DNA of 64,000 bases from Dietzia timorensis (GTDB taxonomy: Bacteria; Actinomycetota; Actinomycetes; Mycobacteriales; Mycobacteriaceae), in NCBI RefSeq assembly GCF_001659785.1, contig NZ_CP015961.1, positions 868,001-932,000 on the forward strand, written 5' to 3'. Below, one piece after another: positions 1 to 64,000 of this stretch. The translations under genes and the position numbers were made by a program. Position 1 is the stretch's first letter. Every line of letters begins with the position of its first letter. The notes below the pieces were generated by a model that ran no database searches, was not told the DNA's origin, and saw only the letters and a program-made list of their open reading frames with translations.

Positions 1-411
1 GCCGCAGATAATGCCAAGTTCGGCCAGCCGGAGATCAACCTCGGCGTCATCCCCGGTATGGGCGGTTCCCAGCGACTGACCCGCGCGGTCGGGCAGTACA
101 AGGCGATGGACATGATTCTCACCGGGCGCACCATCGGCGCAGAGGAGGCCGAGCGCGCGGGGCTCGTATCGCGCATCGTGCCCACCGACGACTTGCTCGC
201 CGAGGCCACGAAGGTCGCCGAGACCATCGCTTCGAAGTCGAAGTACTCGGCGATGGTTGCGAAACGGGTTACCGCCAGAGCGCTGCAGACCACGCTCGCC
301 GAGGGGCTCGAATACGAACAGGCGAACTTCTACGCCATGTTCGGCACGCCAGACCACAAGGAAGGTATGACGGCGTTCAACGAAAAGCGCGAGCCGAAGT
401 GGGATCGCTAG
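1..411 (+). CDS. Enoyl-CoA hydratase/isomerase (crotonase family), 3' part
   Basis: The gene begins upstream of the window; the reading frame is open from base 1. The visible 136 residues are the C-terminal half of a crotonase-fold protein: a stretch reading [16 protein letters not shown] followed by SQRLTRAVG is the classic family signature around the second catalytic acid, and the rest is the trimerisation helix region. The family hydrates 2-enoyl-CoA to 3-hydroxyacyl-CoA in cytosolic fatty-acid degradation; substrate length cannot be told from this part. The stop codon overlaps the start of the next gene, so the two are probably co-transcribed. Confidence 0.93.
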
Positions 412-1595
412 TGCCCCAGGACGCGTGGTCGCCGACCGCCAGGGAGCCCGGTGACCCGCTCGAGGTGCTCGTGCTCACCGGGTTTCTCGGCGCCGGCAAG
501 ACCACACTGTTCAACTACCTGCTCTCCGGGCTCTCCGGGCTGCGGGTCGCGGCGGTAGTCAATGATTTCGGCGCGGTAGAGGTCGACGCGCTGTCGGTCG
601 CGGGGCGGGTGGATTCGACGATCTCACTCGCCGGCGGCTGCATGTGTTGCGAGATCGATATCACCGAGATCGACACGGCACTTGCGGACCTCGCGGCCCC
701 CGAGCACGGCCTCGACCTGGTCGTCATCGAGGCGTCGGGGCTGGCCGAGCCCGAGGTCCTCGCGACGCTCGTGCGCCGGCAGCCGCGTGACCTGATCTCC
801 TACGGCGGGCTCGTCAACGTCGTCGACGGCGTGCACGTGCGCTCGACGATCGAGCGCCACCCACAGCTGGCCAGGCACCTGTCGATTTCGGATCTTCTGG
901 TGCTGACCAAGACCGATCTGCTCGACGCGGACGCATACGCAGAGGTCCGCGAGTTCCTGCGCGGACAGGCCCCGCGCACGCCGCTCACAAGTGCGGTACG
1001 CGGGCACGTCGACATGCGCCTTCTGTTCGGCGCCGGCACGCAGGGCGGCGCAGCCCGGGGGAGCGTGGACCACCCGGGTGATGGACACGGCGCACACGAA
1101 CACGAACACGAACACGGACACATCCACGATGCGTACTCCTCGTGCGTCCTCGCCCCAGAGCGGCCGCTTCACCCGCGCCGATTCCTGCATGCAGTCTCCG
1201 CACTGCCCGATGGCGTCTTCCGCGTGAAGGGCACGATCGTCCTCGCCGCCGAAGACGGCCGCTGGACCTACGAGATGAGCAAAGTCGGCGACATGCTCGA
1301 TGTGCGTTCCCGGGGACGAAGCGAGGCGGGCGATTCCACGCAGGTCGTCGTCATCGGAATCGATCTGCCAGGGGACACAGAGGGCTCCTTCGACGCTGCG
1401 CAACTGGGCCCGACCGAACACGTCCGCCACGAGGACTCGCTCGTGCTGGAGCCCTACCTCGTCGCACCGGAGTCCGCGACGGACACCGAGGGGTGGATTT
1501 ACGACGACGATCGCGCCACCCCCGTCACCGGAGCAGCGACGATGCTTTCTGATCCCGAGGACCCGGACTCTCAGGATCCCGCAAACACCCCCTGA
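411..1595 (+). CDS. CobW/COG0523-family GTPase, putative metal chaperone
   Basis: A P-loop GTPase of the CobW/ZNG family, about 394 aa. The Walker A motif GFLGAGKT lies near residues 24-31 and the metal-binding CxCC motif (GGCMCCE) at about residues 77-80. A His/Glu-rich linker (alternating H and E, about residues 225-241) precedes a CobW C-terminal domain. Such proteins insert or deliver Zn or Co in the cytosol; the His-rich stretch suggests zinc or cobalt. Two GTG starts are possible: 411, which overlaps the upstream stop by one base (TAGTG), and 399, four codons earlier. I prefer 411 as the coupled start. No nearby partner enzyme identifies the client. Confidence 0.9.
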   Translation: MPQDAWSPTAREPGDPLEVLVLTGFLGAGKTTLFNYLLSGLSGLRVAAVVNDFGAVEVDALSVAGRVDSTISLAGGCMCCEIDITEIDTALADLAAPEHGLDLVVIEASGLAEPEVLATLVRRQPRDLISYGGLVNVVDGVHVRSTIERHPQLARHLSISDLLVLTKTDLLDADAYAEVREFLRGQAPRTPLTSAVRGHVDMRLLFGAGTQGGAARGSVDHPGDGHGAHEHEHEHGHIHDAYSSCVLAPERPLHPRRFLHAVSALPDGVFRVKGTIVLAAEDGRWTYEMSKVGDMLDVRSRGRSEAGDSTQVVVIGIDLPGDTEGSFDAAQLGPTEHVRHEDSLVLEPYLVAPESATDTEGWIYDDDRATPVTGAATMLSDPEDPDSQDPANTP

Positions 1596-1714
1596 CTTAG
1601 GCAACGCTAAGCAATAAGCTGCGCTTTTGTTTCCGGATCTATCTATATGTGGGGGCATTATCGGAGTGGCATGAGGCAAACATAAGAAAAATTGCCACAC
1701 GTCAACCCGATGTT

Positions 1715-1743
1715 TTGTGCGGGGGTAGTCCTCCCCCTATAGT
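1715..1743 (+). promoter_or_regulatory. Putative sigma-A promoter of the GAF-LuxR gene
   Basis: TTGTGC (1715-1720) and TATAGT (1738-1743) are separated by 17 bases. The spacer carries an inverted GGGGG/CCCCC pair (1721-1725 and 1733-1737) that could be an operator. The start codon is about 75 bases downstream. Confidence 0.5.
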
Positions 1744-1817
1744 GGGTACCGAAGGGCCTTCCGCCGGTGGTTGAAAATCTCGCCATCTCGGGTCGGAAGT
1801 GTTTCGAGGGAGTCGCA

Positions 1818-2738
1818 ATGAGTGATACGCGAACCGGCCTGTCCGCAGGCGCACGAGCCCGGAAGGATCGGGACCGCGCAGCCGTGCGGGCTGCTCTTGA
1901 AGACCTCCGGAAGAACACCGGGGTGTTGATCGTCTTCGGTGGCTACGTCACCGATAGCAAGGTGCTCCACCTCTGCGAGTCCATCGGATTCAGCTCTATC
2001 AAGGACCTCAATGTCGAGGTGCAGCCCGGCAGTGGTGTCGGTGGCCGCGTCGTCTCCACGGGCAAGCCATTCGGTGTCACAGAGTACTTGCGCTCGGGCG
2101 TAATCAGTCACGAGTACGACGACCTCGCGCGGCAGGAAGGCATTCGTTCCCTCGCCGCCATCCCGGCGATCGTCGGTGACTCGGTTCGCGCAGTGCTCTA
2201 TGTCGCAATGCGAACCAATGTCCGCTTCGGTGAGAAGGCGCTCGCGGAGATGACGTCGGTCGGCCGCCGCCTCGAGCAGCACCTCGCTGTCGCCGACGCG
2301 CTGGACGGCGGCGGTGCCGGCCGCACGGGCTCTGTCCGCGCGGTCCCCAGCTCGCTGGGGGCGGATTCGCCCGATGCCGGCTCGTCCTCCTCGGAGTTCG
2401 ATGCGGCACTCATCCACGAGCGGATGCGCGAAACCCACGCCAAGCTCCGCGTGCTGTCCTCGCGCACCGAGGATCCGTTGACGCGGATGGAACTCGAGTC
2501 GATCGCCGCGGACCTCGTAGCGCCGACCTCGTCGGTGACGGCGGCGAAGCTCGCGCGCCGCGAGCTCGACGTGCTCGCCTGCGTCGCTCAGGGCAAGACC
2601 AATATCGAGACCGGCCAGATCATGGGTATCGGCGCCGAGACCGTGAAGAGCTACCTGCGCTCGGCGATGCGCAAGCTCGACGCGCACACTCGGTACGAGG
2701 CGGTCAACGCAGCCCGTCGCATCGGCGCGCTTCCGTAG
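1818..2738 (+). CDS. GAF-domain LuxR-family transcriptional regulator
   Basis: A 306-aa one-component regulator. The N-terminal two thirds (about residues 30-160) look like a GAF sensor domain, followed by a linker and a C-terminal LuxR-type HTH (about residues 245-306: RRELDVLACVAQGKTN then AETVKSYLRSAMRKL), the usual DNA-binding tetrahelix. The start at ATG 1818 is preceded by GAGGGA at good spacing; an upstream in-frame start at 1767 has no such site. The gene stands alone between the cobW-like gene and the convergent adenosyltransferase. Ligand and targets cannot be told; similar proteins in this order regulate hydrocarbon or acid responses, which is not shown here. Confidence 0.87.
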   Translation: MSDTRTGLSAGARARKDRDRAAVRAALEDLRKNTGVLIVFGGYVTDSKVLHLCESIGFSSIKDLNVEVQPGSGVGGRVVSTGKPFGVTEYLRSGVISHEYDDLARQEGIRSLAAIPAIVGDSVRAVLYVAMRTNVRFGEKALAEMTSVGRRLEQHLAVADALDGGGAGRTGSVRAVPSSLGADSPDAGSSSSEFDAALIHERMRETHAKLRVLSSRTEDPLTRMELESIAADLVAPTSSVTAAKLARRELDVLACVAQGKTNIETGQIMGIGAETVKSYLRSAMRKLDAHTRYEAVNAARRIGALP

Positions 2739-2785
2739 GTCGGGGCGCGAGGCGCGCCCACCGCGCCTCGGGTTCGAGAACGACG

Positions 2786-2821
2786 AGGGGCGAAGATCCA
2801 GCTAGTGAGATCTTCGCCCCT
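2786..2821. terminator. Bidirectional terminator between convergent genes
   Basis: Perfect 13-base inverted repeat (2786-2798 and 2809-2821, arm AGGGGCGAAGATC) with a 10-base loop, between the LuxR gene and the convergent adenosyltransferase gene. It directly abuts one copy of the repeated 11-mer at 2821-2831. Confidence 0.8.
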
Positions 2822-2831
2822 CCGCCGTCAT
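2821..2831 (-). repeat. ATGACGGCGGA element, intergenic copy
   Basis: Exact 11-base copy, reverse orientation, flanking the terminator at 2786-2821 and outside coding sequence. Confidence 0.7.
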
Positions 2832-2840
2832 TTCCGGATG

Positions 2841-3422
2841 TTATTCCTTGGTGCGGTTGCCGCCGGGGGACCAGAGAACATCCTCGCCGTCGTTGGCGAC
2901 GCGGCACAGGACGAACAGGAGATCCGAGAGCCGATTGAGATACTTTGCCGGCAGCGCCGAGGTCGTCTCGGGATTCTCGCGCGCCGCGGTCCAGGCGCTG
3001 CGCTCGGCGCGGCGGCACACCGTGCGGGCGAGATGGAGGTGTGCGGCGAGCGGGGTGCCCCCGGCGAGGATGAAGGAATTCAGCGGTTCGAGGGAATCGT
3101 TGTACTCGTCGATCCAACCCTCGATCCTCGTGATGTACTCCGGCGTGATGCGCAACGGCGGGTACTTCGGCTCGGCCTCGACCGGTGTCGACAGGTCCGC
3201 GCCGGCGTCGAAGAGGTCGTTCTGCACGGCGAGGAGACGATCGCGAATCCCCGGATCGGGGTCGCCGGTGGCCACGGCGATGCCGATCGCCGCACCGGTT
3301 TCGTCGCAGTCTGCGTACGCGGTCAGCCGGGCATCGTCCTTGGCCACGCGCTCGAAATTCGACAGTCCGGTCGTGCCGTCGTCGCCGGTACGGGTGTAGA
3401 TGCGTGTCAGATGAACAGCCAT
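2841..3422 (-). CDS. Cob(I)yrinic acid a,c-diamide adenosyltransferase, PduO type
   Basis: A 193-aa PduO-type corrinoid adenosyltransferase, which transfers the adenosyl group of ATP to cob(I)alamin to make coenzyme B12. The N-terminus VHLTRIYTRTGDDGTTGLSN is the family's ATP-binding signature; the C-terminal motif with RRAERS and YLNRLSDLLF is the conserved helix around the active site. Length is typical of the family. The longer open frame upstream to 3932 crosses into murA on the other strand and is a shadow. The gene diverges from murA, the arrangement I recall in M. tuberculosis (Rv1314c-Rv1315). Confidence 0.93.
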   Translation of the reverse strand: MAVHLTRIYTRTGDDGTTGLSNFERVAKDDARLTAYADCDETGAAIGIAVATGDPDPGIRDRLLAVQNDLFDAGADLSTPVEAEPKYPPLRITPEYITRIEGWIDEYNDSLEPLNSFILAGGTPLAAHLHLARTVCRRAERSAWTAARENPETTSALPAKYLNRLSDLLFVLCRVANDGEDVLWSPGGNRTKE

Positions 3423-3469
3423 GTCTAGGACGATACCCGCGCCCGAGATCGCGACGGGGCCACGATTTC

Positions 3470-3475
3470 TAATAG
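3470..3475 (+). promoter_or_regulatory. Putative -10 element for murA
   Basis: TAATAG lies in the 84-base divergent region. Transcription from it would start within a few bases of GTG 3486, so a leaderless or very short leader transcript is possible; no clear -35 box is seen. Confidence 0.4.
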
Positions 3476-3506
3476 TGTGTACAGCGTGAGTAGCGCTGCA
3501 GGGCAA

Positions 3507-4766
3507 ATGTCTCAAAGCTTTTTCGTACAGGGCGGGGTGCGGCTGGCCGGCGAGATCCCGGTCACCGGCGCGAAGAACAGTGTTCTCAAATTGATGGCGG
3601 TGGCGCTCATGGCGCCGGGCCGCACGACGCTGACGAACTGCCCGGACATCGCCGACGTTCCGGCGATGGCGAAGGTCCTCCGCCTCCTCGGCTGTGAGGT
3701 CGAGGTGTCGGGCGATGTCGTGACGATCGATACGCCCGAGGAGATCTCGAATGAGGCGACCGATAAGTCGGTGCAGAAGCTGCGCGCCTCGGTGTGTGTC
3801 CTCGGTCCGCTCGTGGGGCGCACCGGTGGCGCGGTAGTCGCTATGCCCGGTGGCGATGCGATCGGTAACCGCCCACTCGATATGCACCAGCGCGGGCTGA
3901 ATCATCTCGGCGCGGAGACGCATATGGACCATGGCCGGGTCGTGGCACGCGCCGAGAAGCTCGTCGGCTCCGAGTACAAGCTCAGTTTTCCGTCGGTGGG
4001 TGCCACGGAAACCTTTGTCACCGCTGCGGTTCTCGCCGAAGGGAAATCCGTCCTATATAACGCTGCGCGCGAGCCGGAGATCATCGATATCTGCGATCTG
4101 CTCTCCGAAATGGGTGCGAAGATCTCCGGTGCCGGAACCAACGTCATCGAGATCGAGGGCGTCGATTCGCTCTCGCCGGTCTCGCATCGGGTGATCGGCG
4201 ACCGGATCGTCGCGGCGACGTGGGTGTTCGCCTCGCTGATGACGCGCGGCGACGTCACCATCACGGGAGTGGACCCCATGCATGTACACGTTCCCCTCGA
4301 GCGCCTCCGGGGAGTAGGCGCGGAAATCGAAGTGGGGGAGAACCGCATCCGAGTGGTGCAGGAGGGGCGTCCGCAGTCCATTCACACGCAGACGATGCCG
4401 TATCCCGGTTTTCCCACCGACCTCCAACCGATGGCGATCGCCCTCGCCGCGGTCTCCGAGGGGATGAGCGTGGTCACCGAGAACATCTTCGAGTCCCGCT
4501 TCCGATTCGTCGAGGAGATGGTGCGGATGGGTGTGGACGCGGAGACCGATGGTCATCACGCGCGAATCGTCGGTCGCGCACGGCTCGACTCGGCGACGGT
4601 GTGGGCGTCCGATATTCGCGCCGGCGCCGGCCTGGTCCTCGCCGCGATGTGCGCGGACGGTGAGTCCGAGGTGTGCGAGGTGCACCATATCGACCGGGGT
4701 TATCCGGCGTTCGTCGAGAATGTGCGCAGCCTCGGCGGGATAATTCGCCGCGAGGACACCGAATAG
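3507..4766 (+). CDS. murA: UDP-N-acetylglucosamine 1-carboxyvinyltransferase (MurA)
   Basis: First committed enzyme of peptidoglycan synthesis: transfers enolpyruvate from PEP to UDP-GlcNAc in the cytosol. About 419 aa, with the family start ([10 protein letters not shown]) and two EPT-fold domains. The active-site loop reads PGGDAIG: Asp117 (codon at 3855) replaces the catalytic Cys found in E. coli (Cys115), as in mycobacteria, where the change confers intrinsic fosfomycin resistance. ATG 3507 aligns with known MurA N-termini; GTG 3486 or 3477 would add 7 or 10 residues and 3486 could serve a leaderless mRNA. It lies directly before the rRNA operon, separated by terminators. Confidence 0.97.
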
Positions 4767-4810
4767 CAACCTCGGGCCGCGACGAAGGTGTCGTCGGGGT
4801 GAACTGCCCC

Positions 4811-4835
4811 AGTGCAGTCACTGTCGAACTGCACT
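4811..4835 (+). terminator. Small hairpin after murA
   Basis: AGTGCAGT (4811-4818) is perfectly repeated in inverse at 4828-4835 with a 9-base loop. There is no T run; it may assist the stronger hairpin 50 bases downstream. Confidence 0.35.
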
Positions 4836-4885
4836 TTCACAGCGGGCCGCCCCGGCTGTTCGCCGCACTCACTATGTTCTTGCAG

Positions 4886-4909
4886 GTGGCAGGGTTTTTA
4901 CCCTGCCAC
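4886..4909 (+). terminator. murA terminator
   Basis: A perfect 10-base stem GTGGCAGGGT/ACCCTGCCAC with a TTTT loop, followed by a T-rich tail (TTTCGTCATTT). It separates murA from the rRNA promoter region. Confidence 0.82.
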
Positions 4910-5440
4910 TTTCGTCATTTATGACGCCGGAGGCCCCGCGCACCCTCCGCCCACGAGGCCTTAGCCCCTCTGGGGAGCGGTGATTCCGCGCCCTTCTCCG
5001 AGAACGCGAATATCTGTGTGACCAGGCGATTTGGCTTGTTGTTTGGAAGTGTGTAACTTAGTTGAGGCCGCAAGGGAGCGGGGCGAGATTCCAGAAGGGA
5101 TCGGGTCCTTCTCGCCACACAAACGGGAGCCGACTATTCAGTCCGACTCGCCGACGGAGAAACGGTTTGCGTAACTCCGATCGGATGAGCTAGGCTGGGG
5201 GAGTTGCTTCCGGGAGGTTGCGGCGGCCGGGAATGCGGGTTGGCCAGCGGTTTTGTTGGTTGATTGTGTTTCTGGGTGGTGTTTGAGAACTCAACAGTGT
5301 GTCTATGTAGTGATAGTGCCAAATTATTTTTTTGGTTGTCATCTCCTGTTTTTCCTCGTTTAGCGGGGGGTGACGTTTTTTATACAGGCCAGTTTTGGTT
5401 TGTTTTTTGGTTAGGGTTTGCTCTTTCTATATGGTTTAGA
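4910..5440 (+). promoter_or_regulatory. rRNA operon promoter and leader region
   Basis: This 530-base stretch without a convincing gene drives the rRNA operon. The clearest promoter is TTGCGT (5167-5172) with TAGGCT (5191-5196), spacing 18. A second candidate lies near 5037-5061 (TTGTTG and TAACTT). The leader downstream becomes T-rich and contains TTTGAGAACTCAACAG (from 5282), repeated in similar form in the 16S-23S spacer, and a boxA-like TTTGCTCTTT (from 5417) expected to load the Nus antitermination complex. Short open frames here are not credible genes. Confidence 0.7.
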
Positions 5441-10437
<4,997 letters not shown>

Positions 10438-10531
10438 AAGTAACTTGTAATTGATACACGCGTCCACTGTGCAGTATCTGAAACACCACACCACACATGG
10501 TTTGCGTGTGTGGCTGCCTGTTTCACCTTGT

Positions 10532-10649
10532 TTCGGTGGCTATAGCGGCAGGGAAACGCCCGGTCCCATTCCGAACCCGGAAGCTAAGCCTGCCAGCGCC
10601 CATGGTACTGCAACCGAGAGGTTGTGGGAGAGTAGGACACCGCCGAACT
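10532..10649 (+). rRNA. rrf: 5S ribosomal RNA
   Basis: TTCGGTGGCTATAGCGGCAG starts and AGTAGGACACCGCCGAAC ends a 5S rRNA of about 118 bases; the two termini pair to close helix I and the CCGAACCCGGAAG loop is conserved. It lies about 95 bases after 23S. Confidence 0.96.
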
Positions 10650-10657
10650 AAAATTGA

Positions 10658-10691
10658 ACTAAGGCCCAGAGCAATCGCTCTGGGCCTTAGT
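10658..10691 (+). terminator. rRNA operon terminator
   Basis: A perfect 15-base stem (10658-10672 with 10677-10691, arm ACTAAGGCCCAGAGC) and an AATC tetraloop directly after 5S. It is symmetrical and may also stop the convergent nitronate monooxygenase transcript. Confidence 0.92.
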
Positions 10692-10717
10692 CGTATGTGT
10701 ATGTCTATGTCTGTTGC

Positions 10718-11818
10718 CTATGACTTGTCGCCGAAGGGGTCGATTGCTGCGAATACCTGCTCGAGAGCCATGCCCTCCATGAATCCTGAAGGTGCTTGTT
10801 TGCTGTGCGAGGCAGAACTCCCACACCAGAGTGCGACATATTCGGATCCGTGTTTCAGATCCAGCGATAGCGCTGAGGCGCGAAGCGGCTTTGTCATTTG
10901 ATTGTTGTAGGGATAGGCGGCCGGTGCGTTCTGTGTGGCCAGAACGAATCTGTTGATGACCCCGCGTGCGGGTCGGCCGGAGAATCCTCGGGTGAACTGG
11001 GTCGTCGATTCGCCTTTCGAATCGAAGTGTTGTTTGACGCCGTAGCGGTGCGGCGCGCTAGTTCCTGCCTCTGGTGTATTGAGCAGCGCGGTGCCCAATT
11101 GAACGGCGTCTGCGCCGGCCTCGAGGGCGGCGCGCGCGTCGACCGCTGAATGGATTCCTCCGGTGGCGACTATCGGGACATCGTCGAGCTCGGCACGGAT
11201 CGCCTGGGTCAGGTCGACAGTGGTACGACCGATAGGTTCGTCGGCGATAGAGAAGGTGCTCTGATGCCCACCGGCCTCTGACCCTTGCGCGATGAGGATG
11301 TCGGCTCCACGTTCTCGGGCATCCCGAGCATCGTTCACTGTGGTGACCATTATTGCGATCTCGGTGCCGACGTCATGTAGTCGGCGGACGATTTCCGCAT
11401 CGGGCAGGCCGAAGGTAAACGACACCAGAGGAACTGGGTTCTTGCACAGGTAGTCGATTTTTCCGGCGTAGTCGTTGTCGGTGAAGCTTGCCGGCGCGGG
11501 ACCGTCGAGACCGGCGGCCATTGCAATTCGCTCGAGTGTCCTGGCGAACCCGTCTATCTCGACGTCGGTGGTGGCGCTGCGTGCGTCGTCATACTGGGTG
11601 ATGAATAGGTTGACCCCGAAGAGCTCGGTGCCGGCACTCCGTACGGCTCCGATGTCGCTGCGAAGATCGTCGACGGATTGGTATCCGGCGGCGAGGAAAC
11701 CGATACCCCCGGCCTTGGCCGCGGCGGTGACGAGTGCGGCTGTCGTGGGGCCTCCGGCCATGGGTGCGGCGATGATTGGAATACTCAGTGCGCTGAGAAT
11801 TGATCGTGGAGTCGACAA
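10718..11818 (-). CDS. Nitronate monooxygenase (2-nitropropane dioxygenase family)
   Basis: A 366-aa FMN-dependent TIM-barrel enzyme of the NMO family, which oxidises alkyl nitronates with O2 and is usually cytosolic. The N-terminal PIIAAPMAGG and the signature AQGSEAGGH with the catalytic His at about 185 are present, as is the phosphate-binding ATGGIHSAVDARAALEAGADAVQLG segment in two parts. The start is TTG at 11818, preceded by a strong AAGGAAAGG site; no in-frame ATG fits. It is divergent from fadA. Physiological substrate unknown; many such proteins detoxify propionate-3-nitronate, which is an inference here. Confidence 0.9.
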   Translation of the reverse strand: MSTPRSILSALSIPIIAAPMAGGPTTAALVTAAAKAGGIGFLAAGYQSVDDLRSDIGAVRSAGTELFGVNLFITQYDDARSATTDVEIDGFARTLERIAMAAGLDGPAPASFTDNDYAGKIDYLCKNPVPLVSFTFGLPDAEIVRRLHDVGTEIAIMVTTVNDARDARERGADILIAQGSEAGGHQSTFSIADEPIGRTTVDLTQAIRAELDDVPIVATGGIHSAVDARAALEAGADAVQLGTALLNTPEAGTSAPHRYGVKQHFDSKGESTTQFTRGFSGRPARGVINRFVLATQNAPAAYPYNNQMTKPLRASALSLDLKHGSEYVALWCGSSASHSKQAPSGFMEGMALEQVFAAIDPFGDKS

Positions 11819-12033
11819 GATGTGCGCCTTTCCTTCCTCGGTCGCCTAACGCGCGGCCGGGCGCAGCCGGGGCCGATGAGTATGTATCGTGTTTGAGCTC
11901 CACGATACGACTTCCCGAGTCGTGTTCGGTGTCCCGGAATTCGCCGTCGAGTGGCGGGCCATTACCGTAAACTAGAACACGTTGCATTTTTCGCAGAACG
12001 CGTCTGCCCCACCGGAAGGCTGTGGAGAACCAT

Positions 12034-13260
12034 ATGACGAGCACGCACGTACCCGAAGCGTTTATCTATGACGCAATTCGTACCCCGCGCGGCAAGGGGA
12101 AGCCGGGCGGATCGCTGTACACGGTCAAACCGATAGATCTCGTAGTCGGACTGATCGAGGAGATCCGACAGCGGTTCCCGGACCTGGACGAGGACCGAAT
12201 TTCGGACATCATTCTCGGAATCGTTACGCCGATCGGCGACCAAGGTATGGACCTGCCGCGGATCGCTGCCCTCGCAGCGAAGATGCCGGATACCGTTGCC
12301 GGGGTACAGATCAACCGCTTCTGCGCATCGGGCCTATCAGCTGTGAACATGGCTGCGGCGAAGGTTCGCTCCGGCTGGGACGAGCTCGTATTCGCGGGCG
12401 GCGTCGAGTCTATGTCTCGCGTACCGATGGGGACCGATGGCGGTTCATGGGCGACCGACCCCGTGACGAACTACGAGACGTATTTCTCGCCGCAGGGCGT
12501 GGGCGCGGACCTCATCGCCTCGATTGAGGGCTTCGACCGCGAGCGTGTGGACGCCCTTGCCGTGCGCTCCCAGGAATTCGCCAAGCGGGCGTGGGACGAA
12601 GGACGCTTCGATCGCTCCGTTGTTCCTGTGCGCGACCGCAATGGTCTGCTCCTGCTCGACCGGGATGAGCATATGCGCCCGGGCGCGACGGTGGAGTCGT
12701 TGTCGGCGTTGAAGCCTTCGTTCAAGATGGCCGGCGAAATGGGCGGTTTCGATGCGGTGGCGCTACAGAAGTATCACTGGGTCGATGAGATCGAGCACGT
12801 GCATCACGCCGGCAATTCTTCCGGGATCGTCGATGGTGCCGCGCTTGTCGTTGTCGGAAGCGAAAAGGCCGGTAATGACATGGGGATGGAGCCGCGCGCC
12901 CGCGTCGTTTCGCAGGCGACGTCCGGAGCAGATACGACGATCATGCTCACCGGGCCGACCCCGGCGGCGAAGAAGGCGCTCGCGATGGCGGGGCTGGAAC
13001 CGGAAGACATCGATATCTGGGAAATCAATGAGGCGTTCGCCTCCGTGGTCTTGCGTTTCCAGAAGGACATGAACATCCCCGATGAGAAACTCAACCCCAA
13101 CGGCGGCGCCATCGCGATGGGACATCCGCTCGGAGCGACCGGCGCGATGATCCTCGGCTCGACCATCGACGAGCTCCACCGCACGGGCGGCAAACGCGCC
13201 CTCGTCACACTGTGCGTCGGCGGCGGCATGGGCGTCGCCACCATCATCGAGCGGGTCTGA
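12034..13260 (+). CDS. fadA: Acetyl-CoA C-acyltransferase (thiolase)
   Basis: Beta-oxidation thiolase, 408 aa. It splits 3-ketoacyl-CoA with CoA in the last step of the cycle. Catalytic residues are visible: nucleophilic Cys97 in [11 protein letters not shown], His364 in GHPLGATGA and Cys394 in CVGGGMG. ATG 12034 has GGAG upstream; a GTG at 12022 would add four residues. It forms an operon with fadB 48 bases downstream, making the trifunctional-enzyme pair (thiolase beta subunit with hydratase/dehydrogenase alpha subunit), the same order as M. tuberculosis Rv0859-Rv0860. Confidence 0.95.
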
Positions 13261-13308
13261 CCGCTTCCACCAACACGCGAATTCACTACCTCGGGAGATT
13301 TACTACTG

Positions 13309-15516
13309 ATGAGTACCAATATTTTCGGGTGGGAGCAGGACTCCGACGGCATAGTCGTTCTCACCATCGACGACCCCGATCATGGCGCCAACACCATGAA
13401 CGATGCGTTCCGTTCCTCGCTCGACGAGACGCTCGATCGCCTGGAGAAGGAGGTCGACCAGATCACCGGCGTCGTCCTCACCTCAGGAAAGAAATCGTTC
13501 TTCGGCGGCGGCAACCTCAATAACATCATGGCTATCGGCCCGGACGAGGCCGAGAAGATCATGGAACAGACGAGCTACATGAAGGGCCAGCTCCGCCGGC
13601 TGGAGACCTTCGGCAAGCCGGTCGTCGCTGCGCTCAACGGTGCCGCGATGGGCGGGGGGTTCGAGCTGGCGCTTGCGTGCCACTACCGCGTCCTGGCGAA
13701 TGTGCCCGGCGCGAAGGTCGGGCTACCGGAGGTCACTCTCGGGCTGCTTCCCGCCGGTGGCGGCATCGTTCGTCTGGTGCGTATGTTCGGCATCCAGAAG
13801 TCGATCGCGGAGTTCCTCACCTCTGGTCGTTCGTTCAGCCCGGACAAGGCTCTGGACAAGGGGCTCGTCGACGAGGTTGTCGATGAGGTCGACGGGCTGG
13901 TGCCCGCGGCGAAGAAGTGGCTCGCGACAAATCCGAGCGCGGAGAAGCCCTGGGACAAAAAGGGCTTCAAGATTCCAGGTGGAACGGTCGACGATCGCCC
14001 GGTGAGCTCGATCCTTCCCTCGGTTCCGGCGAACCTGCGCAAGAAGCTCGGCGGTCAGCCGAACCCGGCCCCGCTGGCGATCATGGCCGCTGCAGTCGAG
14101 GGGTCGCAGGTGGACTTCGAGGCTGCCTCGCTCATCGAGTCGCGCTATTTCGCCTCGCTCGCGACCGGTCCGGTGTCGAAGAACATGATCCAGGCGTTCT
14201 TTTTCGACATGCAGCATCTGTCTTCCGGCGGCGCCCGACCGAAGGCGGCTGACGGATCCGACATCCCGAAGACACAGTTCACCAAGGTGGGCGTGCTCGG
14301 TGCAGGCATGATGGGCGCAGGTATCGCTTACGTCTGCGCGAAGGCCGGGATCGACGTCGTGCTCAAGGACGTGTCCACCGAGGGCGCGGAGAAGGGCAAG
14401 GGATACGCGGAGAAACTCGAGGCCAAGGCCCTCGAGCGCGGGCGAACGTCGCCGGAGAAGTCCGAGAAGCTGCTCGCACGGATCACGCCCACCGCGGACC
14501 CGGAGGATCTCGCGGGCTGCGACGTCGTCGTCGAGGCGGTCTTCGAATCCCCGGACTTGAAGAAGAAGGTGTTCGCCGAGATCGAGGACGTCGTCGATCC
14601 GGACGCACTTCTCGGGTCGAACACCTCGACGCTGCCGATCACCGACTTGGCGACAGGGGTGAAGAAGCAGGAGAACTTCATCGGGATCCACTTCTTCTCG
14701 CCGGTGGACAAGATGGCGCTTGTCGAGATCATCAAGGGAGAAAAGACGACACCGGAGACCCTGGCGAAGGCCATCGACCTCACCCTTGCGATCCGGAAGA
14801 CTCCGATCGTGGTCAATGACTCCCGCGGTTTCTACACCTCGCGAGTCATCGGTACGTTCGTCAACGAGGCGATTGGCATGCTTGACGAAGGTATCGACCC
14901 GGCGACGATCGAGCAGGCGGGACGCCGCGCGGGCTATCCGGCAGCCCCTTTGCAACTGTCGGACGAGCTGAACCTCAATCTCATGGTGAAGATCCGCCAA
15001 TCGTCGCGCGAGGCCGCCGAGGCCGAAGGCATCGAGTATAAGCCCACCTCCTCCGATCGGGTCGTGCTCAAGATGGTCGAGGAGATCGGTCGCACGGGCC
15101 GAGCGGGAGGTGCGGGCTTTTACGACTATGTCGATGGAAAACGCACCGGACTGTGGTCGGGCCTACGGGAGGCCTTCTCGACGAAGGGTGAGGATTCTCC
15201 ACCGATGCAGGATCTCGTCGACAGGATGCTGTTCGCCGAGGCGCTCGAAACGCAGAAGTGCTTCGACGAGGGCGTTATCGTCGACGACGCCGATGCGAAC
15301 GTAGGCTCCATCATCGGCATCGGATACCCGGCGTGGACCGGCGGCACCCGCCAGTACGTCAAGAATTATGCCGGTGTCGGGGGCACAGGCGTCGCAGGAT
15401 TCGTCGCGCGGGCGGAGGAACTCGCCGGCAAGTACGGCGAGCGGTTCGCCCCGCCGGCCTCGCTCACCGAGCGCGCTGCCGGAGAGGGGAACGCCGACGG
15501 CTCGACCACCCCGTAG
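13309..15516 (+). CDS. fadB: 3-hydroxyacyl-CoA dehydrogenase / enoyl-CoA hydratase (FadB)
   Basis: Alpha subunit of the fatty-acid oxidation complex, 735 aa. The N-terminal crotonase domain (about 1-310) contains GGGNLNNI and the oxyanion region NGAAMGGGFELALACHYR. The NAD-binding dehydrogenase domain starts near residue 326 with VGVLGAGMMGAGIAYVCAKAG in family position, with the catalytic His near 460 in GIHFFSPVDKMALVEI. C-terminal helical domains follow. It hydrates enoyl-CoA and oxidises the L-3-hydroxy product, feeding FadA. GGGAG lies upstream of ATG 13309. A hairpin made of the repeated element follows. Confidence 0.96.
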   Translation: MSTNIFGWEQDSDGIVVLTIDDPDHGANTMNDAFRSSLDETLDRLEKEVDQITGVVLTSGKKSFFGGGNLNNIMAIGPDEAEKIMEQTSYMKGQLRRLETFGKPVVAALNGAAMGGGFELALACHYRVLANVPGAKVGLPEVTLGLLPAGGGIVRLVRMFGIQKSIAEFLTSGRSFSPDKALDKGLVDEVVDEVDGLVPAAKKWLATNPSAEKPWDKKGFKIPGGTVDDRPVSSILPSVPANLRKKLGGQPNPAPLAIMAAAVEGSQVDFEAASLIESRYFASLATGPVSKNMIQAFFFDMQHLSSGGARPKAADGSDIPKTQFTKVGVLGAGMMGAGIAYVCAKAGIDVVLKDVSTEGAEKGKGYAEKLEAKALERGRTSPEKSEKLLARITPTADPEDLAGCDVVVEAVFESPDLKKKVFAEIEDVVDPDALLGSNTSTLPITDLATGVKKQENFIGIHFFSPVDKMALVEIIKGEKTTPETLAKAIDLTLAIRKTPIVVNDSRGFYTSRVIGTFVNEAIGMLDEGIDPATIEQAGRRAGYPAAPLQLSDELNLNLMVKIRQSSREAAEAEGIEYKPTSSDRVVLKMVEEIGRTGRAGGAGFYDYVDGKRTGLWSGLREAFSTKGEDSPPMQDLVDRMLFAEALETQKCFDEGVIVDDADANVGSIIGIGYPAWTGGTRQYVKNYAGVGGTGVAGFVARAEELAGKYGERFAPPASLTERAAGEGNADGSTTP

Positions 15517-15546
15517 AGGGCGTGGTACTCAGAAAAACATAAAGTT

Positions 15547-15597
15547 ATGACGGCGGAGCTGCCCTCCCCCGAGGAGGAAGAGCAGCTCCGCCGTCAT
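15547..15597. terminator. Terminator-like hairpin built from two inverted ATGACGGCGGA elements
   Basis: Perfect 15-base arms (15547-15561 and 15583-15597, ATGACGGCGGAGCTG and its complement) enclose a 21-base loop that can itself pair (CCTC/GAGG). It lies between convergent fadB and the glycosyltransferase gene. There is no T run, so it may work as a non-canonical bidirectional terminator. Each arm contains one copy of the element that recurs across the window. Confidence 0.75.
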
Positions 15598-15609
15598 ATG
15601 GTGGGGTTT

Positions 15610-16665
15610 CTAGAGGAGGCGGCGATAGACGTCGGCCGTCGCGGCACCGGCCGCCTCCCACGTGAGCTGCGCGCTGCGCGCCGCGGCCGACGCGAGCAGG
15701 TTGTCGCGGCGGTCGCCATCTTCGAGGGCCACGCGGAGGGCCTCAGCCCACATTTCGGGATCGAGACCGGAGACGACGATCGCACCGTCTCCGCATGCTT
15801 CGGCGATCGCGCCGACGTCACTGGCGACGACGATCGCTCCGCACGCCATGGCCTCGACGGGCGGGAGCCCGTAGCCCTCGTATGAGGACGCGTAAGTCAC
15901 GACATCGGCCGCCCGGTAGAGCGCCGGTACATCGTCCATGTCGACGTAGCCGAGGCCGATGGTGCCCAATGGGCGATCGACGCCGTCGGTTCCCGCTCCG
16001 GCGAGGACGAGAGGGACGTTGGCGTCGGGGATCTGTTCGAGTGCCTCGGCGACGATGTCGGGACGCTTGCGCGGCTCGAGAGTCGCGAGCTGGAAGGCGA
16101 ATCGATCGGGGAGCGAGTATTTGGCGCGCACGTGGGCGACTTCGTCGTCGGAGGGGATGCGCGCCCAGGGCGCGGGCGCAAGGGTGATGACCGTGCTCTC
16201 CCTGCCTGTGAGATCGCGGACGCGGTCTGCCGTGAATGGAGACACGGCGATGACTTCGTCGGCGCGACGAAGGTTTCTCCGCAACAGTGCCTGCTCGCCC
16301 CGCGCCCTGACTTTGCTCATCGCCCAGGGGGTGTCGAATGCGGACATGTCGTGGACAGTGCTCACGGTCGCGCCCTTTTGTGCGAACGGCAGGTCGACGT
16401 CGAGACCGTGAAAGATGTCAGCGCCGGGCACAGGCCGCAGCCCTTCGGCTGCGCGGCGGATCCCCGAGTTGATCGGTCGGCTGATGTGCCTCCATCCCTC
16501 CGGGAGCTCGGAGGCCGCGTCGGATTGAGCAACGACGGAGTAGGTCCAGTCCCGCGCTGGAGACTGTGCCGAGGCGATCGCTTCCATCAGTTCGCGCTGG
16601 TAGGTTTGCACGCCGCTGCCGCCCGGGCGAAGGGCGATGGCGCCGAATACGATGTTGGCCGTCAT
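15610..16665 (-). CDS. GT4-family glycosyltransferase
   Basis: A 351-aa GT-B glycosyltransferase. The N-terminal domain begins with a Gly-rich acceptor loop (LRPGGSGVQTYQREL); the C-terminal domain has LEPRKRPDIVAEAL and the nucleotide-sugar motif SSYEGYGLPPVEAMACG with the EX7E pair. It probably adds a sugar from an NDP-donor to a lipid-linked intermediate at the inner membrane face. Its ATG overlaps the TGA of the upstream sugar transferase gene by four bases (ATGA) and has AGGAAGCGGAG upstream, so the two are translationally coupled and start the exopolysaccharide locus. The sugar specificity cannot be read. Confidence 0.9.
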   Translation of the reverse strand: MTANIVFGAIALRPGGSGVQTYQRELMEAIASAQSPARDWTYSVVAQSDAASELPEGWRHISRPINSGIRRAAEGLRPVPGADIFHGLDVDLPFAQKGATVSTVHDMSAFDTPWAMSKVRARGEQALLRRNLRRADEVIAVSPFTADRVRDLTGRESTVITLAPAPWARIPSDDEVAHVRAKYSLPDRFAFQLATLEPRKRPDIVAEALEQIPDANVPLVLAGAGTDGVDRPLGTIGLGYVDMDDVPALYRAADVVTYASSYEGYGLPPVEAMACGAIVVASDVGAIAEACGDGAIVVSGLDPEMWAEALRVALEDGDRRDNLLASAAARSAQLTWEAAGAATADVYRRLL

Positions 16666-18134
16666 GCTCCGCTTCCTGTGAAGACTGCTTTGAAAGTGCT
16701 CAAAACTATCTTCACATCCAACCAGAACGACCAGTTCTCGATGTAGAAGTTATCGAACATGGCGCGCTCGCGGATGCTGGTGTCCCCGCGAAGCCCGTTG
16801 ATGGCAGCGAGGCCGGTGAGCCCGACCGGGACCCGGTGCCGGGAGTGGTAGCCGTGGTAGACCTTGCTGAACTTGCTCACGAAGTGTGGGCGTTCGGGAC
16901 GAGGTCCGACCACAGCCATATCGCCCCGGAGGACGTTGTAGATCTGCGGCAACTCATCGAGCGAGTACTTGCGCATGAACGCCCCAAGCGGAGTCATGCG
17001 TGGATCCGCGGCGCCGTTCCAATTGGTGTTGGTCTCTTCGGTCTTCGCCGGGCGCATGGAGCGGAACTTGAGTAGCTCGAATTCATGGCCGTCCTGACCG
17101 ATACGGATCTGCTTGAACAGGATCGGGGCGTTGCGGTCCTCGAGCTTTACGAGAAGTGCCATTAGCGCGAGCACCGGCGAGAGGGCAATCAGTGCAAGAC
17201 CCGAACATGCCGCGTCGAAAGGGCGCTTTAGCTTCCAGGTGAAGGACCGATGGGCCGCACGTCGCATTCGGATGAGAGGCGTTGTTTTGACCCGGTCCAT
17301 CGATCCCTGAACACCGACGTAGTCGAAAAGGCGAGGAACGATGAAGACCTCGGCATCTTCGCGGACGCATGCTCGGAGGAAATCGAGGACCTCACGATCG
17401 TCATAGTCGGAAAATCCGATGATGACGGTTTTGGCATCGTATTCGCGAACGAGGTTGACGATGCTGCCGTTAATATCGGTGATCGGAAGGTTCAATTCGG
17501 CGGCGTCCGTGCGTTTGCGGCGGTCGGCAAATGCCACCGGTTCGAGGCCGTATTCGGGCGCGTTGATGAGCGTCTTGGCCAGGTCGACAGACGCTGTACC
17601 TGCGCCGACGATGAGCGTTCGGTGCCGGTAGCCCGCACTTTTCCTTCTCCGCAGACGAAGGATCGGAATGACTATCATCCGGGAAAGGATGAGAGCAGAA
17701 GCGACGACTGCACACACCTTGACGACCTGACCGATCGACCAGTTGCTATTGGTGAGAACTACGGCGGCGAAGGTGACACCGACACCTGCGAAGACTGCGC
17801 GGGGTGCAGAATCCAGCACCGACAACGTGAGCTGGTGTCGATACAGGTTAGGGACCAGCTCAAGTCCCACGACGATAACCAGTGCCGTTATCACGGGACT
17901 TTGAGCTGGCACGGCGAAGCACACGGCTAGAACGAGGAGAGCATCGACGACCCTGTGCCAGATGTCGAGCATGTAAAGCGGCGTGATGTGCCGACTGCGC
18001 TGATGGCGGAGTTGGTCCTTATCGTCATCAGTTAGCGGCGTGAGCTGCTGATCGATACTCGCGTCACTGGTGGGTGGGGCAGCGCTCGATGATTGCGCGT
18101 TCAGCTTTTCATCGTCCAGCTGAAAGATCGACAT
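16662..18134 (-). CDS. Exopolysaccharide polyprenyl-phosphate glycosylphosphotransferase (initiating sugar transferase)
   Basis: A 490-aa WbaP/CpsE-type enzyme that transfers a sugar phosphate to undecaprenyl (or decaprenyl) phosphate, starting repeat-unit synthesis. After a polar N-terminus come about four membrane segments and a Rossmann-like domain (RTLIVGAGTASVDLAKTL). The last 190 residues are the catalytic bacterial sugar transferase domain: KRPFDAACSGLALI, the ILFKQIRIG loop, LKFRSMR, SLDELPQIYNVLRGDMAVVG read across the active site, and PRPERP. ATG 18134 is preceded by AAGGGGGTG. It is the first gene of a two-gene reverse unit. Confidence 0.94.
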   Translation of the reverse strand: MSIFQLDDEKLNAQSSSAAPPTSDASIDQQLTPLTDDDKDQLRHQRSRHITPLYMLDIWHRVVDALLVLAVCFAVPAQSPVITALVIVVGLELVPNLYRHQLTLSVLDSAPRAVFAGVGVTFAAVVLTNSNWSIGQVVKVCAVVASALILSRMIVIPILRLRRRKSAGYRHRTLIVGAGTASVDLAKTLINAPEYGLEPVAFADRRKRTDAAELNLPITDINGSIVNLVREYDAKTVIIGFSDYDDREVLDFLRACVREDAEVFIVPRLFDYVGVQGSMDRVKTTPLIRMRRAAHRSFTWKLKRPFDAACSGLALIALSPVLALMALLVKLEDRNAPILFKQIRIGQDGHEFELLKFRSMRPAKTEETNTNWNGAADPRMTPLGAFMRKYSLDELPQIYNVLRGDMAVVGPRPERPHFVSKFSKVYHGYHSRHRVPVGLTGLAAINGLRGDTSIRERAMFDNFYIENWSFWLDVKIVLSTFKAVFTGSGA

Positions 18135-18891
18135 GAAACACCCCCTTCGTTGATGGCGTCAGCGCTGCTGGGTTCCACTGGGTCGCGCCCACATCGCTCC
18201 GAATCGGCGGTGGGGTTAATCGACCACGCCACCAGGCGGAGTCGCGCCGCGCAGTTAGCACCGCAGCATCTGAACGTTTGATAGGAACCAGCCTAATCAA
18301 GGCAACGGTATCGTCAAGGCTTGCAAACAAACTAGCGGTATTTTATAAAGTTGATTGGAAACTTACGGTTCTGTTTACTACTATGCGTCGTACTGATTTT
18401 GTAGCTGACCTCAAGTCAAGAACTAAGAGCGGTGAAATGATCTGCCTCGCTGGATAAGTCCCGCTGCCGGGCTGCTGTTGAGGGCCATGCGAACTGACTC
18501 AGAAACAAAATGGCGAACTTTTTGCCGAGGGTCTGTCGACGTCGCGTCAATTTTGTGAACTTCGCAACATGGTGCAGGCAGGAGGGTTTTTGGGGGATCG
18601 GTTGAGTCCGCCGGCGCCCGGGCTGTGACGCGATTCGCCTATTCCGAAATCGAACCGAGCGACCAGCGCGTATTGGCGCGCAGCAAGCGCATGGGTTCGC
18701 GATACGCGCGGTGCGAGATCGGAATCATGAGGAAAACGACATACCATTGGTACGGTAGCGTTCCGCGCGCGCGACTTTTGCCCGATGACGGGATAGGGCG
18801 TGCCTCGCATGCGACGAAATTCAGAGGCGTTGGTCTAGCTCGATCGATGCCATTTACACGGTTACGACGAGACCATTACAGGAACCCGCTC
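18135..18891. promoter_or_regulatory. Divergent promoter region of the exopolysaccharide locus
   Basis: 757 bases between the reverse sugar transferase and the forward glycosyltransferase, clearly more A/T-rich than the surroundings. On the reverse strand TTGACG (18312-18317) and TAGGCT (18290-18295) form a promoter with a 16-base spacer for the sugar transferase unit. A forward promoter probably lies in 18330-18600 (TTTTATAAAGTTGATT, TTTTGTGAAC), but no box pair is convincing. The frame upstream of 18892 stays open to 18625 by chance; its composition is Arg-rich and unlike a glycosyltransferase N-terminus. The length suggests complex regulation or a long leader. Confidence 0.55.
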
Positions 18892-20076
18892 ATGTATTCA
18901 CACTCAAACGAGACGCTAGGTAGTGCCGTGCCCACCTACCTGTTCGTCAATGAGAATATCGGCGGACATCGTACTGTGCATGCAGCGTTGGAGAGGTGCT
19001 TTGGTGAGCGGTCGGACGTTCGGGTCGAATTCGTTCACGGACAGGGCCCGAGCTTGTTCGGAAAGATATTGCGGGCTCCGATCCCGGGGTTGGCGCGTTG
19101 GGACTTAGATCTGCAGCCACTTCGGGCGCAACTCGTGCACTCGTTTTCGATGCGCCGGAGAGTCTCGAAGGCTCTCGCTGGGCGGCGGATCGACGGGTTG
19201 CACATCTACACGCAGAACACATTTCTCGGTGGAGCGAAATTGCTCCGCGACTATCCGACCGTCATCACCACAGACAGCAGCGGGATGCTCAATGCGATGA
19301 GCATCCCGTACCGCACCCCAACCCGATTTACGAAGACAATGAGTCGGATCAGCCTGCTTTGGGAAAGGCCCGTTTTGGCCGCAGCCGACAAGATCTTCGC
19401 AAATTCCTTTCGGGTGCGTGACTCGCTACTTTCTTCCGACTATCGCGTACCGGCTGAGAAGATCGAGCGTCTGGAAATGGGGATCTGGTCACCATTCATC
19501 GACCACGAGCCCGAAACCCGACCGATGGGTCGGCGTCCCACAATCGTGTTCTCGGGTATTTCTCTCGAACGCAAGGGAGGCCTCATGCTGCTCGATCTAT
19601 GGCGGAACGAACTCAAGAACGACGCCGACCTCCTACTTATCACCAAAGATCACGTCGAGCCTGAACACGGGCTTCGGGTCATCGATGACCTCCAGCCGGG
19701 CGATGAAAGATTGTGGACCTTGCTCGCCGAATCCGACATCATGTGCTTCCCGTCGCTCATTGACCAGGCGCCGAACGCGGTCCTTGAGGCTTCGTCCGCG
19801 GGACTGCCTGTGGTGAGCAACCCGATCGGAGCCATACCCGAGATGGTCATCGACGGCGAGACTGGTTTCTTGGTCGATTGCAAGAGTCCAGAAAGAGTTC
19901 TCGAAGCACTGAAGACACTGATACGTGACCCGGACTTGCGCCACCGTCTGGGCCATGCGGGGAGCCGACACGTGGCGCGCAACTACAGCATCCGCCGTTC
20001 GGCGGACACGATCATCAATGCACTTGACTCGGTGTCTGCCACAAGGTGCGACAAGGGGGAACGAGATGCGTTTTGA
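18892..20076 (+). CDS. GT4-family glycosyltransferase
   Basis: About 394 aa with the GT-B layout: an acceptor domain containing LFVNENIGGHRTVH and LHIYTQNTFLGGAKLL, then a donor domain with FSGISLERKGGLMLLDLW and the EX7E-type motif PSLIDQAPNAVLEASSAGLP. It probably extends the lipid-linked repeat unit in the cytosol. ATG 18892 has ACAGGA upstream; the open frame continues to 18625 but that extension shows no family similarity. The stop overlaps the next gene by 11 bases, the first of several overlaps in this forward unit. Confidence 0.88.
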   Translation: MYSHSNETLGSAVPTYLFVNENIGGHRTVHAALERCFGERSDVRVEFVHGQGPSLFGKILRAPIPGLARWDLDLQPLRAQLVHSFSMRRRVSKALAGRRIDGLHIYTQNTFLGGAKLLRDYPTVITTDSSGMLNAMSIPYRTPTRFTKTMSRISLLWERPVLAAADKIFANSFRVRDSLLSSDYRVPAEKIERLEMGIWSPFIDHEPETRPMGRRPTIVFSGISLERKGGLMLLDLWRNELKNDADLLLITKDHVEPEHGLRVIDDLQPGDERLWTLLAESDIMCFPSLIDQAPNAVLEASSAGLPVVSNPIGAIPEMVIDGETGFLVDCKSPERVLEALKTLIRDPDLRHRLGHAGSRHVARNYSIRRSADTIINALDSVSATRCDKGERDAF

Positions 20077-21157
20077 GCTTCGCGGAGATGTGGACGAGCG
20101 GTTGCTTGACCAGTGGTGGAGCCTTTGCGAAGAGGTTGGCGATACGTTTTCCGCGCGCCCCTCGTACGGGCTGAACTGGTTTCGCCGGCTGGGGAAGGGG
20201 GACCTCGCCATTGCTGCGGTATATGACGGTGACGCGCTGATGGCGCTCCTACCAATGCACGTGCGAAACCGGCTAGGGGTCAAGGTGCATCGCCTGCTCG
20301 GGCACGGTCTCGGCACGATAGGCGCGGTGCTTTTTCGGGATGAGCAAGCCCTGGCGGAACTGGTCGAAGGATTGCATACCAGTGTGAATCGGCTCCAGCT
20401 CTCGCACTTGCGCGCGGATGAGCCATTCCGCAAAGCGCTGAGAACTCATGGTGGGTGGGACATAGAATTCGACGTCGACGACTTCTGCCCCACTGTCTCT
20501 TTACCTCCGGGAAGCTCCGCCTCCACCTTGCGCAGCAAATCCTCGATCAAGCGGGCCCTGAGAATTCGCAGAACGCTTGAACGTGACGGACTGCCACTAG
20601 AGTTCGAGGTCGTCGATAATACGAAAACGTTCGACTCTCGATGGCACGACATCGTGCACACCGCGTCGGAGGCACAATCTTCGGAATTCGACTCGAGGCT
20701 CAACCTTTGCGCGGAGCCGTACGCAACTTTCACTCACGCATTTCTGCGCGAGGAAGCGGAGCGCGGACATCTTCTCGTCTGGGGGACAAGGTTTGACGGG
20801 CATTGGGCTGCACACTTTGTCACCATTCGCACGAATAATGTCATCCAGGCGTGGATCACCCGGTACGCGCCAGAAGTTGGACGGCACAGGCCTGGGCACC
20901 AAATGCTCCAGGAGATTTGCGATACCCACGACCAATACGGCGTAGTTGAGCTTGACCTTCTCATCGGGAGGAACCGGTACAAGTCTGACTGGCAAACCGG
21001 TGGCTACGAGGTTGGCACCTTGAACGCATCGCCGCGGAGCAAAAAGGTTCACAGACGATGGGCGGCAACGGTGGACCACGCCGCGAGCACCACAAAAGAA
21101 GTGGCATCGACAGTTGGCAGCGCGCTCGGTCGCGTGGGAGCTCGGAGCGGCGAATAG
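20066..21157 (+). CDS. FemAB/BioF2-like GNAT acyltransferase
   Basis: 363 aa, similar to the double-GNAT family (Acetyltransf_6, BioF2-like) found in polysaccharide loci, where members transfer acyl or aminoacyl groups to sugars or lipid-linked intermediates. Visible features are FCPTVSLPPG, the helical KSSIKRALRIRRTLERDG segment and the C-terminal region GRHRPGHQMLQEICDTHD with LLIGRNRYKSDW, which corresponds to the CoA-binding second GNAT half. ATG 20066 follows GGGGGAACG and overlaps the upstream gene by 11 bases. The donor and acceptor are unknown; acetylation of the exopolysaccharide is inferred from context. Confidence 0.82.
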   Translation: MRFELRGDVDERLLDQWWSLCEEVGDTFSARPSYGLNWFRRLGKGDLAIAAVYDGDALMALLPMHVRNRLGVKVHRLLGHGLGTIGAVLFRDEQALAELVEGLHTSVNRLQLSHLRADEPFRKALRTHGGWDIEFDVDDFCPTVSLPPGSSASTLRSKSSIKRALRIRRTLERDGLPLEFEVVDNTKTFDSRWHDIVHTASEAQSSEFDSRLNLCAEPYATFTHAFLREEAERGHLLVWGTRFDGHWAAHFVTIRTNNVIQAWITRYAPEVGRHRPGHQMLQEICDTHDQYGVVELDLLIGRNRYKSDWQTGGYEVGTLNASPRSKKVHRRWAATVDHAASTTKEVASTVGSALGRVGARSGE

Positions 21158-22728
21158 TGTCCGACAAACCCATTGATCAGCCTGAGCATGATTCTGTGAA
21201 CGAGCGTGAACTCGAAGAAGGTGAAGAGACCAAGGGACTGGTGAGCAACGGAGCCGCGATGGTGGTTTCCCGACTGCTCACGGCGGTGTTCGGTTGGGCG
21301 GGCAGCGTCGTCATTGCCCGAACTCTTTCCCCAGAGTCCTGGGGGCAGTACTCCTTTGTGTTCGGCCTGTTGGGGATCATGGCAGTCGTTACCGATCTCG
21401 GCGTGGGGAGAGTGGTGATCTCCCGTCTGACCGGAGCGGAGCAGAAGGATTTCGGCCCCGTCGCCGGCTCCTTCATTGTTCTCAGGTGTGTCCTCGGCAT
21501 CGCGGGATATCTCGTGGCCCTGGCGTACTCTCTCATCGTCGGGCTTTCACCGATGGTGGTGATGGTCGTGGCCATCGCTGGTACGACAGTTACGCTTGCC
21601 ACCCCGGCGAACGCGCTTCTCGTCCTTTTTCAGAGCCGACTCAAGCTGGTGTTCTTGGCGACTTGGGACGTCATCGCCCAGATCGTTCAGTTCCTGCTGA
21701 TTCTCCTCGTGATGAAAACCCATCCCACACTTCTGGCCTTCGTCCTGCCGGCAATAGCCAGAGAAGTGGTGACGGTCGGTGTTCGGATAATTGCCATTCG
21801 GACAGGGAAGCTGGACGGACGAGTGCCGACCTACGGAGCGGTGTTCGGCTTGTGGGGACCGATGCTTCGCGAGGCGATACCGATCTCTATCGGCCTCGCG
21901 CTATTGACGATCCTTACCAAGATCGACACATTGATGCTCGAGCGGCTCGACACCTACGAGTCCGTCGGCTTGTATGCGATCGGCTACAAGTTCTCCGACG
22001 TATTGATCCTTGCCGTGTCCGCCTTGGCTGTTCCGTTCACCACGGTGCTGGTCCGAGCGTGGGGGGCCGATACGGACACGTTTCGGCAGCGTACTCGGCA
22101 AGCGATGACGGTGGCCGCGCTACTCGGCGGATTGGCGATCGTGGGTTTCGTCTCCGCCGCCGAGGGGGTCATCGGATTGCTCTATGGAGCGCAGTTCGAA
22201 CCAGCCTCGAATGCGGCACGGTTGTTGGTCATGTCGAGTGCCATTAGCGGCGTGACGACGATCGGCTGGGTGGTTCTCGTTTCCGCGGAGAAGCTCAAGG
22301 TCTTTCCGTGGGTCGCGGGTTTGGGCGTGGTCCTTAATATCGCTCTGAACTCCGTGTTCATCCCCTTGTGGTCGATCATGGGCGCGGCCGGCGCAACGAT
22401 CATTTCTGAACTGGTCATATTCTTCGCGTTCCTTTACATGGCGAGGCAGAGCACGGGGATCACTCGGCTGATCCCCGTGACTCAGCTCGCCCGGCAAGGG
22501 CTCTTGATCGCCGCCGTCACAGCGCCTACCTGGGCACTCATTAACAAGGCCGGATGGCCGTGGATTCCCACCGTCGCTGCGGCATGCGTCCTGCATCTGG
22601 CGTTGTCCGTCGTCAGCAAGTCGTTTGACGTCGGAGATCGGATCAAATTCTTGGCGCCGAAAGAACCCGGCGATATCGATTCACCCGTAGAGGCCACCAC
22701 GAATTCGAGGAGCGCCAATGACGAGTAA
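21157..22728 (+). CDS. Oligosaccharide flippase (Wzx-like, MVF/MOP superfamily)
   Basis: 523 aa with about 12-14 hydrophobic segments starting near residue 30 (GAAMVVSRLLTAVFGWAG) after a charged, Glu-rich N-terminus. The early stretch ARTLSPESWGQYSFVFGLLG is typical of Wzx/polysaccharide exporters, which flip lipid-linked repeat units across the cytoplasmic membrane. Start GTG 21157 overlaps the upstream TAG by one base (TAGTG) with GGAG upstream, so translation is probably coupled. The longer open frame to 21058 overlaps the previous gene and is not needed. Confidence 0.92.
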   Translation: MSDKPIDQPEHDSVNERELEEGEETKGLVSNGAAMVVSRLLTAVFGWAGSVVIARTLSPESWGQYSFVFGLLGIMAVVTDLGVGRVVISRLTGAEQKDFGPVAGSFIVLRCVLGIAGYLVALAYSLIVGLSPMVVMVVAIAGTTVTLATPANALLVLFQSRLKLVFLATWDVIAQIVQFLLILLVMKTHPTLLAFVLPAIAREVVTVGVRIIAIRTGKLDGRVPTYGAVFGLWGPMLREAIPISIGLALLTILTKIDTLMLERLDTYESVGLYAIGYKFSDVLILAVSALAVPFTTVLVRAWGADTDTFRQRTRQAMTVAALLGGLAIVGFVSAAEGVIGLLYGAQFEPASNAARLLVMSSAISGVTTIGWVVLVSAEKLKVFPWVAGLGVVLNIALNSVFIPLWSIMGAAGATIISELVIFFAFLYMARQSTGITRLIPVTQLARQGLLIAAVTAPTWALINKAGWPWIPTVAAACVLHLALSVVSKSFDVGDRIKFLAPKEPGDIDSPVEATTNSRSANDE

Positions 22729-23530
22729 GAAGCTAGGTGCGGTCGCCGCATCGATTCGATCGCTTCGACACGTAGCGTCCCCGGTTACGTCCCAAATCGG
22801 AAATTCTGCGGTCGTGCTGGCGTACCACGACATCGTCCCGAACGGCTCGGAAACCATTGAGTACATGGTTGACGAGGACACGTTCATCTCGCAGATCGAA
22901 ACGGTACGGACACTCGGATACACGTTTCGAACGTTGACTGATTTGTCGGCCGACCTGCTCGCAGATCGACCGGTAGCTGGGTGCGCAGCCATCGTCTTCG
23001 ACGATGCACTAGTAGGTGTCTACGACATCGCGATGCCTTATCTCGATGCACACAAGATTCCATGGACTTTGCTCCCTGTCACCGATCGACTTGGAGTCAC
23101 ACCCGCATGGTGGCCCGGGGCCAATCGAACAATGACTCGCGAAGAGGTGATGGAGGCTGTCGATGCCGGAGCAGACCTCTGCGCCCACACCACCACCCAT
23201 ATATCGCTACCCGACGTCGACGCTGACGCAGCGTTCAACGAGCTTGTTCGTTCAAGGGAGGCGCTCAGTGAATTGTCTGGGCGCGAGGTCGTCGATCTTT
23301 GTTATCCCTTTGGACACCAGGATGCACAAATACGGGAGATGGCAAAGCGAGCCGGCTACCGCACCGGCTGGACCTTCACCAATGGTCGATGCTCATCGGG
23401 CGACGACCCCTTCAAACTCAAGCGCATGGCGATGAGGAACGACGTGGGCGAACTGCATTGGCTCGTGACACTACTGAGGCCCAAAGTGAGCTGGCCGCCG
23501 GTGCAAGATCTCAAGCGAGGAAGCCTCTAA
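22718..23530 (+). CDS. Polysaccharide deacetylase (CE4, NodB-like)
   Basis: 270 aa with a CE4 barrel. Motif 1 is FDDALVG (Asp95-Asp96; the usual Gly is Ala) and motif 2 is HTTTH (His157, His161), the metal-binding set that removes N- or O-acetyl groups from glycans. CYPFGHQD matches the next conserved block. No signal peptide is evident, so it either acts on cytosolic lipid-linked intermediates or is exported by an unseen route. ATG 22718 overlaps the flippase gene by 11 bases. With the acyltransferases in the locus it suggests a controlled acetylation pattern. Confidence 0.9.
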   Translation: MTSKKLGAVAASIRSLRHVASPVTSQIGNSAVVLAYHDIVPNGSETIEYMVDEDTFISQIETVRTLGYTFRTLTDLSADLLADRPVAGCAAIVFDDALVGVYDIAMPYLDAHKIPWTLLPVTDRLGVTPAWWPGANRTMTREEVMEAVDAGADLCAHTTTHISLPDVDADAAFNELVRSREALSELSGREVVDLCYPFGHQDAQIREMAKRAGYRTGWTFTNGRCSSGDDPFKLKRMAMRNDVGELHWLVTLLRPKVSWPPVQDLKRGSL

Positions 23531-24877
23531 ATGTTAAGCATGGCGATAGTCCTGATTCTTTGTGCGGCACTATTTCCGTTTGCTGTAAGGCGACCTCAAA
23601 ATGGTGTCCTGATCCTTGCTGCATTGTTGCCGTTTCATGGCCTGAACCTCATCTCTCCGCTTCCAATCAATTTCTGGAAAGAAGCGGTGGTACTCACCGT
23701 TCTGGTCGCATGTTTTTTCGCCCGTCGACAACCCGGGCGCAGAGTGGCCGTGGTTCCGTGGATGTGGCCGCTGGCTCTATTCGCGATTATGGGGACCGTA
23801 TCCGCGCTTATCGTTTACCGGGCGGCGGCGGTCTTCCCGATCAAAATCGCCTTGTTCTATGTCCTTCTCGCCATCACTATCATCTGGTTTCCGTTTGAGC
23901 GCCGGGACAAAGATCGGCTCATCACCGTTCTGTTGGCCACAGGAGCCATTTCTGCAGCATACGGAATCGTTCAGCAGATAATCGGAGGGGAAGGATTGGC
24001 AGCCATGGGATATCCGTGGAACGACGTCATCCGAAGCGCCGGCCCCTTATTGCGCTCCTTCGGTACGTTCGTCCAGCCTTTCCCATTCGGTCTCTATCTC
24101 ATGATCGTTCTGCTCATGTGTGGAGCCGCGGCGCTCGCTGAACCGAACCGAAAAAGATCAATCGTCTTTTGGGCCGTGTCGCCGCTCCTTCTTGTGGGAA
24201 TGATCAGTTCTGTCGTGCGCGCCAGCTATCTGGGGCTCATTATCGGCGCGGTGATAATCGGGCTCTTCCTGTTCCGGAAATTTCTCAAAATCCTCATCTT
24301 TTCTGTGGTGGCGCTGCTCGTCGTCTCGACTCCGATCGCACTAGTGATGGGGGCCTCGTCCGGTATCCAATCGATGTTTTCGGCCGAGAGCTTTGAGCAA
24401 AGAACCGAACACTGGACCAGGACTATTCCGTTTATTATGACGCAACCATTCGGGCAGGGATTGGGAACAACCGGCGCTTCCGTACAGCGCGTTGAAAAGC
24501 TGCCGACGGGGCTCCACGTCATGTACCAGCCGGACAATTACTACGTGAAGATCCTTCTTGAGCTCGGACCGATGGGCTTCGCTGCATTCGTAGCTGTACT
24601 CGTAGTCGCTCTCATGGTCTTGCGACGGCTCATTCAGCATGAGACGGACCAGCTGGAGCGCGCTTTTGCCGGTGGAGCGCTAGGGGTTGTGGCAGCGGCC
24701 TGTGTGGCTGCAACGGTGTCGACGTACTGGGAGATCTTCCCGATGGATGCGTACTTCTGGTTGATCCTCGCTGCTGCGGGGAGTGTGACACCCGACGTCG
24801 CCGCTGGCATTCGGGGGAAGGCGCAAGGAGCCCCGATGCCTCAGCCCGTCGCTCCCTACACATTGCCGAGCAAGTAG
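23531..24877 (+). CDS. O-antigen ligase/polymerase family membrane protein (Wzy-like)
   Basis: 448 aa, about 10-12 membrane segments, with the large periplasmic-side loop expected for Wzy/WaaL proteins near residues 270-335 (ending GLHVMYQPDNYYVKILLELG; the Wzy_C signature). In this locus it is the best candidate for the polymerase that joins flipped repeat units. ATG 23531 directly follows the upstream stop (TAAATG) and has GAGGAAG at good spacing. The neighbours deacetylase and flippase are in the same transcription unit. Confidence 0.9.
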   Translation: MLSMAIVLILCAALFPFAVRRPQNGVLILAALLPFHGLNLISPLPINFWKEAVVLTVLVACFFARRQPGRRVAVVPWMWPLALFAIMGTVSALIVYRAAAVFPIKIALFYVLLAITIIWFPFERRDKDRLITVLLATGAISAAYGIVQQIIGGEGLAAMGYPWNDVIRSAGPLLRSFGTFVQPFPFGLYLMIVLLMCGAAALAEPNRKRSIVFWAVSPLLLVGMISSVVRASYLGLIIGAVIIGLFLFRKFLKILIFSVVALLVVSTPIALVMGASSGIQSMFSAESFEQRTEHWTRTIPFIMTQPFGQGLGTTGASVQRVEKLPTGLHVMYQPDNYYVKILLELGPMGFAAFVAVLVVALMVLRRLIQHETDQLERAFAGGALGVVAAACVAATVSTYWEIFPMDAYFWLILAAAGSVTPDVAAGIRGKAQGAPMPQPVAPYTLPSK

Positions 24878-25187
24878 GTGGGATCGACAATGAGCGGCAA
24901 TTTCCGGAGTGACGAACCAGTAGTCGGCCCAACGCGCACGTGGCCTCGAGCCGCGGTGATGAAGTGTGTCCGAGGTCGTTTAGGCGAGCAATCCCAAGGA
25001 GCTGTCGCTCGGTGCGGGCGTCACCGGCTACCGGACGATGCACCACGAAGGAATGACAAGCACAGCCGCGGCGCTGTCGGCGGTGTCAACGCGCGAGAAT
25101 CAGTTCGTAGTGACTGGCCGAGCGCTGCATTCATCCCGGCACGAGCCACGCAGTCCGCACGCACTCACGATGGGAAAGCAAGTGGTC
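24878..25187. other. Gap between the polymerase and acyltransferase genes
   Basis: 310 bases. Frames are open by chance here (one GTG frame from 24878, one running into the acyltransferase), but their products lack hydrophobic or family features and ribosome sites are weak. I see no hairpin, repeat or clear promoter. Confidence 0.4.
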
Positions 25188-26228
25188 ATGGACGCGTCGA
25201 ATAATAACGCCACGCGGGAGCGTAAGAGGATCGATTGGCTTGACTGGGTACGAGGCGTAGCTGCCGTCTCGGTAATGTTGCATCACTTCGCGGAGAAGCT
25301 GTCTCCCGAGTACGCAGATTTCTCCCGGACTTATTTCGATATGGGTCGAGCTGGGGTCGTGGCGTTTTTCGTGGCATCGGGCTTCGTTATTCCCCTCACC
25401 TACGCGCGGCAGCGAACCGATGTCTTCTTCGTGCGAAGAGTGACCAGGCTTTACCCCCTCTATCTATTGATCCTTCTCATCACGGTGCTCGTGCAACCGC
25501 AAGGATCTTGGTCGGATCCACGGTGGTGGCTAGAAATTGCACTCAACGCGACCATGCTTCAAGAGCTGGTCATTCCTTCCCTCGTAGGTGTTGCCTGGAC
25601 TCTCACGATCGAATGGCTTTTCTACTACCAGCAAATAGGGGCAAAGCTTATTGGTGTACTCGAGAAATCGTGGGTGCTCGCTTATGCGTGGACTGGAGTT
25701 TTTGTTCTCATGGTGATCGCGGAATACGTGACAGGAAGCTCACTTCCGATCACGATTCCGTGCTTGTTGGCCGCCGCATTCCTCGGGCAGGCGTTCTCCA
25801 TGTGGTACTTCGGAAGCCTGGGATCCCGCGCTTTTTTGACCTCCCTCACGATCGTCATTGGAGTTCTTGCGATTGCCTCTGCGTCGCGCAGCTCCGTTGA
25901 GGCAGACGTGTGGCCCGGCCCGCTCTACGCGATCTCGTTTGTGGGCGGACTGGCATTCGTGCTCGTCGCCTACCTACTGAGAAATAAACTCCGGTTGCCT
26001 TGGGCTGTATGGCTAGGAAGCCTGTCGTACGCCGTCTACCTGGTCCATTCTTTGCTCACCGAATTGCCCGACCTCACGGACTCCGCTCCAGTCAAGTGGG
26101 CGCTCGCCGGCGTCGGAATCGTCGGAACAGTCCTGATCTCATGGTTCCTTCATGAGAACCTGGAACAAAAGTTCATCACCTGGGGGAGGAAGTACTCGCC
26201 TCGCCAACGCAATTACTCCGCGCCCTAG
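25188..26228 (+). CDS. Membrane O-acyltransferase (acyltransferase 3, OafA-like)
   Basis: 346 aa with about 10 membrane segments. The N-terminal family signature is clear: IDWLDWVRGVAAVSVMLHH with the catalytic His, then GRAGVVAFFVASGFVIPLTY and FFVRRVTRLYPLYLL. Such proteins move acyl groups across the membrane onto extracytoplasmic sugars, here probably the exopolysaccharide. The last segment ends in HENLEQKF, typical of the family. ATG 25188 has GGGAAAG about ten bases upstream; in-frame starts at 25170 and 25038 exist but add polar sequence without similarity. Confidence 0.9.
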   Translation: MDASNNNATRERKRIDWLDWVRGVAAVSVMLHHFAEKLSPEYADFSRTYFDMGRAGVVAFFVASGFVIPLTYARQRTDVFFVRRVTRLYPLYLLILLITVLVQPQGSWSDPRWWLEIALNATMLQELVIPSLVGVAWTLTIEWLFYYQQIGAKLIGVLEKSWVLAYAWTGVFVLMVIAEYVTGSSLPITIPCLLAAAFLGQAFSMWYFGSLGSRAFLTSLTIVIGVLAIASASRSSVEADVWPGPLYAISFVGGLAFVLVAYLLRNKLRLPWAVWLGSLSYAVYLVHSLLTELPDLTDSAPVKWALAGVGIVGTVLISWFLHENLEQKFITWGRKYSPRQRNYSAP

Positions 26229-26402
26229 AACGGCGCCCCGAATTGCAGAATTAGTGGCCTCGGTCGACTGCCTTACATGGTCTGAAGTGGACGGTCGGAG
26301 GATCGGCGGCCTGCTGAAAATATCAGCATCTCGCACTCTATCAATCGAACTGCCACAGGCAGTGCGTAACTTGAGACCTGGGGTCTACACGCCCCGCTTT
26401 GG

Positions 26403-27524
26403 CTAGAGGACCGAGGAAACCACTGCCTGCATCTTCGACCTGAAGGTGGAGCGTGAGAACGATTCGGCGAACTTTTCGAGGCCGGCCCTATTGAACCGGG
26501 AATCGTCAAACTCCTGCATCGCTGAGGCGAGAGCTTCGATGATTTCGGAATCGCTCAGCCCGCCGCCCTTGCCGACAAGGTGACCGCTAACTCCTGGGCG
26601 GACGGTATCGAGCGCGCCGCCTTCGCCGAGCGCGATGACGGGCGTGCCAGCAGCCATGGCCTCAACGGGGACGATTCCGAAATCCTCGACCCCTGGCATG
26701 ATCAACGCTCGTGCTTCCCGAACAATGTCACGCACTTCATCACGAGGAAGGTGCCCGCGAAGCTCGACCCCCTGACCGGCGCTGGCCCGGACCCGAGCTT
26801 CGTCCCGGCCAGAGCCAATGATCACTAGCTTGACCCCTGCGCGCACTGCTGCCGCAGCGGCCAGATCAACACGCTTATACGGAACTAGGCGGCCGACGGC
26901 GACGAAGTAATCTTCTTTCCTCTCCGAACCGTGTGTGAAGTATTCGGTATCGACTGGCGGATGAATCACTTCGGCATCGCGGCCCCACCATCGCTCGATT
27001 CGGTTCTTGACTTCGGAGGAGTTGGCTATGACCTTGGTGACCCGCGGAGCCCAGCGTTTTTCATTGCGTAACGCCACTTGGGAGAGCGCCGTGAGCGCAG
27101 CTTGCGACGGTAGGGTGCTGGCCTCGTTCTGTCGGAACTGCTTGTCCCACGCCCACCGCGCGGGACTGTGGACATACGCGATCGACGGGACGTCTGTCGA
27201 ACCCAACGTGTGGAGTGCGCCAAGCGCGAATGCGTGGTGGCTGAGGACGAGGGCGTCTAATTCGCGGACGTCGACTCCTGTATGGCGAAGGGCCCAGGGA
27301 ACCGCAGGGAGAAGAGGTGCGTAACCCGTGCTACCGGTACGGGTGTAAAGCTTTTGGAGAGGGCTTGTGCGTACGCGCCCGCTCAGGTTTCCGGGAATAC
27401 CCTCTGGCCGACTGAAGGGGACGTGGACCTTCGATGAGGGCCACACTTCCGCCATTTCCGACACGACATGTTCGCTCCCTGCAATATCGGTGAGACGTTC
27501 GTGAACTAGGGCAATACGGCTCAA
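26403..27524 (-). CDS. GT4-family glycosyltransferase (WbaZ-like)
   Basis: 373 aa. It begins SRIALVHERLTDIAGSEHV, a form seen in WbaZ-type mannosyl/rhamnosyl transferases, and carries YVHSPARWAWD and IHPPVDTEYF. The donor site has VGRLVPYKRVDLAAAA and PGVEDFGIVPVEAMAAGTPVIA in two parts, with the EX7E pair. It probably extends the repeat unit in the cytosol. The start is TTG at 27524, preceded by AAAGGA six bases upstream. It lies 57 bases after the Wzz-like gene in the long reverse unit. Confidence 0.9.
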   Translation of the reverse strand: MSRIALVHERLTDIAGSEHVVSEMAEVWPSSKVHVPFSRPEGIPGNLSGRVRTSPLQKLYTRTGSTGYAPLLPAVPWALRHTGVDVRELDALVLSHHAFALGALHTLGSTDVPSIAYVHSPARWAWDKQFRQNEASTLPSQAALTALSQVALRNEKRWAPRVTKVIANSSEVKNRIERWWGRDAEVIHPPVDTEYFTHGSERKEDYFVAVGRLVPYKRVDLAAAAAVRAGVKLVIIGSGRDEARVRASAGQGVELRGHLPRDEVRDIVREARALIMPGVEDFGIVPVEAMAAGTPVIALGEGGALDTVRPGVSGHLVGKGGGLSDSEIIEALASAMQEFDDSRFNRAGLEKFAESFSRSTFRSKMQAVVSSVL

Positions 27525-27581
27525 TGTTTGTCCTTTGGCGAGTTCTCGGTGCAGGCCTGGGCGGGATCGGAGAATGGAAGG

Positions 27582-28739
27582 TTAAGTCGTGTTCCGTATG
27601 GCAAGCCGTGTCCGTACCCCGACCTCGCGCATCCTTCGAATTGCGAGCTCGGCCGGGACCAGGTTCGACGATCCCTTGTCGATGAGGACGACGCCGAGCG
27701 CGACGGAGGTGGGTGCCACCGAGCGCCACCACGAGTCTTCCCAACTCCCGATGGTCAGGTTTTCGGAACGAGAGTCGTCATCTCTCAATGGAGACTCAAC
27801 GCGCTCGGCTTCCTCCGCGAGTATCACCACATTGCGCCCATCGGCAAGAGTGCGGAACACCGCGGCTTCTGTCGTCGGCGGAATATAGCCCTCCTGCGGT
27901 AGACCGTCGCCGTCGACTTCTGCGCCGTAACGATGCGCCATACGACCTGTCCAGAGCTTGTCGGCGGCGCGCGAGTTCACAGAGAAGTAAATCGTGCATG
28001 CGATCAACGCAAGGATAAAGGCAAACATGCCTATGACGGCGCCCTGCTGAATCGGCTTCGGGCTGACCGGGCTATCGCTGGTTGATTGGGAGAGTACTGA
28101 CACCGTCGACTGCTTCATTCTCTCGTTCTCGAGCTCCTGCTGGATCGAGAAAATCTGTCCTTGCAGTTCCGCCTCTACGCCTGCGTTGTCCGAGTTGTCG
28201 ATTCGGGATTTCAGAGTGTCGATCCGCTTTTCGGAAAGCTTCTCGTAGTTCGTCAGGGCGGATTCTTTGATGGTGTCGTTTTTCTTGGCCATTTCGGACA
28301 CGGCCAGGTCTGCCAATGACGCCGAATCCTCCGGGGAAGCGGCCTTCGTGGACAACTGAATGACACCGGGAATATCGCCCTCTGCCACGGTGACGGCCTT
28401 CGCCACATCGCCATCCGGAATTCGGACATCCTGCTGGTCCTCGATAGCCGAGATGACGCCGGAGTCGCTCAAAACACTGGAGTACGCGGCTGCTTGGGCC
28501 TGGATCTGGCTCGCGTCCTGCGACTCCGAACCAGTGTTCTGAACGACGAGTTGGGTCTGTGTTTCGTAAGCCTCATCTTGACGTGCGGCAAACACACCCC
28601 CGGCAATGCCGAAAACCAAAGCAATGATGAGTGAGGGAACCACGCCACGGAGAGCGGCGCGCGCGATCAGCCCCAGGTCGAGGACAGGCGCCCCTTCACC
28701 GGGGTTCGGCGTAGTGCCGCCTTTGCCATCATTTGCCAT
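27582..28739 (-). CDS. Wzz-like chain-length determinant with P-loop-less cytoplasmic tail
   Basis: 385 aa. A short N-terminal tail leads to membrane segment 1 (about 33-52), a mostly helical extracytoplasmic region with DASQIQAQAAAYSSVLSDS, then the Pro-rich SPVSPKPIQQG and membrane segment 2 (about 238-258), the layout of Wzz/PCP proteins that set polymer length. The 125-residue tail contains VVILAEEAERVE and LGVVLIDKGSSNLVPAELAI, resembling the end of a BY-kinase or CpsD domain, but no Walker A motif or Tyr cluster is seen. ATG 28739 has AAGGA upstream; the frame extends to 28763. Inferred role: co-polymerase. Confidence 0.84.
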   Translation of the reverse strand: MANDGKGGTTPNPGEGAPVLDLGLIARAALRGVVPSLIIALVFGIAGGVFAARQDEAYETQTQLVVQNTGSESQDASQIQAQAAAYSSVLSDSGVISAIEDQQDVRIPDGDVAKAVTVAEGDIPGVIQLSTKAASPEDSASLADLAVSEMAKKNDTIKESALTNYEKLSEKRIDTLKSRIDNSDNAGVEAELQGQIFSIQQELENERMKQSTVSVLSQSTSDSPVSPKPIQQGAVIGMFAFILALIACTIYFSVNSRAADKLWTGRMAHRYGAEVDGDGLPQEGYIPPTTEAAVFRTLADGRNVVILAEEAERVESPLRDDDSRSENLTIGSWEDSWWRSVAPTSVALGVVLIDKGSSNLVPAELAIRRMREVGVRTRLAIRNTT

Positions 28740-28970
28740 TGCAATGAATCCTTCCGCCGTCAATTGGCAAGGGGTGTCAGGAACAAGGATGCACGCCAGC
28801 GTTCTAGGGGTACTGGGGGCGCGGTGTGAACATACCCAGTTCCAGTAAGAGGCTGGTGTCCGAAACTCCGAGTTTATAACATCACAAGGGCTCGCCGTTA
28901 ATGTAGAACCGCGTTTGATGGCAGGTCGACGAGGTGAACGCGCTGTTGCTTCGGCACGCGAGATCGATGT

Positions 28971-30083
28971 TCAGTGGCAGGATGACGAGATTCGTTGCAG
29001 CTCGTTGACCACGGGTTTTGGTTCGCCGTTCTCGGAATAGAGGCCGAAATTGCTCTCTGGGTTCCCGGCGCCGAGATCTAGGTCGCGCAATGTGTAAAGG
29101 AACACAGGGCCGATTCGCGCATCGGCTGCTGCAAGATTGAATGCCTCGGCGATCATGCCCTTTTGCTCGTGCTCGCCGACGCTGCGATCTCCAACAGTGG
29201 GGGCGCCGAACTCCGTGAACCAGAACGGGGTGGTGGTGTCGCCATGCTCGGCCATCATCTCGCGAATCTCATCCATGATTCGAAATGAATTCCACGGGGA
29301 TGACCCCGAAGGGAGCTCGGGGTACGTATACGGGTGAAGGCCGATCGCATCGACGTGTTGTTCGGCACCTCGCTCGTAGAGCCTGGTGAGAAAGGTGAGT
29401 GGGGCTACTGAACCGTCGCCATCATCGGCAGGCGCCAGCCCTGCGCTGATAACGGTCGCGTTCTCATCCGCAGCGTGGATGGAGTCGTAGCTTTGATCAA
29501 GCATGAGCGCGTAGTCATCGGGGTCGGGCTGATTCCAGAATCGTTGGGTATTTGGCTCGTTCCAGATCTCGTAGCCTTCGACGTCATCCCCGTAACGTTT
29601 GGCAACCTCGCCTGCGAAGTTCGCGAAGACGCGCGCGGTTTCCTCGGGCTCGTCATCCATGAGGTCGCGTGCCCAGTCCGGGGCGTGGTTGAGCAGGAGG
29701 AGCGGGACCAGGTCGTTGTCCAGGGCGGCCTTGATCTTGTGATCGACATTCGCCCAGGCGTATTCCCCGCGAGTGGGCTCCACCTCGGACCATAGGACAC
29801 CGAGGCGAATCCGTGATGCCCCGGCCGCCCGCGCTTCATGCATACTGGCGGCAAACTCGGCCGGCGGGGAAGCATCGATTTCGTGATTACCCGCGATGCC
29901 GAAGGAATCGCACAGTGCGGACGGATCCGACAGGGAAATGGCCGCAGTGGCATCGTCGGCTGGTCGGGATGAACGGTCGGAGATTATCGCGTAGCTTGCG
30001 GCGACCGCTATGACGGCGATGGTCAGCAGGGCCCCTGCCACATGCCACTGGCGTGTCGAGGCCTGCGAAACTCGTCTAGTCAC
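28971..30083 (-). CDS. Exported glycoside hydrolase, clan GH-A (cellulase/GH39-like)
   Basis: 370 aa. An N-terminal membrane segment (about 15-35, VAGALLTIAVIAVAAS) acts as signal or anchor. The barrel carries the acid/base Glu176 in EIWNEPN and the nucleophile Glu291 in TEFGAP, 115 residues apart, the clan GH-A layout. It should cleave beta-linked glycans outside the cell. Start GTG 30083 (MTRRVSQ) overlaps the end of the upstream glycosyltransferase by eight bases. It is paralogous to the hydrolase at 31313-32494. Probable role: trimming or releasing the exopolysaccharide. Confidence 0.87.
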   Translation of the reverse strand: MTRRVSQASTRQWHVAGALLTIAVIAVAASYAIISDRSSRPADDATAAISLSDPSALCDSFGIAGNHEIDASPPAEFAASMHEARAAGASRIRLGVLWSEVEPTRGEYAWANVDHKIKAALDNDLVPLLLLNHAPDWARDLMDDEPEETARVFANFAGEVAKRYGDDVEGYEIWNEPNTQRFWNQPDPDDYALMLDQSYDSIHAADENATVISAGLAPADDGDGSVAPLTFLTRLYERGAEQHVDAIGLHPYTYPELPSGSSPWNSFRIMDEIREMMAEHGDTTTPFWFTEFGAPTVGDRSVGEHEQKGMIAEAFNLAAADARIGPVFLYTLRDLDLGAGNPESNFGLYSENGEPKPVVNELQRISSSCH

Positions 30084-31206
30084 GGGAAATTCCTTGCCAC
30101 ATCGAGGCAATGGTGGAGGTCAGGTCGTGTTCGTTCACAGCGGCCTCACGGCCGACGCGACGCAGGCTCTCGTTCTTCTCCCGATCCGAGGTGAGGTGCC
30201 GGATCCCGTGGGCGAGTGCCGACGAATCGCCAGGTGCCACGAGGAGGCCGCGGCCGTCGCGAAGATAGTCCGCCGAGCCGCCGTGGTTCGTGGCGATTAC
30301 CGGAACACCTGACGCCATCGCTTCGAGCACCCCGAGCGGACCGGCCTCCGGCGAGGTCGATGGTGAAAGCATCGCATCCCACCGGGTGAACACGCTGGAT
30401 TTGTCGACGTGGCCGAGGAATCGAACGCGATCGGTGAGTCCGAGTTCGGTGACCTTGGTGCGAAGGAATTGCTCGTAGTCTTCCGAACCGGGAAATGCCG
30501 AGCCCGCGATCTCGAGAGTCACCCCAGGTGCCTTGGTGAGCGCGTCAATGGCGACGTGCTGGCCCTTCCACGAGGTGAGTACGGCGAGCACGCCCACGAC
30601 GGGAGTTCGATTTTGCGGAGGTGTGACAGGCTGCGGCGGGATGCTGACGCCGTTCGGGCGGACGACGACGTCGTGGACGTAGCTTTCGACCGAGCGCGCG
30701 GTCGTCGAAGATACGGCAATGGCGAGGGTCAGCGCACGGCCGCCAAGGCGTGCCGCGATCTGCTGTTTCCGGTGGGTGATGGTGTCGTGAACGAGCCACA
30801 CTATGCGGGGCCGTCGCCGGGACCTTCGAGTCGAGCCGGAGTATAGGCGTTCGGCAAAAGCGACACCGATCGCCGGCAAGGCCATCGTCGAGTTGACCAG
30901 GACGACGTCGGCGTCCCGAGCCTCGCGACGGATGCGAGCCCCCGACTGCAGCCATCGAAGAGGAAGCGTGGCGAGGCGCACAATACGTCCGATTCGGGAT
31001 TCGGCCGCGCCGGGACGAGTGGAGCCCGGCGTCATTGCTGGTATTTCCACGTGCCGGGCGAGGGCGGATCCCTTTTCTGCGAGCGGACCGTACGGGCATA
31101 GCAGCTCCCGATCCCAACCTTCTTTCCCGGCATGGGCGAGGAGGTCGAGGAGCACCGATTCGGCGCCGGACATGTGCGCACCGGCATTAACGGCGAGGAT
31201 TCGCAT
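30076..31206 (-). CDS. GT4-family glycosyltransferase
   Basis: 376 aa GT-B enzyme: RILAVNAGAHMSGAESVLLD acceptor loop, VVRPNGVSIP hinge, then VGVLAVLTSWKGQHVAIDAL and SPSTSPEAGPLGVLEAMASG with the donor-binding EX7E motif. It is placed between two paralogous exported hydrolases in the reverse unit and overlaps the second by eight bases, so it is co-translated with it. ATG 31206 has GGTGG upstream. Specific sugar unknown. Confidence 0.9.
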   Translation of the reverse strand: MRILAVNAGAHMSGAESVLLDLLAHAGKEGWDRELLCPYGPLAEKGSALARHVEIPAMTPGSTRPGAAESRIGRIVRLATLPLRWLQSGARIRREARDADVVLVNSTMALPAIGVAFAERLYSGSTRRSRRRPRIVWLVHDTITHRKQQIAARLGGRALTLAIAVSSTTARSVESYVHDVVVRPNGVSIPPQPVTPPQNRTPVVGVLAVLTSWKGQHVAIDALTKAPGVTLEIAGSAFPGSEDYEQFLRTKVTELGLTDRVRFLGHVDKSSVFTRWDAMLSPSTSPEAGPLGVLEAMASGVPVIATNHGGSADYLRDGRGLLVAPGDSSALAHGIRHLTSDREKNESLRRVGREAAVNEHDLTSTIASMWQGISRD

Positions 31207-31312
31207 TCAACCACCAATCAGTTCGATGCGACGCAGGTGGAAAGCGCCGGCTGGCGATGTTACCACCCGTTCTCGCGGTGGATTCGCCGACATCGCTGTG
31301 GGGGTCCGTGCG

Positions 31313-32494
31313 TCAACTCTGGGAGGGGAGGTGGTCGAGCCCACCGGCGCTTCCTGTGACATCTGGACCGTCCACACTTCCGGTGGGGAGCCCTGGTTCG
31401 AAATTCTTGTTGCAGTGCGATAGCGCGGACGAGATCGAGTTGACCACGGGTTTCGGTTGGCCCGACCGAGTGAGAAGGCCGAAGTAGCCCTCCCGATCGA
31501 GAGAGCCCTGTCCGGTATCTCGGAGCGTGTAGAGGAAGAGTGGACCCCACTGCTCGTCGTTGATCATCATGTCCATTGCCTCTTCGGTGATGGCAGCCTG
31601 CTGTGCTCGGCTCACGCTGTTGAGGCCGCCCGTTGGCGCGCCAAACTCCGTCGACCAGAACTGTTTATCACCGTCTCCGAAGTCGGCCATCATGGTGCGT
31701 ACGCGCTCCATCACGCGGAAGGAATTCCACTTCGAGTCGCTGCTCGGCAGGAGCGGATAGGAGTACGGGTGGACACCGATGGCGTCGGTGTAATTCTTCG
31801 CCCCCAACTCATAGAGGCGATGGATAAAGTCGAAGGCGTCCACGGTCGTCTCGGTGTTTGCGGCGGGCGCTGGGCCGCCATTCATCACCGTGGCCGAAGG
31901 GTCTTTGGCGTGAATGGCCACGTAAGCCCGCTTGAGGTATTCGAAATAGTCGTCCGCGGAGGGGCTTTGCCAGTAGTAATCGAGATTGGGCTCGTTCCAG
32001 ATTTCGTAGCCTTCGACCCTTGTGCCGTAGCGCTCGGCCACCGCTCCCGCGAATGCGCTGAATTCTTCGGCGTGCTCCGGCACGTCCGCCCGGTCGACCC
32101 AGGTCGGCTCCGTATTGAGCAAGAGCATTGGCGTGATCCCGGCATCGATGACTGCGTTCACCCGCTCGTCGAGCGCTTTCCAATCGTAGTGGCCGGGCGT
32201 GTGCTCGACTTCGCGCCAGTTCGCACCGAGCCGGTAGCGATCAGTGCCCACGCTAGCCGCGAGCTCCATGTCCGCTCGAAAATCCTCGACGGGCACGTGC
32301 TCCATGATCGGGTGTCCGGCAACGCCGACGCCCTGGCATTTTGCGCCGAGATCGATTTTCTCCGCCATTAGATCGGGCTGCCGTGCCGGATTCTCGATCG
32401 CCACGGCGCCGGCGGTGATGACTGCGACCGTGAGGAATGCGCTGAGGAACTGCGCGGCTCCGGGGAGTTTGAGCGGACGACTATTTAGCGGCAT
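31313..32494 (-). CDS. Exported glycoside hydrolase, clan GH-A, paralogue
   Basis: 393 aa, closely similar in plan to the hydrolase at 28971-30083. A signal or anchor segment lies at about 13-33. Acid/base Glu168 in EIWNEPN and nucleophile Glu283 in TEFGAP are again 115 residues apart, and both proteins share HPYxYPxLPS, FLYTLRD and PKPVVN. The C-terminus has an extra 25-residue tail rich in Gly, Asp and Ser. It is the first gene of the five-gene reverse unit. ATG 32494 has a weak GGAA site. Confidence 0.87.
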   Translation of the reverse strand: MPLNSRPLKLPGAAQFLSAFLTVAVITAGAVAIENPARQPDLMAEKIDLGAKCQGVGVAGHPIMEHVPVEDFRADMELAASVGTDRYRLGANWREVEHTPGHYDWKALDERVNAVIDAGITPMLLLNTEPTWVDRADVPEHAEEFSAFAGAVAERYGTRVEGYEIWNEPNLDYYWQSPSADDYFEYLKRAYVAIHAKDPSATVMNGGPAPAANTETTVDAFDFIHRLYELGAKNYTDAIGVHPYSYPLLPSSDSKWNSFRVMERVRTMMADFGDGDKQFWSTEFGAPTGGLNSVSRAQQAAITEEAMDMMINDEQWGPLFLYTLRDTGQGSLDREGYFGLLTRSGQPKPVVNSISSALSHCNKNFEPGLPTGSVDGPDVTGSAGGLDHLPSQS

Positions 32495-32904
32495 CGAATT
32501 CCATTTCTGAGGTGAGCTAAATACCTGCGATGAATAGGTCGATATTCAGTTTAGGTTAGGTACAGAATGAAAGAAGTGTTTTCTCATGAGTCGCATTTCG
32601 TCGCGCCCGTAACTCTATGGTTGGCAATCAAATTCAATCTGAATTCATTCTGTTGTTGGCGTTAATTGGTGGAGAAAGGCGTTCCTTCGGGTGGCGTGGG
32701 GTAAGAACTTCCGAATTGGGGAAATGCTGACGGGGGATGCCGCCTCGCTCGGATTGGGCACTGGTGCGAAGCAAGCGAGTGGGTCGAATTTGGACGAACG
32801 CACTCTACTGCGTGAATCGTGCGGCTACTGTGTGCTGCGTAAACGTCGATTGCCGCCGCTCGGACAGGCCGGGCTCGTGGGTTCGGCCGGCGGGAGGAGA
32901 GTCA
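32495..32904. promoter_or_regulatory. Divergent region between hydrolase and lipase genes
   Basis: 410 bases, A/T-rich on the left half. TTAGGTTAG at 32551-32559 matches half of a DtxR/IdeR iron box but the second half is poor. Promoters for the reverse polysaccharide unit and the forward lipase must lie here; no box pair is decisive. The frame upstream of the lipase start is open from 32737 but reads as non-protein sequence. Confidence 0.4.
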
Positions 32905-34398
32905 GTGGGCGCAGTGAAGTCGTGGCAGTCGGGGGCTGGTGTCGGCAGTGGTTCGGTTCGAAAAGCATCACGCGGCCTTCGGAGGAGTCGTCGACAGTGT
33001 GCGTTGGGGATGACGGCGGTCTTGTTGTTCGCTGGGTCCGCCGTCATACCTCCAGTGGCGCAGTCGCAACCGGCGCCGTCCGGAAGCGCTGCTAACCACA
33101 CGAGTTCGTTGGGGCAGGCGGACGAACTGAGCAACATCGTCAATCCTGGTGACGATCGCTCGTTCTACGAGCTAGACCAGGCGGTGGATCTCGCCGCGGC
33201 GCAGCCGGGGGACGTGCTGCGACAGCGGGAGATTTCGCTTCATCTCGCGGGGCTTGCGACTCCGGTGAGGGTGACGCAGCTGCAGTACCGCACCACCGAT
33301 ACGCAGGGGCGCCCGGAATTCAACGTGACCTCGGTGCTGCATCCGACCGTGCCCGCCGACGGTCGGGTCGTCGCGTACCAGTCGGCGTACGACTCGCTCA
33401 ACGCAGAGGACGGACCCTCGCGCTCGTTGGCCGGAAACTTCTCGTTGGGAGGCGGTATCGCCACGGCCGAGACGGCGGTGATGTTGCCGATCCTGCAATC
33501 GGGAGCGAGTGTGGTGATGGCCGACACCGAGGGGGTGGACGCGAATTTCGCCGCGGGACCCGAATACGGAATGGCGACGATCGACTCGCTGCGCGCGGCG
33601 AAGAACGCCGAGGCAGGGGGAGTGCGGGCGGACTCGCCGGTCGCGATGATCGGCTACTCCGGCGGCGCGATCGCGACGAACTGGGCATCGATACTGATGA
33701 ACACCTACGCGCCCGAACTTCGCCCCGATATCGTCGGCGCGGCCCAGGGTGGCCTGCTGGTGAACCCGCTGAACAACCTCACCTATGCGATCGAGGGGCC
33801 GCTGTGGTCCGGCGTGGTGATGATGGCGATACTCGGCCTGGCGCGCGCCTACGAAGTCGATGTCGATCCCTATCTCACCGATACCGGGAAGTACTTCGCG
33901 GACGAGATGGAAAAGGCGTCGATCACCGATGGGTTCGGGCGCCTGGCAGGCATGTCCTGGGAGGACATCGTCAAGCCCGAATATCCTTCGCCGCTCGACG
34001 TTCCGCCGATCAAAGAGATCGTCGAGAAGGTGAACATGGGCACGGCGCCGGTCCCCGATATTCCTATGCTGCTCGTTCAGGGCGGAGGCGGCTACATCGA
34101 GCTGACTCCGCCGGGCGGGGAGAACACCGGCGCCGGCGACGGCGTGATGGTTGCGGGCGACGTGCGCGCTCTGGCACACCGCTATTGCGAGGCCGGAACC
34201 CCGATCGTGTACCGCGAGTACCCGATCGCGAGCCACGTGATGGCGGGTATCCCCTACGCGCTCGAGACGGTCGGATGGGTCAACGACCGCTTCGCCGGCA
34301 AGCCCGCGCCGAACAACTGTGGCACCTACCCGGCGGGCAACGATCTCACTCGCGGCGGGCAGGGCGGAACGTTTCCGGTGCCGATCTCGCAGTCCTGA
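32905..34398 (+). CDS. Exported lipase (LIP secretory lipase family)
   Basis: 497 aa alpha/beta hydrolase of the secretory lipase family common in mycolic-acid bacteria. The nucleophile elbow is GYSGGAIAT (Ser252), followed by a cap region and the late His in IASHVMAGI. The N-terminus carries GLRRSRRQCALGM then a hydrophobic stretch VLLFAGSAVI and VAQSQPAP, a signal peptide with a twin-Arg-like motif. GTG 32905 has GGAGGAG at ideal spacing; the frame is open from 32737. Likely hydrolyses triacylglycerols or other esters outside the cell. A pair of inverted 10-base elements lies inside the signal-peptide code (33010-33047). Confidence 0.88.
   Translation: MGAVKSWQSGAGVGSGSVRKASRGLRRSRRQCALGMTAVLLFAGSAVIPPVAQSQPAPSGSAANHTSSLGQADELSNIVNPGDDRSFYELDQAVDLAAAQPGDVLRQREISLHLAGLATPVRVTQLQYRTTDTQGRPEFNVTSVLHPTVPADGRVVAYQSAYDSLNAEDGPSRSLAGNFSLGGGIATAETAVMLPILQSGASVVMADTEGVDANFAAGPEYGMATIDSLRAAKNAEAGGVRADSPVAMIGYSGGAIATNWASILMNTYAPELRPDIVGAAQGGLLVNPLNNLTYAIEGPLWSGVVMMAILGLARAYEVDVDPYLTDTGKYFADEMEKASITDGFGRLAGMSWEDIVKPEYPSPLDVPPIKEIVEKVNMGTAPVPDIPMLLVQGGGGYIELTPPGGENTGAGDGVMVAGDVRALAHRYCEAGTPIVYREYPIASHVMAGIPYALETVGWVNDRFAGKPAPNNCGTYPAGNDLTRGGQGGTFPVPISQS
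33010..33047. repeat. Inverted pair of ATGACGGCGG elements inside the lipase signal-peptide code
   Basis: ATGACGGCGG at 33010-33019 and its complement CCGCCGTCAT at 33038-33047, with an 18-base spacer. The first copy encodes Met-Thr-Ala, the second Ser-Ala-Val-Ile, so the protein does not require the symmetry. Confidence 0.7.
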
Positions 34399-34402
34399 CA
34401 GT

Positions 34403-34807
34403 TCAGGCCGGCATGATCTCCGAACGAATGAGGAACCGTTTTCCCTCGGGCGATTCGAGCGAGAAACCGCCGCCGCGCCCATCCACCACGTCGACCGTGA
34501 TGTGGGTGTGTTTCCACAGCTCGAACTGTTCGCGGCTCATCCAGAAATCGAGTTCGGCGACGTCATCCGGCAAATCGGGCAGGGTAAAGGTTCCCAGCAG
34601 GATGTCGGAGTCCCCGGTGCGGAACTCGCCTTGCGGATAGCACATCGGGGATGAGCCGTCGCAGCAGCCTCCGGACTGGTGGAACATGAGCTGCCCGTTG
34701 CGGTTCGCGAGTTTCTGCAGCAGTTCGATGGCCGCGGGCGTGAGGCCCACGCGGCTCGTGGATTCGCCCTCGATGGTGGGTGTGGACGCTAGTGACGAAG
34801 TGGTCAT
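34403..34807 (-). CDS. DUF779 protein linked to acetaldehyde dehydrogenase
   Basis: 134 aa DUF779 protein. It contains LMFHQSGGCCDGSSPMC, a conserved block with paired Cys that may bind a metal, and FWMSREQFELWKHTHI. Its function is unknown to me, but the family is commonly encoded beside acetaldehyde or aldehyde dehydrogenase genes, as here. ATG 34807 has a near-perfect AGGAGG site. It follows the dehydrogenase by 116 bases, which contain a hairpin, and ends four bases from the convergent lipase stop. Confidence 0.87.
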   Translation of the reverse strand: MTTSSLASTPTIEGESTSRVGLTPAAIELLQKLANRNGQLMFHQSGGCCDGSSPMCYPQGEFRTGDSDILLGTFTLPDLPDDVAELDFWMSREQFELWKHTHITVDVVDGRGGGFSLESPEGKRFLIRSEIMPA

Positions 34808-34860
34808 GGCGCACCTCCTGGTGTGTAGTCCATTCTCGCGTCAGACGGGGGAGAAGACAA

Positions 34861-34896
34861 TGGTGGGGCGCCCGGCGCTCGCCGAACACCCCACCA
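34861..34896 (-). terminator. Hairpin between the aldehyde dehydrogenase and DUF779 genes
   Basis: TGGTGGGG (34861-34868) pairs with CCCCACCA (34889-34896) across a GC-rich 20-base loop. Between two co-directional genes it could partly terminate or set the 3' end of the upstream message. Confidence 0.5.
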
Positions 34897-34923
34897 CAGT
34901 CGTGCGTACTTCCGCTTGCGGCC

Positions 34924-36447
34924 CTAGAAGAAGCCCATCTTGGACGGATCGTACGAGACGAGAAGGTTCTTCGTCTGCTGGTAGTGGTCGAGCATCATGA
35001 GGTGGTTCTCGCGGCCGATGCCCGAGCTCTTGTAGCCACCAAACGCGGCGTGCGCCGGGTAGTTGTGATAGTTGTTCACCCACACTCGGCCGGACTGGAT
35101 CTCGCGGCCGGCACGGTAGGCAACGTTCCCGTCGCGCGACCACACGCCGGCGCCGAGACCGTAGAGGGTGTCGTTCGCGGTCTTCATCGCGTCGGCGTAG
35201 TCGTTGAACCGCGCCACCGAGACGACGGGGCCGAAGATCTCCTCCTGGAAGATGCGCATCGAATTGTCGCCCTCGAAGATCGTCGGTTCGACGTAGAAGC
35301 CGCCGGACAGGTCGCCGCCGAGGTCGGCCTGCTTGCCGCCCGTACGCACCTTTGCGCCCTCCTGCTTGCCGATGTCGATGTAGCTGAGGATCTTTTGCAG
35401 CTGGTCGTTCGAGGCCTGCGCGCCCATCATGACGTCGGTGTCGAGAGGGTTACCGGTCTTGATCGCCTGCGTGCGGGCGGTCACCGTGTCCATGAATGGG
35501 TCGTAGATGGAGTCCTGCACGAGCGCGCGCGAGGGGCAGGTGCAGACCTCGCCCTGGTTGAGCGCGAACATCGTGAAGCCCTCTTGCGCCTTGTCCCAGA
35601 ACGCGTCGTCTTCGCTCATCACATCGGAGAAGAAGATGTTCGGGCTCTTGCCGCCGAGCTCGAGGGTCACAGGAATGAGGTTCTCGGACGCGTACTGCAT
35701 GATGAGGCGTCCCGTGGTCGTCTCGCCGGTAAAGGCGATCTTGCGGATCCGCTTGTTCGCCGCGAGCGGCTTGCCCGCCTCGACGCCGAAACCGTTGACC
35801 ACGTTGACCACGCCCGGCGGAAGCAGGTCTCCGATGATCTCCATGAGCACCATGATCGACGCCGGCGTCTGCTCGGCGGGCTTGAGCACCACGCAGTTGC
35901 CCGCGGCGAGCGCCGGGGCGAGCTTCCAGATGCCCATGAGCAGCGGGAAGTTCCACGGGATGATCTGCCCGACGACCCCGAGCGGCTCGTGGAAGTGGTA
36001 GGCGATCAGGTCCTCGTTGATCTGCGACAGGTGCCCCTCCTGCGCCCGGATCGCGCCGGCGAAGTAGCGGAAGTGATCGATGCCGAGCGGAATGTCGGCG
36101 TTGAGCGGCTCGCGAATCGCCTTGCCGTTGTCCCAGCTCTCGGCGACGGCGATCTTCTCGAGGTTCTCCTCGATGCGGTCGGCGATCTTGTTGAGGATCA
36201 CCGCGCGCTCCGCGGGGCTCGTCGTGTTCCACTTCGGTGCCGCGGCCCATGCCGCGTCGAGCGCCGCCTCGATATCGTCCGCAGTGCCGCGCGCGATCTC
36301 GCAGAACACCTTGCCGTTGATGGGGGAGACGTTCTCGAAGTACTCGCCCTTGATCGGGGCGACCCACTCGCCACCGATGTAGTGGTCGTAGCGCTCCTTG
36401 AAATCGACAAGCGCGCCTTCGGTTCCCGGGTTCGCGTACACCGTCAT
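34924..36447 (-). CDS. NAD-dependent (acet)aldehyde dehydrogenase
   Basis: 507 aa aldehyde dehydrogenase. Catalytic Cys302 lies in GEVCTCPSR, and the preceding Glu in [11 protein letters not shown] is present, as is the NAD-binding FTGETTTGR loop. Similarity to ExaC/Ald-type enzymes and the DUF779 neighbour suggest acetaldehyde to acetate oxidation during ethanol use. ATG 36447 has GGAG. A GAF-domain regulator lies upstream in the same direction, with 129 bases of regulatory sequence between them. Confidence 0.94.
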
Positions 36448-36576
36448 GGTGGACTCCTTTCATTGCAGATCAACCAGGTGGTTGTTAACCAATGCGGTTG
36501 CCTGCGAATGTAATCTGCGTCACGTTGCAACAACGTTGCACGACGGCGGAGATGCCGGACCGGTGTGAGCGTGCGG
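36448..36576 (-). promoter_or_regulatory. Promoter/operator region of the aldehyde dehydrogenase gene
   Basis: Contains CGTTGCA twice in direct repeat (in ACGTTGCAACAACGTTGCAC, about 36521-36540) and an imperfect palindrome GGTTGTTAACC (about 36479-36489). These are plausible binding sites for the adjacent GAF regulator; no consensus is known to me. Confidence 0.45.
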
Positions 36577-37701
36577 CTACGCGATGTCGCTGCTCCGGAG
36601 CGTTTCCAGGTGGGCGACAATGACCGAGCGCTGCGCCGATCGCGGAGGAAGAACCTGCAGGGCGACCTGCCACGGATCGGGGTCGGCCTCGACCTCCGGG
36701 AGCTCGAGGTAGCGCAGGAGGGTATCGGGGTTCGCGTCGGACAACATGGCCTCGCGGAGGGCGAGGGAGGCGCTTTGCAGCATTGCCGAGACGCGGTCGG
36801 ATTCGGCGGCCGCCGCCGATTCCCCGCGGTAGAGGTCGAGCGCGAGATCGTATTCGCCTCGGCCGACGTGTTCGACGACCTCGAGCGCGTCGATCGCGAG
36901 CGGCTCGGTGAGCCGGTAGGGCCGGCCCGCGAGCTGCGGAGCGCCGGGAATTGATTCGAGAAGCCGCTTGAGTCGGAGCAGCTCCACGCGGACGGTGGCC
37001 GCGGCCGTCTGCTCGGGGTAGATGAGCGCGCCTATCTCCCCGGCGGTAAGCCCGCCTGGTTCGGTGGCGAGGACCGTGAGGAGCTCGGTGTGCCGCGTCG
37101 TCAGCGGAGTCGAGGTGCCGCCCGCCTCCAGGCACGGCCGCCCCCGGTGGACGAGGCGCAAAGTCGGTAGTGACGGCGGGGTTCGTGAGGCGTCCAGGGC
37201 GGACGCATCGCGCATCTGGATGCTCAATTCGCGCGCGGCGGCCGCGGCTGTCGCACGGACGAGCGCCAGGCAGCGCGGGTCGCCGGCGGCGTCGCCGCCG
37301 GTGACGTCGAGCGCTCCGAGGATCGCGCCCGTCGACGGGTGGACGAGCGGCGCGGCGGAGCAACTGAACGCGTGGACCTCCGGGCGCGTATGTTCCTCGC
37401 GCCTGACCGAGAGCGCGGATCCGCGAAGCAATGCCGTCCCCGGGGCGTTGGTGCCTTTCTGGGCCTGCGACCAGTTCTCGCCGACTGCGAAACCAATCTC
37501 CTCGATGCGCGACTGCGCGCGTCGGTCGCCGCCGATGTGGCGCAGGTGGCCGGTGTCGTCGGCGAGCGCGACGACGAGACCGTCGTCCGAGGCCGTGGGT
37601 ATGAGCAGGTCATTGACGAGGCCGACGACGGTCTCGACCGGCGTGCCGGCGTGCTGCTCCGGGGCCGCGGGTGTTGTCCGCGCCTGCCGCTGCTGGGACA
37701 C
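36577..37701 (-). CDS. GAF-domain transcriptional regulator of the aldehyde dehydrogenase cluster
   Basis: 374 aa. The N-terminal half resembles AcoR-type GAF sensors (IGFAVGENWSQAQKGTNAPG, then VHAFSCSAAPLVHPSTG and ILGALDVTG), and the C-terminal half holds a winged-helix-like region TTRHTELLTVLATEPGGLTAGEIGALIY in two parts. It lacks the AAA+ sigma-54 domain of AcoR, as is usual in actinobacterial relatives. It probably activates the aldehyde dehydrogenase in response to a small molecule. GTG 37701 has GGGAGGATGC immediately upstream. Confidence 0.82.
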   Translation of the reverse strand: MSQQRQARTTPAAPEQHAGTPVETVVGLVNDLLIPTASDDGLVVALADDTGHLRHIGGDRRAQSRIEEIGFAVGENWSQAQKGTNAPGTALLRGSALSVRREEHTRPEVHAFSCSAAPLVHPSTGAILGALDVTGGDAAGDPRCLALVRATAAAAARELSIQMRDASALDASRTPPSLPTLRLVHRGRPCLEAGGTSTPLTTRHTELLTVLATEPGGLTAGEIGALIYPEQTAAATVRVELLRLKRLLESIPGAPQLAGRPYRLTEPLAIDALEVVEHVGRGEYDLALDLYRGESAAAAESDRVSAMLQSASLALREAMLSDANPDTLLRYLELPEVEADPDPWQVALQVLPPRSAQRSVIVAHLETLRSSDIA

Positions 37702-38075
37702 GCATCCTCCCGCCCGTGTATGAACTGGTGATTCAGCTCACAGTATAGGCGCGATCGTGCGAACGTCCAGGCCCGAGCGTGTGTGAGATCGGTGATCAAT
37801 GCCAGACGGTTGCGGCGCTACGTCTGTCGCACTTCGCGTCGGACGGCAGCCCTGAGGGAGAAATCACCGTGTCCGGCCGGAAACACACACGCTGGAGTGT
37901 GTGTTTCCGGCCAGGCGTGGTGTTTCGCGGCAGCGCGTACCGTTGAAGGGCGCGAGCGCCCGCATGCGGTCCTGGCGAACGGCGAGCTTCACCCACCTCT
38001 TGGCCGCTAGGGACGGATGCTCTCGTTGTACAACGATGCCCTCGTTCCCCGCGGCCGAAGGCTGCTGCCGCTGGT
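37702..38075. other. Gap between the GAF regulator and the C-S lyase gene
   Basis: 374 bases without a credible gene. It holds the regulator's promoter on the reverse strand (a TATACT box at about 37741-37746), the strong hairpin at 37875-37912, and a GC-rich stretch with a GTTGTACAAC palindrome at about 38025-38034. I see no tRNA. Confidence 0.5.
37875..37912. terminator. Long perfect hairpin terminator
   Basis: A 16-base perfect stem (37875-37890 with 37897-37912, GGCCGGAAACACACAC) and six-base loop, downstream of the reverse C-S lyase gene. No T run follows, but the symmetry and position favour termination. Confidence 0.72.
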
Positions 38076-39215
38076 TCAGTCGGCCTTCGCGGCCACCACC
38101 CGGCCGACTCGCTCGAACGCCTCGGTGAGAACTGCAGGGTTGCAGGCGAAATTGACTCGGAAGTGTCCTTCTCCACCCGGGCCGAAGGCGATGCCGGGAC
38201 TGAAGGCGACCTTCGCTTCGGAGAGGAAGACCTTTGCGGGGTTGTCCCCGAGTTCGGGGTAGGCGGAGGCGTCGATCCACGCGATGTACGTCGACTCCGG
38301 GCGCACCATCGTGGCCTTCGGCAGGTGCTCGGCGAGCAGCTGCTCGAGCAGGTCGACGTTCTCGTCGAGCGCCGCCATGAGCTGCTCCCGCCACGGCTCA
38401 CCCTCGGTGAGCGCGACCCTGGCCGCCAGGGAACCGAGGTGGCCGGCGGCGCCGGCGAGATACGGCGGGAGCGTGTACTGGGCGCGGTTGCCGGTGATGA
38501 CGAAGGCGCACTTGAGGCCGGCGAGATTCCAGGTCTTCGACGCCGAGGAGATCGCGAAACCGACCTTGCGCGCGGTATTCGAGGCGGCGAGGAAGCTGCG
38601 GAATTCGTGGCCCGGCAGGGCCATGGGGGCCCAGATTTCGTCCGACACCACGATCGCGCCGTAGGAATCGGCGAGCTCTGCGAGCGCGGCGAGTTCGGAC
38701 TGCGGGTGGATGCGGCCGGTCGGGTTGTGCGGGTGGCACAGCAACACCGCCCGCGCCCCGGCGGCGAGCTCGGCTTCGATCGCCGGGAGGTTGATGCCGC
38801 CGTCCTCGGCGAACGGCACGGGCGCCGGCTCGTGACCGGCACGGCGGATCCATCCCGGGAACGGCATGTAGACGGGAACGTGGTGAACCACCCGTCCTCC
38901 GCTCGGTACGAACTCGGCCAAAGCCGCGCGGACGCCGACTCCGACGTCATATACGGGCATGACGTCGCCGGGCGCGGATTCGACGCCATAGCGGGTGTAG
39001 TACTGCGAGACGATATCGCGCAGGCCATCGGCATCCGCGGAGTAACCGGTATCCCCGTCCGCGACGGCCGCGGCGAGGCGCTCGGCGATCGGCGGTGCGA
39101 GCGCGACGTCGGACTCGGCGACGAACAGCGGCAGCACGTCCTCGGGGTAGGAGACCCATTTCTCGCTGCGGCGGGCACGGAGCGCGGAGAGTTCGAGATC
39201 TAGGGGGAAGCTCAT
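38076..39215 (-). CDS. MalY/PatB-type cystathionine beta-lyase (PLP C-S lyase)
   Basis: 379 aa fold-type I PLP enzyme. PLF-VAESDVALAPPI at the N-terminus, CHPHNPTGR for cofactor binding, and SSASKTWNLAGLKC with the Schiff-base Lys define the MalY/PatB group, which cleaves C-S bonds of cystathionine or cysteine conjugates to pyruvate, ammonia and thiol. It is the likely functional equivalent of corynebacterial AecD. No operon partner is tight; the membrane protein gene upstream ends 20 bases away. The ribosome site before ATG 39215 is weak. Confidence 0.91.
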   Translation of the reverse strand: MSFPLDLELSALRARRSEKWVSYPEDVLPLFVAESDVALAPPIAERLAAAVADGDTGYSADADGLRDIVSQYYTRYGVESAPGDVMPVYDVGVGVRAALAEFVPSGGRVVHHVPVYMPFPGWIRRAGHEPAPVPFAEDGGINLPAIEAELAAGARAVLLCHPHNPTGRIHPQSELAALAELADSYGAIVVSDEIWAPMALPGHEFRSFLAASNTARKVGFAISSASKTWNLAGLKCAFVITGNRAQYTLPPYLAGAAGHLGSLAARVALTEGEPWREQLMAALDENVDLLEQLLAEHLPKATMVRPESTYIAWIDASAYPELGDNPAKVFLSEAKVAFSPGIAFGPGGEGHFRVNFACNPAVLTEAFERVGRVVAAKAD

Positions 39216-39235
39216 TGGCCTAGCTTATCGCGGTG

Positions 39236-40195
39236 CTAGTGCGTTGCCTCGGAGTCCTCGTGGCCGCCGAAGGGGAGGAGGTGGATGACGGTCGCGAGGA
39301 ACGCGCCCCACACGGAGCCGACGAGGAACGCGCACAGCGTCTCCACGCACCACGCGAGCGCGCCGCCCACCCCGGCGAGCCCGGCGACGGGGTCGGCAAT
39401 CGCGGCGATGAGATCGTGTGGTCCGTGCCAGCCGAGCTCGCCGATGCCTTCGATGATGATGTGGCCGCCGACCCAGGTCATCGCGAACGTGCCGACCACC
39501 GACAACGTCGACAAGACGAATGGCATCGCCTTGACCAGGCCCTGGCCCAGCTTCTTGACGCCGGCGGAATCGCGTTTCGCGAGCGCGAGGCCGATATCGT
39601 CCATCTTGACGATGAGCGCGACCACGCCATAAACGACGAGCGTGATGAGGATGCCGACGACGAACAAGACCGCAGCCTGCATCCACACGCTCTGCTCGGC
39701 CACCTCGTTCAGCGAGATGATCATGATCTCCGCCGAGAGGATGAGGTCGGTGCGGATCGCCCCGGACACCACCTTCTTCTCGGCGTCCTCGCCCTGGCGC
39801 ACGGCGGGCTCGGCGGGCTCTTCGGATTCGCCCGATTTCCGCCGCACCATGTCGAGGAGTTTCTCGGCGCCCTCGAAACACAAATATGAGCCGCCGAGCA
39901 TGAGGATCGGCGTGATGGCCCACGGCGCGAATGCGCTGAGCAGAAGCGCAATCGGCAGGATGATGAGGAGCTTGTTGCGCAGCGAGCCGATGGTGATCCG
40001 GCGGATCATCGGCAGCTCGCGAGAGGAGTCGACGCCCTCGAGATACTGCGGGGTGACCGCGGTGTCGTCGACCACGACGCCCGCCGCCTTGACGCTGGTG
40101 CGGCCCGCGGCGGCTGCGACGTCGTCGATGCTCGCCGCCGACATCCGCGCGAGAACCGCGATATCGTCGAGCAGGGCTACGAGGCCACCGGCCAT
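39236..40195 (-). CDS. DUF808 family membrane protein (YedI-like)
   Basis: 319 aa with about five to seven hydrophobic segments. The N-terminus AGGLVALLDDIAVLARMSA and the block AAAGRTSVKAAGVVVDDTAVTP read in two parts are diagnostic of DUF808/YedI. The function is unknown; the family is found widely as an inner-membrane protein. ATG 40195 has AGGAG. It is probably co-transcribed with the C-S lyase gene 20 bases downstream, which may be coincidence. Confidence 0.88.
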   Translation of the reverse strand: MAGGLVALLDDIAVLARMSAASIDDVAAAAGRTSVKAAGVVVDDTAVTPQYLEGVDSSRELPMIRRITIGSLRNKLLIILPIALLLSAFAPWAITPILMLGGSYLCFEGAEKLLDMVRRKSGESEEPAEPAVRQGEDAEKKVVSGAIRTDLILSAEIMIISLNEVAEQSVWMQAAVLFVVGILITLVVYGVVALIVKMDDIGLALAKRDSAGVKKLGQGLVKAMPFVLSTLSVVGTFAMTWVGGHIIIEGIGELGWHGPHDLIAAIADPVAGLAGVGGALAWCVETLCAFLVGSVWGAFLATVIHLLPFGGHEDSEATH

Positions 40196-40294
40196 AGCTG
40201 AACTCCTAGGTGGGAGGGTGCCCGCGTGGGCGCTTCGGTTCTGGCAAAAGAATAGGCGAACCGCGGCGCCGGTGCGCGGCGAGCGGGGCGGACT

Positions 40295-40975
40295 CTAGAG
40301 CCGCAGGATCCCGCCCGGGGACTTCTGGACCTCCTCGAAGCGGCCGACATTGCGGCGCACCGTGTCCCATTCCTCGGCCGGGATCTGCTTTGCCGCGCGC
40401 TTGATCACGTCCTTGTCGCCGGTTCCCCACGCAATCGGCATCGGGGAGATGAACTGGTAGGCGTTGTCCTTGCCGCGTGCCGAACGGTTCCCGGCGACCG
40501 CGACGCAGGGAACGCGCTCGCCCTCCTTCCGATCGTGCCCGGGAAGCTTCTGCGCCGAGAGCGTGACCAGCGCCGGGATCGACCCGGCCGAGCGGTCGAC
40601 TGCCTGGTCGACGAGCGCGACGAGGGTGAGCACGTGTGGGTGCACGTTCGCGACGATCGCCGGTACCAGTTCCGAGGTGGCGTAGGTGCGGTCGATCTGC
40701 CCCATCTTTCGGGGGATGTAGAAAATCATCGCAAGGCAGCCGAGGCCGAAGAGGCCGAGAACAAAGGCAATCATCAGCGCGCCGACAGACCCGAATACGA
40801 CACCGAGGACGACGGCACCGCCGAGGCACACCACGGCGAGGATTGCGGCGGCGACCTGCAGCCGCCGGATCTCGCCGAGCTTCTCGTTGTATTTGCGCGC
40901 CCAGGTCGGATCCACGTCGAAATCGAAGAGGCGGTACTGCGTATGCGGGTTCTGCGGTGCGGGCATGATCTCCAT
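40295..40975 (-). CDS. DUF3239-like membrane protein
   Basis: 226 aa. Two adjacent hydrophobic segments (about 42-85, VAAAILAVVCLGGAVVLG and LMIAFVLGLFGLGCL) follow a charged N-terminus, and a soluble C-terminal domain with LVPAIVANVHPHVLTLVALVD and PCVAVAGN follows. This matches DUF3239 of Corynebacterium relatives as I recall it. Function unknown. ATG 40975 or ATG 40966 (GGAG just upstream) could be the start. It lies 12 bases after the LysE gene and is probably in its operon. Confidence 0.72.
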   Translation of the reverse strand: MEIMPAPQNPHTQYRLFDFDVDPTWARKYNEKLGEIRRLQVAAAILAVVCLGGAVVLGVVFGSVGALMIAFVLGLFGLGCLAMIFYIPRKMGQIDRTYATSELVPAIVANVHPHVLTLVALVDQAVDRSAGSIPALVTLSAQKLPGHDRKEGERVPCVAVAGNRSARGKDNAYQFISPMPIAWGTGDKDVIKRAAKQIPAEEWDTVRRNVGRFEEVQKSPGGILRL

Positions 40976-40987
40976 TATGGACTGTCC

Positions 40988-41683
40988 CTAGATGAGTTCC
41001 ACCAGCGCCGCCGCAGCGATGAATGTCCCGATGCCGATGAACAGCACCGCGCTGACCGCGTCGACCACGGGAAGCCAGGTCCTGATCCGCGCATTGAGCT
41101 TCGGATGCGAGGCGGCGAGCGTCACCGAGGCGAACGCGAACACCGCGATCGCGACGAGCAGCGCGAAGATCCCCAGCGATGCCGCGAGCGACAGCCGTTC
41201 GCCACCCGGATACAGAAACGGCGCGAGCAGCGAGCCGAAAAACACCACGGCCTTCGGGTTGGACAGGTTCGTCGCGAGCCCTCGCACGTAGTCGCCACGT
41301 AGTGTTCGAGTCTTCGTTCCGCCTCGAACGGAACCACTGCTGGATGACGTCGCCGCAGCTAGGCCGCGCCTGGCCGCCACGGTCTCCCGCGCGACGGGCC
41401 AGGCGCTGCGCAGCCCGGTCACCCCCATGAAGACGAGGAACCCGCCTCCCGCGAGTTGCAACCAGTGCAGCAGATCCTCGCGCGCCTGGAGGATCGCGGC
41501 GAGCCCGAGCATCGACGCGCCAAGCCAGATCGCGACCCCCGTGACCACCCCGGCGAGCGATGCGAACCCGGCCCAGCGCGAGGACAGCGAGCGCTGGATC
41601 ACGAGAAGCATGTCCGGGCCGGGGGTGTATGCGCCGACGATCCAGACGCCGACAAGCGCGAGCAGTTGGGAGAGGGTGAGCAC
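40988..41683 (-). CDS. LysE/RhtB-family amino-acid exporter
   Basis: 231 aa, six hydrophobic segments. The family signature GAYTPGPDMLLVIQRSL (first helix loop) and the repeat GLATNLSNPKAVVFFGSLL are clear. These proteins export amino acids such as lysine, threonine or homoserine lactones. The start is GTG 41683, eight bases downstream of a TAGACT -10 box, giving a leaderless or near-leaderless mRNA. It is divergent from the GH31 gene. Substrate unknown. Confidence 0.91.
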   Translation of the reverse strand: MLTLSQLLALVGVWIVGAYTPGPDMLLVIQRSLSSRWAGFASLAGVVTGVAIWLGASMLGLAAILQAREDLLHWLQLAGGGFLVFMGVTGLRSAWPVARETVAARRGLAAATSSSSGSVRGGTKTRTLRGDYVRGLATNLSNPKAVVFFGSLLAPFLYPGGERLSLAASLGIFALLVAIAVFAFASVTLAASHPKLNARIRTWLPVVDAVSAVLFIGIGTFIAAAALVELI

Positions 41684-41691
41684 GGTGGGAC

Positions 41692-41749
41692 AGTCTAGGG
41701 GTGCGAATCCCGCTTTCACCAGCCGGAAACAGCGTTTGTCGACTAACCT
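41692..41749. promoter_or_regulatory. Divergent short-leader promoters of lysE-like and GH31 genes
   Basis: TAGACT (reverse strand, 41692-41697) lies eight bases before GTG 41683, and TAACCT (41744-41749) lies eight bases before GTG 41758. Neither gene has a strong ribosome site, which fits leaderless messages. Confidence 0.5.
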
Positions 41750-41757
41750 CTGCAGGT

Positions 41758-44079
41758 GTGACTCGCGCCACTTTCCGTAGGTTCGGAATCGCCCACGCCG
41801 CGCTCGCCGCGGCGCTCATCGTCGTGGGCGGCGGCCTCGCCGCGCCCGCCTACGCGCAGTCGGCGGGTTCCCTGCAGGCGCCCGGGGGATCGGTGTTCCC
41901 GAACGCCTCGGGCTCTCTCGGTTCGTTGGGTATCCAGCAGGACCAGTTGTCCGGGCTGGGTTCGGGCGAGATCGCCATTGCCGACGGCGCCCGCGGCGAG
42001 TATCCGCTCGGCGAATACACCCTCTCCGTGAGCGATGAGCGCGTCGCCGTCAACGCTGCCGGCCGCACCGTGTGGGCGGGCACCACCGGCTACTCCTTCC
42101 TCATGGCCGGCGCCGGCACCGTGGATTGGGCCGAACACCGCGGCTACTTCTGGCCCGCCACCCGCCACGGGGAAAGCTGGAACTCCCAGCGCGTGGACCG
42201 TATCGACAATGACGGCGGAGGTCTCACCCTCACCGGCACCCTGGGTTCGCCGGGCTCGGAGCGGGAATATTCCGCGAGCTTCGCCCCTCGCCCCGGCGGC
42301 GGGATCTCGGTCGACGTGTCCGTTCCGGGCGCCGACACGGTGCAGTGGGTGAGCGAGAAGAGCCAGGGCGCCGGGGTCCACGGCTTCGGCGAGCAGTTCA
42401 CGGACTTCGACCTCTCCGGTCGGCTCATCCCCATCGTCGCCCGGGAACAGGGCGTCGGCCGCGGCGCCCAGCCGCTCACGCTGCTCGCAGACCTCACCAA
42501 CGGCGGCGCCGGCGGCACCGAGTCGATGACGTACGCCGCGTGGCCGACCTTCGTCACCGGCGATATGCGCGGCGTCCGCCTCGACCCGGCCGCGAAAAGC
42601 AGCTACTCCTTCGCCGTCGGCGACACCCGTGCCGCCGATCGCGTCGGACTCGAGGTGTGGTCTCCGGACATCCGGCTCGAGCTCACGTCCGGGGACTCGC
42701 CGAAGGAGCTCATCGCGCAGCAACAGTCCGGCGTCACCCGGCCGCCGCTCGCGGGGTGGACGCAGTCCGGCGCCATCGTCGGTATCCAGGGCGGCACCGA
42801 CAGGGTCCGCCGCGTGGTCGACGACCTCGAGGCGGCCGGCACGCCCGTCGCCGGCGTGTGGCTGCAGGATTGGACGGGGCAGCGCACCACCGACTTCGGC
42901 GACCGCCTGTGGTGGACGTGGCAGCTCGACCAGGCACGCTACCCCGGCTGGTCCGGGCTCGTCTCCGAACTCCGCGACCGCGGCATCCGTACCACGACCT
43001 ACGTGAACCCCTTCCTCGTCGATGCCGCGCCCAAGGGCGACCCGTCCATCCGGAACCTCTGGCAGGAGGCGTCTGACGCCGGACTCCTAGTTCGCAACAC
43101 CGAAGGCGCGCCCTACATGCTGGACCAGGGAGGATTCAGTGCCTCGCTCGTGGATCTCACCGATCCCGCCGGGAGGGCGTTCATGTCCGACGTCATTGCC
43201 GACGAGGTTCTGGCGGGCGGGGTCGACGGCTTCATGGCAGACTTCGCCGAAGGCTTGCCGATGGATGCGGTGGTGCATGACGGCGATGCGGCCGAGTTGC
43301 ATAACCGGTGGCCGCAGCTGTGGTCGCAAACGGTGCGCGAGGGTTGCGAGAAGGCGGGGCGCCCGGATTGCGTGACGTGGTTCCGCGCCGGCACATTCGG
43401 CATGGATTCGCAGTCGCCGGCGTTCTGGAACGGGGATCAAACGGTCGACTGGTCGAGGGAGGACGGGCTCGCGTCAGCGTTGCTCGGGACGTACTCGGCG
43501 GGCGTGTCCGGGTGGCCGGTCGTGCACTCGGACATCGGCGGCTATATATCTGTAGATGCCATCGTGCACCAATTCGTGCGCGACGAGGAACTGCTCGCGC
43601 GCTGGGGCGAGTACGCGGCGTTCGGGCCGATGTTTCGGACGCACGAGGGCAACCGGCCCGCGGCCAACCGGCAGGTGTACGACGAGGGGGAGCGGGTGGC
43701 GTTCGCCCGCAACGCCCGGATCTTCGCCGCGCTGGCCCCGTACCGCGAGGGAGTTCTCGCCGAGGCCGCGCGCACGGGCGTGCCGGCTGTGCGGCATCCG
43801 TGGATCGAGTTTCCCGGTACCGAGGTCGCGCGGAGCGAGACACAGTTCATGTTGGGCGAGGCGATCATGGTCGCGCCGGTGCTCGAACGCGGGCGCGAAT
43901 CGGTCGAGGTCGTGTTCCCGCCGGGGCGGTGGAAACACCTGGTGACTGGCGAGGTGTTCGAGGGTGAAACACGCGCGACCGTGGCGGCGCCTATCGGGCA
44001 GCCGGCGGCGTTTATCGACGCCGACGACCCGCGCGCCGAGGAGATCGGCCAGGCCGTCGCCGCGGCGGCGCGCGGCTGA
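41758..44079 (+). CDS. Exported GH31 alpha-glycosidase, probable sulfoquinovosidase
   Basis: 773 aa. A Sec signal peptide (GIAHAALAAALIVVGGG, cleavage after AYA near residue 34) precedes an N-terminal beta-sandwich and a GH31 barrel. Nucleophile Asp495 is in GFMADFAEGLP and acid/base Asp560 in WNGDQTVDW, then HSDIGGY. Gln370, Arg383 and Trp386 (VWLQDW ... GDRLWW) match in spacing the sulfonate-binding Gln288, Arg301 and Trp304 of E. coli YihQ, pointing to hydrolysis of sulfoquinovosyl glycerides rather than glucans. Unlike YihQ it is exported. GTG 41758 is taken as start; the frame opens at 41701. Confidence 0.86.
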   Translation: MTRATFRRFGIAHAALAAALIVVGGGLAAPAYAQSAGSLQAPGGSVFPNASGSLGSLGIQQDQLSGLGSGEIAIADGARGEYPLGEYTLSVSDERVAVNAAGRTVWAGTTGYSFLMAGAGTVDWAEHRGYFWPATRHGESWNSQRVDRIDNDGGGLTLTGTLGSPGSEREYSASFAPRPGGGISVDVSVPGADTVQWVSEKSQGAGVHGFGEQFTDFDLSGRLIPIVAREQGVGRGAQPLTLLADLTNGGAGGTESMTYAAWPTFVTGDMRGVRLDPAAKSSYSFAVGDTRAADRVGLEVWSPDIRLELTSGDSPKELIAQQQSGVTRPPLAGWTQSGAIVGIQGGTDRVRRVVDDLEAAGTPVAGVWLQDWTGQRTTDFGDRLWWTWQLDQARYPGWSGLVSELRDRGIRTTTYVNPFLVDAAPKGDPSIRNLWQEASDAGLLVRNTEGAPYMLDQGGFSASLVDLTDPAGRAFMSDVIADEVLAGGVDGFMADFAEGLPMDAVVHDGDAAELHNRWPQLWSQTVREGCEKAGRPDCVTWFRAGTFGMDSQSPAFWNGDQTVDWSREDGLASALLGTYSAGVSGWPVVHSDIGGYISVDAIVHQFVRDEELLARWGEYAAFGPMFRTHEGNRPAANRQVYDEGERVAFARNARIFAALAPYREGVLAEAARTGVPAVRHPWIEFPGTEVARSETQFMLGEAIMVAPVLERGRESVEVVFPPGRWKHLVTGEVFEGETRATVAAPIGQPAAFIDADDPRAEEIGQAVAAAARG
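42209..42219 (+). repeat. ATGACGGCGGA element in GH31 gene
   Basis: Exact 11-base copy; reading frame gives Asn-Asp-Gly-Gly. Confidence 0.65.
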
Positions 44080-44159
44080 TCCGAGGCAGGAAAGTCTCGT
44101 TCGGGGGCGAGAGGCCAGAATTGGAGGCCGGGCCGCCGAAATCCTGGCACGCTGGGGTT

Positions 44160-44474
44160 ATGGCTACCGAATTTCACATGGATGGTTTCGTTGCACGAGC
44201 GGCTCGCGCACTGAGCCAGGTGTCGATCGCCTTGGTCGCGAACCGCGCGGGGATGGATGCCGACCGCCTCAAGCACTATGAGCGCGGCCTCGGTTCGGTG
44301 ACGCAGGAAGAGGCGCAGGCGCTGGTGTCTGCCTTCAATTACTACGGCGTTGTCTTCATCCCAGAAGGCGAGGGCGGCGGCGTCGGCGTGCGCCGCAAGT
44401 TCGGCCAGACCAAGGTCGAGATGATCGAGAACTGGGAAGGCGAGGGCGGCCCGGTCGGCGAGGACGACATCTAG
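44160..44474 (+). CDS. Small helix-turn-helix (XRE-like) protein
   Basis: 104 aa. The N-terminal two thirds read as an XRE-type HTH (ARALSQVSIALVANRAG then DADRLKHYERG), followed by a Gly/Glu-rich acidic tail. It is probably a DNA-binding regulator but its target is unknown. ATG 44160 is taken because an upstream in-frame start at 44121 adds sequence without similarity; TTATG directly at the start hints at a leaderless mRNA. It is convergent with the XPB helicase gene and 80 bases after the GH31 gene. Confidence 0.75.
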   Translation: MATEFHMDGFVARAARALSQVSIALVANRAGMDADRLKHYERGLGSVTQEEAQALVSAFNYYGVVFIPEGEGGGVGVRRKFGQTKVEMIENWEGEGGPVGEDDI

Positions 44475-44509
44475 CCCTCGCCCGAGCCGTCTTACGGGGG
44501 GGGGCGAAG

Positions 44510-46180
44510 CTACTCGCCGATCTGGGGCAGCTCCGGGCCGAGCACGTCGTCGGCGTCGATGATCCGGTAGGCGTAGCCCTGTTCGGTGAGGAAGCGCTGG
44601 CGGTGCTGGGCGTAGTCGGCGTCGAGGGTGTCGCGCGAGACCACCGAGTAGAAGTGCGCCTGCCCGCCGTCGTGCTTCGGGCGCAGCAGGCGGCCGAGGC
44701 GCTGGGCCTCTTCCTGCCGCGAACCGAACGTCCCCGACACCTGGATGGCCACGGACGCCTCGGGCAGGTCGATGGAGAAGTTCGCGACCTTCGACACCAC
44801 GAGGCACGAGATCTCGCCCTCACGGAACTGCTCGAACAGCTTCTCGCGCTCCTTATTGGGCGTCGAGCCCTGGATGACGGGAACGTCGAGGGTCTCGCCG
44901 AGTTCGTCGAGCTGGTCAAGGTACGCGCCGATCACCAACGTCGGGGCGCCCGCGTGCTGCTCGATGAGCTTGCGGACCACCGGGATCTTCGTCTTCGCCG
45001 TCGCGCAGATCTTGTAGCGCTCGTCCGGCTCGGCGGTCGCGTAGATCATCCGCTCGTTCTCGGTGAGCGTGACCCGGACCTCCACGCAGTCGGCCGGCGC
45101 GATCCAGCCCTGGGCCTCGATGTCCTTCCACGGGGCGTCGTAGCGCTTGGGCCCGATGAGCGAGAACACGTCGCCCTCCCGGCCATCCTCCCGGACAAGA
45201 GTGGCGGTGAGCCCCAGCCGCCGGCGGGACTGGAGGTCCGCCGTCATACGGAAAACCGGGGCGGGAAGCAGGTGGACCTCGTCGTAGATGACCAGGCCCC
45301 AGTCGCGGGAATCGAACAGGTCCAGGGCCCGGTAGACGCCCTTGGTCTTGCGGGTGATGACCTGGTAGGTGGCGATGGTGACCGGGCGGATCTCTTTCTT
45401 CTCGCCCGAGTACTCGCCGATCTCGTCCTCTGTGAGCGAAGTGCGGCGCACGAGCTCGCGCTTCCACTGGCGCCCCGAGACGGTGTTGGTGACGAGGATG
45501 AGCGTGGTCGCCTTGGCCTTGGCCATCGCGGCGGCGCCGACCATCGTCTTGCCCGCGCCGCAGGGGAGGACCACGACGCCGGAGCCGCCCGACCAGAACG
45601 ACTCGGCCGCCATCTCCTGGTAGTCGCGCAGCGCCCACTTCTCTTCTTCTGTAGAGAGGTCGATGGGGTGGGCTTCGCCGTCGACGTAGCCGGCGAGATC
45701 CTCGGCGGGCCAGCCGACCTTGAGCAGCTCTTGCTTGAGGTGGCCGCGCTCGGAGCCGTGGACGATGACCGTGTCGTCGTCGATCTGTTCACCGAGCATG
45801 GGCGCGATCTTCTTGTGCCGTTTGATCTCGGCGAGCACGGCCTTGTCGAAGGAGACGAGCACGAGGCCGTGCGCCGGGTTCTTCACCAACTGCAGGCGCC
45901 CGTAGCGCGCCATCGTCTCGGCGACATCGACGAGCAGCGGCTGCGGCACAGGGAAGCGCGCGTACTGCACGAGCACGTCGACGACCTGCTCGGCATCGTG
46001 TCCCGCGGCGCGCGCGTTCCACAGCGCGAGCGGGGTGATCCGATAGGTGTGCACGTGCTCGGGCGCGCGCTCGAGCTCCGCGAACGGGGCGAGCGCGCCG
46101 CGCGCCTCCGCGGACTGGGGATGGTCGATCTCCAGCAGCACGGTCTTGTCCGATTGGACGATGAGGGGTCCGCCGCTCAC
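44510..46180 (-). CDS. XPB/Ssl2-type DNA repair helicase
   Basis: 556 aa SF2 helicase of the bacterial XPB group. An N-terminal XPB-specific domain (SDKTVLLEID, damage recognition-like) precedes helicase domain 1 with Walker A LPCGAGKTMVG (about 205-215) and the DEVH box IYDEVHLLPAP, then domain 2 with VIQGSTPNKERE and QEEAQRLGRLLRP. Mycobacterial XPB is a 3'-5' DNA helicase linked to repair. Start GTG 46180 follows AAAGGACC; the longer frame to 46318 overlaps the neighbour. It lies beside the large partner gene, as in M. tuberculosis Rv0861c-Rv0862c. Confidence 0.94.
   Translation of the reverse strand: MSGGPLIVQSDKTVLLEIDHPQSAEARGALAPFAELERAPEHVHTYRITPLALWNARAAGHDAEQVVDVLVQYARFPVPQPLLVDVAETMARYGRLQLVKNPAHGLVLVSFDKAVLAEIKRHKKIAPMLGEQIDDDTVIVHGSERGHLKQELLKVGWPAEDLAGYVDGEAHPIDLSTEEEKWALRDYQEMAAESFWSGGSGVVVLPCGAGKTMVGAAAMAKAKATTLILVTNTVSGRQWKRELVRRTSLTEDEIGEYSGEKKEIRPVTIATYQVITRKTKGVYRALDLFDSRDWGLVIYDEVHLLPAPVFRMTADLQSRRRLGLTATLVREDGREGDVFSLIGPKRYDAPWKDIEAQGWIAPADCVEVRVTLTENERMIYATAEPDERYKICATAKTKIPVVRKLIEQHAGAPTLVIGAYLDQLDELGETLDVPVIQGSTPNKEREKLFEQFREGEISCLVVSKVANFSIDLPEASVAIQVSGTFGSRQEEAQRLGRLLRPKHDGGQAHFYSVVSRDTLDADYAQHRQRFLTEQGYAYRIIDADDVLGPELPQIGE
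45237..45247 (-). repeat. ATGACGGCGGA element in XPB gene
   Basis: Exact copy in reverse orientation; encodes Met-Thr-Ala-Asp within RMTADL. Confidence 0.65.
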
Positions 46181-46220
46181 GATAGATGGTCCTTTCGCTC
46201 GGGTAGCGGTGCGCCGATTC

Positions 46221-48614
46221 TCACGGCGCTGGGGCCACGGAGATGATCCGTGACAAAGAATATTCGCGGTGTTCGTCGGTGAGCGGGTCGATCCCGCTGA
46301 CCCGGCCGGCCGCCACACGCAGCGGCAACAGCATGCCCGAGGAGGTGCGCCCGGCGGCGTCGACCACCGCGATCGCCACCGGCGTGGCCGCAGCGGCCGC
46401 GTCGTGCAACATCGTGACCGCCGCGACGCCGGTCTTGCGGCCGCTCCCGCCGCGCGCCCCCGCGACGCCCGCGGCCTGCTCCGCCGAGCGCATCCCGGCC
46501 ACAGCCGTGCGTGCGGACTGCGGGTTCACCCCGATCCACGCCGCGAGCCTACGCGCATCGCCCGGGTCCTCCGCGCGATCAGGGGTGATGCGGGCGCGCT
46601 GGCGCACGAGATCGACGATCTGCCCGCTGGTGTCCTCGGCGACCGGCGAGTACCCGGCCTGGCGAAGCTGCGTGAGCACGTGGTTCGGCCGGGCGTGCGC
46701 AATGAGCACGGTCGGCGCGATCTGCCGGATCCCGAGCTCGGACGCCAACGGCCCCTGGCCGAGCTCGGCCACCAGCGCCTGGTCATCCGAACGCAGGAAT
46801 GACGTCGCACTTCCCACCCGCAGGGTGCCGTGCCGGCGCGCGACATCGGCGATCAAGTATTCGACGGACTGCGGCACCGGCGTGATCGACGCCGCGCGCA
46901 GCGTCGCGAGAATGCCGTCCGCCGTGCGGCCGGTGTCGAGGGCGCGGCGCAGCGAGGCATCGGTGAGCCGGTACGTCGTCGCGGCGCCCGTGGATTCGAC
47001 CTCCCCGATCGCGCCGACCTCGGCGCCGAGCTCCGCGGTGAGAGGCCCCGGGGCGAGGATCGTGTTATCGGCCTGCACGATAATCTCGGACACCGGCTCC
47101 GGCACGATCTGCGCGAGCGTGGTCGCGAGCGCGTCGACGAGGCCGGCGCCATCGCGGGCGGCCTCCCCGTCGCTTTCGCCGCGGTCTGCCGCGGCCGAGA
47201 ATTCGTGCGCCGCGCGGCCTGCGGCCGTGAGCCCCCACCCGGCGACGAGCCCGAACAGCCGCGCCTGGTCCACGATCTCGCGGATGTGCGGCATGCCGCG
47301 GCCACCGACGAGAGCCGGGCGCAGCCAGCGCACGAGCTCGGGGAAATCCTCTGCGGTGCTATCGCGGTCCTCGGGCAGCTGGGCGAGCGCGGCGAGCGCG
47401 TCCTTGCGGGTTTCGAGCACGCTCGGCCGCCACCGCTCCTCGGCGCGGATCGCGAGGACGGGCACGTCGATATGGGTCTTGCCCGGTTGGTCCGCGCCCG
47501 GCTCGGGCTGCCAGGGCGCGACCGGCATGCGCCACCAGGCCGCGGCGAGCGCGGCGACGCGGCGCGGGAGCTCGGCCTCGCTCCAGGCGTCCGCCGCAGG
47601 GGTCGGCGCCCACGAATCGGAGAACGGCTCCTCGGCGACCTCCCCGTCTCCGGGAAAGATGAGCCCGGCGGCGTACAGCGTCTCGAGCACAACGACGGTG
47701 GCGCCGAGCTCGGTGTCCGCAGCGGCAGCGAGACGGCGCAGTTCGCGGATCCCGACGCCACCGCCGCGCAGCTGCGACAGTGGGCTCTGGCCGAGGAGGT
47801 CGAGGATACGAGTGGCGAGGTGGTCGAGCTCGATCGCCGCCACCCCAGCGCTGCCGTCGCGGCGGCCCACGCCCATTGCGGGTCCTGGCCACGGCGGCGG
47901 GGCGAGAATATCGGCGCCGTCGGTGTCGTACCGCAGCTGATACACCGCCGCGGCGACAGGGTAGAGAAGGGTGCCATCGTGGCCGAGCCGGGCGATTCCC
48001 GCCGCCACGGCTGCGTCGATGACCTCGCGCGTCGCCGCCGGCACGCGCGCCGAGAACTCCCCGCGGCACGCGGTACCGCGCGCCAGGCGGGCGAGCAGCG
48101 CCCGCGAGCGGTCGTCCGCGGCGAGCGCGCGACTCACCGCCGCCGGGGTCGGATCCCCGTCCTGCGGGAGCACGATCTGCGCGCGGGCCGCGAAATCGCC
48201 GACGTCCGCCGTCATACGAAGACTGTCGTCCGAGCCCCACAGCAGGCCGCGCTCGCGTAGGCGATCGATCGCGGCGGTGACACGCTGCTTCGACCCCGCC
48301 GGGCGGCGGCTGCCGGCATGGGGGAGCGCGGCATCGATGTCCTTCGCCGCGACGGGCCCGGCGAGCGCGCCGGCGGTCTCCGCTGCGAGCAGGACGGTCG
48401 CGGTCGGCAGGTCGAGCCGGTTAGCCTCGCGCCTGGCGGTCTGGGGCAGCCCGAGCCGCGCGGCGAGAACCTCGAAGGATGACGGCGGAGGCGCCGTGAC
48501 ATCGGGCCGGGCGCGGAGCAGGGCGTGGAGGAAGTCGTCCTCTGCCGCCGCCAGCCACGCCGCGAGGTCGTTCGCGGCCGCTGGGCGATGAGTTCGACGT
48601 GGCACTTTATCCAC
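46221..48614 (-). CDS. Helicase-associated protein (XPB N-terminal-like/helicase C-terminal domain)
   Basis: About 797 aa, Ala/Arg-rich. The family (helicase-associated, sometimes annotated 'helicase C-terminal domain-containing') is always beside XPB in this order. I see no Walker A box, so it is probably not an active helicase; winged-helix-like repeats (AAIELDHLATRILDLLGQ; HEFSAAADRGESDGEAA) and an XPB-like C-terminal domain (VGSATSFLRSDDQALVAELG) suggest a DNA-binding partner. Start choice is uncertain: GTG 48614 or GTG 48605 (GGATAAA upstream); the open frame to 48770 is too long. It ends about 40 bases before the XPB start. Confidence 0.82.
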   Translation of the reverse strand: MDKVPRRTHRPAAANDLAAWLAAAEDDFLHALLRARPDVTAPPPSSFEVLAARLGLPQTARREANRLDLPTATVLLAAETAGALAGPVAAKDIDAALPHAGSRRPAGSKQRVTAAIDRLRERGLLWGSDDSLRMTADVGDFAARAQIVLPQDGDPTPAAVSRALAADDRSRALLARLARGTACRGEFSARVPAATREVIDAAVAAGIARLGHDGTLLYPVAAAVYQLRYDTDGADILAPPPWPGPAMGVGRRDGSAGVAAIELDHLATRILDLLGQSPLSQLRGGGVGIRELRRLAAAADTELGATVVVLETLYAAGLIFPGDGEVAEEPFSDSWAPTPAADAWSEAELPRRVAALAAAWWRMPVAPWQPEPGADQPGKTHIDVPVLAIRAEERWRPSVLETRKDALAALAQLPEDRDSTAEDFPELVRWLRPALVGGRGMPHIREIVDQARLFGLVAGWGLTAAGRAAHEFSAAADRGESDGEAARDGAGLVDALATTLAQIVPEPVSEIIVQADNTILAPGPLTAELGAEVGAIGEVESTGAATTYRLTDASLRRALDTGRTADGILATLRAASITPVPQSVEYLIADVARRHGTLRVGSATSFLRSDDQALVAELGQGPLASELGIRQIAPTVLIAHARPNHVLTQLRQAGYSPVAEDTSGQIVDLVRQRARITPDRAEDPGDARRLAAWIGVNPQSARTAVAGMRSAEQAAGVAGARGGSGRKTGVAAVTMLHDAAAAATPVAIAVVDAAGRTSSGMLLPLRVAAGRVSGIDPLTDEHREYSLSRIISVAPAP
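48205..48215 (-). repeat. ATGACGGCGGA element in the helicase-associated gene
   Basis: Exact copy; encodes Met-Thr-Ala-Asp in RMTADV. Confidence 0.65.
48479..48489 (+). repeat. ATGACGGCGGA element in the helicase-associated gene, opposite orientation
   Basis: Exact copy on the other strand relative to the gene; the gene reads it as Pro-Pro-Ser. It lies 264 bases from the previous copy. Confidence 0.65.
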
Positions 48615-48722
48615 AGTAATTGGAAACCGCGGCGCGTGCCTCCCCGCAGGCGTATGCGGGCCCGCGGGTCGGTGGCCCCCGCGGTTCACCCCGCGCGATG
48701 ACAGGCGCGGAAAGGAATGCGA

Positions 48723-48728
48723 TAATAG
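48723..48728 (+). promoter_or_regulatory. -10 box of the small ORF
   Basis: TAATAG ends five bases before GTG 48734, implying a leaderless message. Confidence 0.5.
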
Positions 48729-48733
48729 GACGC

Positions 48734-48925
48734 GTGAGCACCCAGAATAATGTTCTCGATACCACTGCATGGCCGGACGAGCGCTACGGCGAGCACCCGG
48801 TGACCGAGCTGGTCGCCTACGTCACCGGCGGGCTGTCGCCGTACGGCAACATCACGTTCCCGGTCGACGCGTCGACCTTGCCGTACGTGCACCCGTACAC
48901 GCGCACCAACTTCTGGAACGAATAG
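48734..48925 (+). CDS. Small conserved-looking protein, function unknown
   Basis: 63 aa starting at GTG 48734, ending ...YTRTNFWNE. I do not recognise the family. Support for it being real: a TAATAG -10 box five bases before the start (leaderless expression), normal amino-acid usage with aromatic and Pro/Gly turns (VTGGLSPYGNITF), and a good terminator 64 bases after the stop. It diverges from the helicase-associated gene. No signal peptide or membrane segment is visible. Confidence 0.7.
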   Translation: MSTQNNVLDTTAWPDERYGEHPVTELVAYVTGGLSPYGNITFPVDASTLPYVHPYTRTNFWNE

Positions 48926-48988
48926 CTTCTTCCGCGCCGACGCTCGGCGGAGTGCGGCGCGAGTTCGCCGCGTTTCGGTGAATGCCTG

Positions 48989-49023
48989 CCCGCCCCGTGC
49001 CTTGTGGCGCGGGGCGGGTTTTT
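48989..49023 (+). terminator. Rho-independent terminator after the small ORF
   Basis: CCCGCCCCG (48989-48997) pairs with CGGGGCGGG (49010-49018), with GCC/GGC pairing in the loop, then a run of five T. Confidence 0.85.
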
Positions 49024-49033
49024 GCGTGCCGTG
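49007..49033 (+). repeat. Direct repeat, copy 1
   Basis: GCGCGGGGCGGG, T run, GCGTGCCGTG; differs from copy 2 only by one T. It includes the 3' arm of the terminator. Confidence 0.7.
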
Positions 49034-49229
49034 TCGCCGTAGTTCGGGCAGCGCGTGTGGGCTGTCGCGCGCGGACGGCTGCGGATTTACTCGTGAGCGG
49101 CCGCGATTCGGCGCGCGCCGCCGTGATTCACTGCGTGCGGCAGGAAAAACATAGGCCAGCCGCAGTGAATCCGGCCGGACGTGTACCAAACGCCCGGCGG
49201 GAGCGAGATACTAGGCTGCGAGCGAGCGG

Positions 49230-49255
49230 GCGCGGGGCGGGTTTTGCGTGCCGTG
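49230..49255 (+). repeat. Direct repeat, copy 2
   Basis: Second copy, one T shorter than that at 49007-49033. Here it has no matching 5' arm, so it is not a terminator itself. Confidence 0.7.
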
Positions 49256-49283
49256 GGGCCTGAAGGTGGACCGGGAAATGGCG

Positions 49284-49320
49284 AAGCGGCCGGGACGCGC
49301 GATGCGCATCCCGGCCGCTT
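49284..49320 (-). terminator. Terminator of the rpf gene
   Basis: Perfect 12-base stem (49284-49295 with 49309-49320, AAGCGGCCGGGA), loop with inner GCGC/GCGC pairing, 40 bases after the rpf stop on the reverse strand. Confidence 0.75.
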
Positions 49321-49359
49321 GGCATGCACGCCCTGAGGCGTGCGGGCTTCGGCGAAGGG

Positions 49360-50007
49360 TTAGTTCGAACCGAAGTAGGTGGCCATGAAGTTGTCCACGG
49401 CCTCCTTGTTGTCGGCGTAGTGGCCGTCGACCTCGTCCTTGTGCGCGTTGTACTGCGCAGCGACCTCGTCGGCCGGAACCTCGATGCCACGAGCGGCAGC
49501 CTCGGCGATGAGGGTCGCAATGTGGGCCTCGGCGGTGGGCTCTGCCTCGGCTGCAGGCGCCTCCGGGGCGGCTGCGGGCGCGGGGGCCTGGTCGAAGTCG
49601 GCGAGGGTGCGCTCCTGCGGGGCGCCGCTCAGGCCGAGCTGCGAGGAGCAGGACGGCCATGCGCCCCAGCCCTGGCCGGCGAGAACGCGCTCGGCAACGA
49701 TGATCTGCTGCTCGCGGGTTGCCTGGTTGGCGGTGGCAGCGAACTCGCCGCCGCCGTAGCCGCTCCAGGTGGACGGGGAGAACTGGAGTCCACCCTGGAA
49801 GCCGTTGCCGGTGTTGATGCCCCAGTTGCCGCCCGACTCGCACTGCGCGAGGGCGTCCCACTCGGAGAGCGGGGCAGCGTTGGCGGCGCCCGGCGCGAAG
49901 AGGAAGCCGGTGGCGCCGACGGCTGCACCGGTGAGTGCAACCTTCGCGAAGGTCTTGGAGTGCGAGGAGGTGGTGGCGGTGCGGTGACGGCCGGTGTAGG
50001 TGCTCAT
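49360..50007 (-). CDS. Resuscitation-promoting factor (Rpf), exported transglycosylase-like
   Basis: 215 aa. A Sec signal peptide ([16 protein letters not shown], cleavage after ANA) precedes the Rpf domain: [18 protein letters not shown] with the catalytic Glu57, [13 protein letters not shown] and the paired Cys. It should cleave peptidoglycan outside the cell and promote exit from dormancy. An Ala/Pro/Glu-rich linker follows, then a helical C-terminus. ATG 50007 has AGGAC at modest spacing; ATG 50037 would add ten residues. Upstream sequence has CRP-like half-sites. Confidence 0.95.
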
Positions 50008-50037
50008 TCTTCGAGAGGTCCTAACGTTTTGGTTCAT

Positions 50038-50376
50038 TTCGGTGGCGGGGCTTCCCTCGCGCGCCCTGCGGGCACTGCGTTCGGGAGTGCATTCTGGTGC
50101 GCTCCGCCTCTTAACTCCCGAGGAGTCTGCGCTAAACGATAACGAATGAACAACAAATCGTCACCATTTCGAAATAAACACATCGTTGATTCGGCAGCGA
50201 GGCGGCAGTGGAAATGCCGCAACAGCTGGCTTTATGTGGATTTGATGTGATTCGTAGCACGTCCACATTGGGTAACAAACGAATCACGAATCACAATAAT
50301 CTCAAACGCAGATAAAATTGCAGGTCAACAGTCCACATTGATGGGCGAAGGCGGTCAGTGGCTGCACATTCGCCCG
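50038..50376 (-). promoter_or_regulatory. Long regulatory region upstream of rpf
   Basis: About 340 A/T-rich bases between rpf and the small membrane protein. GTCCACATTG occurs twice in direct repeat (50261-50270 and 50331-50340). TGTGATTCGTAGCACG (about 50246-50261) is close to a CRP/GlxR site, and TGTGATTCGTGATTC (reverse, about 50281-50296) is a second partial match. M. tuberculosis rpfA and C. glutamicum rpf2 are known to be CRP/GlxR-controlled. I looked for a c-di-AMP (ydaO) riboswitch and could not recognise one. Confidence 0.5.
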
Positions 50377-50628
50377 TTATCGCTTTGGCCGCCGCCCGGA
50401 GATGAGGGCGTAAATGATCGCCAGGACGAATCCGAGCGGCGTGCACAGCATCCCGACGAGATAGACCCACGTCGGCCCCTCATTCGAGGACGACAGCAGC
50501 GGAATCGCAATGGATGCGAGAACTCCGATGACGCCCACCACGAAAAAGAACATGGCCGCGAAGAACAACGGCCGGAACCTGGGGCCGCGAGGGGCGGCGG
50601 TGCTGTGGGGAGAATCTGTGGCACTCAC
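50377..50628 (-). CDS. Small two-segment membrane protein
   Basis: 83 aa, two hydrophobic segments (about 20-44 and 53-75: FFAAMFFFVVGVIGVLAS and YLVGMLCTPLGFVLAII), basic C-terminus GRRPKR. Related small membrane proteins sit next to the cold-shock gene in mycolic-acid bacteria. Function unknown. GTG 50628 has TTATCA a few bases upstream and no ribosome site, so expression may be leaderless. It is divergent from the cold-shock gene. Confidence 0.75.
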   Translation of the reverse strand: MSATDSPHSTAAPRGPRFRPLFFAAMFFFVVGVIGVLASIAIPLLSSSNEGPTWVYLVGMLCTPLGFVLAIIYALISGRRPKR

Positions 50629-50791
50629 GATTGATAACTGTACCGAGCGGGAGAAATCGATGATCGCATTCCTCTGCGCTCGGGGTACTCTGGTATTTCT
50701 TGCGACCCCGCCGGCGGCGGGGGAGTAGAAGAACCGAGGTGTCCGCGTACTTCACGCGCGGAGTTTCCAGGAAAGCGAGGGACAGCCGGTC

Positions 50792-51187
50792 ATGGCACGC
50801 GGAAAGGTCAAGTGGTACGACGCCGACAAAGGCTTCGGATTCCTCTCCCAAGAAGAGGGGGAGGACGTGTACGTGCGCTCGGACGCGCTCGCGGCAGGCG
50901 TCGACACACTCCACCCGCGTCAGCGCGTCGAGTTCGACATGGTCAGCGGGCGGCGCGGGCCGCAGGCGCTGCGCGTCGAGGTGCTCGAGACCCCGGGTAA
51001 GCCCGCTGCGGCAGGCCGTACGCGGAGCACGCGAACCCCGGACCAGCTGCACGGGATGATCGAGGACATGATCACCCTGCTCGATTCCTCGGTGCAGTCC
51101 GAGCTTCGCCGAGGTCGCATGCCCGACGCGAAGGTGTCCGCGCGGGTCGCCGAGGTGCTGCGCGCGGTGGCCGGCGAACTGGGCTAG
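50792..51187 (+). CDS. Cold-shock domain protein with C-terminal extension (CspB-like)
   Basis: 131 aa. The first 67 residues are a cold-shock domain with RNP1 KGFGFLSQ and RNP2-like VYVRSDAL (the usual VFVH is changed, with Arg for His), which bind single-stranded nucleic acid. A 60-residue helical tail follows, as in M. tuberculosis CspB (Rv0871, about 135 aa). It probably acts as RNA chaperone. ATG 50792 has GGGACAGC upstream. Confidence 0.9.
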
Positions 51188-51720
51188 TTCGCGGGCGTCA
51201 GCTTCAAGGACCATTCGCCGGCGAGGATCGATTCCTCGCCGGCGTCGTCGTACACGGGCATCGGCAGGGTGGTGGTGAGCACGACGCCACTGAGGAGCCC
51301 CTCCTCGGTCTCGGCGGGCACCGTGATGGTCTTCTCCGAATGTGCCGCGATGTCCTCGACGGACTCGGTCGTGGTGCCGTCGGGTGCGGTGCGCACGAGA
51401 AGCATCGAGAAATCGGTGCGGATGAGTTCGACAGGGAGTCCGATCGTGAGCGTCTGGTCCTCGCCGATGTCGCGGGTGAGTTGCTCCTCTTCGCCACCGG
51501 AGGACTCGAGGGTCGCGTACTGGTAGGGCTCGGCGTGCTCGTTCCACGTCGAGGTCGCGAACCGGACCTCTGGGATCCGGCCGTACTGGTCCGCGCTGCC
51601 GCGCCACGCGGAAAGCGCGGCGACGATGAGCAGGGCGCAGATTACGACGATGACGATGGTGAGCGGGCGGATCCGCCCACCCGAGGCGCCGGAGTTGCCA
51701 GAGGCCGAACGAGAAGACAT
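51184..51720 (-). CDS. DUF2771 membrane-anchored exported protein
   Basis: About 178 aa. A Ser/Gly-rich cytosolic start is followed by one membrane segment (about 20-38, [17 protein letters not shown]) and an extracytoplasmic domain with [10 protein letters not shown] and SLKLTPAN at the end, consistent with DUF2771. Function unknown. ATG 51720 is favoured, although GTG 51735 is also possible. It overlaps the convergent cold-shock gene's stop by four bases and is next to the MFS gene, the order known from M. tuberculosis Rv0871-Rv0875c-Rv0876c. Confidence 0.83.
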
Positions 51721-51747
51721 ATCTCTATCGTGCACGGCGCCGGGTGG

Positions 51748-53265
51748 CTACGACGATTCCGGGGCGGGGCGCCGCGGCCGGTTGCCCCCGACCCACGGGA
51801 CGAGCGACGTGCCCTTGCGGGTGAGCACCGCCTGGGTGACCATGAGCGCGCTGAGCACCGCGAGCACGGTGAACCCGATGGTGAAGTCGGTGGGAAGCAG
51901 CACGCCGAGCGCGCCGCCGAGGACCCAGGACATCTGGAGCGCGGTCTCCGAGCGGCCGAACGCCGAGGAGCGCCCACGGTCCGGGATGTCGGTCTGGATC
52001 GACGCGTCGAGGGCCACCTTGCCCAGGGCGCTGGCAAGCGCGGCGACGAGCGCCAGCACGACCGCCGCCTCGACGTTTCCGAGGAACGCGGCGACGATCG
52101 TGGCCGCGGTAGCGGCGACGCCCGCCGTCATCGTGATGCGTGTCGAGTGCCCGAGCGGGATGCGCGCGCCGAGCGCGTTGCCGGCGAATGTGCCGATGCC
52201 CGCGGCTGCGCCCGCGGCGCCGAGCATTGCGACCTGTTCGGTGGCGGCGGCGTCCTCGGTCGATTTGGCGACGAAGGCGACGTAGAGGGTCATGAACCCG
52301 GTGAGCATGCGCACCGAGGATTCGGCCCACAGGTTCGCGATGACATCGCGGCCGAGCGGGCGGGTGAGGACACGCCGCATCTGCGCGAACCCGGCGCGCG
52401 CCGCCGTGCGAATGGGCGTCGTGGGCGCGGACGCGGCGGCCACTGTGTTGTCCTCGCCGGCTCCGCCGTCATGCCCGAAATAGGCGAAGGACGCCGATTC
52501 GTCCCCCTCGTGAAACTCGGCGGACGGCGGGATCGTCATGCACAGGTACGCCCCGACGAGCGCGGCGATCGCGAGCAACCACAGCACCTCGCGCGAGTCG
52601 AACAGGTAGGCCACGCCCGCGGCGATCCCGCCGGCGACGAGCGAACCGAACACGTGCCCGAGAATCGTGAGCCGGGAATTCGTGCGCACGAGGTCGAGCT
52701 GCGGCGGCACGAGATACGGCGTACACGAGGCGCGCACCACCCCGTACGTCTTGGACAGCACGAGCATCCCCAGCGCGCACGGATACAGCAAGAGCGAATG
52801 GAAGTTGAGCGCGAGGATCACCGCGAGCACGGCCCGCAGGGTGAAGGTGAGCGACAGGGTGAAGCGCCTGCCCCGGCGAAGCCGGTCGAGCGCCGGACCG
52901 ATAATCGGCGCGATGACGGCGAACGGCGCGACCGTCATGAGGAGATAGAGCGCGACGTTCGTCCGCGATTCGGCGGTCGCCGCCGAAAAGAACAGGGTGT
53001 TCGCGAGCGCCACCGCGAGCATCGCGTCGATCGAGAAGTTCGCGACCGTCGTGTACGACAGCTGCGCCAAGCCCGATTCGCGCGCGCCCTCCGCGTGGAA
53101 CATGCGCCGCGGAAGGTCGATGACGCGCCCGAACACCGTGAGGCGTTGGCGCGGGCCGGTCGACCCGGCGCCGCGGGGAGCGGAGCCGGGGGACTGGCCG
53201 GGGGCGGAACCGTGGGCCGAACCCGAACGTGCGCGCCCCCGGAAGGGAGGTCGCGACCGGGTCAC
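51748..53265 (-). CDS. MFS-type membrane transporter
   Basis: 505 aa with about 12 hydrophobic segments after a long Pro/Arg-rich N-terminus. The first helix area GLAQLSYTTVANFSIDAMLAVALANTLFF and the later VTAGVAATAATIVAAFLG read like the actinobacterial MFS family of Rv0876c. Substrate unknown. Its GTG start at 53265 overlaps the TGA of the upstream lipoprotein gene (GTGA), so they are translationally coupled. Charged loops such as DRLRRGRR fit MFS motif A positions. Confidence 0.85.
   Translation of the reverse strand: MTRSRPPFRGRARSGSAHGSAPGQSPGSAPRGAGSTGPRQRLTVFGRVIDLPRRMFHAEGARESGLAQLSYTTVANFSIDAMLAVALANTLFFSAATAESRTNVALYLLMTVAPFAVIAPIIGPALDRLRRGRRFTLSLTFTLRAVLAVILALNFHSLLLYPCALGMLVLSKTYGVVRASCTPYLVPPQLDLVRTNSRLTILGHVFGSLVAGGIAAGVAYLFDSREVLWLLAIAALVGAYLCMTIPPSAEFHEGDESASFAYFGHDGGAGEDNTVAAASAPTTPIRTAARAGFAQMRRVLTRPLGRDVIANLWAESSVRMLTGFMTLYVAFVAKSTEDAAATEQVAMLGAAGAAAGIGTFAGNALGARIPLGHSTRITMTAGVAATAATIVAAFLGNVEAAVVLALVAALASALGKVALDASIQTDIPDRGRSSAFGRSETALQMSWVLGGALGVLLPTDFTIGFTVLAVLSALMVTQAVLTRKGTSLVPWVGGNRPRRPAPESS
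52121..52131 (-). repeat. ATGACGGCGG element in MFS gene (11th base differs)
   Basis: Core 10-mer exact, followed by G; encodes Met-Thr-Ala-Gly. Confidence 0.5.
52462..52472 (-). repeat. ATGACGGCGGA element in MFS gene
   Basis: Exact copy; encodes His-Asp-Gly-Gly, a frame different from the neighbouring copy. Confidence 0.65.
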
Positions 53266-54287
53266 TTGAGGCGGACCTCATACATATTCGGCCACAGCTT
53301 TCCCGTGACGATGAACGTGTCCGAACCCGGCACCTTCGCGATGCCGTTGAGCACCGCGTCGGGATCGGAAGGGCGCGGTTGTTGCAACTCGCCGAGATCC
53401 CACTGCGCGTCGACCTCGCCGCTCGACGGGTCGATCCGGACGATCCGGTCGGTCATCCACACGTTGGCGTAGATCCTGCCGTCCGAGCAGTCGAGCTCGT
53501 TGAGGTTGTCGACGCCCTTGGCCCCTAGAGCCACGTTGATCTCCCCGGTGGGCTCGAACGTTTCCGGGTCGCGGAGGGTGAGCTTGTTCGATCCGTCGCT
53601 CATCACGAGCTGATCGCCCATCGTGCACAGGCCCCAGCCTTCGCCGTCATACTCGGCGCGGCCCGTCTCCTCGAGGGTCGTGGCATCGCGTTTGTAGGCG
53701 ATGCCGTCCTTCCAGGTGAGCTGCCACAGGGTGTTCCCCGTGATCGTCATGCCCTCGCCGAACTCCCGGCCCGGCAGCGGATCGGTCTTGACCCGGTAGT
53801 CGGTCGGTCCCGAATCGAGCGGGCGCGCCGACACCCAGGACGTGCCGTAGTCGCCGGTGGATTCGTAGAGCTCTCCGTCGCGCATCTCGAGCCCCTGGGT
53901 GAACGCGGCGGAATCGTGCCCCAACTCGCGGACGACCTCGACCTCTCCGGTCGTATCGGGCTGTGCGGCGCCGCCCTGGCCGAGCCCGTCGGCGCTGCCG
54001 GAATTGCCGCTTCCGACGCTTCCGGCGTTCGGCCCCGCGGTGGACAGGCTGCCGCCATCGATGGAGCCCATCTCGCTGTTCGCGCTGGTCTCCTGTACGT
54101 CCCCGGAGCCCGCCGAATCGACCGCGTCCGACGAGCACGCCGCGGTGAACGCGAGGACTGCCGCGAGTGTTGCCGGGCCGACCACCCCGGCGGTGCGCCC
54201 GAACCGTGACGGGCGGCGGCGCGAACGCGAGGGTCGCGAGGGGCCCGAGAAACGGGAAGACGGGACGAAATCGGCGATAGGGCGCAT
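53262..54287 (-). CDS. Glutaminyl-peptide cyclotransferase-like lipoprotein
   Basis: About 341 aa, glutamine-cyclotransferase beta-propeller family (plant/bacterial type). The start has a lipoprotein signal: hydrophobic LAAVLAF then TAAC at Cys51. The domain begins GHDSAAFTQGLEM and has YESTGDYGTS, LTWKDG and NLNELDC. Such enzymes cyclise N-terminal Gln to pyroglutamate outside the cell. An alternative start at 54305 would add six residues. Coupled by a four-base overlap to the MFS gene; the pairing suggests a shared role but none is known to me. Confidence 0.86.
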   Translation of the reverse strand: MRPIADFVPSSRFSGPSRPSRSRRRPSRFGRTAGVVGPATLAAVLAFTAACSSDAVDSAGSGDVQETSANSEMGSIDGGSLSTAGPNAGSVGSGNSGSADGLGQGGAAQPDTTGEVEVVRELGHDSAAFTQGLEMRDGELYESTGDYGTSWVSARPLDSGPTDYRVKTDPLPGREFGEGMTITGNTLWQLTWKDGIAYKRDATTLEETGRAEYDGEGWGLCTMGDQLVMSDGSNKLTLRDPETFEPTGEINVALGAKGVDNLNELDCSDGRIYANVWMTDRIVRIDPSSGEVDAQWDLGELQQPRPSDPDAVLNGIAKVPGSDTFIVTGKLWPNMYEVRLK

Positions 54288-54363
54288 AGGTAAATCATGC
54301 CGCATAACCCCGACTCGCGGGGCCTGCACCCGCGAGTTTTATGGGGTTTGGCACCCCTGCGTT

Positions 54364-54369
54364 CATAAT
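54364..54369 (+). promoter_or_regulatory. -10 box for the DUF3027 gene
   Basis: CATAAT ends six bases before ATG 54376, which has no ribosome site: a leaderless start. Confidence 0.5.
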
Positions 54370-54375
54370 GAACAC

Positions 54376-55188
54376 ATGACATCCGTAACCGAGCGAACCG
54401 GCACGCAGCGACGCGGTGGCGAGGTCAGCGAAGCCCTCGCGGGCGCTGTCGCGCTGGCCAGGGACGCTGCCGCCGAGGTTGCGGGCGGATCGGCCGTCGG
54501 CGAGCACGAGGGCATCGCCTGCGAGGCGGAGAACACCGCGACGCACTATTTCGGTTCCCGGCTCCGCGGCTACCGCGGATGGCAGTGGGCCTGCGTGCTG
54601 TCGGAGGCCGAGGCACGGGTAACGATCGACGAGATCTCCCTCGTCCCGGGCCCCGACGCCCTCCTGGCCCCCGAATGGGTGCCCTGGTCCGAGCGCCTCC
54701 ATGCCGGCGATGTCGGACCCGGGGACGTACTCCCCGTTTCCGATGACGACGAACGCCTCGCTCCCGGATACGAACTAATCCCCGGCGACGAAGACGAATT
54801 CGCCGCGGACCTGCCGATCGGGCTAGGCCGCGAGCGCGTGCTGTCGCATTACGGGCGGGTTGTCGCCGCCGAGCGCTGGGAGAGCGGCGAGCACAGCCCG
54901 GACACCGAGACCGCCAAGACCGCCGAGCACCACTGCGGCTCCTGCGGTTTCCTCGTCCCGCTCGCAGGGTCGCTGGGCCGGATGTTCGGCGTGTGCGCGA
55001 ACGAATTCTCGGCCGACGCGCAGGTCGTCCATCTCGAATACGGGTGTGGGGCGCATTCCTCGGTGCGCTCGGAACAGGCAGGTCCCGGGCAGCGCGCGGG
55101 TACGCCATTCGACGACCATGCCGTGGACTTCGAATCCGCCCCCGGCGAAGAACCGTCGCGCGAGGCGGCCGAGACGCTGGCGCAGTAG
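54376..55188 (+). CDS. DUF3027 protein
   Basis: 270 aa, actinobacterial DUF3027 (Rv0877-like). It has HYFGSRLRGYRGWQWACVL and the late Cys-rich CGSCGFLVPLAGSLG with YGCGAHSS in three parts, which may bind zinc. Function unknown. ATG 54376 is leaderless-like. It lies between the cyclotransferase and DUF2530 genes, the order of the conserved block. Confidence 0.86.
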   Translation: MTSVTERTGTQRRGGEVSEALAGAVALARDAAAEVAGGSAVGEHEGIACEAENTATHYFGSRLRGYRGWQWACVLSEAEARVTIDEISLVPGPDALLAPEWVPWSERLHAGDVGPGDVLPVSDDDERLAPGYELIPGDEDEFAADLPIGLGRERVLSHYGRVVAAERWESGEHSPDTETAKTAEHHCGSCGFLVPLAGSLGRMFGVCANEFSADAQVVHLEYGCGAHSSVRSEQAGPGQRAGTPFDDHAVDFESAPGEEPSREAAETLAQ

Positions 55189-55223
55189 CTCCGGCGTCAT
55201 ACCCGGGCGTGGCCTTCTAGCCG

Positions 55224-55505
55224 CTAGGCGTCGAAGTCGAGGCCCTGCTGAGCATCTCGCGCGCCGCGCACGACCGCCCGCCGCTGCAACGCATACACAG
55301 CCGTGCCGAGAATGCCGACTGCGATGCCGGCGAGACACAGCGCGATCTGGCGATCCGAACCGCCGAACACGAACAGAGCCATCGCCGCGCACAGCCACGC
55401 GACGGTGCCTAGGGCGAGGATCGGCTGCGGGTCCAGAATCGCCGCCGGCAACGGCGGGACGGCAGGCGCGTCGGGCGCCTTCTGCCGATCTCCGCTCCTA
55501 CTCAC
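55224..55505 (-). CDS. DUF2530 small membrane protein
   Basis: 93 aa with two hydrophobic segments (LGTVAWLCAAMALFVFGG and IALCLAGIAVGILGTAVYAL) after a Pro-rich start, typical of DUF2530 (Rv0879c-like). Function unknown. The start codon is ATG 55505. It is convergent with DUF3027 and divergent from the purine permease. Confidence 0.83.
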   Translation of the reverse strand: MSRSGDRQKAPDAPAVPPLPAAILDPQPILALGTVAWLCAAMALFVFGGSDRQIALCLAGIAVGILGTAVYALQRRAVVRGARDAQQGLDFDA

Positions 55506-55583
55506 GATTCCCAGAGTACCGCGAGGGGCCGCTTGTGCTTTATCTTAAATGCGGATGAGAAGACCCAAGGGGAGCGAGGCGCA

Positions 55584-57056
55584 TTGAGTAACGACGAGCC
55601 GCAGGCGGCCGAGAAGATAGCCGTGTCGAAGAACGGGCTGGACCGCTACTTCCGGATCACCGAGCGGGGCTCGACCGTCGGGCGCGAAATGCGTGGCGGG
55701 CTCGTGAGCTTCTTCTCGATGGCCTACATCATTTTGCTCAACCCGCTGATCCTCGGCGGGACCCCCGATGTCGAAGGCAACACGCTGTCGATCCCCGAGA
55801 TCGCGGCGGTCACGGCGCTCACCGCGGGCGTGATGACCATCGCGTTCGGCGCTATCGCGCGGCTGCCGTTCGCGTTCGCCACGGGCCTGGGCATCAACTC
55901 GCTGGTCGCGGTGACGATCGTGCAGGAGGTGACGTGGGCCGAGGCCATGGGCCTCATCGTCATCGAGGGCATCATCATCGTGATCCTCGCGATCACGGGC
56001 CTGCGCTCGGCGATCTTCAACGCGATCCCCGCCGACCTCAAGGCGGCCATCACGGTTGGCATCGGCCTGTTCATCGCGATGGTCGGCTTCGTCGACTCCG
56101 GCTTCGTCCGCCGCGTCCCCGACGCCGCGGGCACCACCGTTCCCGTGGGCCTGGGAATCGACGGGTCGATCGCCTCGTGGCCGACCGCCGTGTTCTGCTT
56201 CGGGCTGCTCCTGTGCGGCGTGCTCGTCGCGCGCGGTGTGCGCGGCGGCATCCTCATCGGTATCGTCTCGGCGACCGTGCTCGCCATCGTCATCGAGGCG
56301 ATCGCAAAGATCGGGCCGTCGTTCGTCGACGGCGAGGCAGTCCCGGAGGGCTGGTCGCTCGCCGTGCCGACGCTGCCCGAATCGCTCGGCGCGCTGCCGA
56401 ACCTCTCGCTCATCGGCAACATCGACCTCATCGGTGCGTTCACCCGCATCGGCCCGCTGTCGGCGGGGCTCTTCGTGTTCACCCTGCTGCTCGCGAACTT
56501 CTTCGACGCGATGGGCACGTTCACCGGGCTCAGCCGCGAGGCCGAGCTCACCGACGCAGACGGCAACCCGCCGAACATGAAGACCGCGCTGGTCATCGAG
56601 GGCTTCGGCGCCGTCGCCGGCGGCCTCACCTCGTCGAGCTCGAACACCGTGTTCCTCGAGTCCGCGACCGGTATCGCCGAGGGCGCGCGCACGGGCTTGG
56701 CGAACCTGCTCACCGGCGCGCTGTTCCTCGCCGCGGTGTTTTTCACGCCCGTCTACGAGGTCGTCCCCGTCGAGGCGGCCGGCGCGGCGCTGGTTATCGT
56801 CGGCGCGCTCATGCTCGGCCAGATCACGAACATCGACTTCTCGAAGTACTACATCGCCCTGCCGGCGTTCCTCACGATCGTCGCGATGCCGTTCACGTAC
56901 TCGATCGCCAACGGTATCGGCGTCGGTTTCGTCTCGTGGGTCGTGCTCGCAGTGTTCACCGGCCGCGCGAAGACCGTGCATCCGCTGCTGTGGGTCGTCG
57001 CGATTCTCTTCGTCGCCTACTTCGCGATCGACCCGATCACCGCGGCGCTGTCCTAG
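55584..57056 (+). CDS. NCS2-type purine (guanine/hypoxanthine) permease, AzgA-like
   Basis: 490 aa, about 12-14 membrane segments. GGLVSFFSMAYIILLNPLIL and the AzgA signature ATGLGINSLVAVTIV, with DAMGTFTGLSREA near the middle, are conserved in nucleobase:cation symporters that import purines. TTG 55584 is preceded by GGGGAGCGAGG at good spacing; a GTG at 55533 would add 17 residues. The methyltransferase gene starts eight bases after its stop, so they form an operon. Confidence 0.91.
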   Translation: MSNDEPQAAEKIAVSKNGLDRYFRITERGSTVGREMRGGLVSFFSMAYIILLNPLILGGTPDVEGNTLSIPEIAAVTALTAGVMTIAFGAIARLPFAFATGLGINSLVAVTIVQEVTWAEAMGLIVIEGIIIVILAITGLRSAIFNAIPADLKAAITVGIGLFIAMVGFVDSGFVRRVPDAAGTTVPVGLGIDGSIASWPTAVFCFGLLLCGVLVARGVRGGILIGIVSATVLAIVIEAIAKIGPSFVDGEAVPEGWSLAVPTLPESLGALPNLSLIGNIDLIGAFTRIGPLSAGLFVFTLLLANFFDAMGTFTGLSREAELTDADGNPPNMKTALVIEGFGAVAGGLTSSSSNTVFLESATGIAEGARTGLANLLTGALFLAAVFFTPVYEVVPVEAAGAALVIVGALMLGQITNIDFSKYYIALPAFLTIVAMPFTYSIANGIGVGFVSWVVLAVFTGRAKTVHPLLWVVAILFVAYFAIDPITAALS

Positions 57057-57063
57057 CAGCCCA

Positions 57064-57912
57064 GTGCGCGTTATCGACATCGGCGACCCCGCCGACTCCC
57101 GCCTCGACCCGTTTCGCGATCTCAACGTCGCCGACCGTCGTCCCGATGCCGGTGACTCGGGGCTCGTCATCGCCGAGGGGCTGTACGTCGTCGGCAGGAT
57201 GCTCGTCTCACCGCTGTCCACGATGGCGCTCGCCGGCACCGAGGCGAAGCTCGGCCGACTCCGCGAGGACCTCGCCGCCGAGGGGCATTCGCTCGACGCG
57301 CTGGCGGGGGACGCGCCGTTCTACCGCGTCTCGAATGAGGTGCTCTCCGCCGTCATCGGCTTTGCTTCTTCCCGGGACGTGCTCGCCGTCGCCCCACGCC
57401 CCACGCCGCGTATGACGTCGGACGTACTTGGCCCGGCCAGGACGCTGATGGTGCTCGAGGGCGTCAACAATGCGGAGAACCTCGGCGCCATGTTCCGCGG
57501 GGCCGCGGCGTTCGGCGCCGACGGGATCCTCATGGGCGCCGCGACCGCGGACCCCTGGTATCGGCGGACCGTGCGCGTGTCCATGGGCCACGTGATGAAC
57601 GTGCCGTGGGCAAACCTCGGTGGCACGCCGACGACCTGGCAGCGCGGACTCACGGAGCTCCACGACGCCGGGTTCTCGACCATCGCGTTGACGCCTTCCG
57701 CGGACGCCACGCTCGCCGAGGCGATGGCCCGGGTGGGCGCGGCCGGCGGCGCCGGCAGGGTGGCGCTGCTCGTGGGCGCCGAGGGGCCCGGGCTCACCGA
57801 GCACGCGATGCGCGCGGCAACCCTGCGCGCAAGGATTCCGATGGCCGCCGGCGTCGACTCGCTCAACGTCGCCACCGCCGCGCAGATCGCGCTCTACGAG
57901 CGATTTCGCTGA
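57064..57912 (+). CDS. SpoU-family RNA 2'-O-methyltransferase
   Basis: 282 aa TrmH/SpoU (SPOUT) enzyme. An N-terminal substrate domain is followed by the knot: motif 1 VLEGVNNAENLGAMFRGAAAFG in two parts, motif 2 LLVGAEGPGL and motif 3 IPMAAGVDSLNVATAAQIAL, which form the SAM site. It methylates ribose in rRNA or tRNA (M. tuberculosis Rv0881 relative). GTG 57064 is the start. Co-transcribed with the permease. Confidence 0.92.
   Translation: MRVIDIGDPADSRLDPFRDLNVADRRPDAGDSGLVIAEGLYVVGRMLVSPLSTMALAGTEAKLGRLREDLAAEGHSLDALAGDAPFYRVSNEVLSAVIGFASSRDVLAVAPRPTPRMTSDVLGPARTLMVLEGVNNAENLGAMFRGAAAFGADGILMGAATADPWYRRTVRVSMGHVMNVPWANLGGTPTTWQRGLTELHDAGFSTIALTPSADATLAEAMARVGAAGGAGRVALLVGAEGPGLTEHAMRAATLRARIPMAAGVDSLNVATAAQIALYERFR
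57346..57356 (-). repeat. ATGACGGCGGA element in SpoU gene
   Basis: Exact copy; the gene reads it as Ser-Ala-Val-Ile on the forward strand. Confidence 0.65.
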
Positions 57913-58061
57913 CAAGTATTCAGCTCCGCCGCGCTGTCAGCTTAGGTATGTGAATGCCCGTTACCTGCATGTTTACATGCCTGTGTTCGTGAAACAGCTC
58001 ACACCGAAGGTGATTGCCTGATACAAATGTGCGCGAATCACTCTAGTGAGGAGCGGTGCGC

Positions 58062-58922
58062 ATGCGAATTCGGAAACGCAGGCCAGGCGTTCGGCGGGAC
58101 GCGCCCTTGAGCGGGGCGGGTTCCGCGATCGCCGCCGGCGCGGCGGCGATTGTTATCGTGATCGGGGCTTCGGGTGCGGCCCAGTCGCCGGGCTCGCCTG
58201 GGACTACCGGGTCCGCCGGATCGGTGGGTCAGACGGAGGGGAGTGGCAGCGTGGACGTGTCCCAGGCTCCCGGCGCAGCCCCCGCCGCGACCGAGACGAT
58301 CGAGGCGGTCCGCGCCGCCGAGAGACGCTATTCGGCGAACAAGTACGACGGTTCTGGCGGGCCTGGATCGGTTCACTTCGTCGATCGCACAGCCACTTCG
58401 CCGCTCGTGTTCGTCGCCCCGCATGCGGTGCGCCACCATCGCGCGGGGAAGCTCAAGGCGCCCGAACTCTATACCGGCGGCATCGCCGAGGTTCTCGGCG
58501 AACGCCTCGGTGCCAGCGTCCTCTCGGTCGACGGCCTCGTCCCGGATTGGGGAGACGACTGGGCCGGCCGTGACGACGAGTTCACCCGCATTCTCCACGG
58601 CCTGCCGCCGGGCGCCATCATCGTCGATCTCCACGGCATGCGTGATTCCTCCGCCGACGCGCCCTTCGTGCTTGGAACGGGCCGGTCCATCAGCGAGACG
58701 ACCACGGCCCTGCGCGCCTCCTTGCGGGAGGAGCTCGGCGCGGAAATCACCGACGAGGGGCGCTTCGGCGCGCGCGCTGGATACACAGTCGTCGACCACA
58801 TGCAGCGGCGCGACCACCCGGCGATCCAGATCGAGATCGCCTACGGCGCCCGTGACCCCGAGACCGGGCGGCTGCCCGACACCGTGGACCGGCTGTCCGC
58901 CGCGCTGGCTGCTTCGGCTTAG
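58062..58922 (+). CDS. Exported N-formylglutamate amidohydrolase-like protein
   Basis: 286 aa. A basic N-terminus and a hydrophobic segment (GSAIAAGAAAIVIVIGAS) form a signal or anchor. The domain has PHAVRHHRAG near the start, ELYTGGIAEVLGERLGASVL, then IVDLHGMRDSS and IQIEIAYGA, matching the zinc-binding and substrate positions of the N-formylglutamate amidohydrolase family; related exported members hydrolyse peptidoglycan-like amides. Function otherwise open. ATG 58062 has GAGGAG; GTG 58056 is alternative. Confidence 0.72.
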   Translation: MRIRKRRPGVRRDAPLSGAGSAIAAGAAAIVIVIGASGAAQSPGSPGTTGSAGSVGQTEGSGSVDVSQAPGAAPAATETIEAVRAAERRYSANKYDGSGGPGSVHFVDRTATSPLVFVAPHAVRHHRAGKLKAPELYTGGIAEVLGERLGASVLSVDGLVPDWGDDWAGRDDEFTRILHGLPPGAIIVDLHGMRDSSADAPFVLGTGRSISETTTALRASLREELGAEITDEGRFGARAGYTVVDHMQRRDHPAIQIEIAYGARDPETGRLPDTVDRLSAALAASA

Positions 58923-58964
58923 GCCGAGCCACCGCCGATTACGCAGTTAGCGGGAGCGCTGGCC

Positions 58965-59498
58965 TCACCGCGTGCTGAAGGGGTCGGTATCGATCCAATA
59001 CCTGTGCTTGAGAAGTCCATCGCCACCGCGGCGAACATCCTCGAACACGCCGCCACAGGCACGTATGACGGCGCACGACGCCGAATTACCGTCGTTGTGG
59101 ATCACCAATGCCTTTGATACTCCCGCCGCCGCAAGTCGCTCGAGCGACTGCCGCAACATCTCGGTGGCGTAGCCGCGCCCGCGGAATTCGGGACCCACGG
59201 CGTAGCCGACGTGCCCGCCCTCATGGTGGAGGAACGCGTTGAGCTCGTAGCGAATCGACACCCGCCCGACCGGGACACCGCAGGCGACGGCGACCAGATA
59301 GTCCGCGCGCACTCTGCCCGCAGGAAGATCAGTGCCCTCCGCTTCGCGTCGAATGGCGGAGAGATTCTCGTCCCAGGTGCCTTCGAAGAGGAGGAAATGG
59401 AACCCCTCGGGCGCGAGCTGTTCGTGTAGCGCGCGCATTGCCTGCTCGTCGCGGGGTTCGGGTGGGCGAAGTCGGAGTTCTGGAGCGATCGAAGCCAT
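58965..59498 (-). CDS. GNAT-family N-acetyltransferase
   Basis: 177 aa single GNAT domain: LRLRPPEPRDEQAMRAL at the start, VGRVSIRYELN, and the acetyl-CoA loop VGPEFRGRGYATEML, followed by the last strand ASCAVIRACGG. Acceptor unknown. ATG 59498 is favoured since the frame upstream to 59567 overlaps the neighbour. It follows the DUF6928 gene by 13 bases on the same strand. Confidence 0.86.
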   Translation of the reverse strand: MASIAPELRLRPPEPRDEQAMRALHEQLAPEGFHFLLFEGTWDENLSAIRREAEGTDLPAGRVRADYLVAVACGVPVGRVSIRYELNAFLHHEGGHVGYAVGPEFRGRGYATEMLRQSLERLAAAGVSKALVIHNDGNSASCAVIRACGGVFEDVRRGGDGLLKHRYWIDTDPFSTR

Positions 59499-59511
59499 GC
59501 GGGGTGCCTGG

Positions 59512-60402
59512 CTACTTGCGGCGCTTGGAGATTTCGTCGCGCGCCAAACGCGCGAACTTCCTCGCACCTCGGGCCGCCATCGAGCCTGCCTCGCGCGCCT
59601 TCTCGGCGGCTGCGCGCGCGGATTCGCGCACCGGCTGTTCCTTCGCGCTCACTGCACGCTCGTAGTCGTCGTGTTCGTACGGGGAGGCGGCGTCATCATC
59701 CGGCGTGGAAGCAGCGACTTCCTCGGCGATCTCTGCGTGCCCGGCCTCCGCGGACAGGTGCATGGCCCGGCCGGCCGGGGGATGCTCGGCGCGAACCTCG
59801 CGGCGCCCGTCCGTGGCATAGCCGAGGACGGGAACGTCGAGCCCATCGGGGCTCAGTTCGAAGCCGAGCCACGCCTCGTGGGCCGCGCTGAGAAGTTCGG
59901 CAGGGGAGAACGGGAGCGCGAGTGGATCGTCCACGCCGTCCTGCGGACGTTCGCCGGACCAGAAAGGAAGCTCGAATCCGGCGGGCATCCCCTCGTCCTC
60001 GACGATGCGGTTCGCGGCGGCGGAGAAGGAGCGCTGCAGCTTCCCGTCCTCCCAGTGCGCGAACGCGCTCACCTCGCTCTCGGCGTCGAACGCGAAGGAG
60101 TAGACGTTCGGCGCGCCGGCGATTGCGATCCATTTGTCCTCGATCTGCGAGGGGCGCAGCGCATCGGACTCACTCGTCTGGATGACCGTGAGCCCGGGGA
60201 ACGAGCCGATGTAGATCTCTCCCTCGCCTGCGGAGGCGGAGCGGTTGAGCGGGAACTCGCCGATGTGACTGATCGTCGCCTTCGGATACAGCTTGCTCAA
60301 TAGGCGGCGCGGGTACCCGGGATCGGCGGGTAGCCCGGTGGTGAAGGCCTGGGCCGGCGACTCTGTCGCCACGTGCCAAAAGGTTGTCACGTGGTGTGAC
60401 AT
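59512..60402 (-). CDS. DUF6928-like protein, function unknown
   Basis: 296 aa. Recognised as the DUF6928 type from IYIGSFPGLTVIQ, FAHWEDGKLQRSFS and ELPFWSGERP with LPFSPAEL, all typical of actinobacterial proteins of unknown role. The C-terminal 80 residues are charged and Ala-rich with a coiled-coil look (AAAEKAREAGSMAARGARKF). ATG 60402 has GAGAGG upstream. It forms a short unit with the GNAT gene downstream and lies after sepH. Confidence 0.72.
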   Translation of the reverse strand: MSHHVTTFWHVATESPAQAFTTGLPADPGYPRRLLSKLYPKATISHIGEFPLNRSASAGEGEIYIGSFPGLTVIQTSESDALRPSQIEDKWIAIAGAPNVYSFAFDAESEVSAFAHWEDGKLQRSFSAAANRIVEDEGMPAGFELPFWSGERPQDGVDDPLALPFSPAELLSAAHEAWLGFELSPDGLDVPVLGYATDGRREVRAEHPPAGRAMHLSAEAGHAEIAEEVAASTPDDDAASPYEHDDYERAVSAKEQPVRESARAAAEKAREAGSMAARGARKFARLARDEISKRRK

Positions 60403-60459
60403 GGGCGTGTTACCTCTCGGTCGGTTGGGCCCAGTCGTCGCGGCCCGATGACGGCGTGG

Positions 60460-61854
60460 TTACTTACTGTCCTTGGGGGAGCGAACCCCGAGGAGTACAT
60501 CTTCCCAGGAAGGCATTGTCGGATGCTTGCCTTTGGCTCGGTGCGCGCCACCCTCGGTGGGCGGATGCATGAGGAAATCGTCGTCCTGGTTCTCGTGGCC
60601 GTTCGCGCCGCTGCTCTCTGTCGGTCGCTGGTCGGCCGGACGCTGCTGCTCGGTGGAAGGCCGACCGTTGCGTGGCTCAGGTGTGGTCTGCGGCGCCACA
60701 AGGCCCTGGGCGAATGGATTGCCCGACATCGTTCCCGCGCGGTCGCCGGCGCGCTCGTTTGCCCTATTGCCTGGCCGTTCCCCGGAGGGCGCGCCGGCGC
60801 CGGAAGGCTGCGCGGCGTCGGCGCCGGGGCGGCCCGCGTTCGGGTCGAGCTCGATCGGCCGACCCAAGACGTAGGGCGTTGCTTGGCTCGACGGGTCATG
60901 CGGGACCCGTCGCCCGCCGATGCCCGTGACACTCGCGGGAAAGGACCGTGGCCACGCCCTGCCACCGTCGGCCTCGAAACCGGCGTCCGGCTCATCGGCG
61001 ATGCCAAGAGGCTTGCGCAGCTCGGGATCGCCGATTGCGACGGCCTCATCGTCCATCGGGTGGGCGACGCCGCCGTGAGAATCCGGGACGAATTCCCACA
61101 GGGCCGAGGCGTCGTCGGACAGGCCCGCCGGCCATTTCGCCTGCACGGTCCAATTCCCGGATTTGAGTCGCCAGGAGTCCCAGCGCAGCAGTTCGGGGTC
61201 GACCCCGCGCTCTTCCAGCGAGTCGATGACCATCGTCTCGACGGTGTCCACGGACGGCCCATCTGCAAGCAGCGGGTGCGCCTTCCGCGCGCGCTCGGCC
61301 CTCGCGCCGCGCTCCTGGAGGATCGGATACGCAAAGGCCTCTACACGTGTAAAGGACATGCCGGTGAGTTCGCAGAGTTCTTCTACTGTGGCGCCGGCAC
61401 GCACGCGAGCCTGTAGGTCTTTCGGCCGCAGCGAATTGCGCTCGGGCGTGAAGCGCGCGGAGGGGCGCTTGCCGCCGGGATCGGGGCGAGAGGATGTGGC
61501 GGCGAGAGTGTCGGCATCTCCGCCGTCATTGGCGGGGGTTGTTTTCGACGAGGTGCCGACGAGGCTCGGCTCGGGGCCGTGCGGCAGCGTCGAGGGTTCC
61601 GTCGACTTCTTTGCCGCGGAGGAGGTTTCGCCGGACGCTTCGCCTTCGCTCTCGTCTTCGGCGGTGCTGCCGACGGAATCTGCCGCGGAGGATTCGGCCG
61701 ACTCGTTTGACGCTGAATCGTCGCCGAAACGTCCGCGCGCGGCGGCTCGGAACGTGTCATCGAGGGGGAGGGCGAGTTTCTCGCCCGTATCCGCGATTTC
61801 GCATTCGACGGTCTCGGACTCCGTATCGACCCCGACGATCGCGATTTTTCGCAT
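60460..61854 (-). CDS. sepH: Septation protein SepH (DUF3071)
   Basis: 464 aa. The N-terminal DUF3071 domain starts MRKIAIVGVDTESETVECE and includes an HTH (VRAGATVEELCELTGMSFTRVEAF in two parts); it is split from a conserved C-terminal motif by long acidic and Gly/Pro-rich linkers. In Streptomyces and mycobacteria SepH binds FtsZ and promotes Z-ring assembly. ATG 61854 has AGGAGGAG. The neighbouring order sepH-serC matches M. tuberculosis Rv0883c-Rv0884c. Confidence 0.92.
   Translation of the reverse strand: MRKIAIVGVDTESETVECEIADTGEKLALPLDDTFRAAARGRFGDDSASNESAESSAADSVGSTAEDESEGEASGETSSAAKKSTEPSTLPHGPEPSLVGTSSKTTPANDGGDADTLAATSSRPDPGGKRPSARFTPERNSLRPKDLQARVRAGATVEELCELTGMSFTRVEAFAYPILQERGARAERARKAHPLLADGPSVDTVETMVIDSLEERGVDPELLRWDSWRLKSGNWTVQAKWPAGLSDDASALWEFVPDSHGGVAHPMDDEAVAIGDPELRKPLGIADEPDAGFEADGGRAWPRSFPASVTGIGGRRVPHDPSSQATPYVLGRPIELDPNAGRPGADAAQPSGAGAPSGERPGNRANERAGDRAGTMSGNPFAQGLVAPQTTPEPRNGRPSTEQQRPADQRPTESSGANGHENQDDDFLMHPPTEGGAHRAKGKHPTMPSWEDVLLGVRSPKDSK
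61519..61529 (-). repeat. ATGACGGCGGA element in sepH
   Basis: Exact copy in the low-complexity linker code; encodes Asn-Asp-Gly-Gly. Confidence 0.65.
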
Positions 61855-62003
61855 CCGCTCCTCCTGACGATCCTTATGCGTGCGGCGCGCCGATCGCAGT
61901 CAGCTGACCGCGCGGCGCGCCGCTTGCTTGGACCCATGGTAGGGCAGATGTTTGTCGATATCGCGGCGAAAGCGCCGAGTTCGGCAAATCTTCCTTGGCA
62001 GAT

Positions 62004-62025
62004 GCCGCCCGGGCGCCCGGGCGGC
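62004..62025. terminator. Perfect palindrome after serC
   Basis: A 22-base self-complementary GC-only sequence (half-site GCCGCCCGGGC) 14 bases beyond the serC stop on the reverse strand. With few unpaired bases it is either a terminator or a cruciform-like site. Confidence 0.6.
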
Positions 62026-62038
62026 GCTCCCCCGGGAG

Positions 62039-64000
<1,962 letters not shown>

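What the first reader, a model, noticed from the sequence alone, without database searches (positions are those of the whole stretch)
2821..61529. Over-represented polar 11-mer ATGACGGCGGA, in coding and non-coding DNA
Seen directly: the core ATGACGGCGG (or complement) occurs 13 times, at 2822-2831, 15547-15556, 15588-15597, 33010-33019, 33038-33047, 42209-42218, 45238-45247, 48206-48215, 48479-48488, 52122-52131, 52463-52472, 57347-57356 and 61520-61529. Eleven of these extend to ATGACGGCGGA and eight to ATGACGGCGGAG. By base composition alone, well under one is expected. Coding copies are read in different frames (Met-Thr-Ala, Asp-Gly-Gly, Ser-Ala-Val-Ile, Pro-Pro-Ser), so no protein motif explains them; three copies are intergenic. 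Such frame-independent repetition is the hallmark of a DNA-level signal: DNA uptake sequences (Neisseria, Pasteurellaceae), Chi sites or KOPS. Orientation is skewed (9 versus 4).
Basis: partly seen in the sequence, partly recalled or inferred. Interest (0 to 1): 0.82.

Follow-up and report, generated by a model that had tools for sequence, protein, structure and literature searches.

The report
Uptake-signal-like DNA word in an actinobacterium
This bacterial chromosome carries about a thousand copies of one short DNA word, a build-up seen in none of the relatives checked and laid out much like the signals some bacteria use to recognise DNA of their own kind; if it works that way it would be an unexpected case in this group.

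Summary
The window holds 13 ATGACGGCGG (0.51 expected). The real word is degenerate: (T)ATGACGNCGGA, N = T>G>C>A, with a weak consensus from about -12 to +26. The 3.61-Mb genome has 1034 TGACGNCGGA (488/546 by strand; reversed word 25) and 516 ATGACGKCGGA. None of 687 other actinobacterial genomes exceeds 34; each of 22 congeners has 4-14. Coding copies are 7 times the synonymous-codon expectation, on both gene strands.

KOPS and Chi are refuted: leading/lagging 194/213, while a control word is polar. Mobile repeats are unsupported: 0 of 45 ungapped ortholog pairs (26 sites) keep the word and flanks are unrelated. Amino-acid identity is about 52% at motif codons, about 69% elsewhere in the same genes.

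Best reading (0.5): a DNA-uptake-type self-recognition word, arisen in one deep lineage. Against it: no relative tested shares it, no uptake was measured, mismatched copies exceed perfect ones when all positions count, and the Tad pilus ATPase gene is split by an island. Chief rival: a lineage-specific DNA-binding protein.

The parts
2821..2831 (-). ATGACGGCGGA, intergenic, beside a strong hairpin after a gene end
4922..4931 (+). TGACGNCGGA copy
15547..15557 (+). ATGACGGCGGA, left arm of an inverted pair between convergent genes
15587..15597 (-). ATGACGGCGGA, right arm of the same inverted pair (hairpin)
22606..22615 (-). TGACGNCGGA copy
22626..22635 (+). TGACGNCGGA copy
28454..28463 (+). TGACGNCGGA copy
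28753..28762 (-). TGACGNCGGA copy
33010..33019 (+). ATGACGGCGG (followed by T), left arm of an inverted pair
33037..33047 (-). ATGACGGCGGA, right arm of the same inverted pair
38940..38949 (-). TGACGNCGGA copy
42209..42219 (+). ATGACGGCGGA, coding
42727..42736 (-). TGACGNCGGA copy
43074..43083 (+). TGACGNCGGA copy
43186..43195 (-). TGACGNCGGA copy
45237..45247 (-). ATGACGGCGGA, coding
48205..48215 (-). ATGACGGCGGA, coding
48479..48489 (+). ATGACGGCGGA, coding
52122..52131 (-). ATGACGGCGG (followed by G), coding
52462..52472 (-). ATGACGGCGGA, coding
55190..55199 (-). TGACGNCGGA copy
57346..57356 (-). ATGACGGCGGA, coding
57413..57422 (+). TGACGNCGGA copy
61519..61529 (-). ATGACGGCGGA, coding

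Best explanation
The word is an uptake-sequence-like self-recognition signal. A DNA receptor of a competence apparatus in this one lineage would prefer DNA containing the word (t)ATGACGNCGGA plus about 38 bp of weak context. Homologous recombination of preferentially taken-up fragments would then replace non-word alleles, so that over a long branch about a thousand copies accumulated by point substitution, in both orientations, wherever proteins or intergenic DNA tolerated them. Shown here: the word, its degeneracy and flanks, its count, its lack of polarity, its origin by substitution in the aligned genes, the lower protein conservation at motif codons, its restriction to this genome among those searched, and the presence of comEA-like, comEC and tad genes. 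Inferred: that a receptor binds it, that uptake is biased, and that recombination drives it. I say 'works like USS/DUS'; I do not file it as a proven member.
For: Genome-wide abundance: 1034 TGACGNCGGA, reversed word 25. Coding copies 259 against a mean of 37 in 20 synonymous-codon shuffles; three control words 0.96, 0.98 and 1.34 times. No strand or replichore bias. Intergenic density 1.7 times coding. Strict inner core: at seven inner positions single mismatches are at background (130 seen, 138 expected) while perfect ATGACGNCGGA is 274 against 11. Weak extended flanks, similar in intergenic sites and three coding-frame classes. Substitution, not insertion: 45 ungapped ortholog pairs from 26 sites, the word kept in 0 of 45. 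Amino-acid identity .515 and .527 at motif codons.644 and .663 within 15 codons.696 and .692 in the rest of the same genes. Unrelated flanks among 312 sites. Similar traits are described for USS/DUS in PMC1626085 (passages and section 7) and PMC2397512 (passages). ComEA-like and ComEC genes are present. In the actinobacterium Micrococcus luteus, Flp/Tad pili are needed for transformation (PMC4322843, passages). A mobile island splits tadA here; mobile elements that disrupt competence genes are documented in PMC4774983 (passages).
Against: No uptake or binding was measured. All 22 congeners and 665 other actinobacterial genomes lack the enrichment, whereas known USS/DUS are shared by at least some genus or family members (PMC1626085). 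When every fixed position is counted, singly mismatched copies exceed perfect ones (487 to 274 for ATGACGNCGGA; 1006 to 407 for TGACGNCGGA), unlike the USS/DUS hallmark; the excess over background sits at the outer positions. The only T2SSE match over the family cut-off in this genome belongs to the split tadA (a third match, below cut-off, is shared with many congeners), and no N_methyl pilin was found (0 of 23). The 15.5-kb, 52% GC island inside tadA carries 3 copies (4.4 expected at the average density), so recently acquired DNA is not clearly word-free. Spacing is close to random, not more regular. Convergent pairs of the 8-mer TGACGNCG (34 at up to 100 bp) do not exceed divergent ones (50).
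Confidence: 0.5

Rival explanations
1. Binding sites of a lineage-specific chromosome-organising or regulatory DNA-binding protein (nucleoid protein, condensin loader or similar), selected site by site.
For: Strict 8-bp core TGACGNCG with about 38 bp of weak flanks and soft outer positions fits a protein footprint; near-uniform spread; intergenic copies cluster just after stop codons (49 of 75 site-to-stop distances within 60 bp against 26% expected).
Against: 307 of 407 sampled copies lie inside genes and protein conservation is lower there, costly for ordinary binding sites. Single mismatches at the inner positions are at background. No orientation pattern along the chromosome. No enrichment in 22 congeners.
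Confidence: 0.25
2. A self-marking word that protects the chromosome from a resident defence nuclease (functionally Chi-like or PAM-like, but without orientation).
For: Lineage restriction and dense, non-polar spread would fit; methylase-like genes and an AAA gene with weak matches to restriction-enzyme models sit in the tadA island.
Against: No nuclease was linked to the word; known Chi words are polar (recalled), this one is not. Restriction sites are usually avoided, not amplified (recalled).
Confidence: 0.08
3. KOPS or Chi-type polar chromosome word.
For: Short G-rich asymmetric word; window skew 9:4.
Against: Leading/lagging 194/213, p=0.37, and p 0.17-0.37 for four terminus positions; 68/81 and 102/90 by half, while the control GGGNAGGG is 67/29 and 33/55.
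Confidence: 0.01
4. Dispersed mobile repeat (MITE/REP-like) whose core is all that remains recognisable.
For: Several inverted pairs form hairpins; 16 of 39 nucleotide alignments and 12 of 57 ortholog pairs had gaps at the site.
Against: 45 of 57 ortholog pairs align through the site without a gap; 307 of 407 copies are inside genes; no two of 312 sites share 50 of 90 flank positions.
Confidence: 0.04
5. Composition or codon-usage artefact.
For: GC-rich genome; GCC/GGC-rich codons.
Against: Synonymous shuffles 7-fold lower; order-4 Markov expectation 30-fold lower for ATGACGBCGGA; no other actinobacterial genome searched shares it.
Confidence: 0.01

Closest known systems
USS of Pasteurellaceae (core AAGTGCGGT or ACAAGCGGT)
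   Same: Non-palindromic short core, weak flanking segments, both orientations, coding plus intergenic with intergenic excess, arises by substitution (PMC1626085, passages and section 7).
   Different: Unrelated sequence; an actinobacterium; one of 23 genomes of its genus; lower density (about 0.29/kb against close to one per kb); near-random spacing; perfect copies exceed single mismatches only if the inner positions alone are counted; no uptake data.
DUS of Neisseriaceae (AT-DUS and its dialects)
   Same: 10-12-mer with about a thousand copies or more, some close inverted pairs, lineage-specific forms (PMC2397512, PMC3630211, passages).
   Different: The DUS-binding protein is ComP, a type IV minor pilin (abstract of PMC4906244); no N_methyl pilin found here. 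The DUS core CTG is not in this word. Dialects there follow clades; here no relative tested shares the word.
Natural transformation by Flp/Tad pili in Micrococcus luteus
   Same: Actinobacterium with comEA, comEC and tad genes (PMC4322843, passages).
   Different: A term search of that paper found no 'uptake sequence'; here tadA is interrupted.
KOPS and Chi
   Same: Short over-represented asymmetric words across the chromosome (recalled).
   Different: They are polar with replication (recalled); this word is not.

Membership tests
Uptake sequences (USS/DUS) | Preferential uptake or transformation of DNA bearing the word | not testable with these tools
   Needs bench uptake assays.
Uptake sequences (USS/DUS) | Hundreds to thousands of copies of a 9-12-mer, far over expectation | tested here: met
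   1034 TGACGNCGGA, reversed word 25; the listed top words at k=8-12 are versions or parts of it.
Uptake sequences (USS/DUS) | No orientation bias along the chromosome | tested here: met
   488/546; leading/lagging 194/213.
Uptake sequences (USS/DUS) | Many coding copies, with excess in non-coding DNA | tested here: met
   0.240/kb coding, 0.416/kb intergenic.
Uptake sequences (USS/DUS) | Perfect copies outnumber singly mismatched copies | tested here: inconclusive
   Seven inner positions only: 260 perfect (N = C, G, T) against 97. All fixed positions: 274 against 487 (241 of these expected by chance), or 407 against 1006 for the 10-mer.
Uptake sequences (USS/DUS) | Arises by substitution, not insertion | tested here: met
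   45 ungapped and 12 gapped ortholog pairs, word kept in 0 of 45; two congeners, 26 distinct ungapped sites.
Uptake sequences (USS) | Weak flanking consensus next to the core | tested here: met
   About -12 to +26, in intergenic sites and the three coding-frame classes with at least 25 sites.
Uptake sequences (USS/DUS) | Shared by at least some members of the genus or family | tested here: not met
   0 of 22 congeners, 0 of 400 family members incl. those; a closer sister species may not be held.
Uptake sequences (DUS) | Absent from recently acquired genes | tested here: inconclusive
   Density rises with GC, but the tadA island has 3 copies in 15.5 kb and the window's low-GC region 7 in 27.7 kb.
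Uptake sequences (DUS) | Frequent close inverted pairs acting as terminators | tested here: inconclusive
   Several hairpin pairs, but convergent pairs do not exceed divergent ones.
Uptake sequences (USS/DUS) | Functional competence machinery in the genome | tested here: inconclusive
   comEA-like, comEC and tad genes present, tadA split by an island.
KOPS | Polarity towards the terminus in each replichore | tested here: not met
Chi | Orientation with the leading strand | tested here: not met
MITE/REP repeats | Copies share sequence beyond the core and appear as insertions | tested here: not met
   gapped alignments, the minority, are given.

The most novel reading that the evidence does not exclude
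An independent origin of DNA uptake specificity in a mycolate actinobacterium, read by a Tad/Flp-pilus and ComEA/ComEC uptake system, confined to one deep lineage of its genus and now, in this strain, silenced by a mobile island that split the pilus motor gene.
Probability: 0.42. Interest if true: 0.92.

Novelty: new variant of a known kind. Interest (0 to 1): 0.8.

Why it matters
The uptake words met in the papers seen here belong to Neisseriaceae and Pasteurellaceae. That no others are established is recalled; searches returned nothing, and the rows listed by searches (15 of 26; 12 of 1,835) named none in Actinobacteria. A natural case in an actinobacterium with 22 congeners that lack the enrichment would make it testable, within one genus, whether such words spread by receptor bias and drive or by benefit. 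It would also give a specific handle on natural transformation in the group that includes the mycobacteria. Even if the function is different, an accumulation of about a thousand copies of a strict word in one lineage, at places where protein sequence has changed, needs an explanation.

Tried and rejected
Replichore polarity: the listing suggested that all copies from 1.02 to 2.92 Mb were forward. Sampled stretches showed this to be an artefact of how the list is truncated; whole counts are balanced. An early note records the wrong idea and a later one corrects it.

Dialects in congeners: k-mer scans of G016 and G009 (200 kb each), G002 (60, then 350 kb), G017 (60, then 120 kb), G013 and G020 (60 kb each) listed GACGAC-type runs and words of much weaker excess. 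A related word hinted at in G002 at 60 kb (7 copies against 0.4) was not among the listed top words at 350 kb.

Insertion origin: not supported. Shared flanks: none. Intragenic position by orientation: no difference (p=0.36). Regular spacing: none.

Perfect against mismatched copies: my first count took only the seven positions that one search had shown to be strict. The full count, made when checking this report, goes the other way; I lowered the main odds from 0.55 to 0.5, raised the chief rival from 0.22 to 0.25 and lowered the novel case from 0.45 to 0.42 for that reason.

Species identity: no call names the organism. Size, single contig and GC agree with my memory of Dietzia timorensis; a paper on its complete genome was seen only as a title in a reference list. 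The 80 FtsK relatives kept are mostly Corynebacterium, Rhodococcus, Gordonia, Mycolicibacterium, Mycobacterium, Amycolatopsis and similar; one MAG is titled Bifidobacterium; none is Dietzia, but near relatives may be left out by that tool.
Full report
What was checked. The 13 ATGACGGCGG of the finding exist at the stated places, 4 forward and 9 reverse, against 0.51 expected; 11 extend by A and 8 by AG. The window is bases 868001-932000 of a single-contig genome of 3,607,892 bases, G000. The whole genome has 174 ATGACGGCGGAG (89/85; reversed word 0), 516 ATGACGKCGGA (246/270; reversed 0) and 1034 TGACGNCGGA (488/546; reversed 25).

What the word is. I sampled 60 stretches of 20 kb plus the window (1.264 Mb), later 1.444 Mb in all, 40% of the genome. 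In the 1.264 Mb, with an order-4 Markov background, the seven top 10-, 11- and 12-mers listed are all versions of one word: TGACGTCGGA 122 against 5.7 expected, TGACGGCGGA 147 against 9.6, TATGACGTCGGA 38 against 0.12. Changing one position at a time gives a strict core TGACGNCG, N = T>G>C>A, with a soft A (and T) before it and soft G, A after it. In 1.444 Mb perfect ATGACGNCGGA is 274 against 11 expected; single mismatches are 487 against 241, the excess being at the three outer positions, while at the seven inner positions they are 130 against 138. Around 312 sites a weak consensus runs from about -12 to +26: AT-rich -12 to -6, C -5, purine -4, then S +11, G +12, C +16, G +17, A/T +18, C around +20 to +23, G +26. 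Far-flank z-scores there have a standard deviation of 2.2, so single positions with small deviations mean little. The consensus is similar in intergenic sites (77) and in the three coding-frame classes with at least 25 sites (44, 72, 59), so it is not a codon effect.

More than chance, and not codons. In predicted genes (own caller; 1163 genes, 86% coding) TGACG[GTC]CGGA occurs 259 times against a mean of 37 in 20 synonymous-codon shuffles; three control words gave 0.96, 0.98 and 1.34 times. Both gene strands carry it (148/111; shuffles 21/16) and it is read in all frames except the one that would give an in-frame TGA. Intergenic density is 1.7 times coding density.

Not polar. GC skew changes sign at about 1.8-1.95 Mb. 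With 1.8 Mb as boundary, copies are 68/81 in the first and 102/90 in the second part, while GGGNAGGG, used as a polar control, is 67/29 and 33/55. On all 407 sampled copies leading/lagging is 194/213, p=0.37, and p is 0.17-0.37 for boundaries from 1.80 to 1.95 Mb. This refutes KOPS and Chi.

Only here. ATGACGKCGGA is 4-14 in each of 22 congeners, 0-34 in the 400 other genomes of the family search, which include those congeners (31 genera), and 0-29 in the 295 other genomes of the phylum search; 687 different genomes in all, against 516 in G000. Six congeners show no comparable word of their own in the 60-350 kb sampled. G000 is a deep branch: over 108 genes median amino-acid identity is 66-67% to two congeners, which are 88% identical to each other. 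The tool holds about half of GTDB species, so a closer sister that shares the word may exist.

How copies arise. In 1.80-2.06 Mb, orthologs in G016 and G009 could be aligned for 45 site-ortholog pairs without gaps (26 distinct sites) and 12 with gaps. None of the 45 keeps the word; 6.4 of 10 bases agree on average. In a plain nucleotide alignment 16 of 39 pairs had a gap, mostly in poorly conserved stretches. Amino-acid identity at motif codons is 51/99 (G009) and 49/93 (G016), within 15 codons .644 and .663, in the rest of the same genes .696 and .692. So copies come mainly by substitution, at places where the protein has changed; whether the word caused the change or settled in tolerant places is open. 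No two of 312 sites share 50 of 90 flanking bases, so they are not recent copies of an element.

Where they sit. Counts per 20 kb (63 pieces) have mean 5.4 and variance 6.6, and gaps are near exponential. Density rises with GC even against a composition expectation. For 71 copies in gaps of at least 30 bp between genes, 49 of 75 site-to-stop distances are within 60 bp (26% expected), and 35 of these 49 are antisense to the gene. Several inverted pairs form hairpins, including 15547/15588 and 33010/33038 of the window, but convergent pairs are not more common than divergent ones.

Machinery. comEC is found in 18 of 23 genomes including G000. In G000 a protein with SLBB and HHH domains, as in ComEA, precedes it. 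No N_methyl pilin was found in any of 23. A tad locus with a split pilus ATPase, two T2SSF genes, a small DUF4244 gene and a PF13400 gene matches the loci of five congeners, in which the two ATPase parts lie side by side. In G000 the ATPase gene is split at its ATP-binding loop by about 15.5 kb (52% GC) with a Phage_integrase-family gene, two methylase-like genes and an AAA gene. A stronger second T2SSE match (E below 1e-70) seen in 12 congeners has no counterpart in G000.

Interpretation. [quoted passage not shown] The word here matches orientation, coding and non-coding spread, flanks and origin; it differs in density (0.29/kb), spacing and sharing, and matches the strong-consensus trait only at its inner positions. 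PMC4322843 (passages) shows that Flp/Tad pili are needed for transformation of an actinobacterium; PMC4774983 (passages) documents mobile elements that break competence genes. I therefore hold an uptake-type recognition word as the likeliest reading (0.5), a lineage-specific DNA-binding protein as the chief rival (0.25), and leave the rest to other causes. The absence from relatives, the split tadA, and the three copies inside the island in tadA are the main points against; the last would fit an island that has long resided in this lineage, but that is a guess.

Noticed in passing
G000:C1:582918-598400 (L229:2918-18400): An integrase-bearing island of about 15.5 kb, 52% GC, with methylase-like and AAA genes splits the tad pilus ATPase gene at its ATP-binding loop; in five congeners the two parts lie side by side. 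It carries 3 copies of the word.
   Followed up: partly
window 15610-31206: Low-GC stretch with sugar transferase, glycosyltransferase, polysaccharide synthesis, deacetylase, Wzy_C and acyltransferase genes: probably a surface polysaccharide cluster (10 proteins scanned).
   Followed up: partly
G000:C1:1333057-1335194: comEA-like (SLBB+HHH) and comEC genes side by side, at 49-53% and 39-41% identity to five congeners.
   Followed up: partly
G000 genome: The strongest T2SSE match (E below 1e-70) found in 12 congeners has no counterpart in G000, so this lineage may have only one tad locus.
   Followed up: no
congeners G002, G009, G013, G016, G017, G020: Runs of GACGAC/GTCGTC are among the most over-represented long words in the sampled congener DNA.
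   Followed up: no
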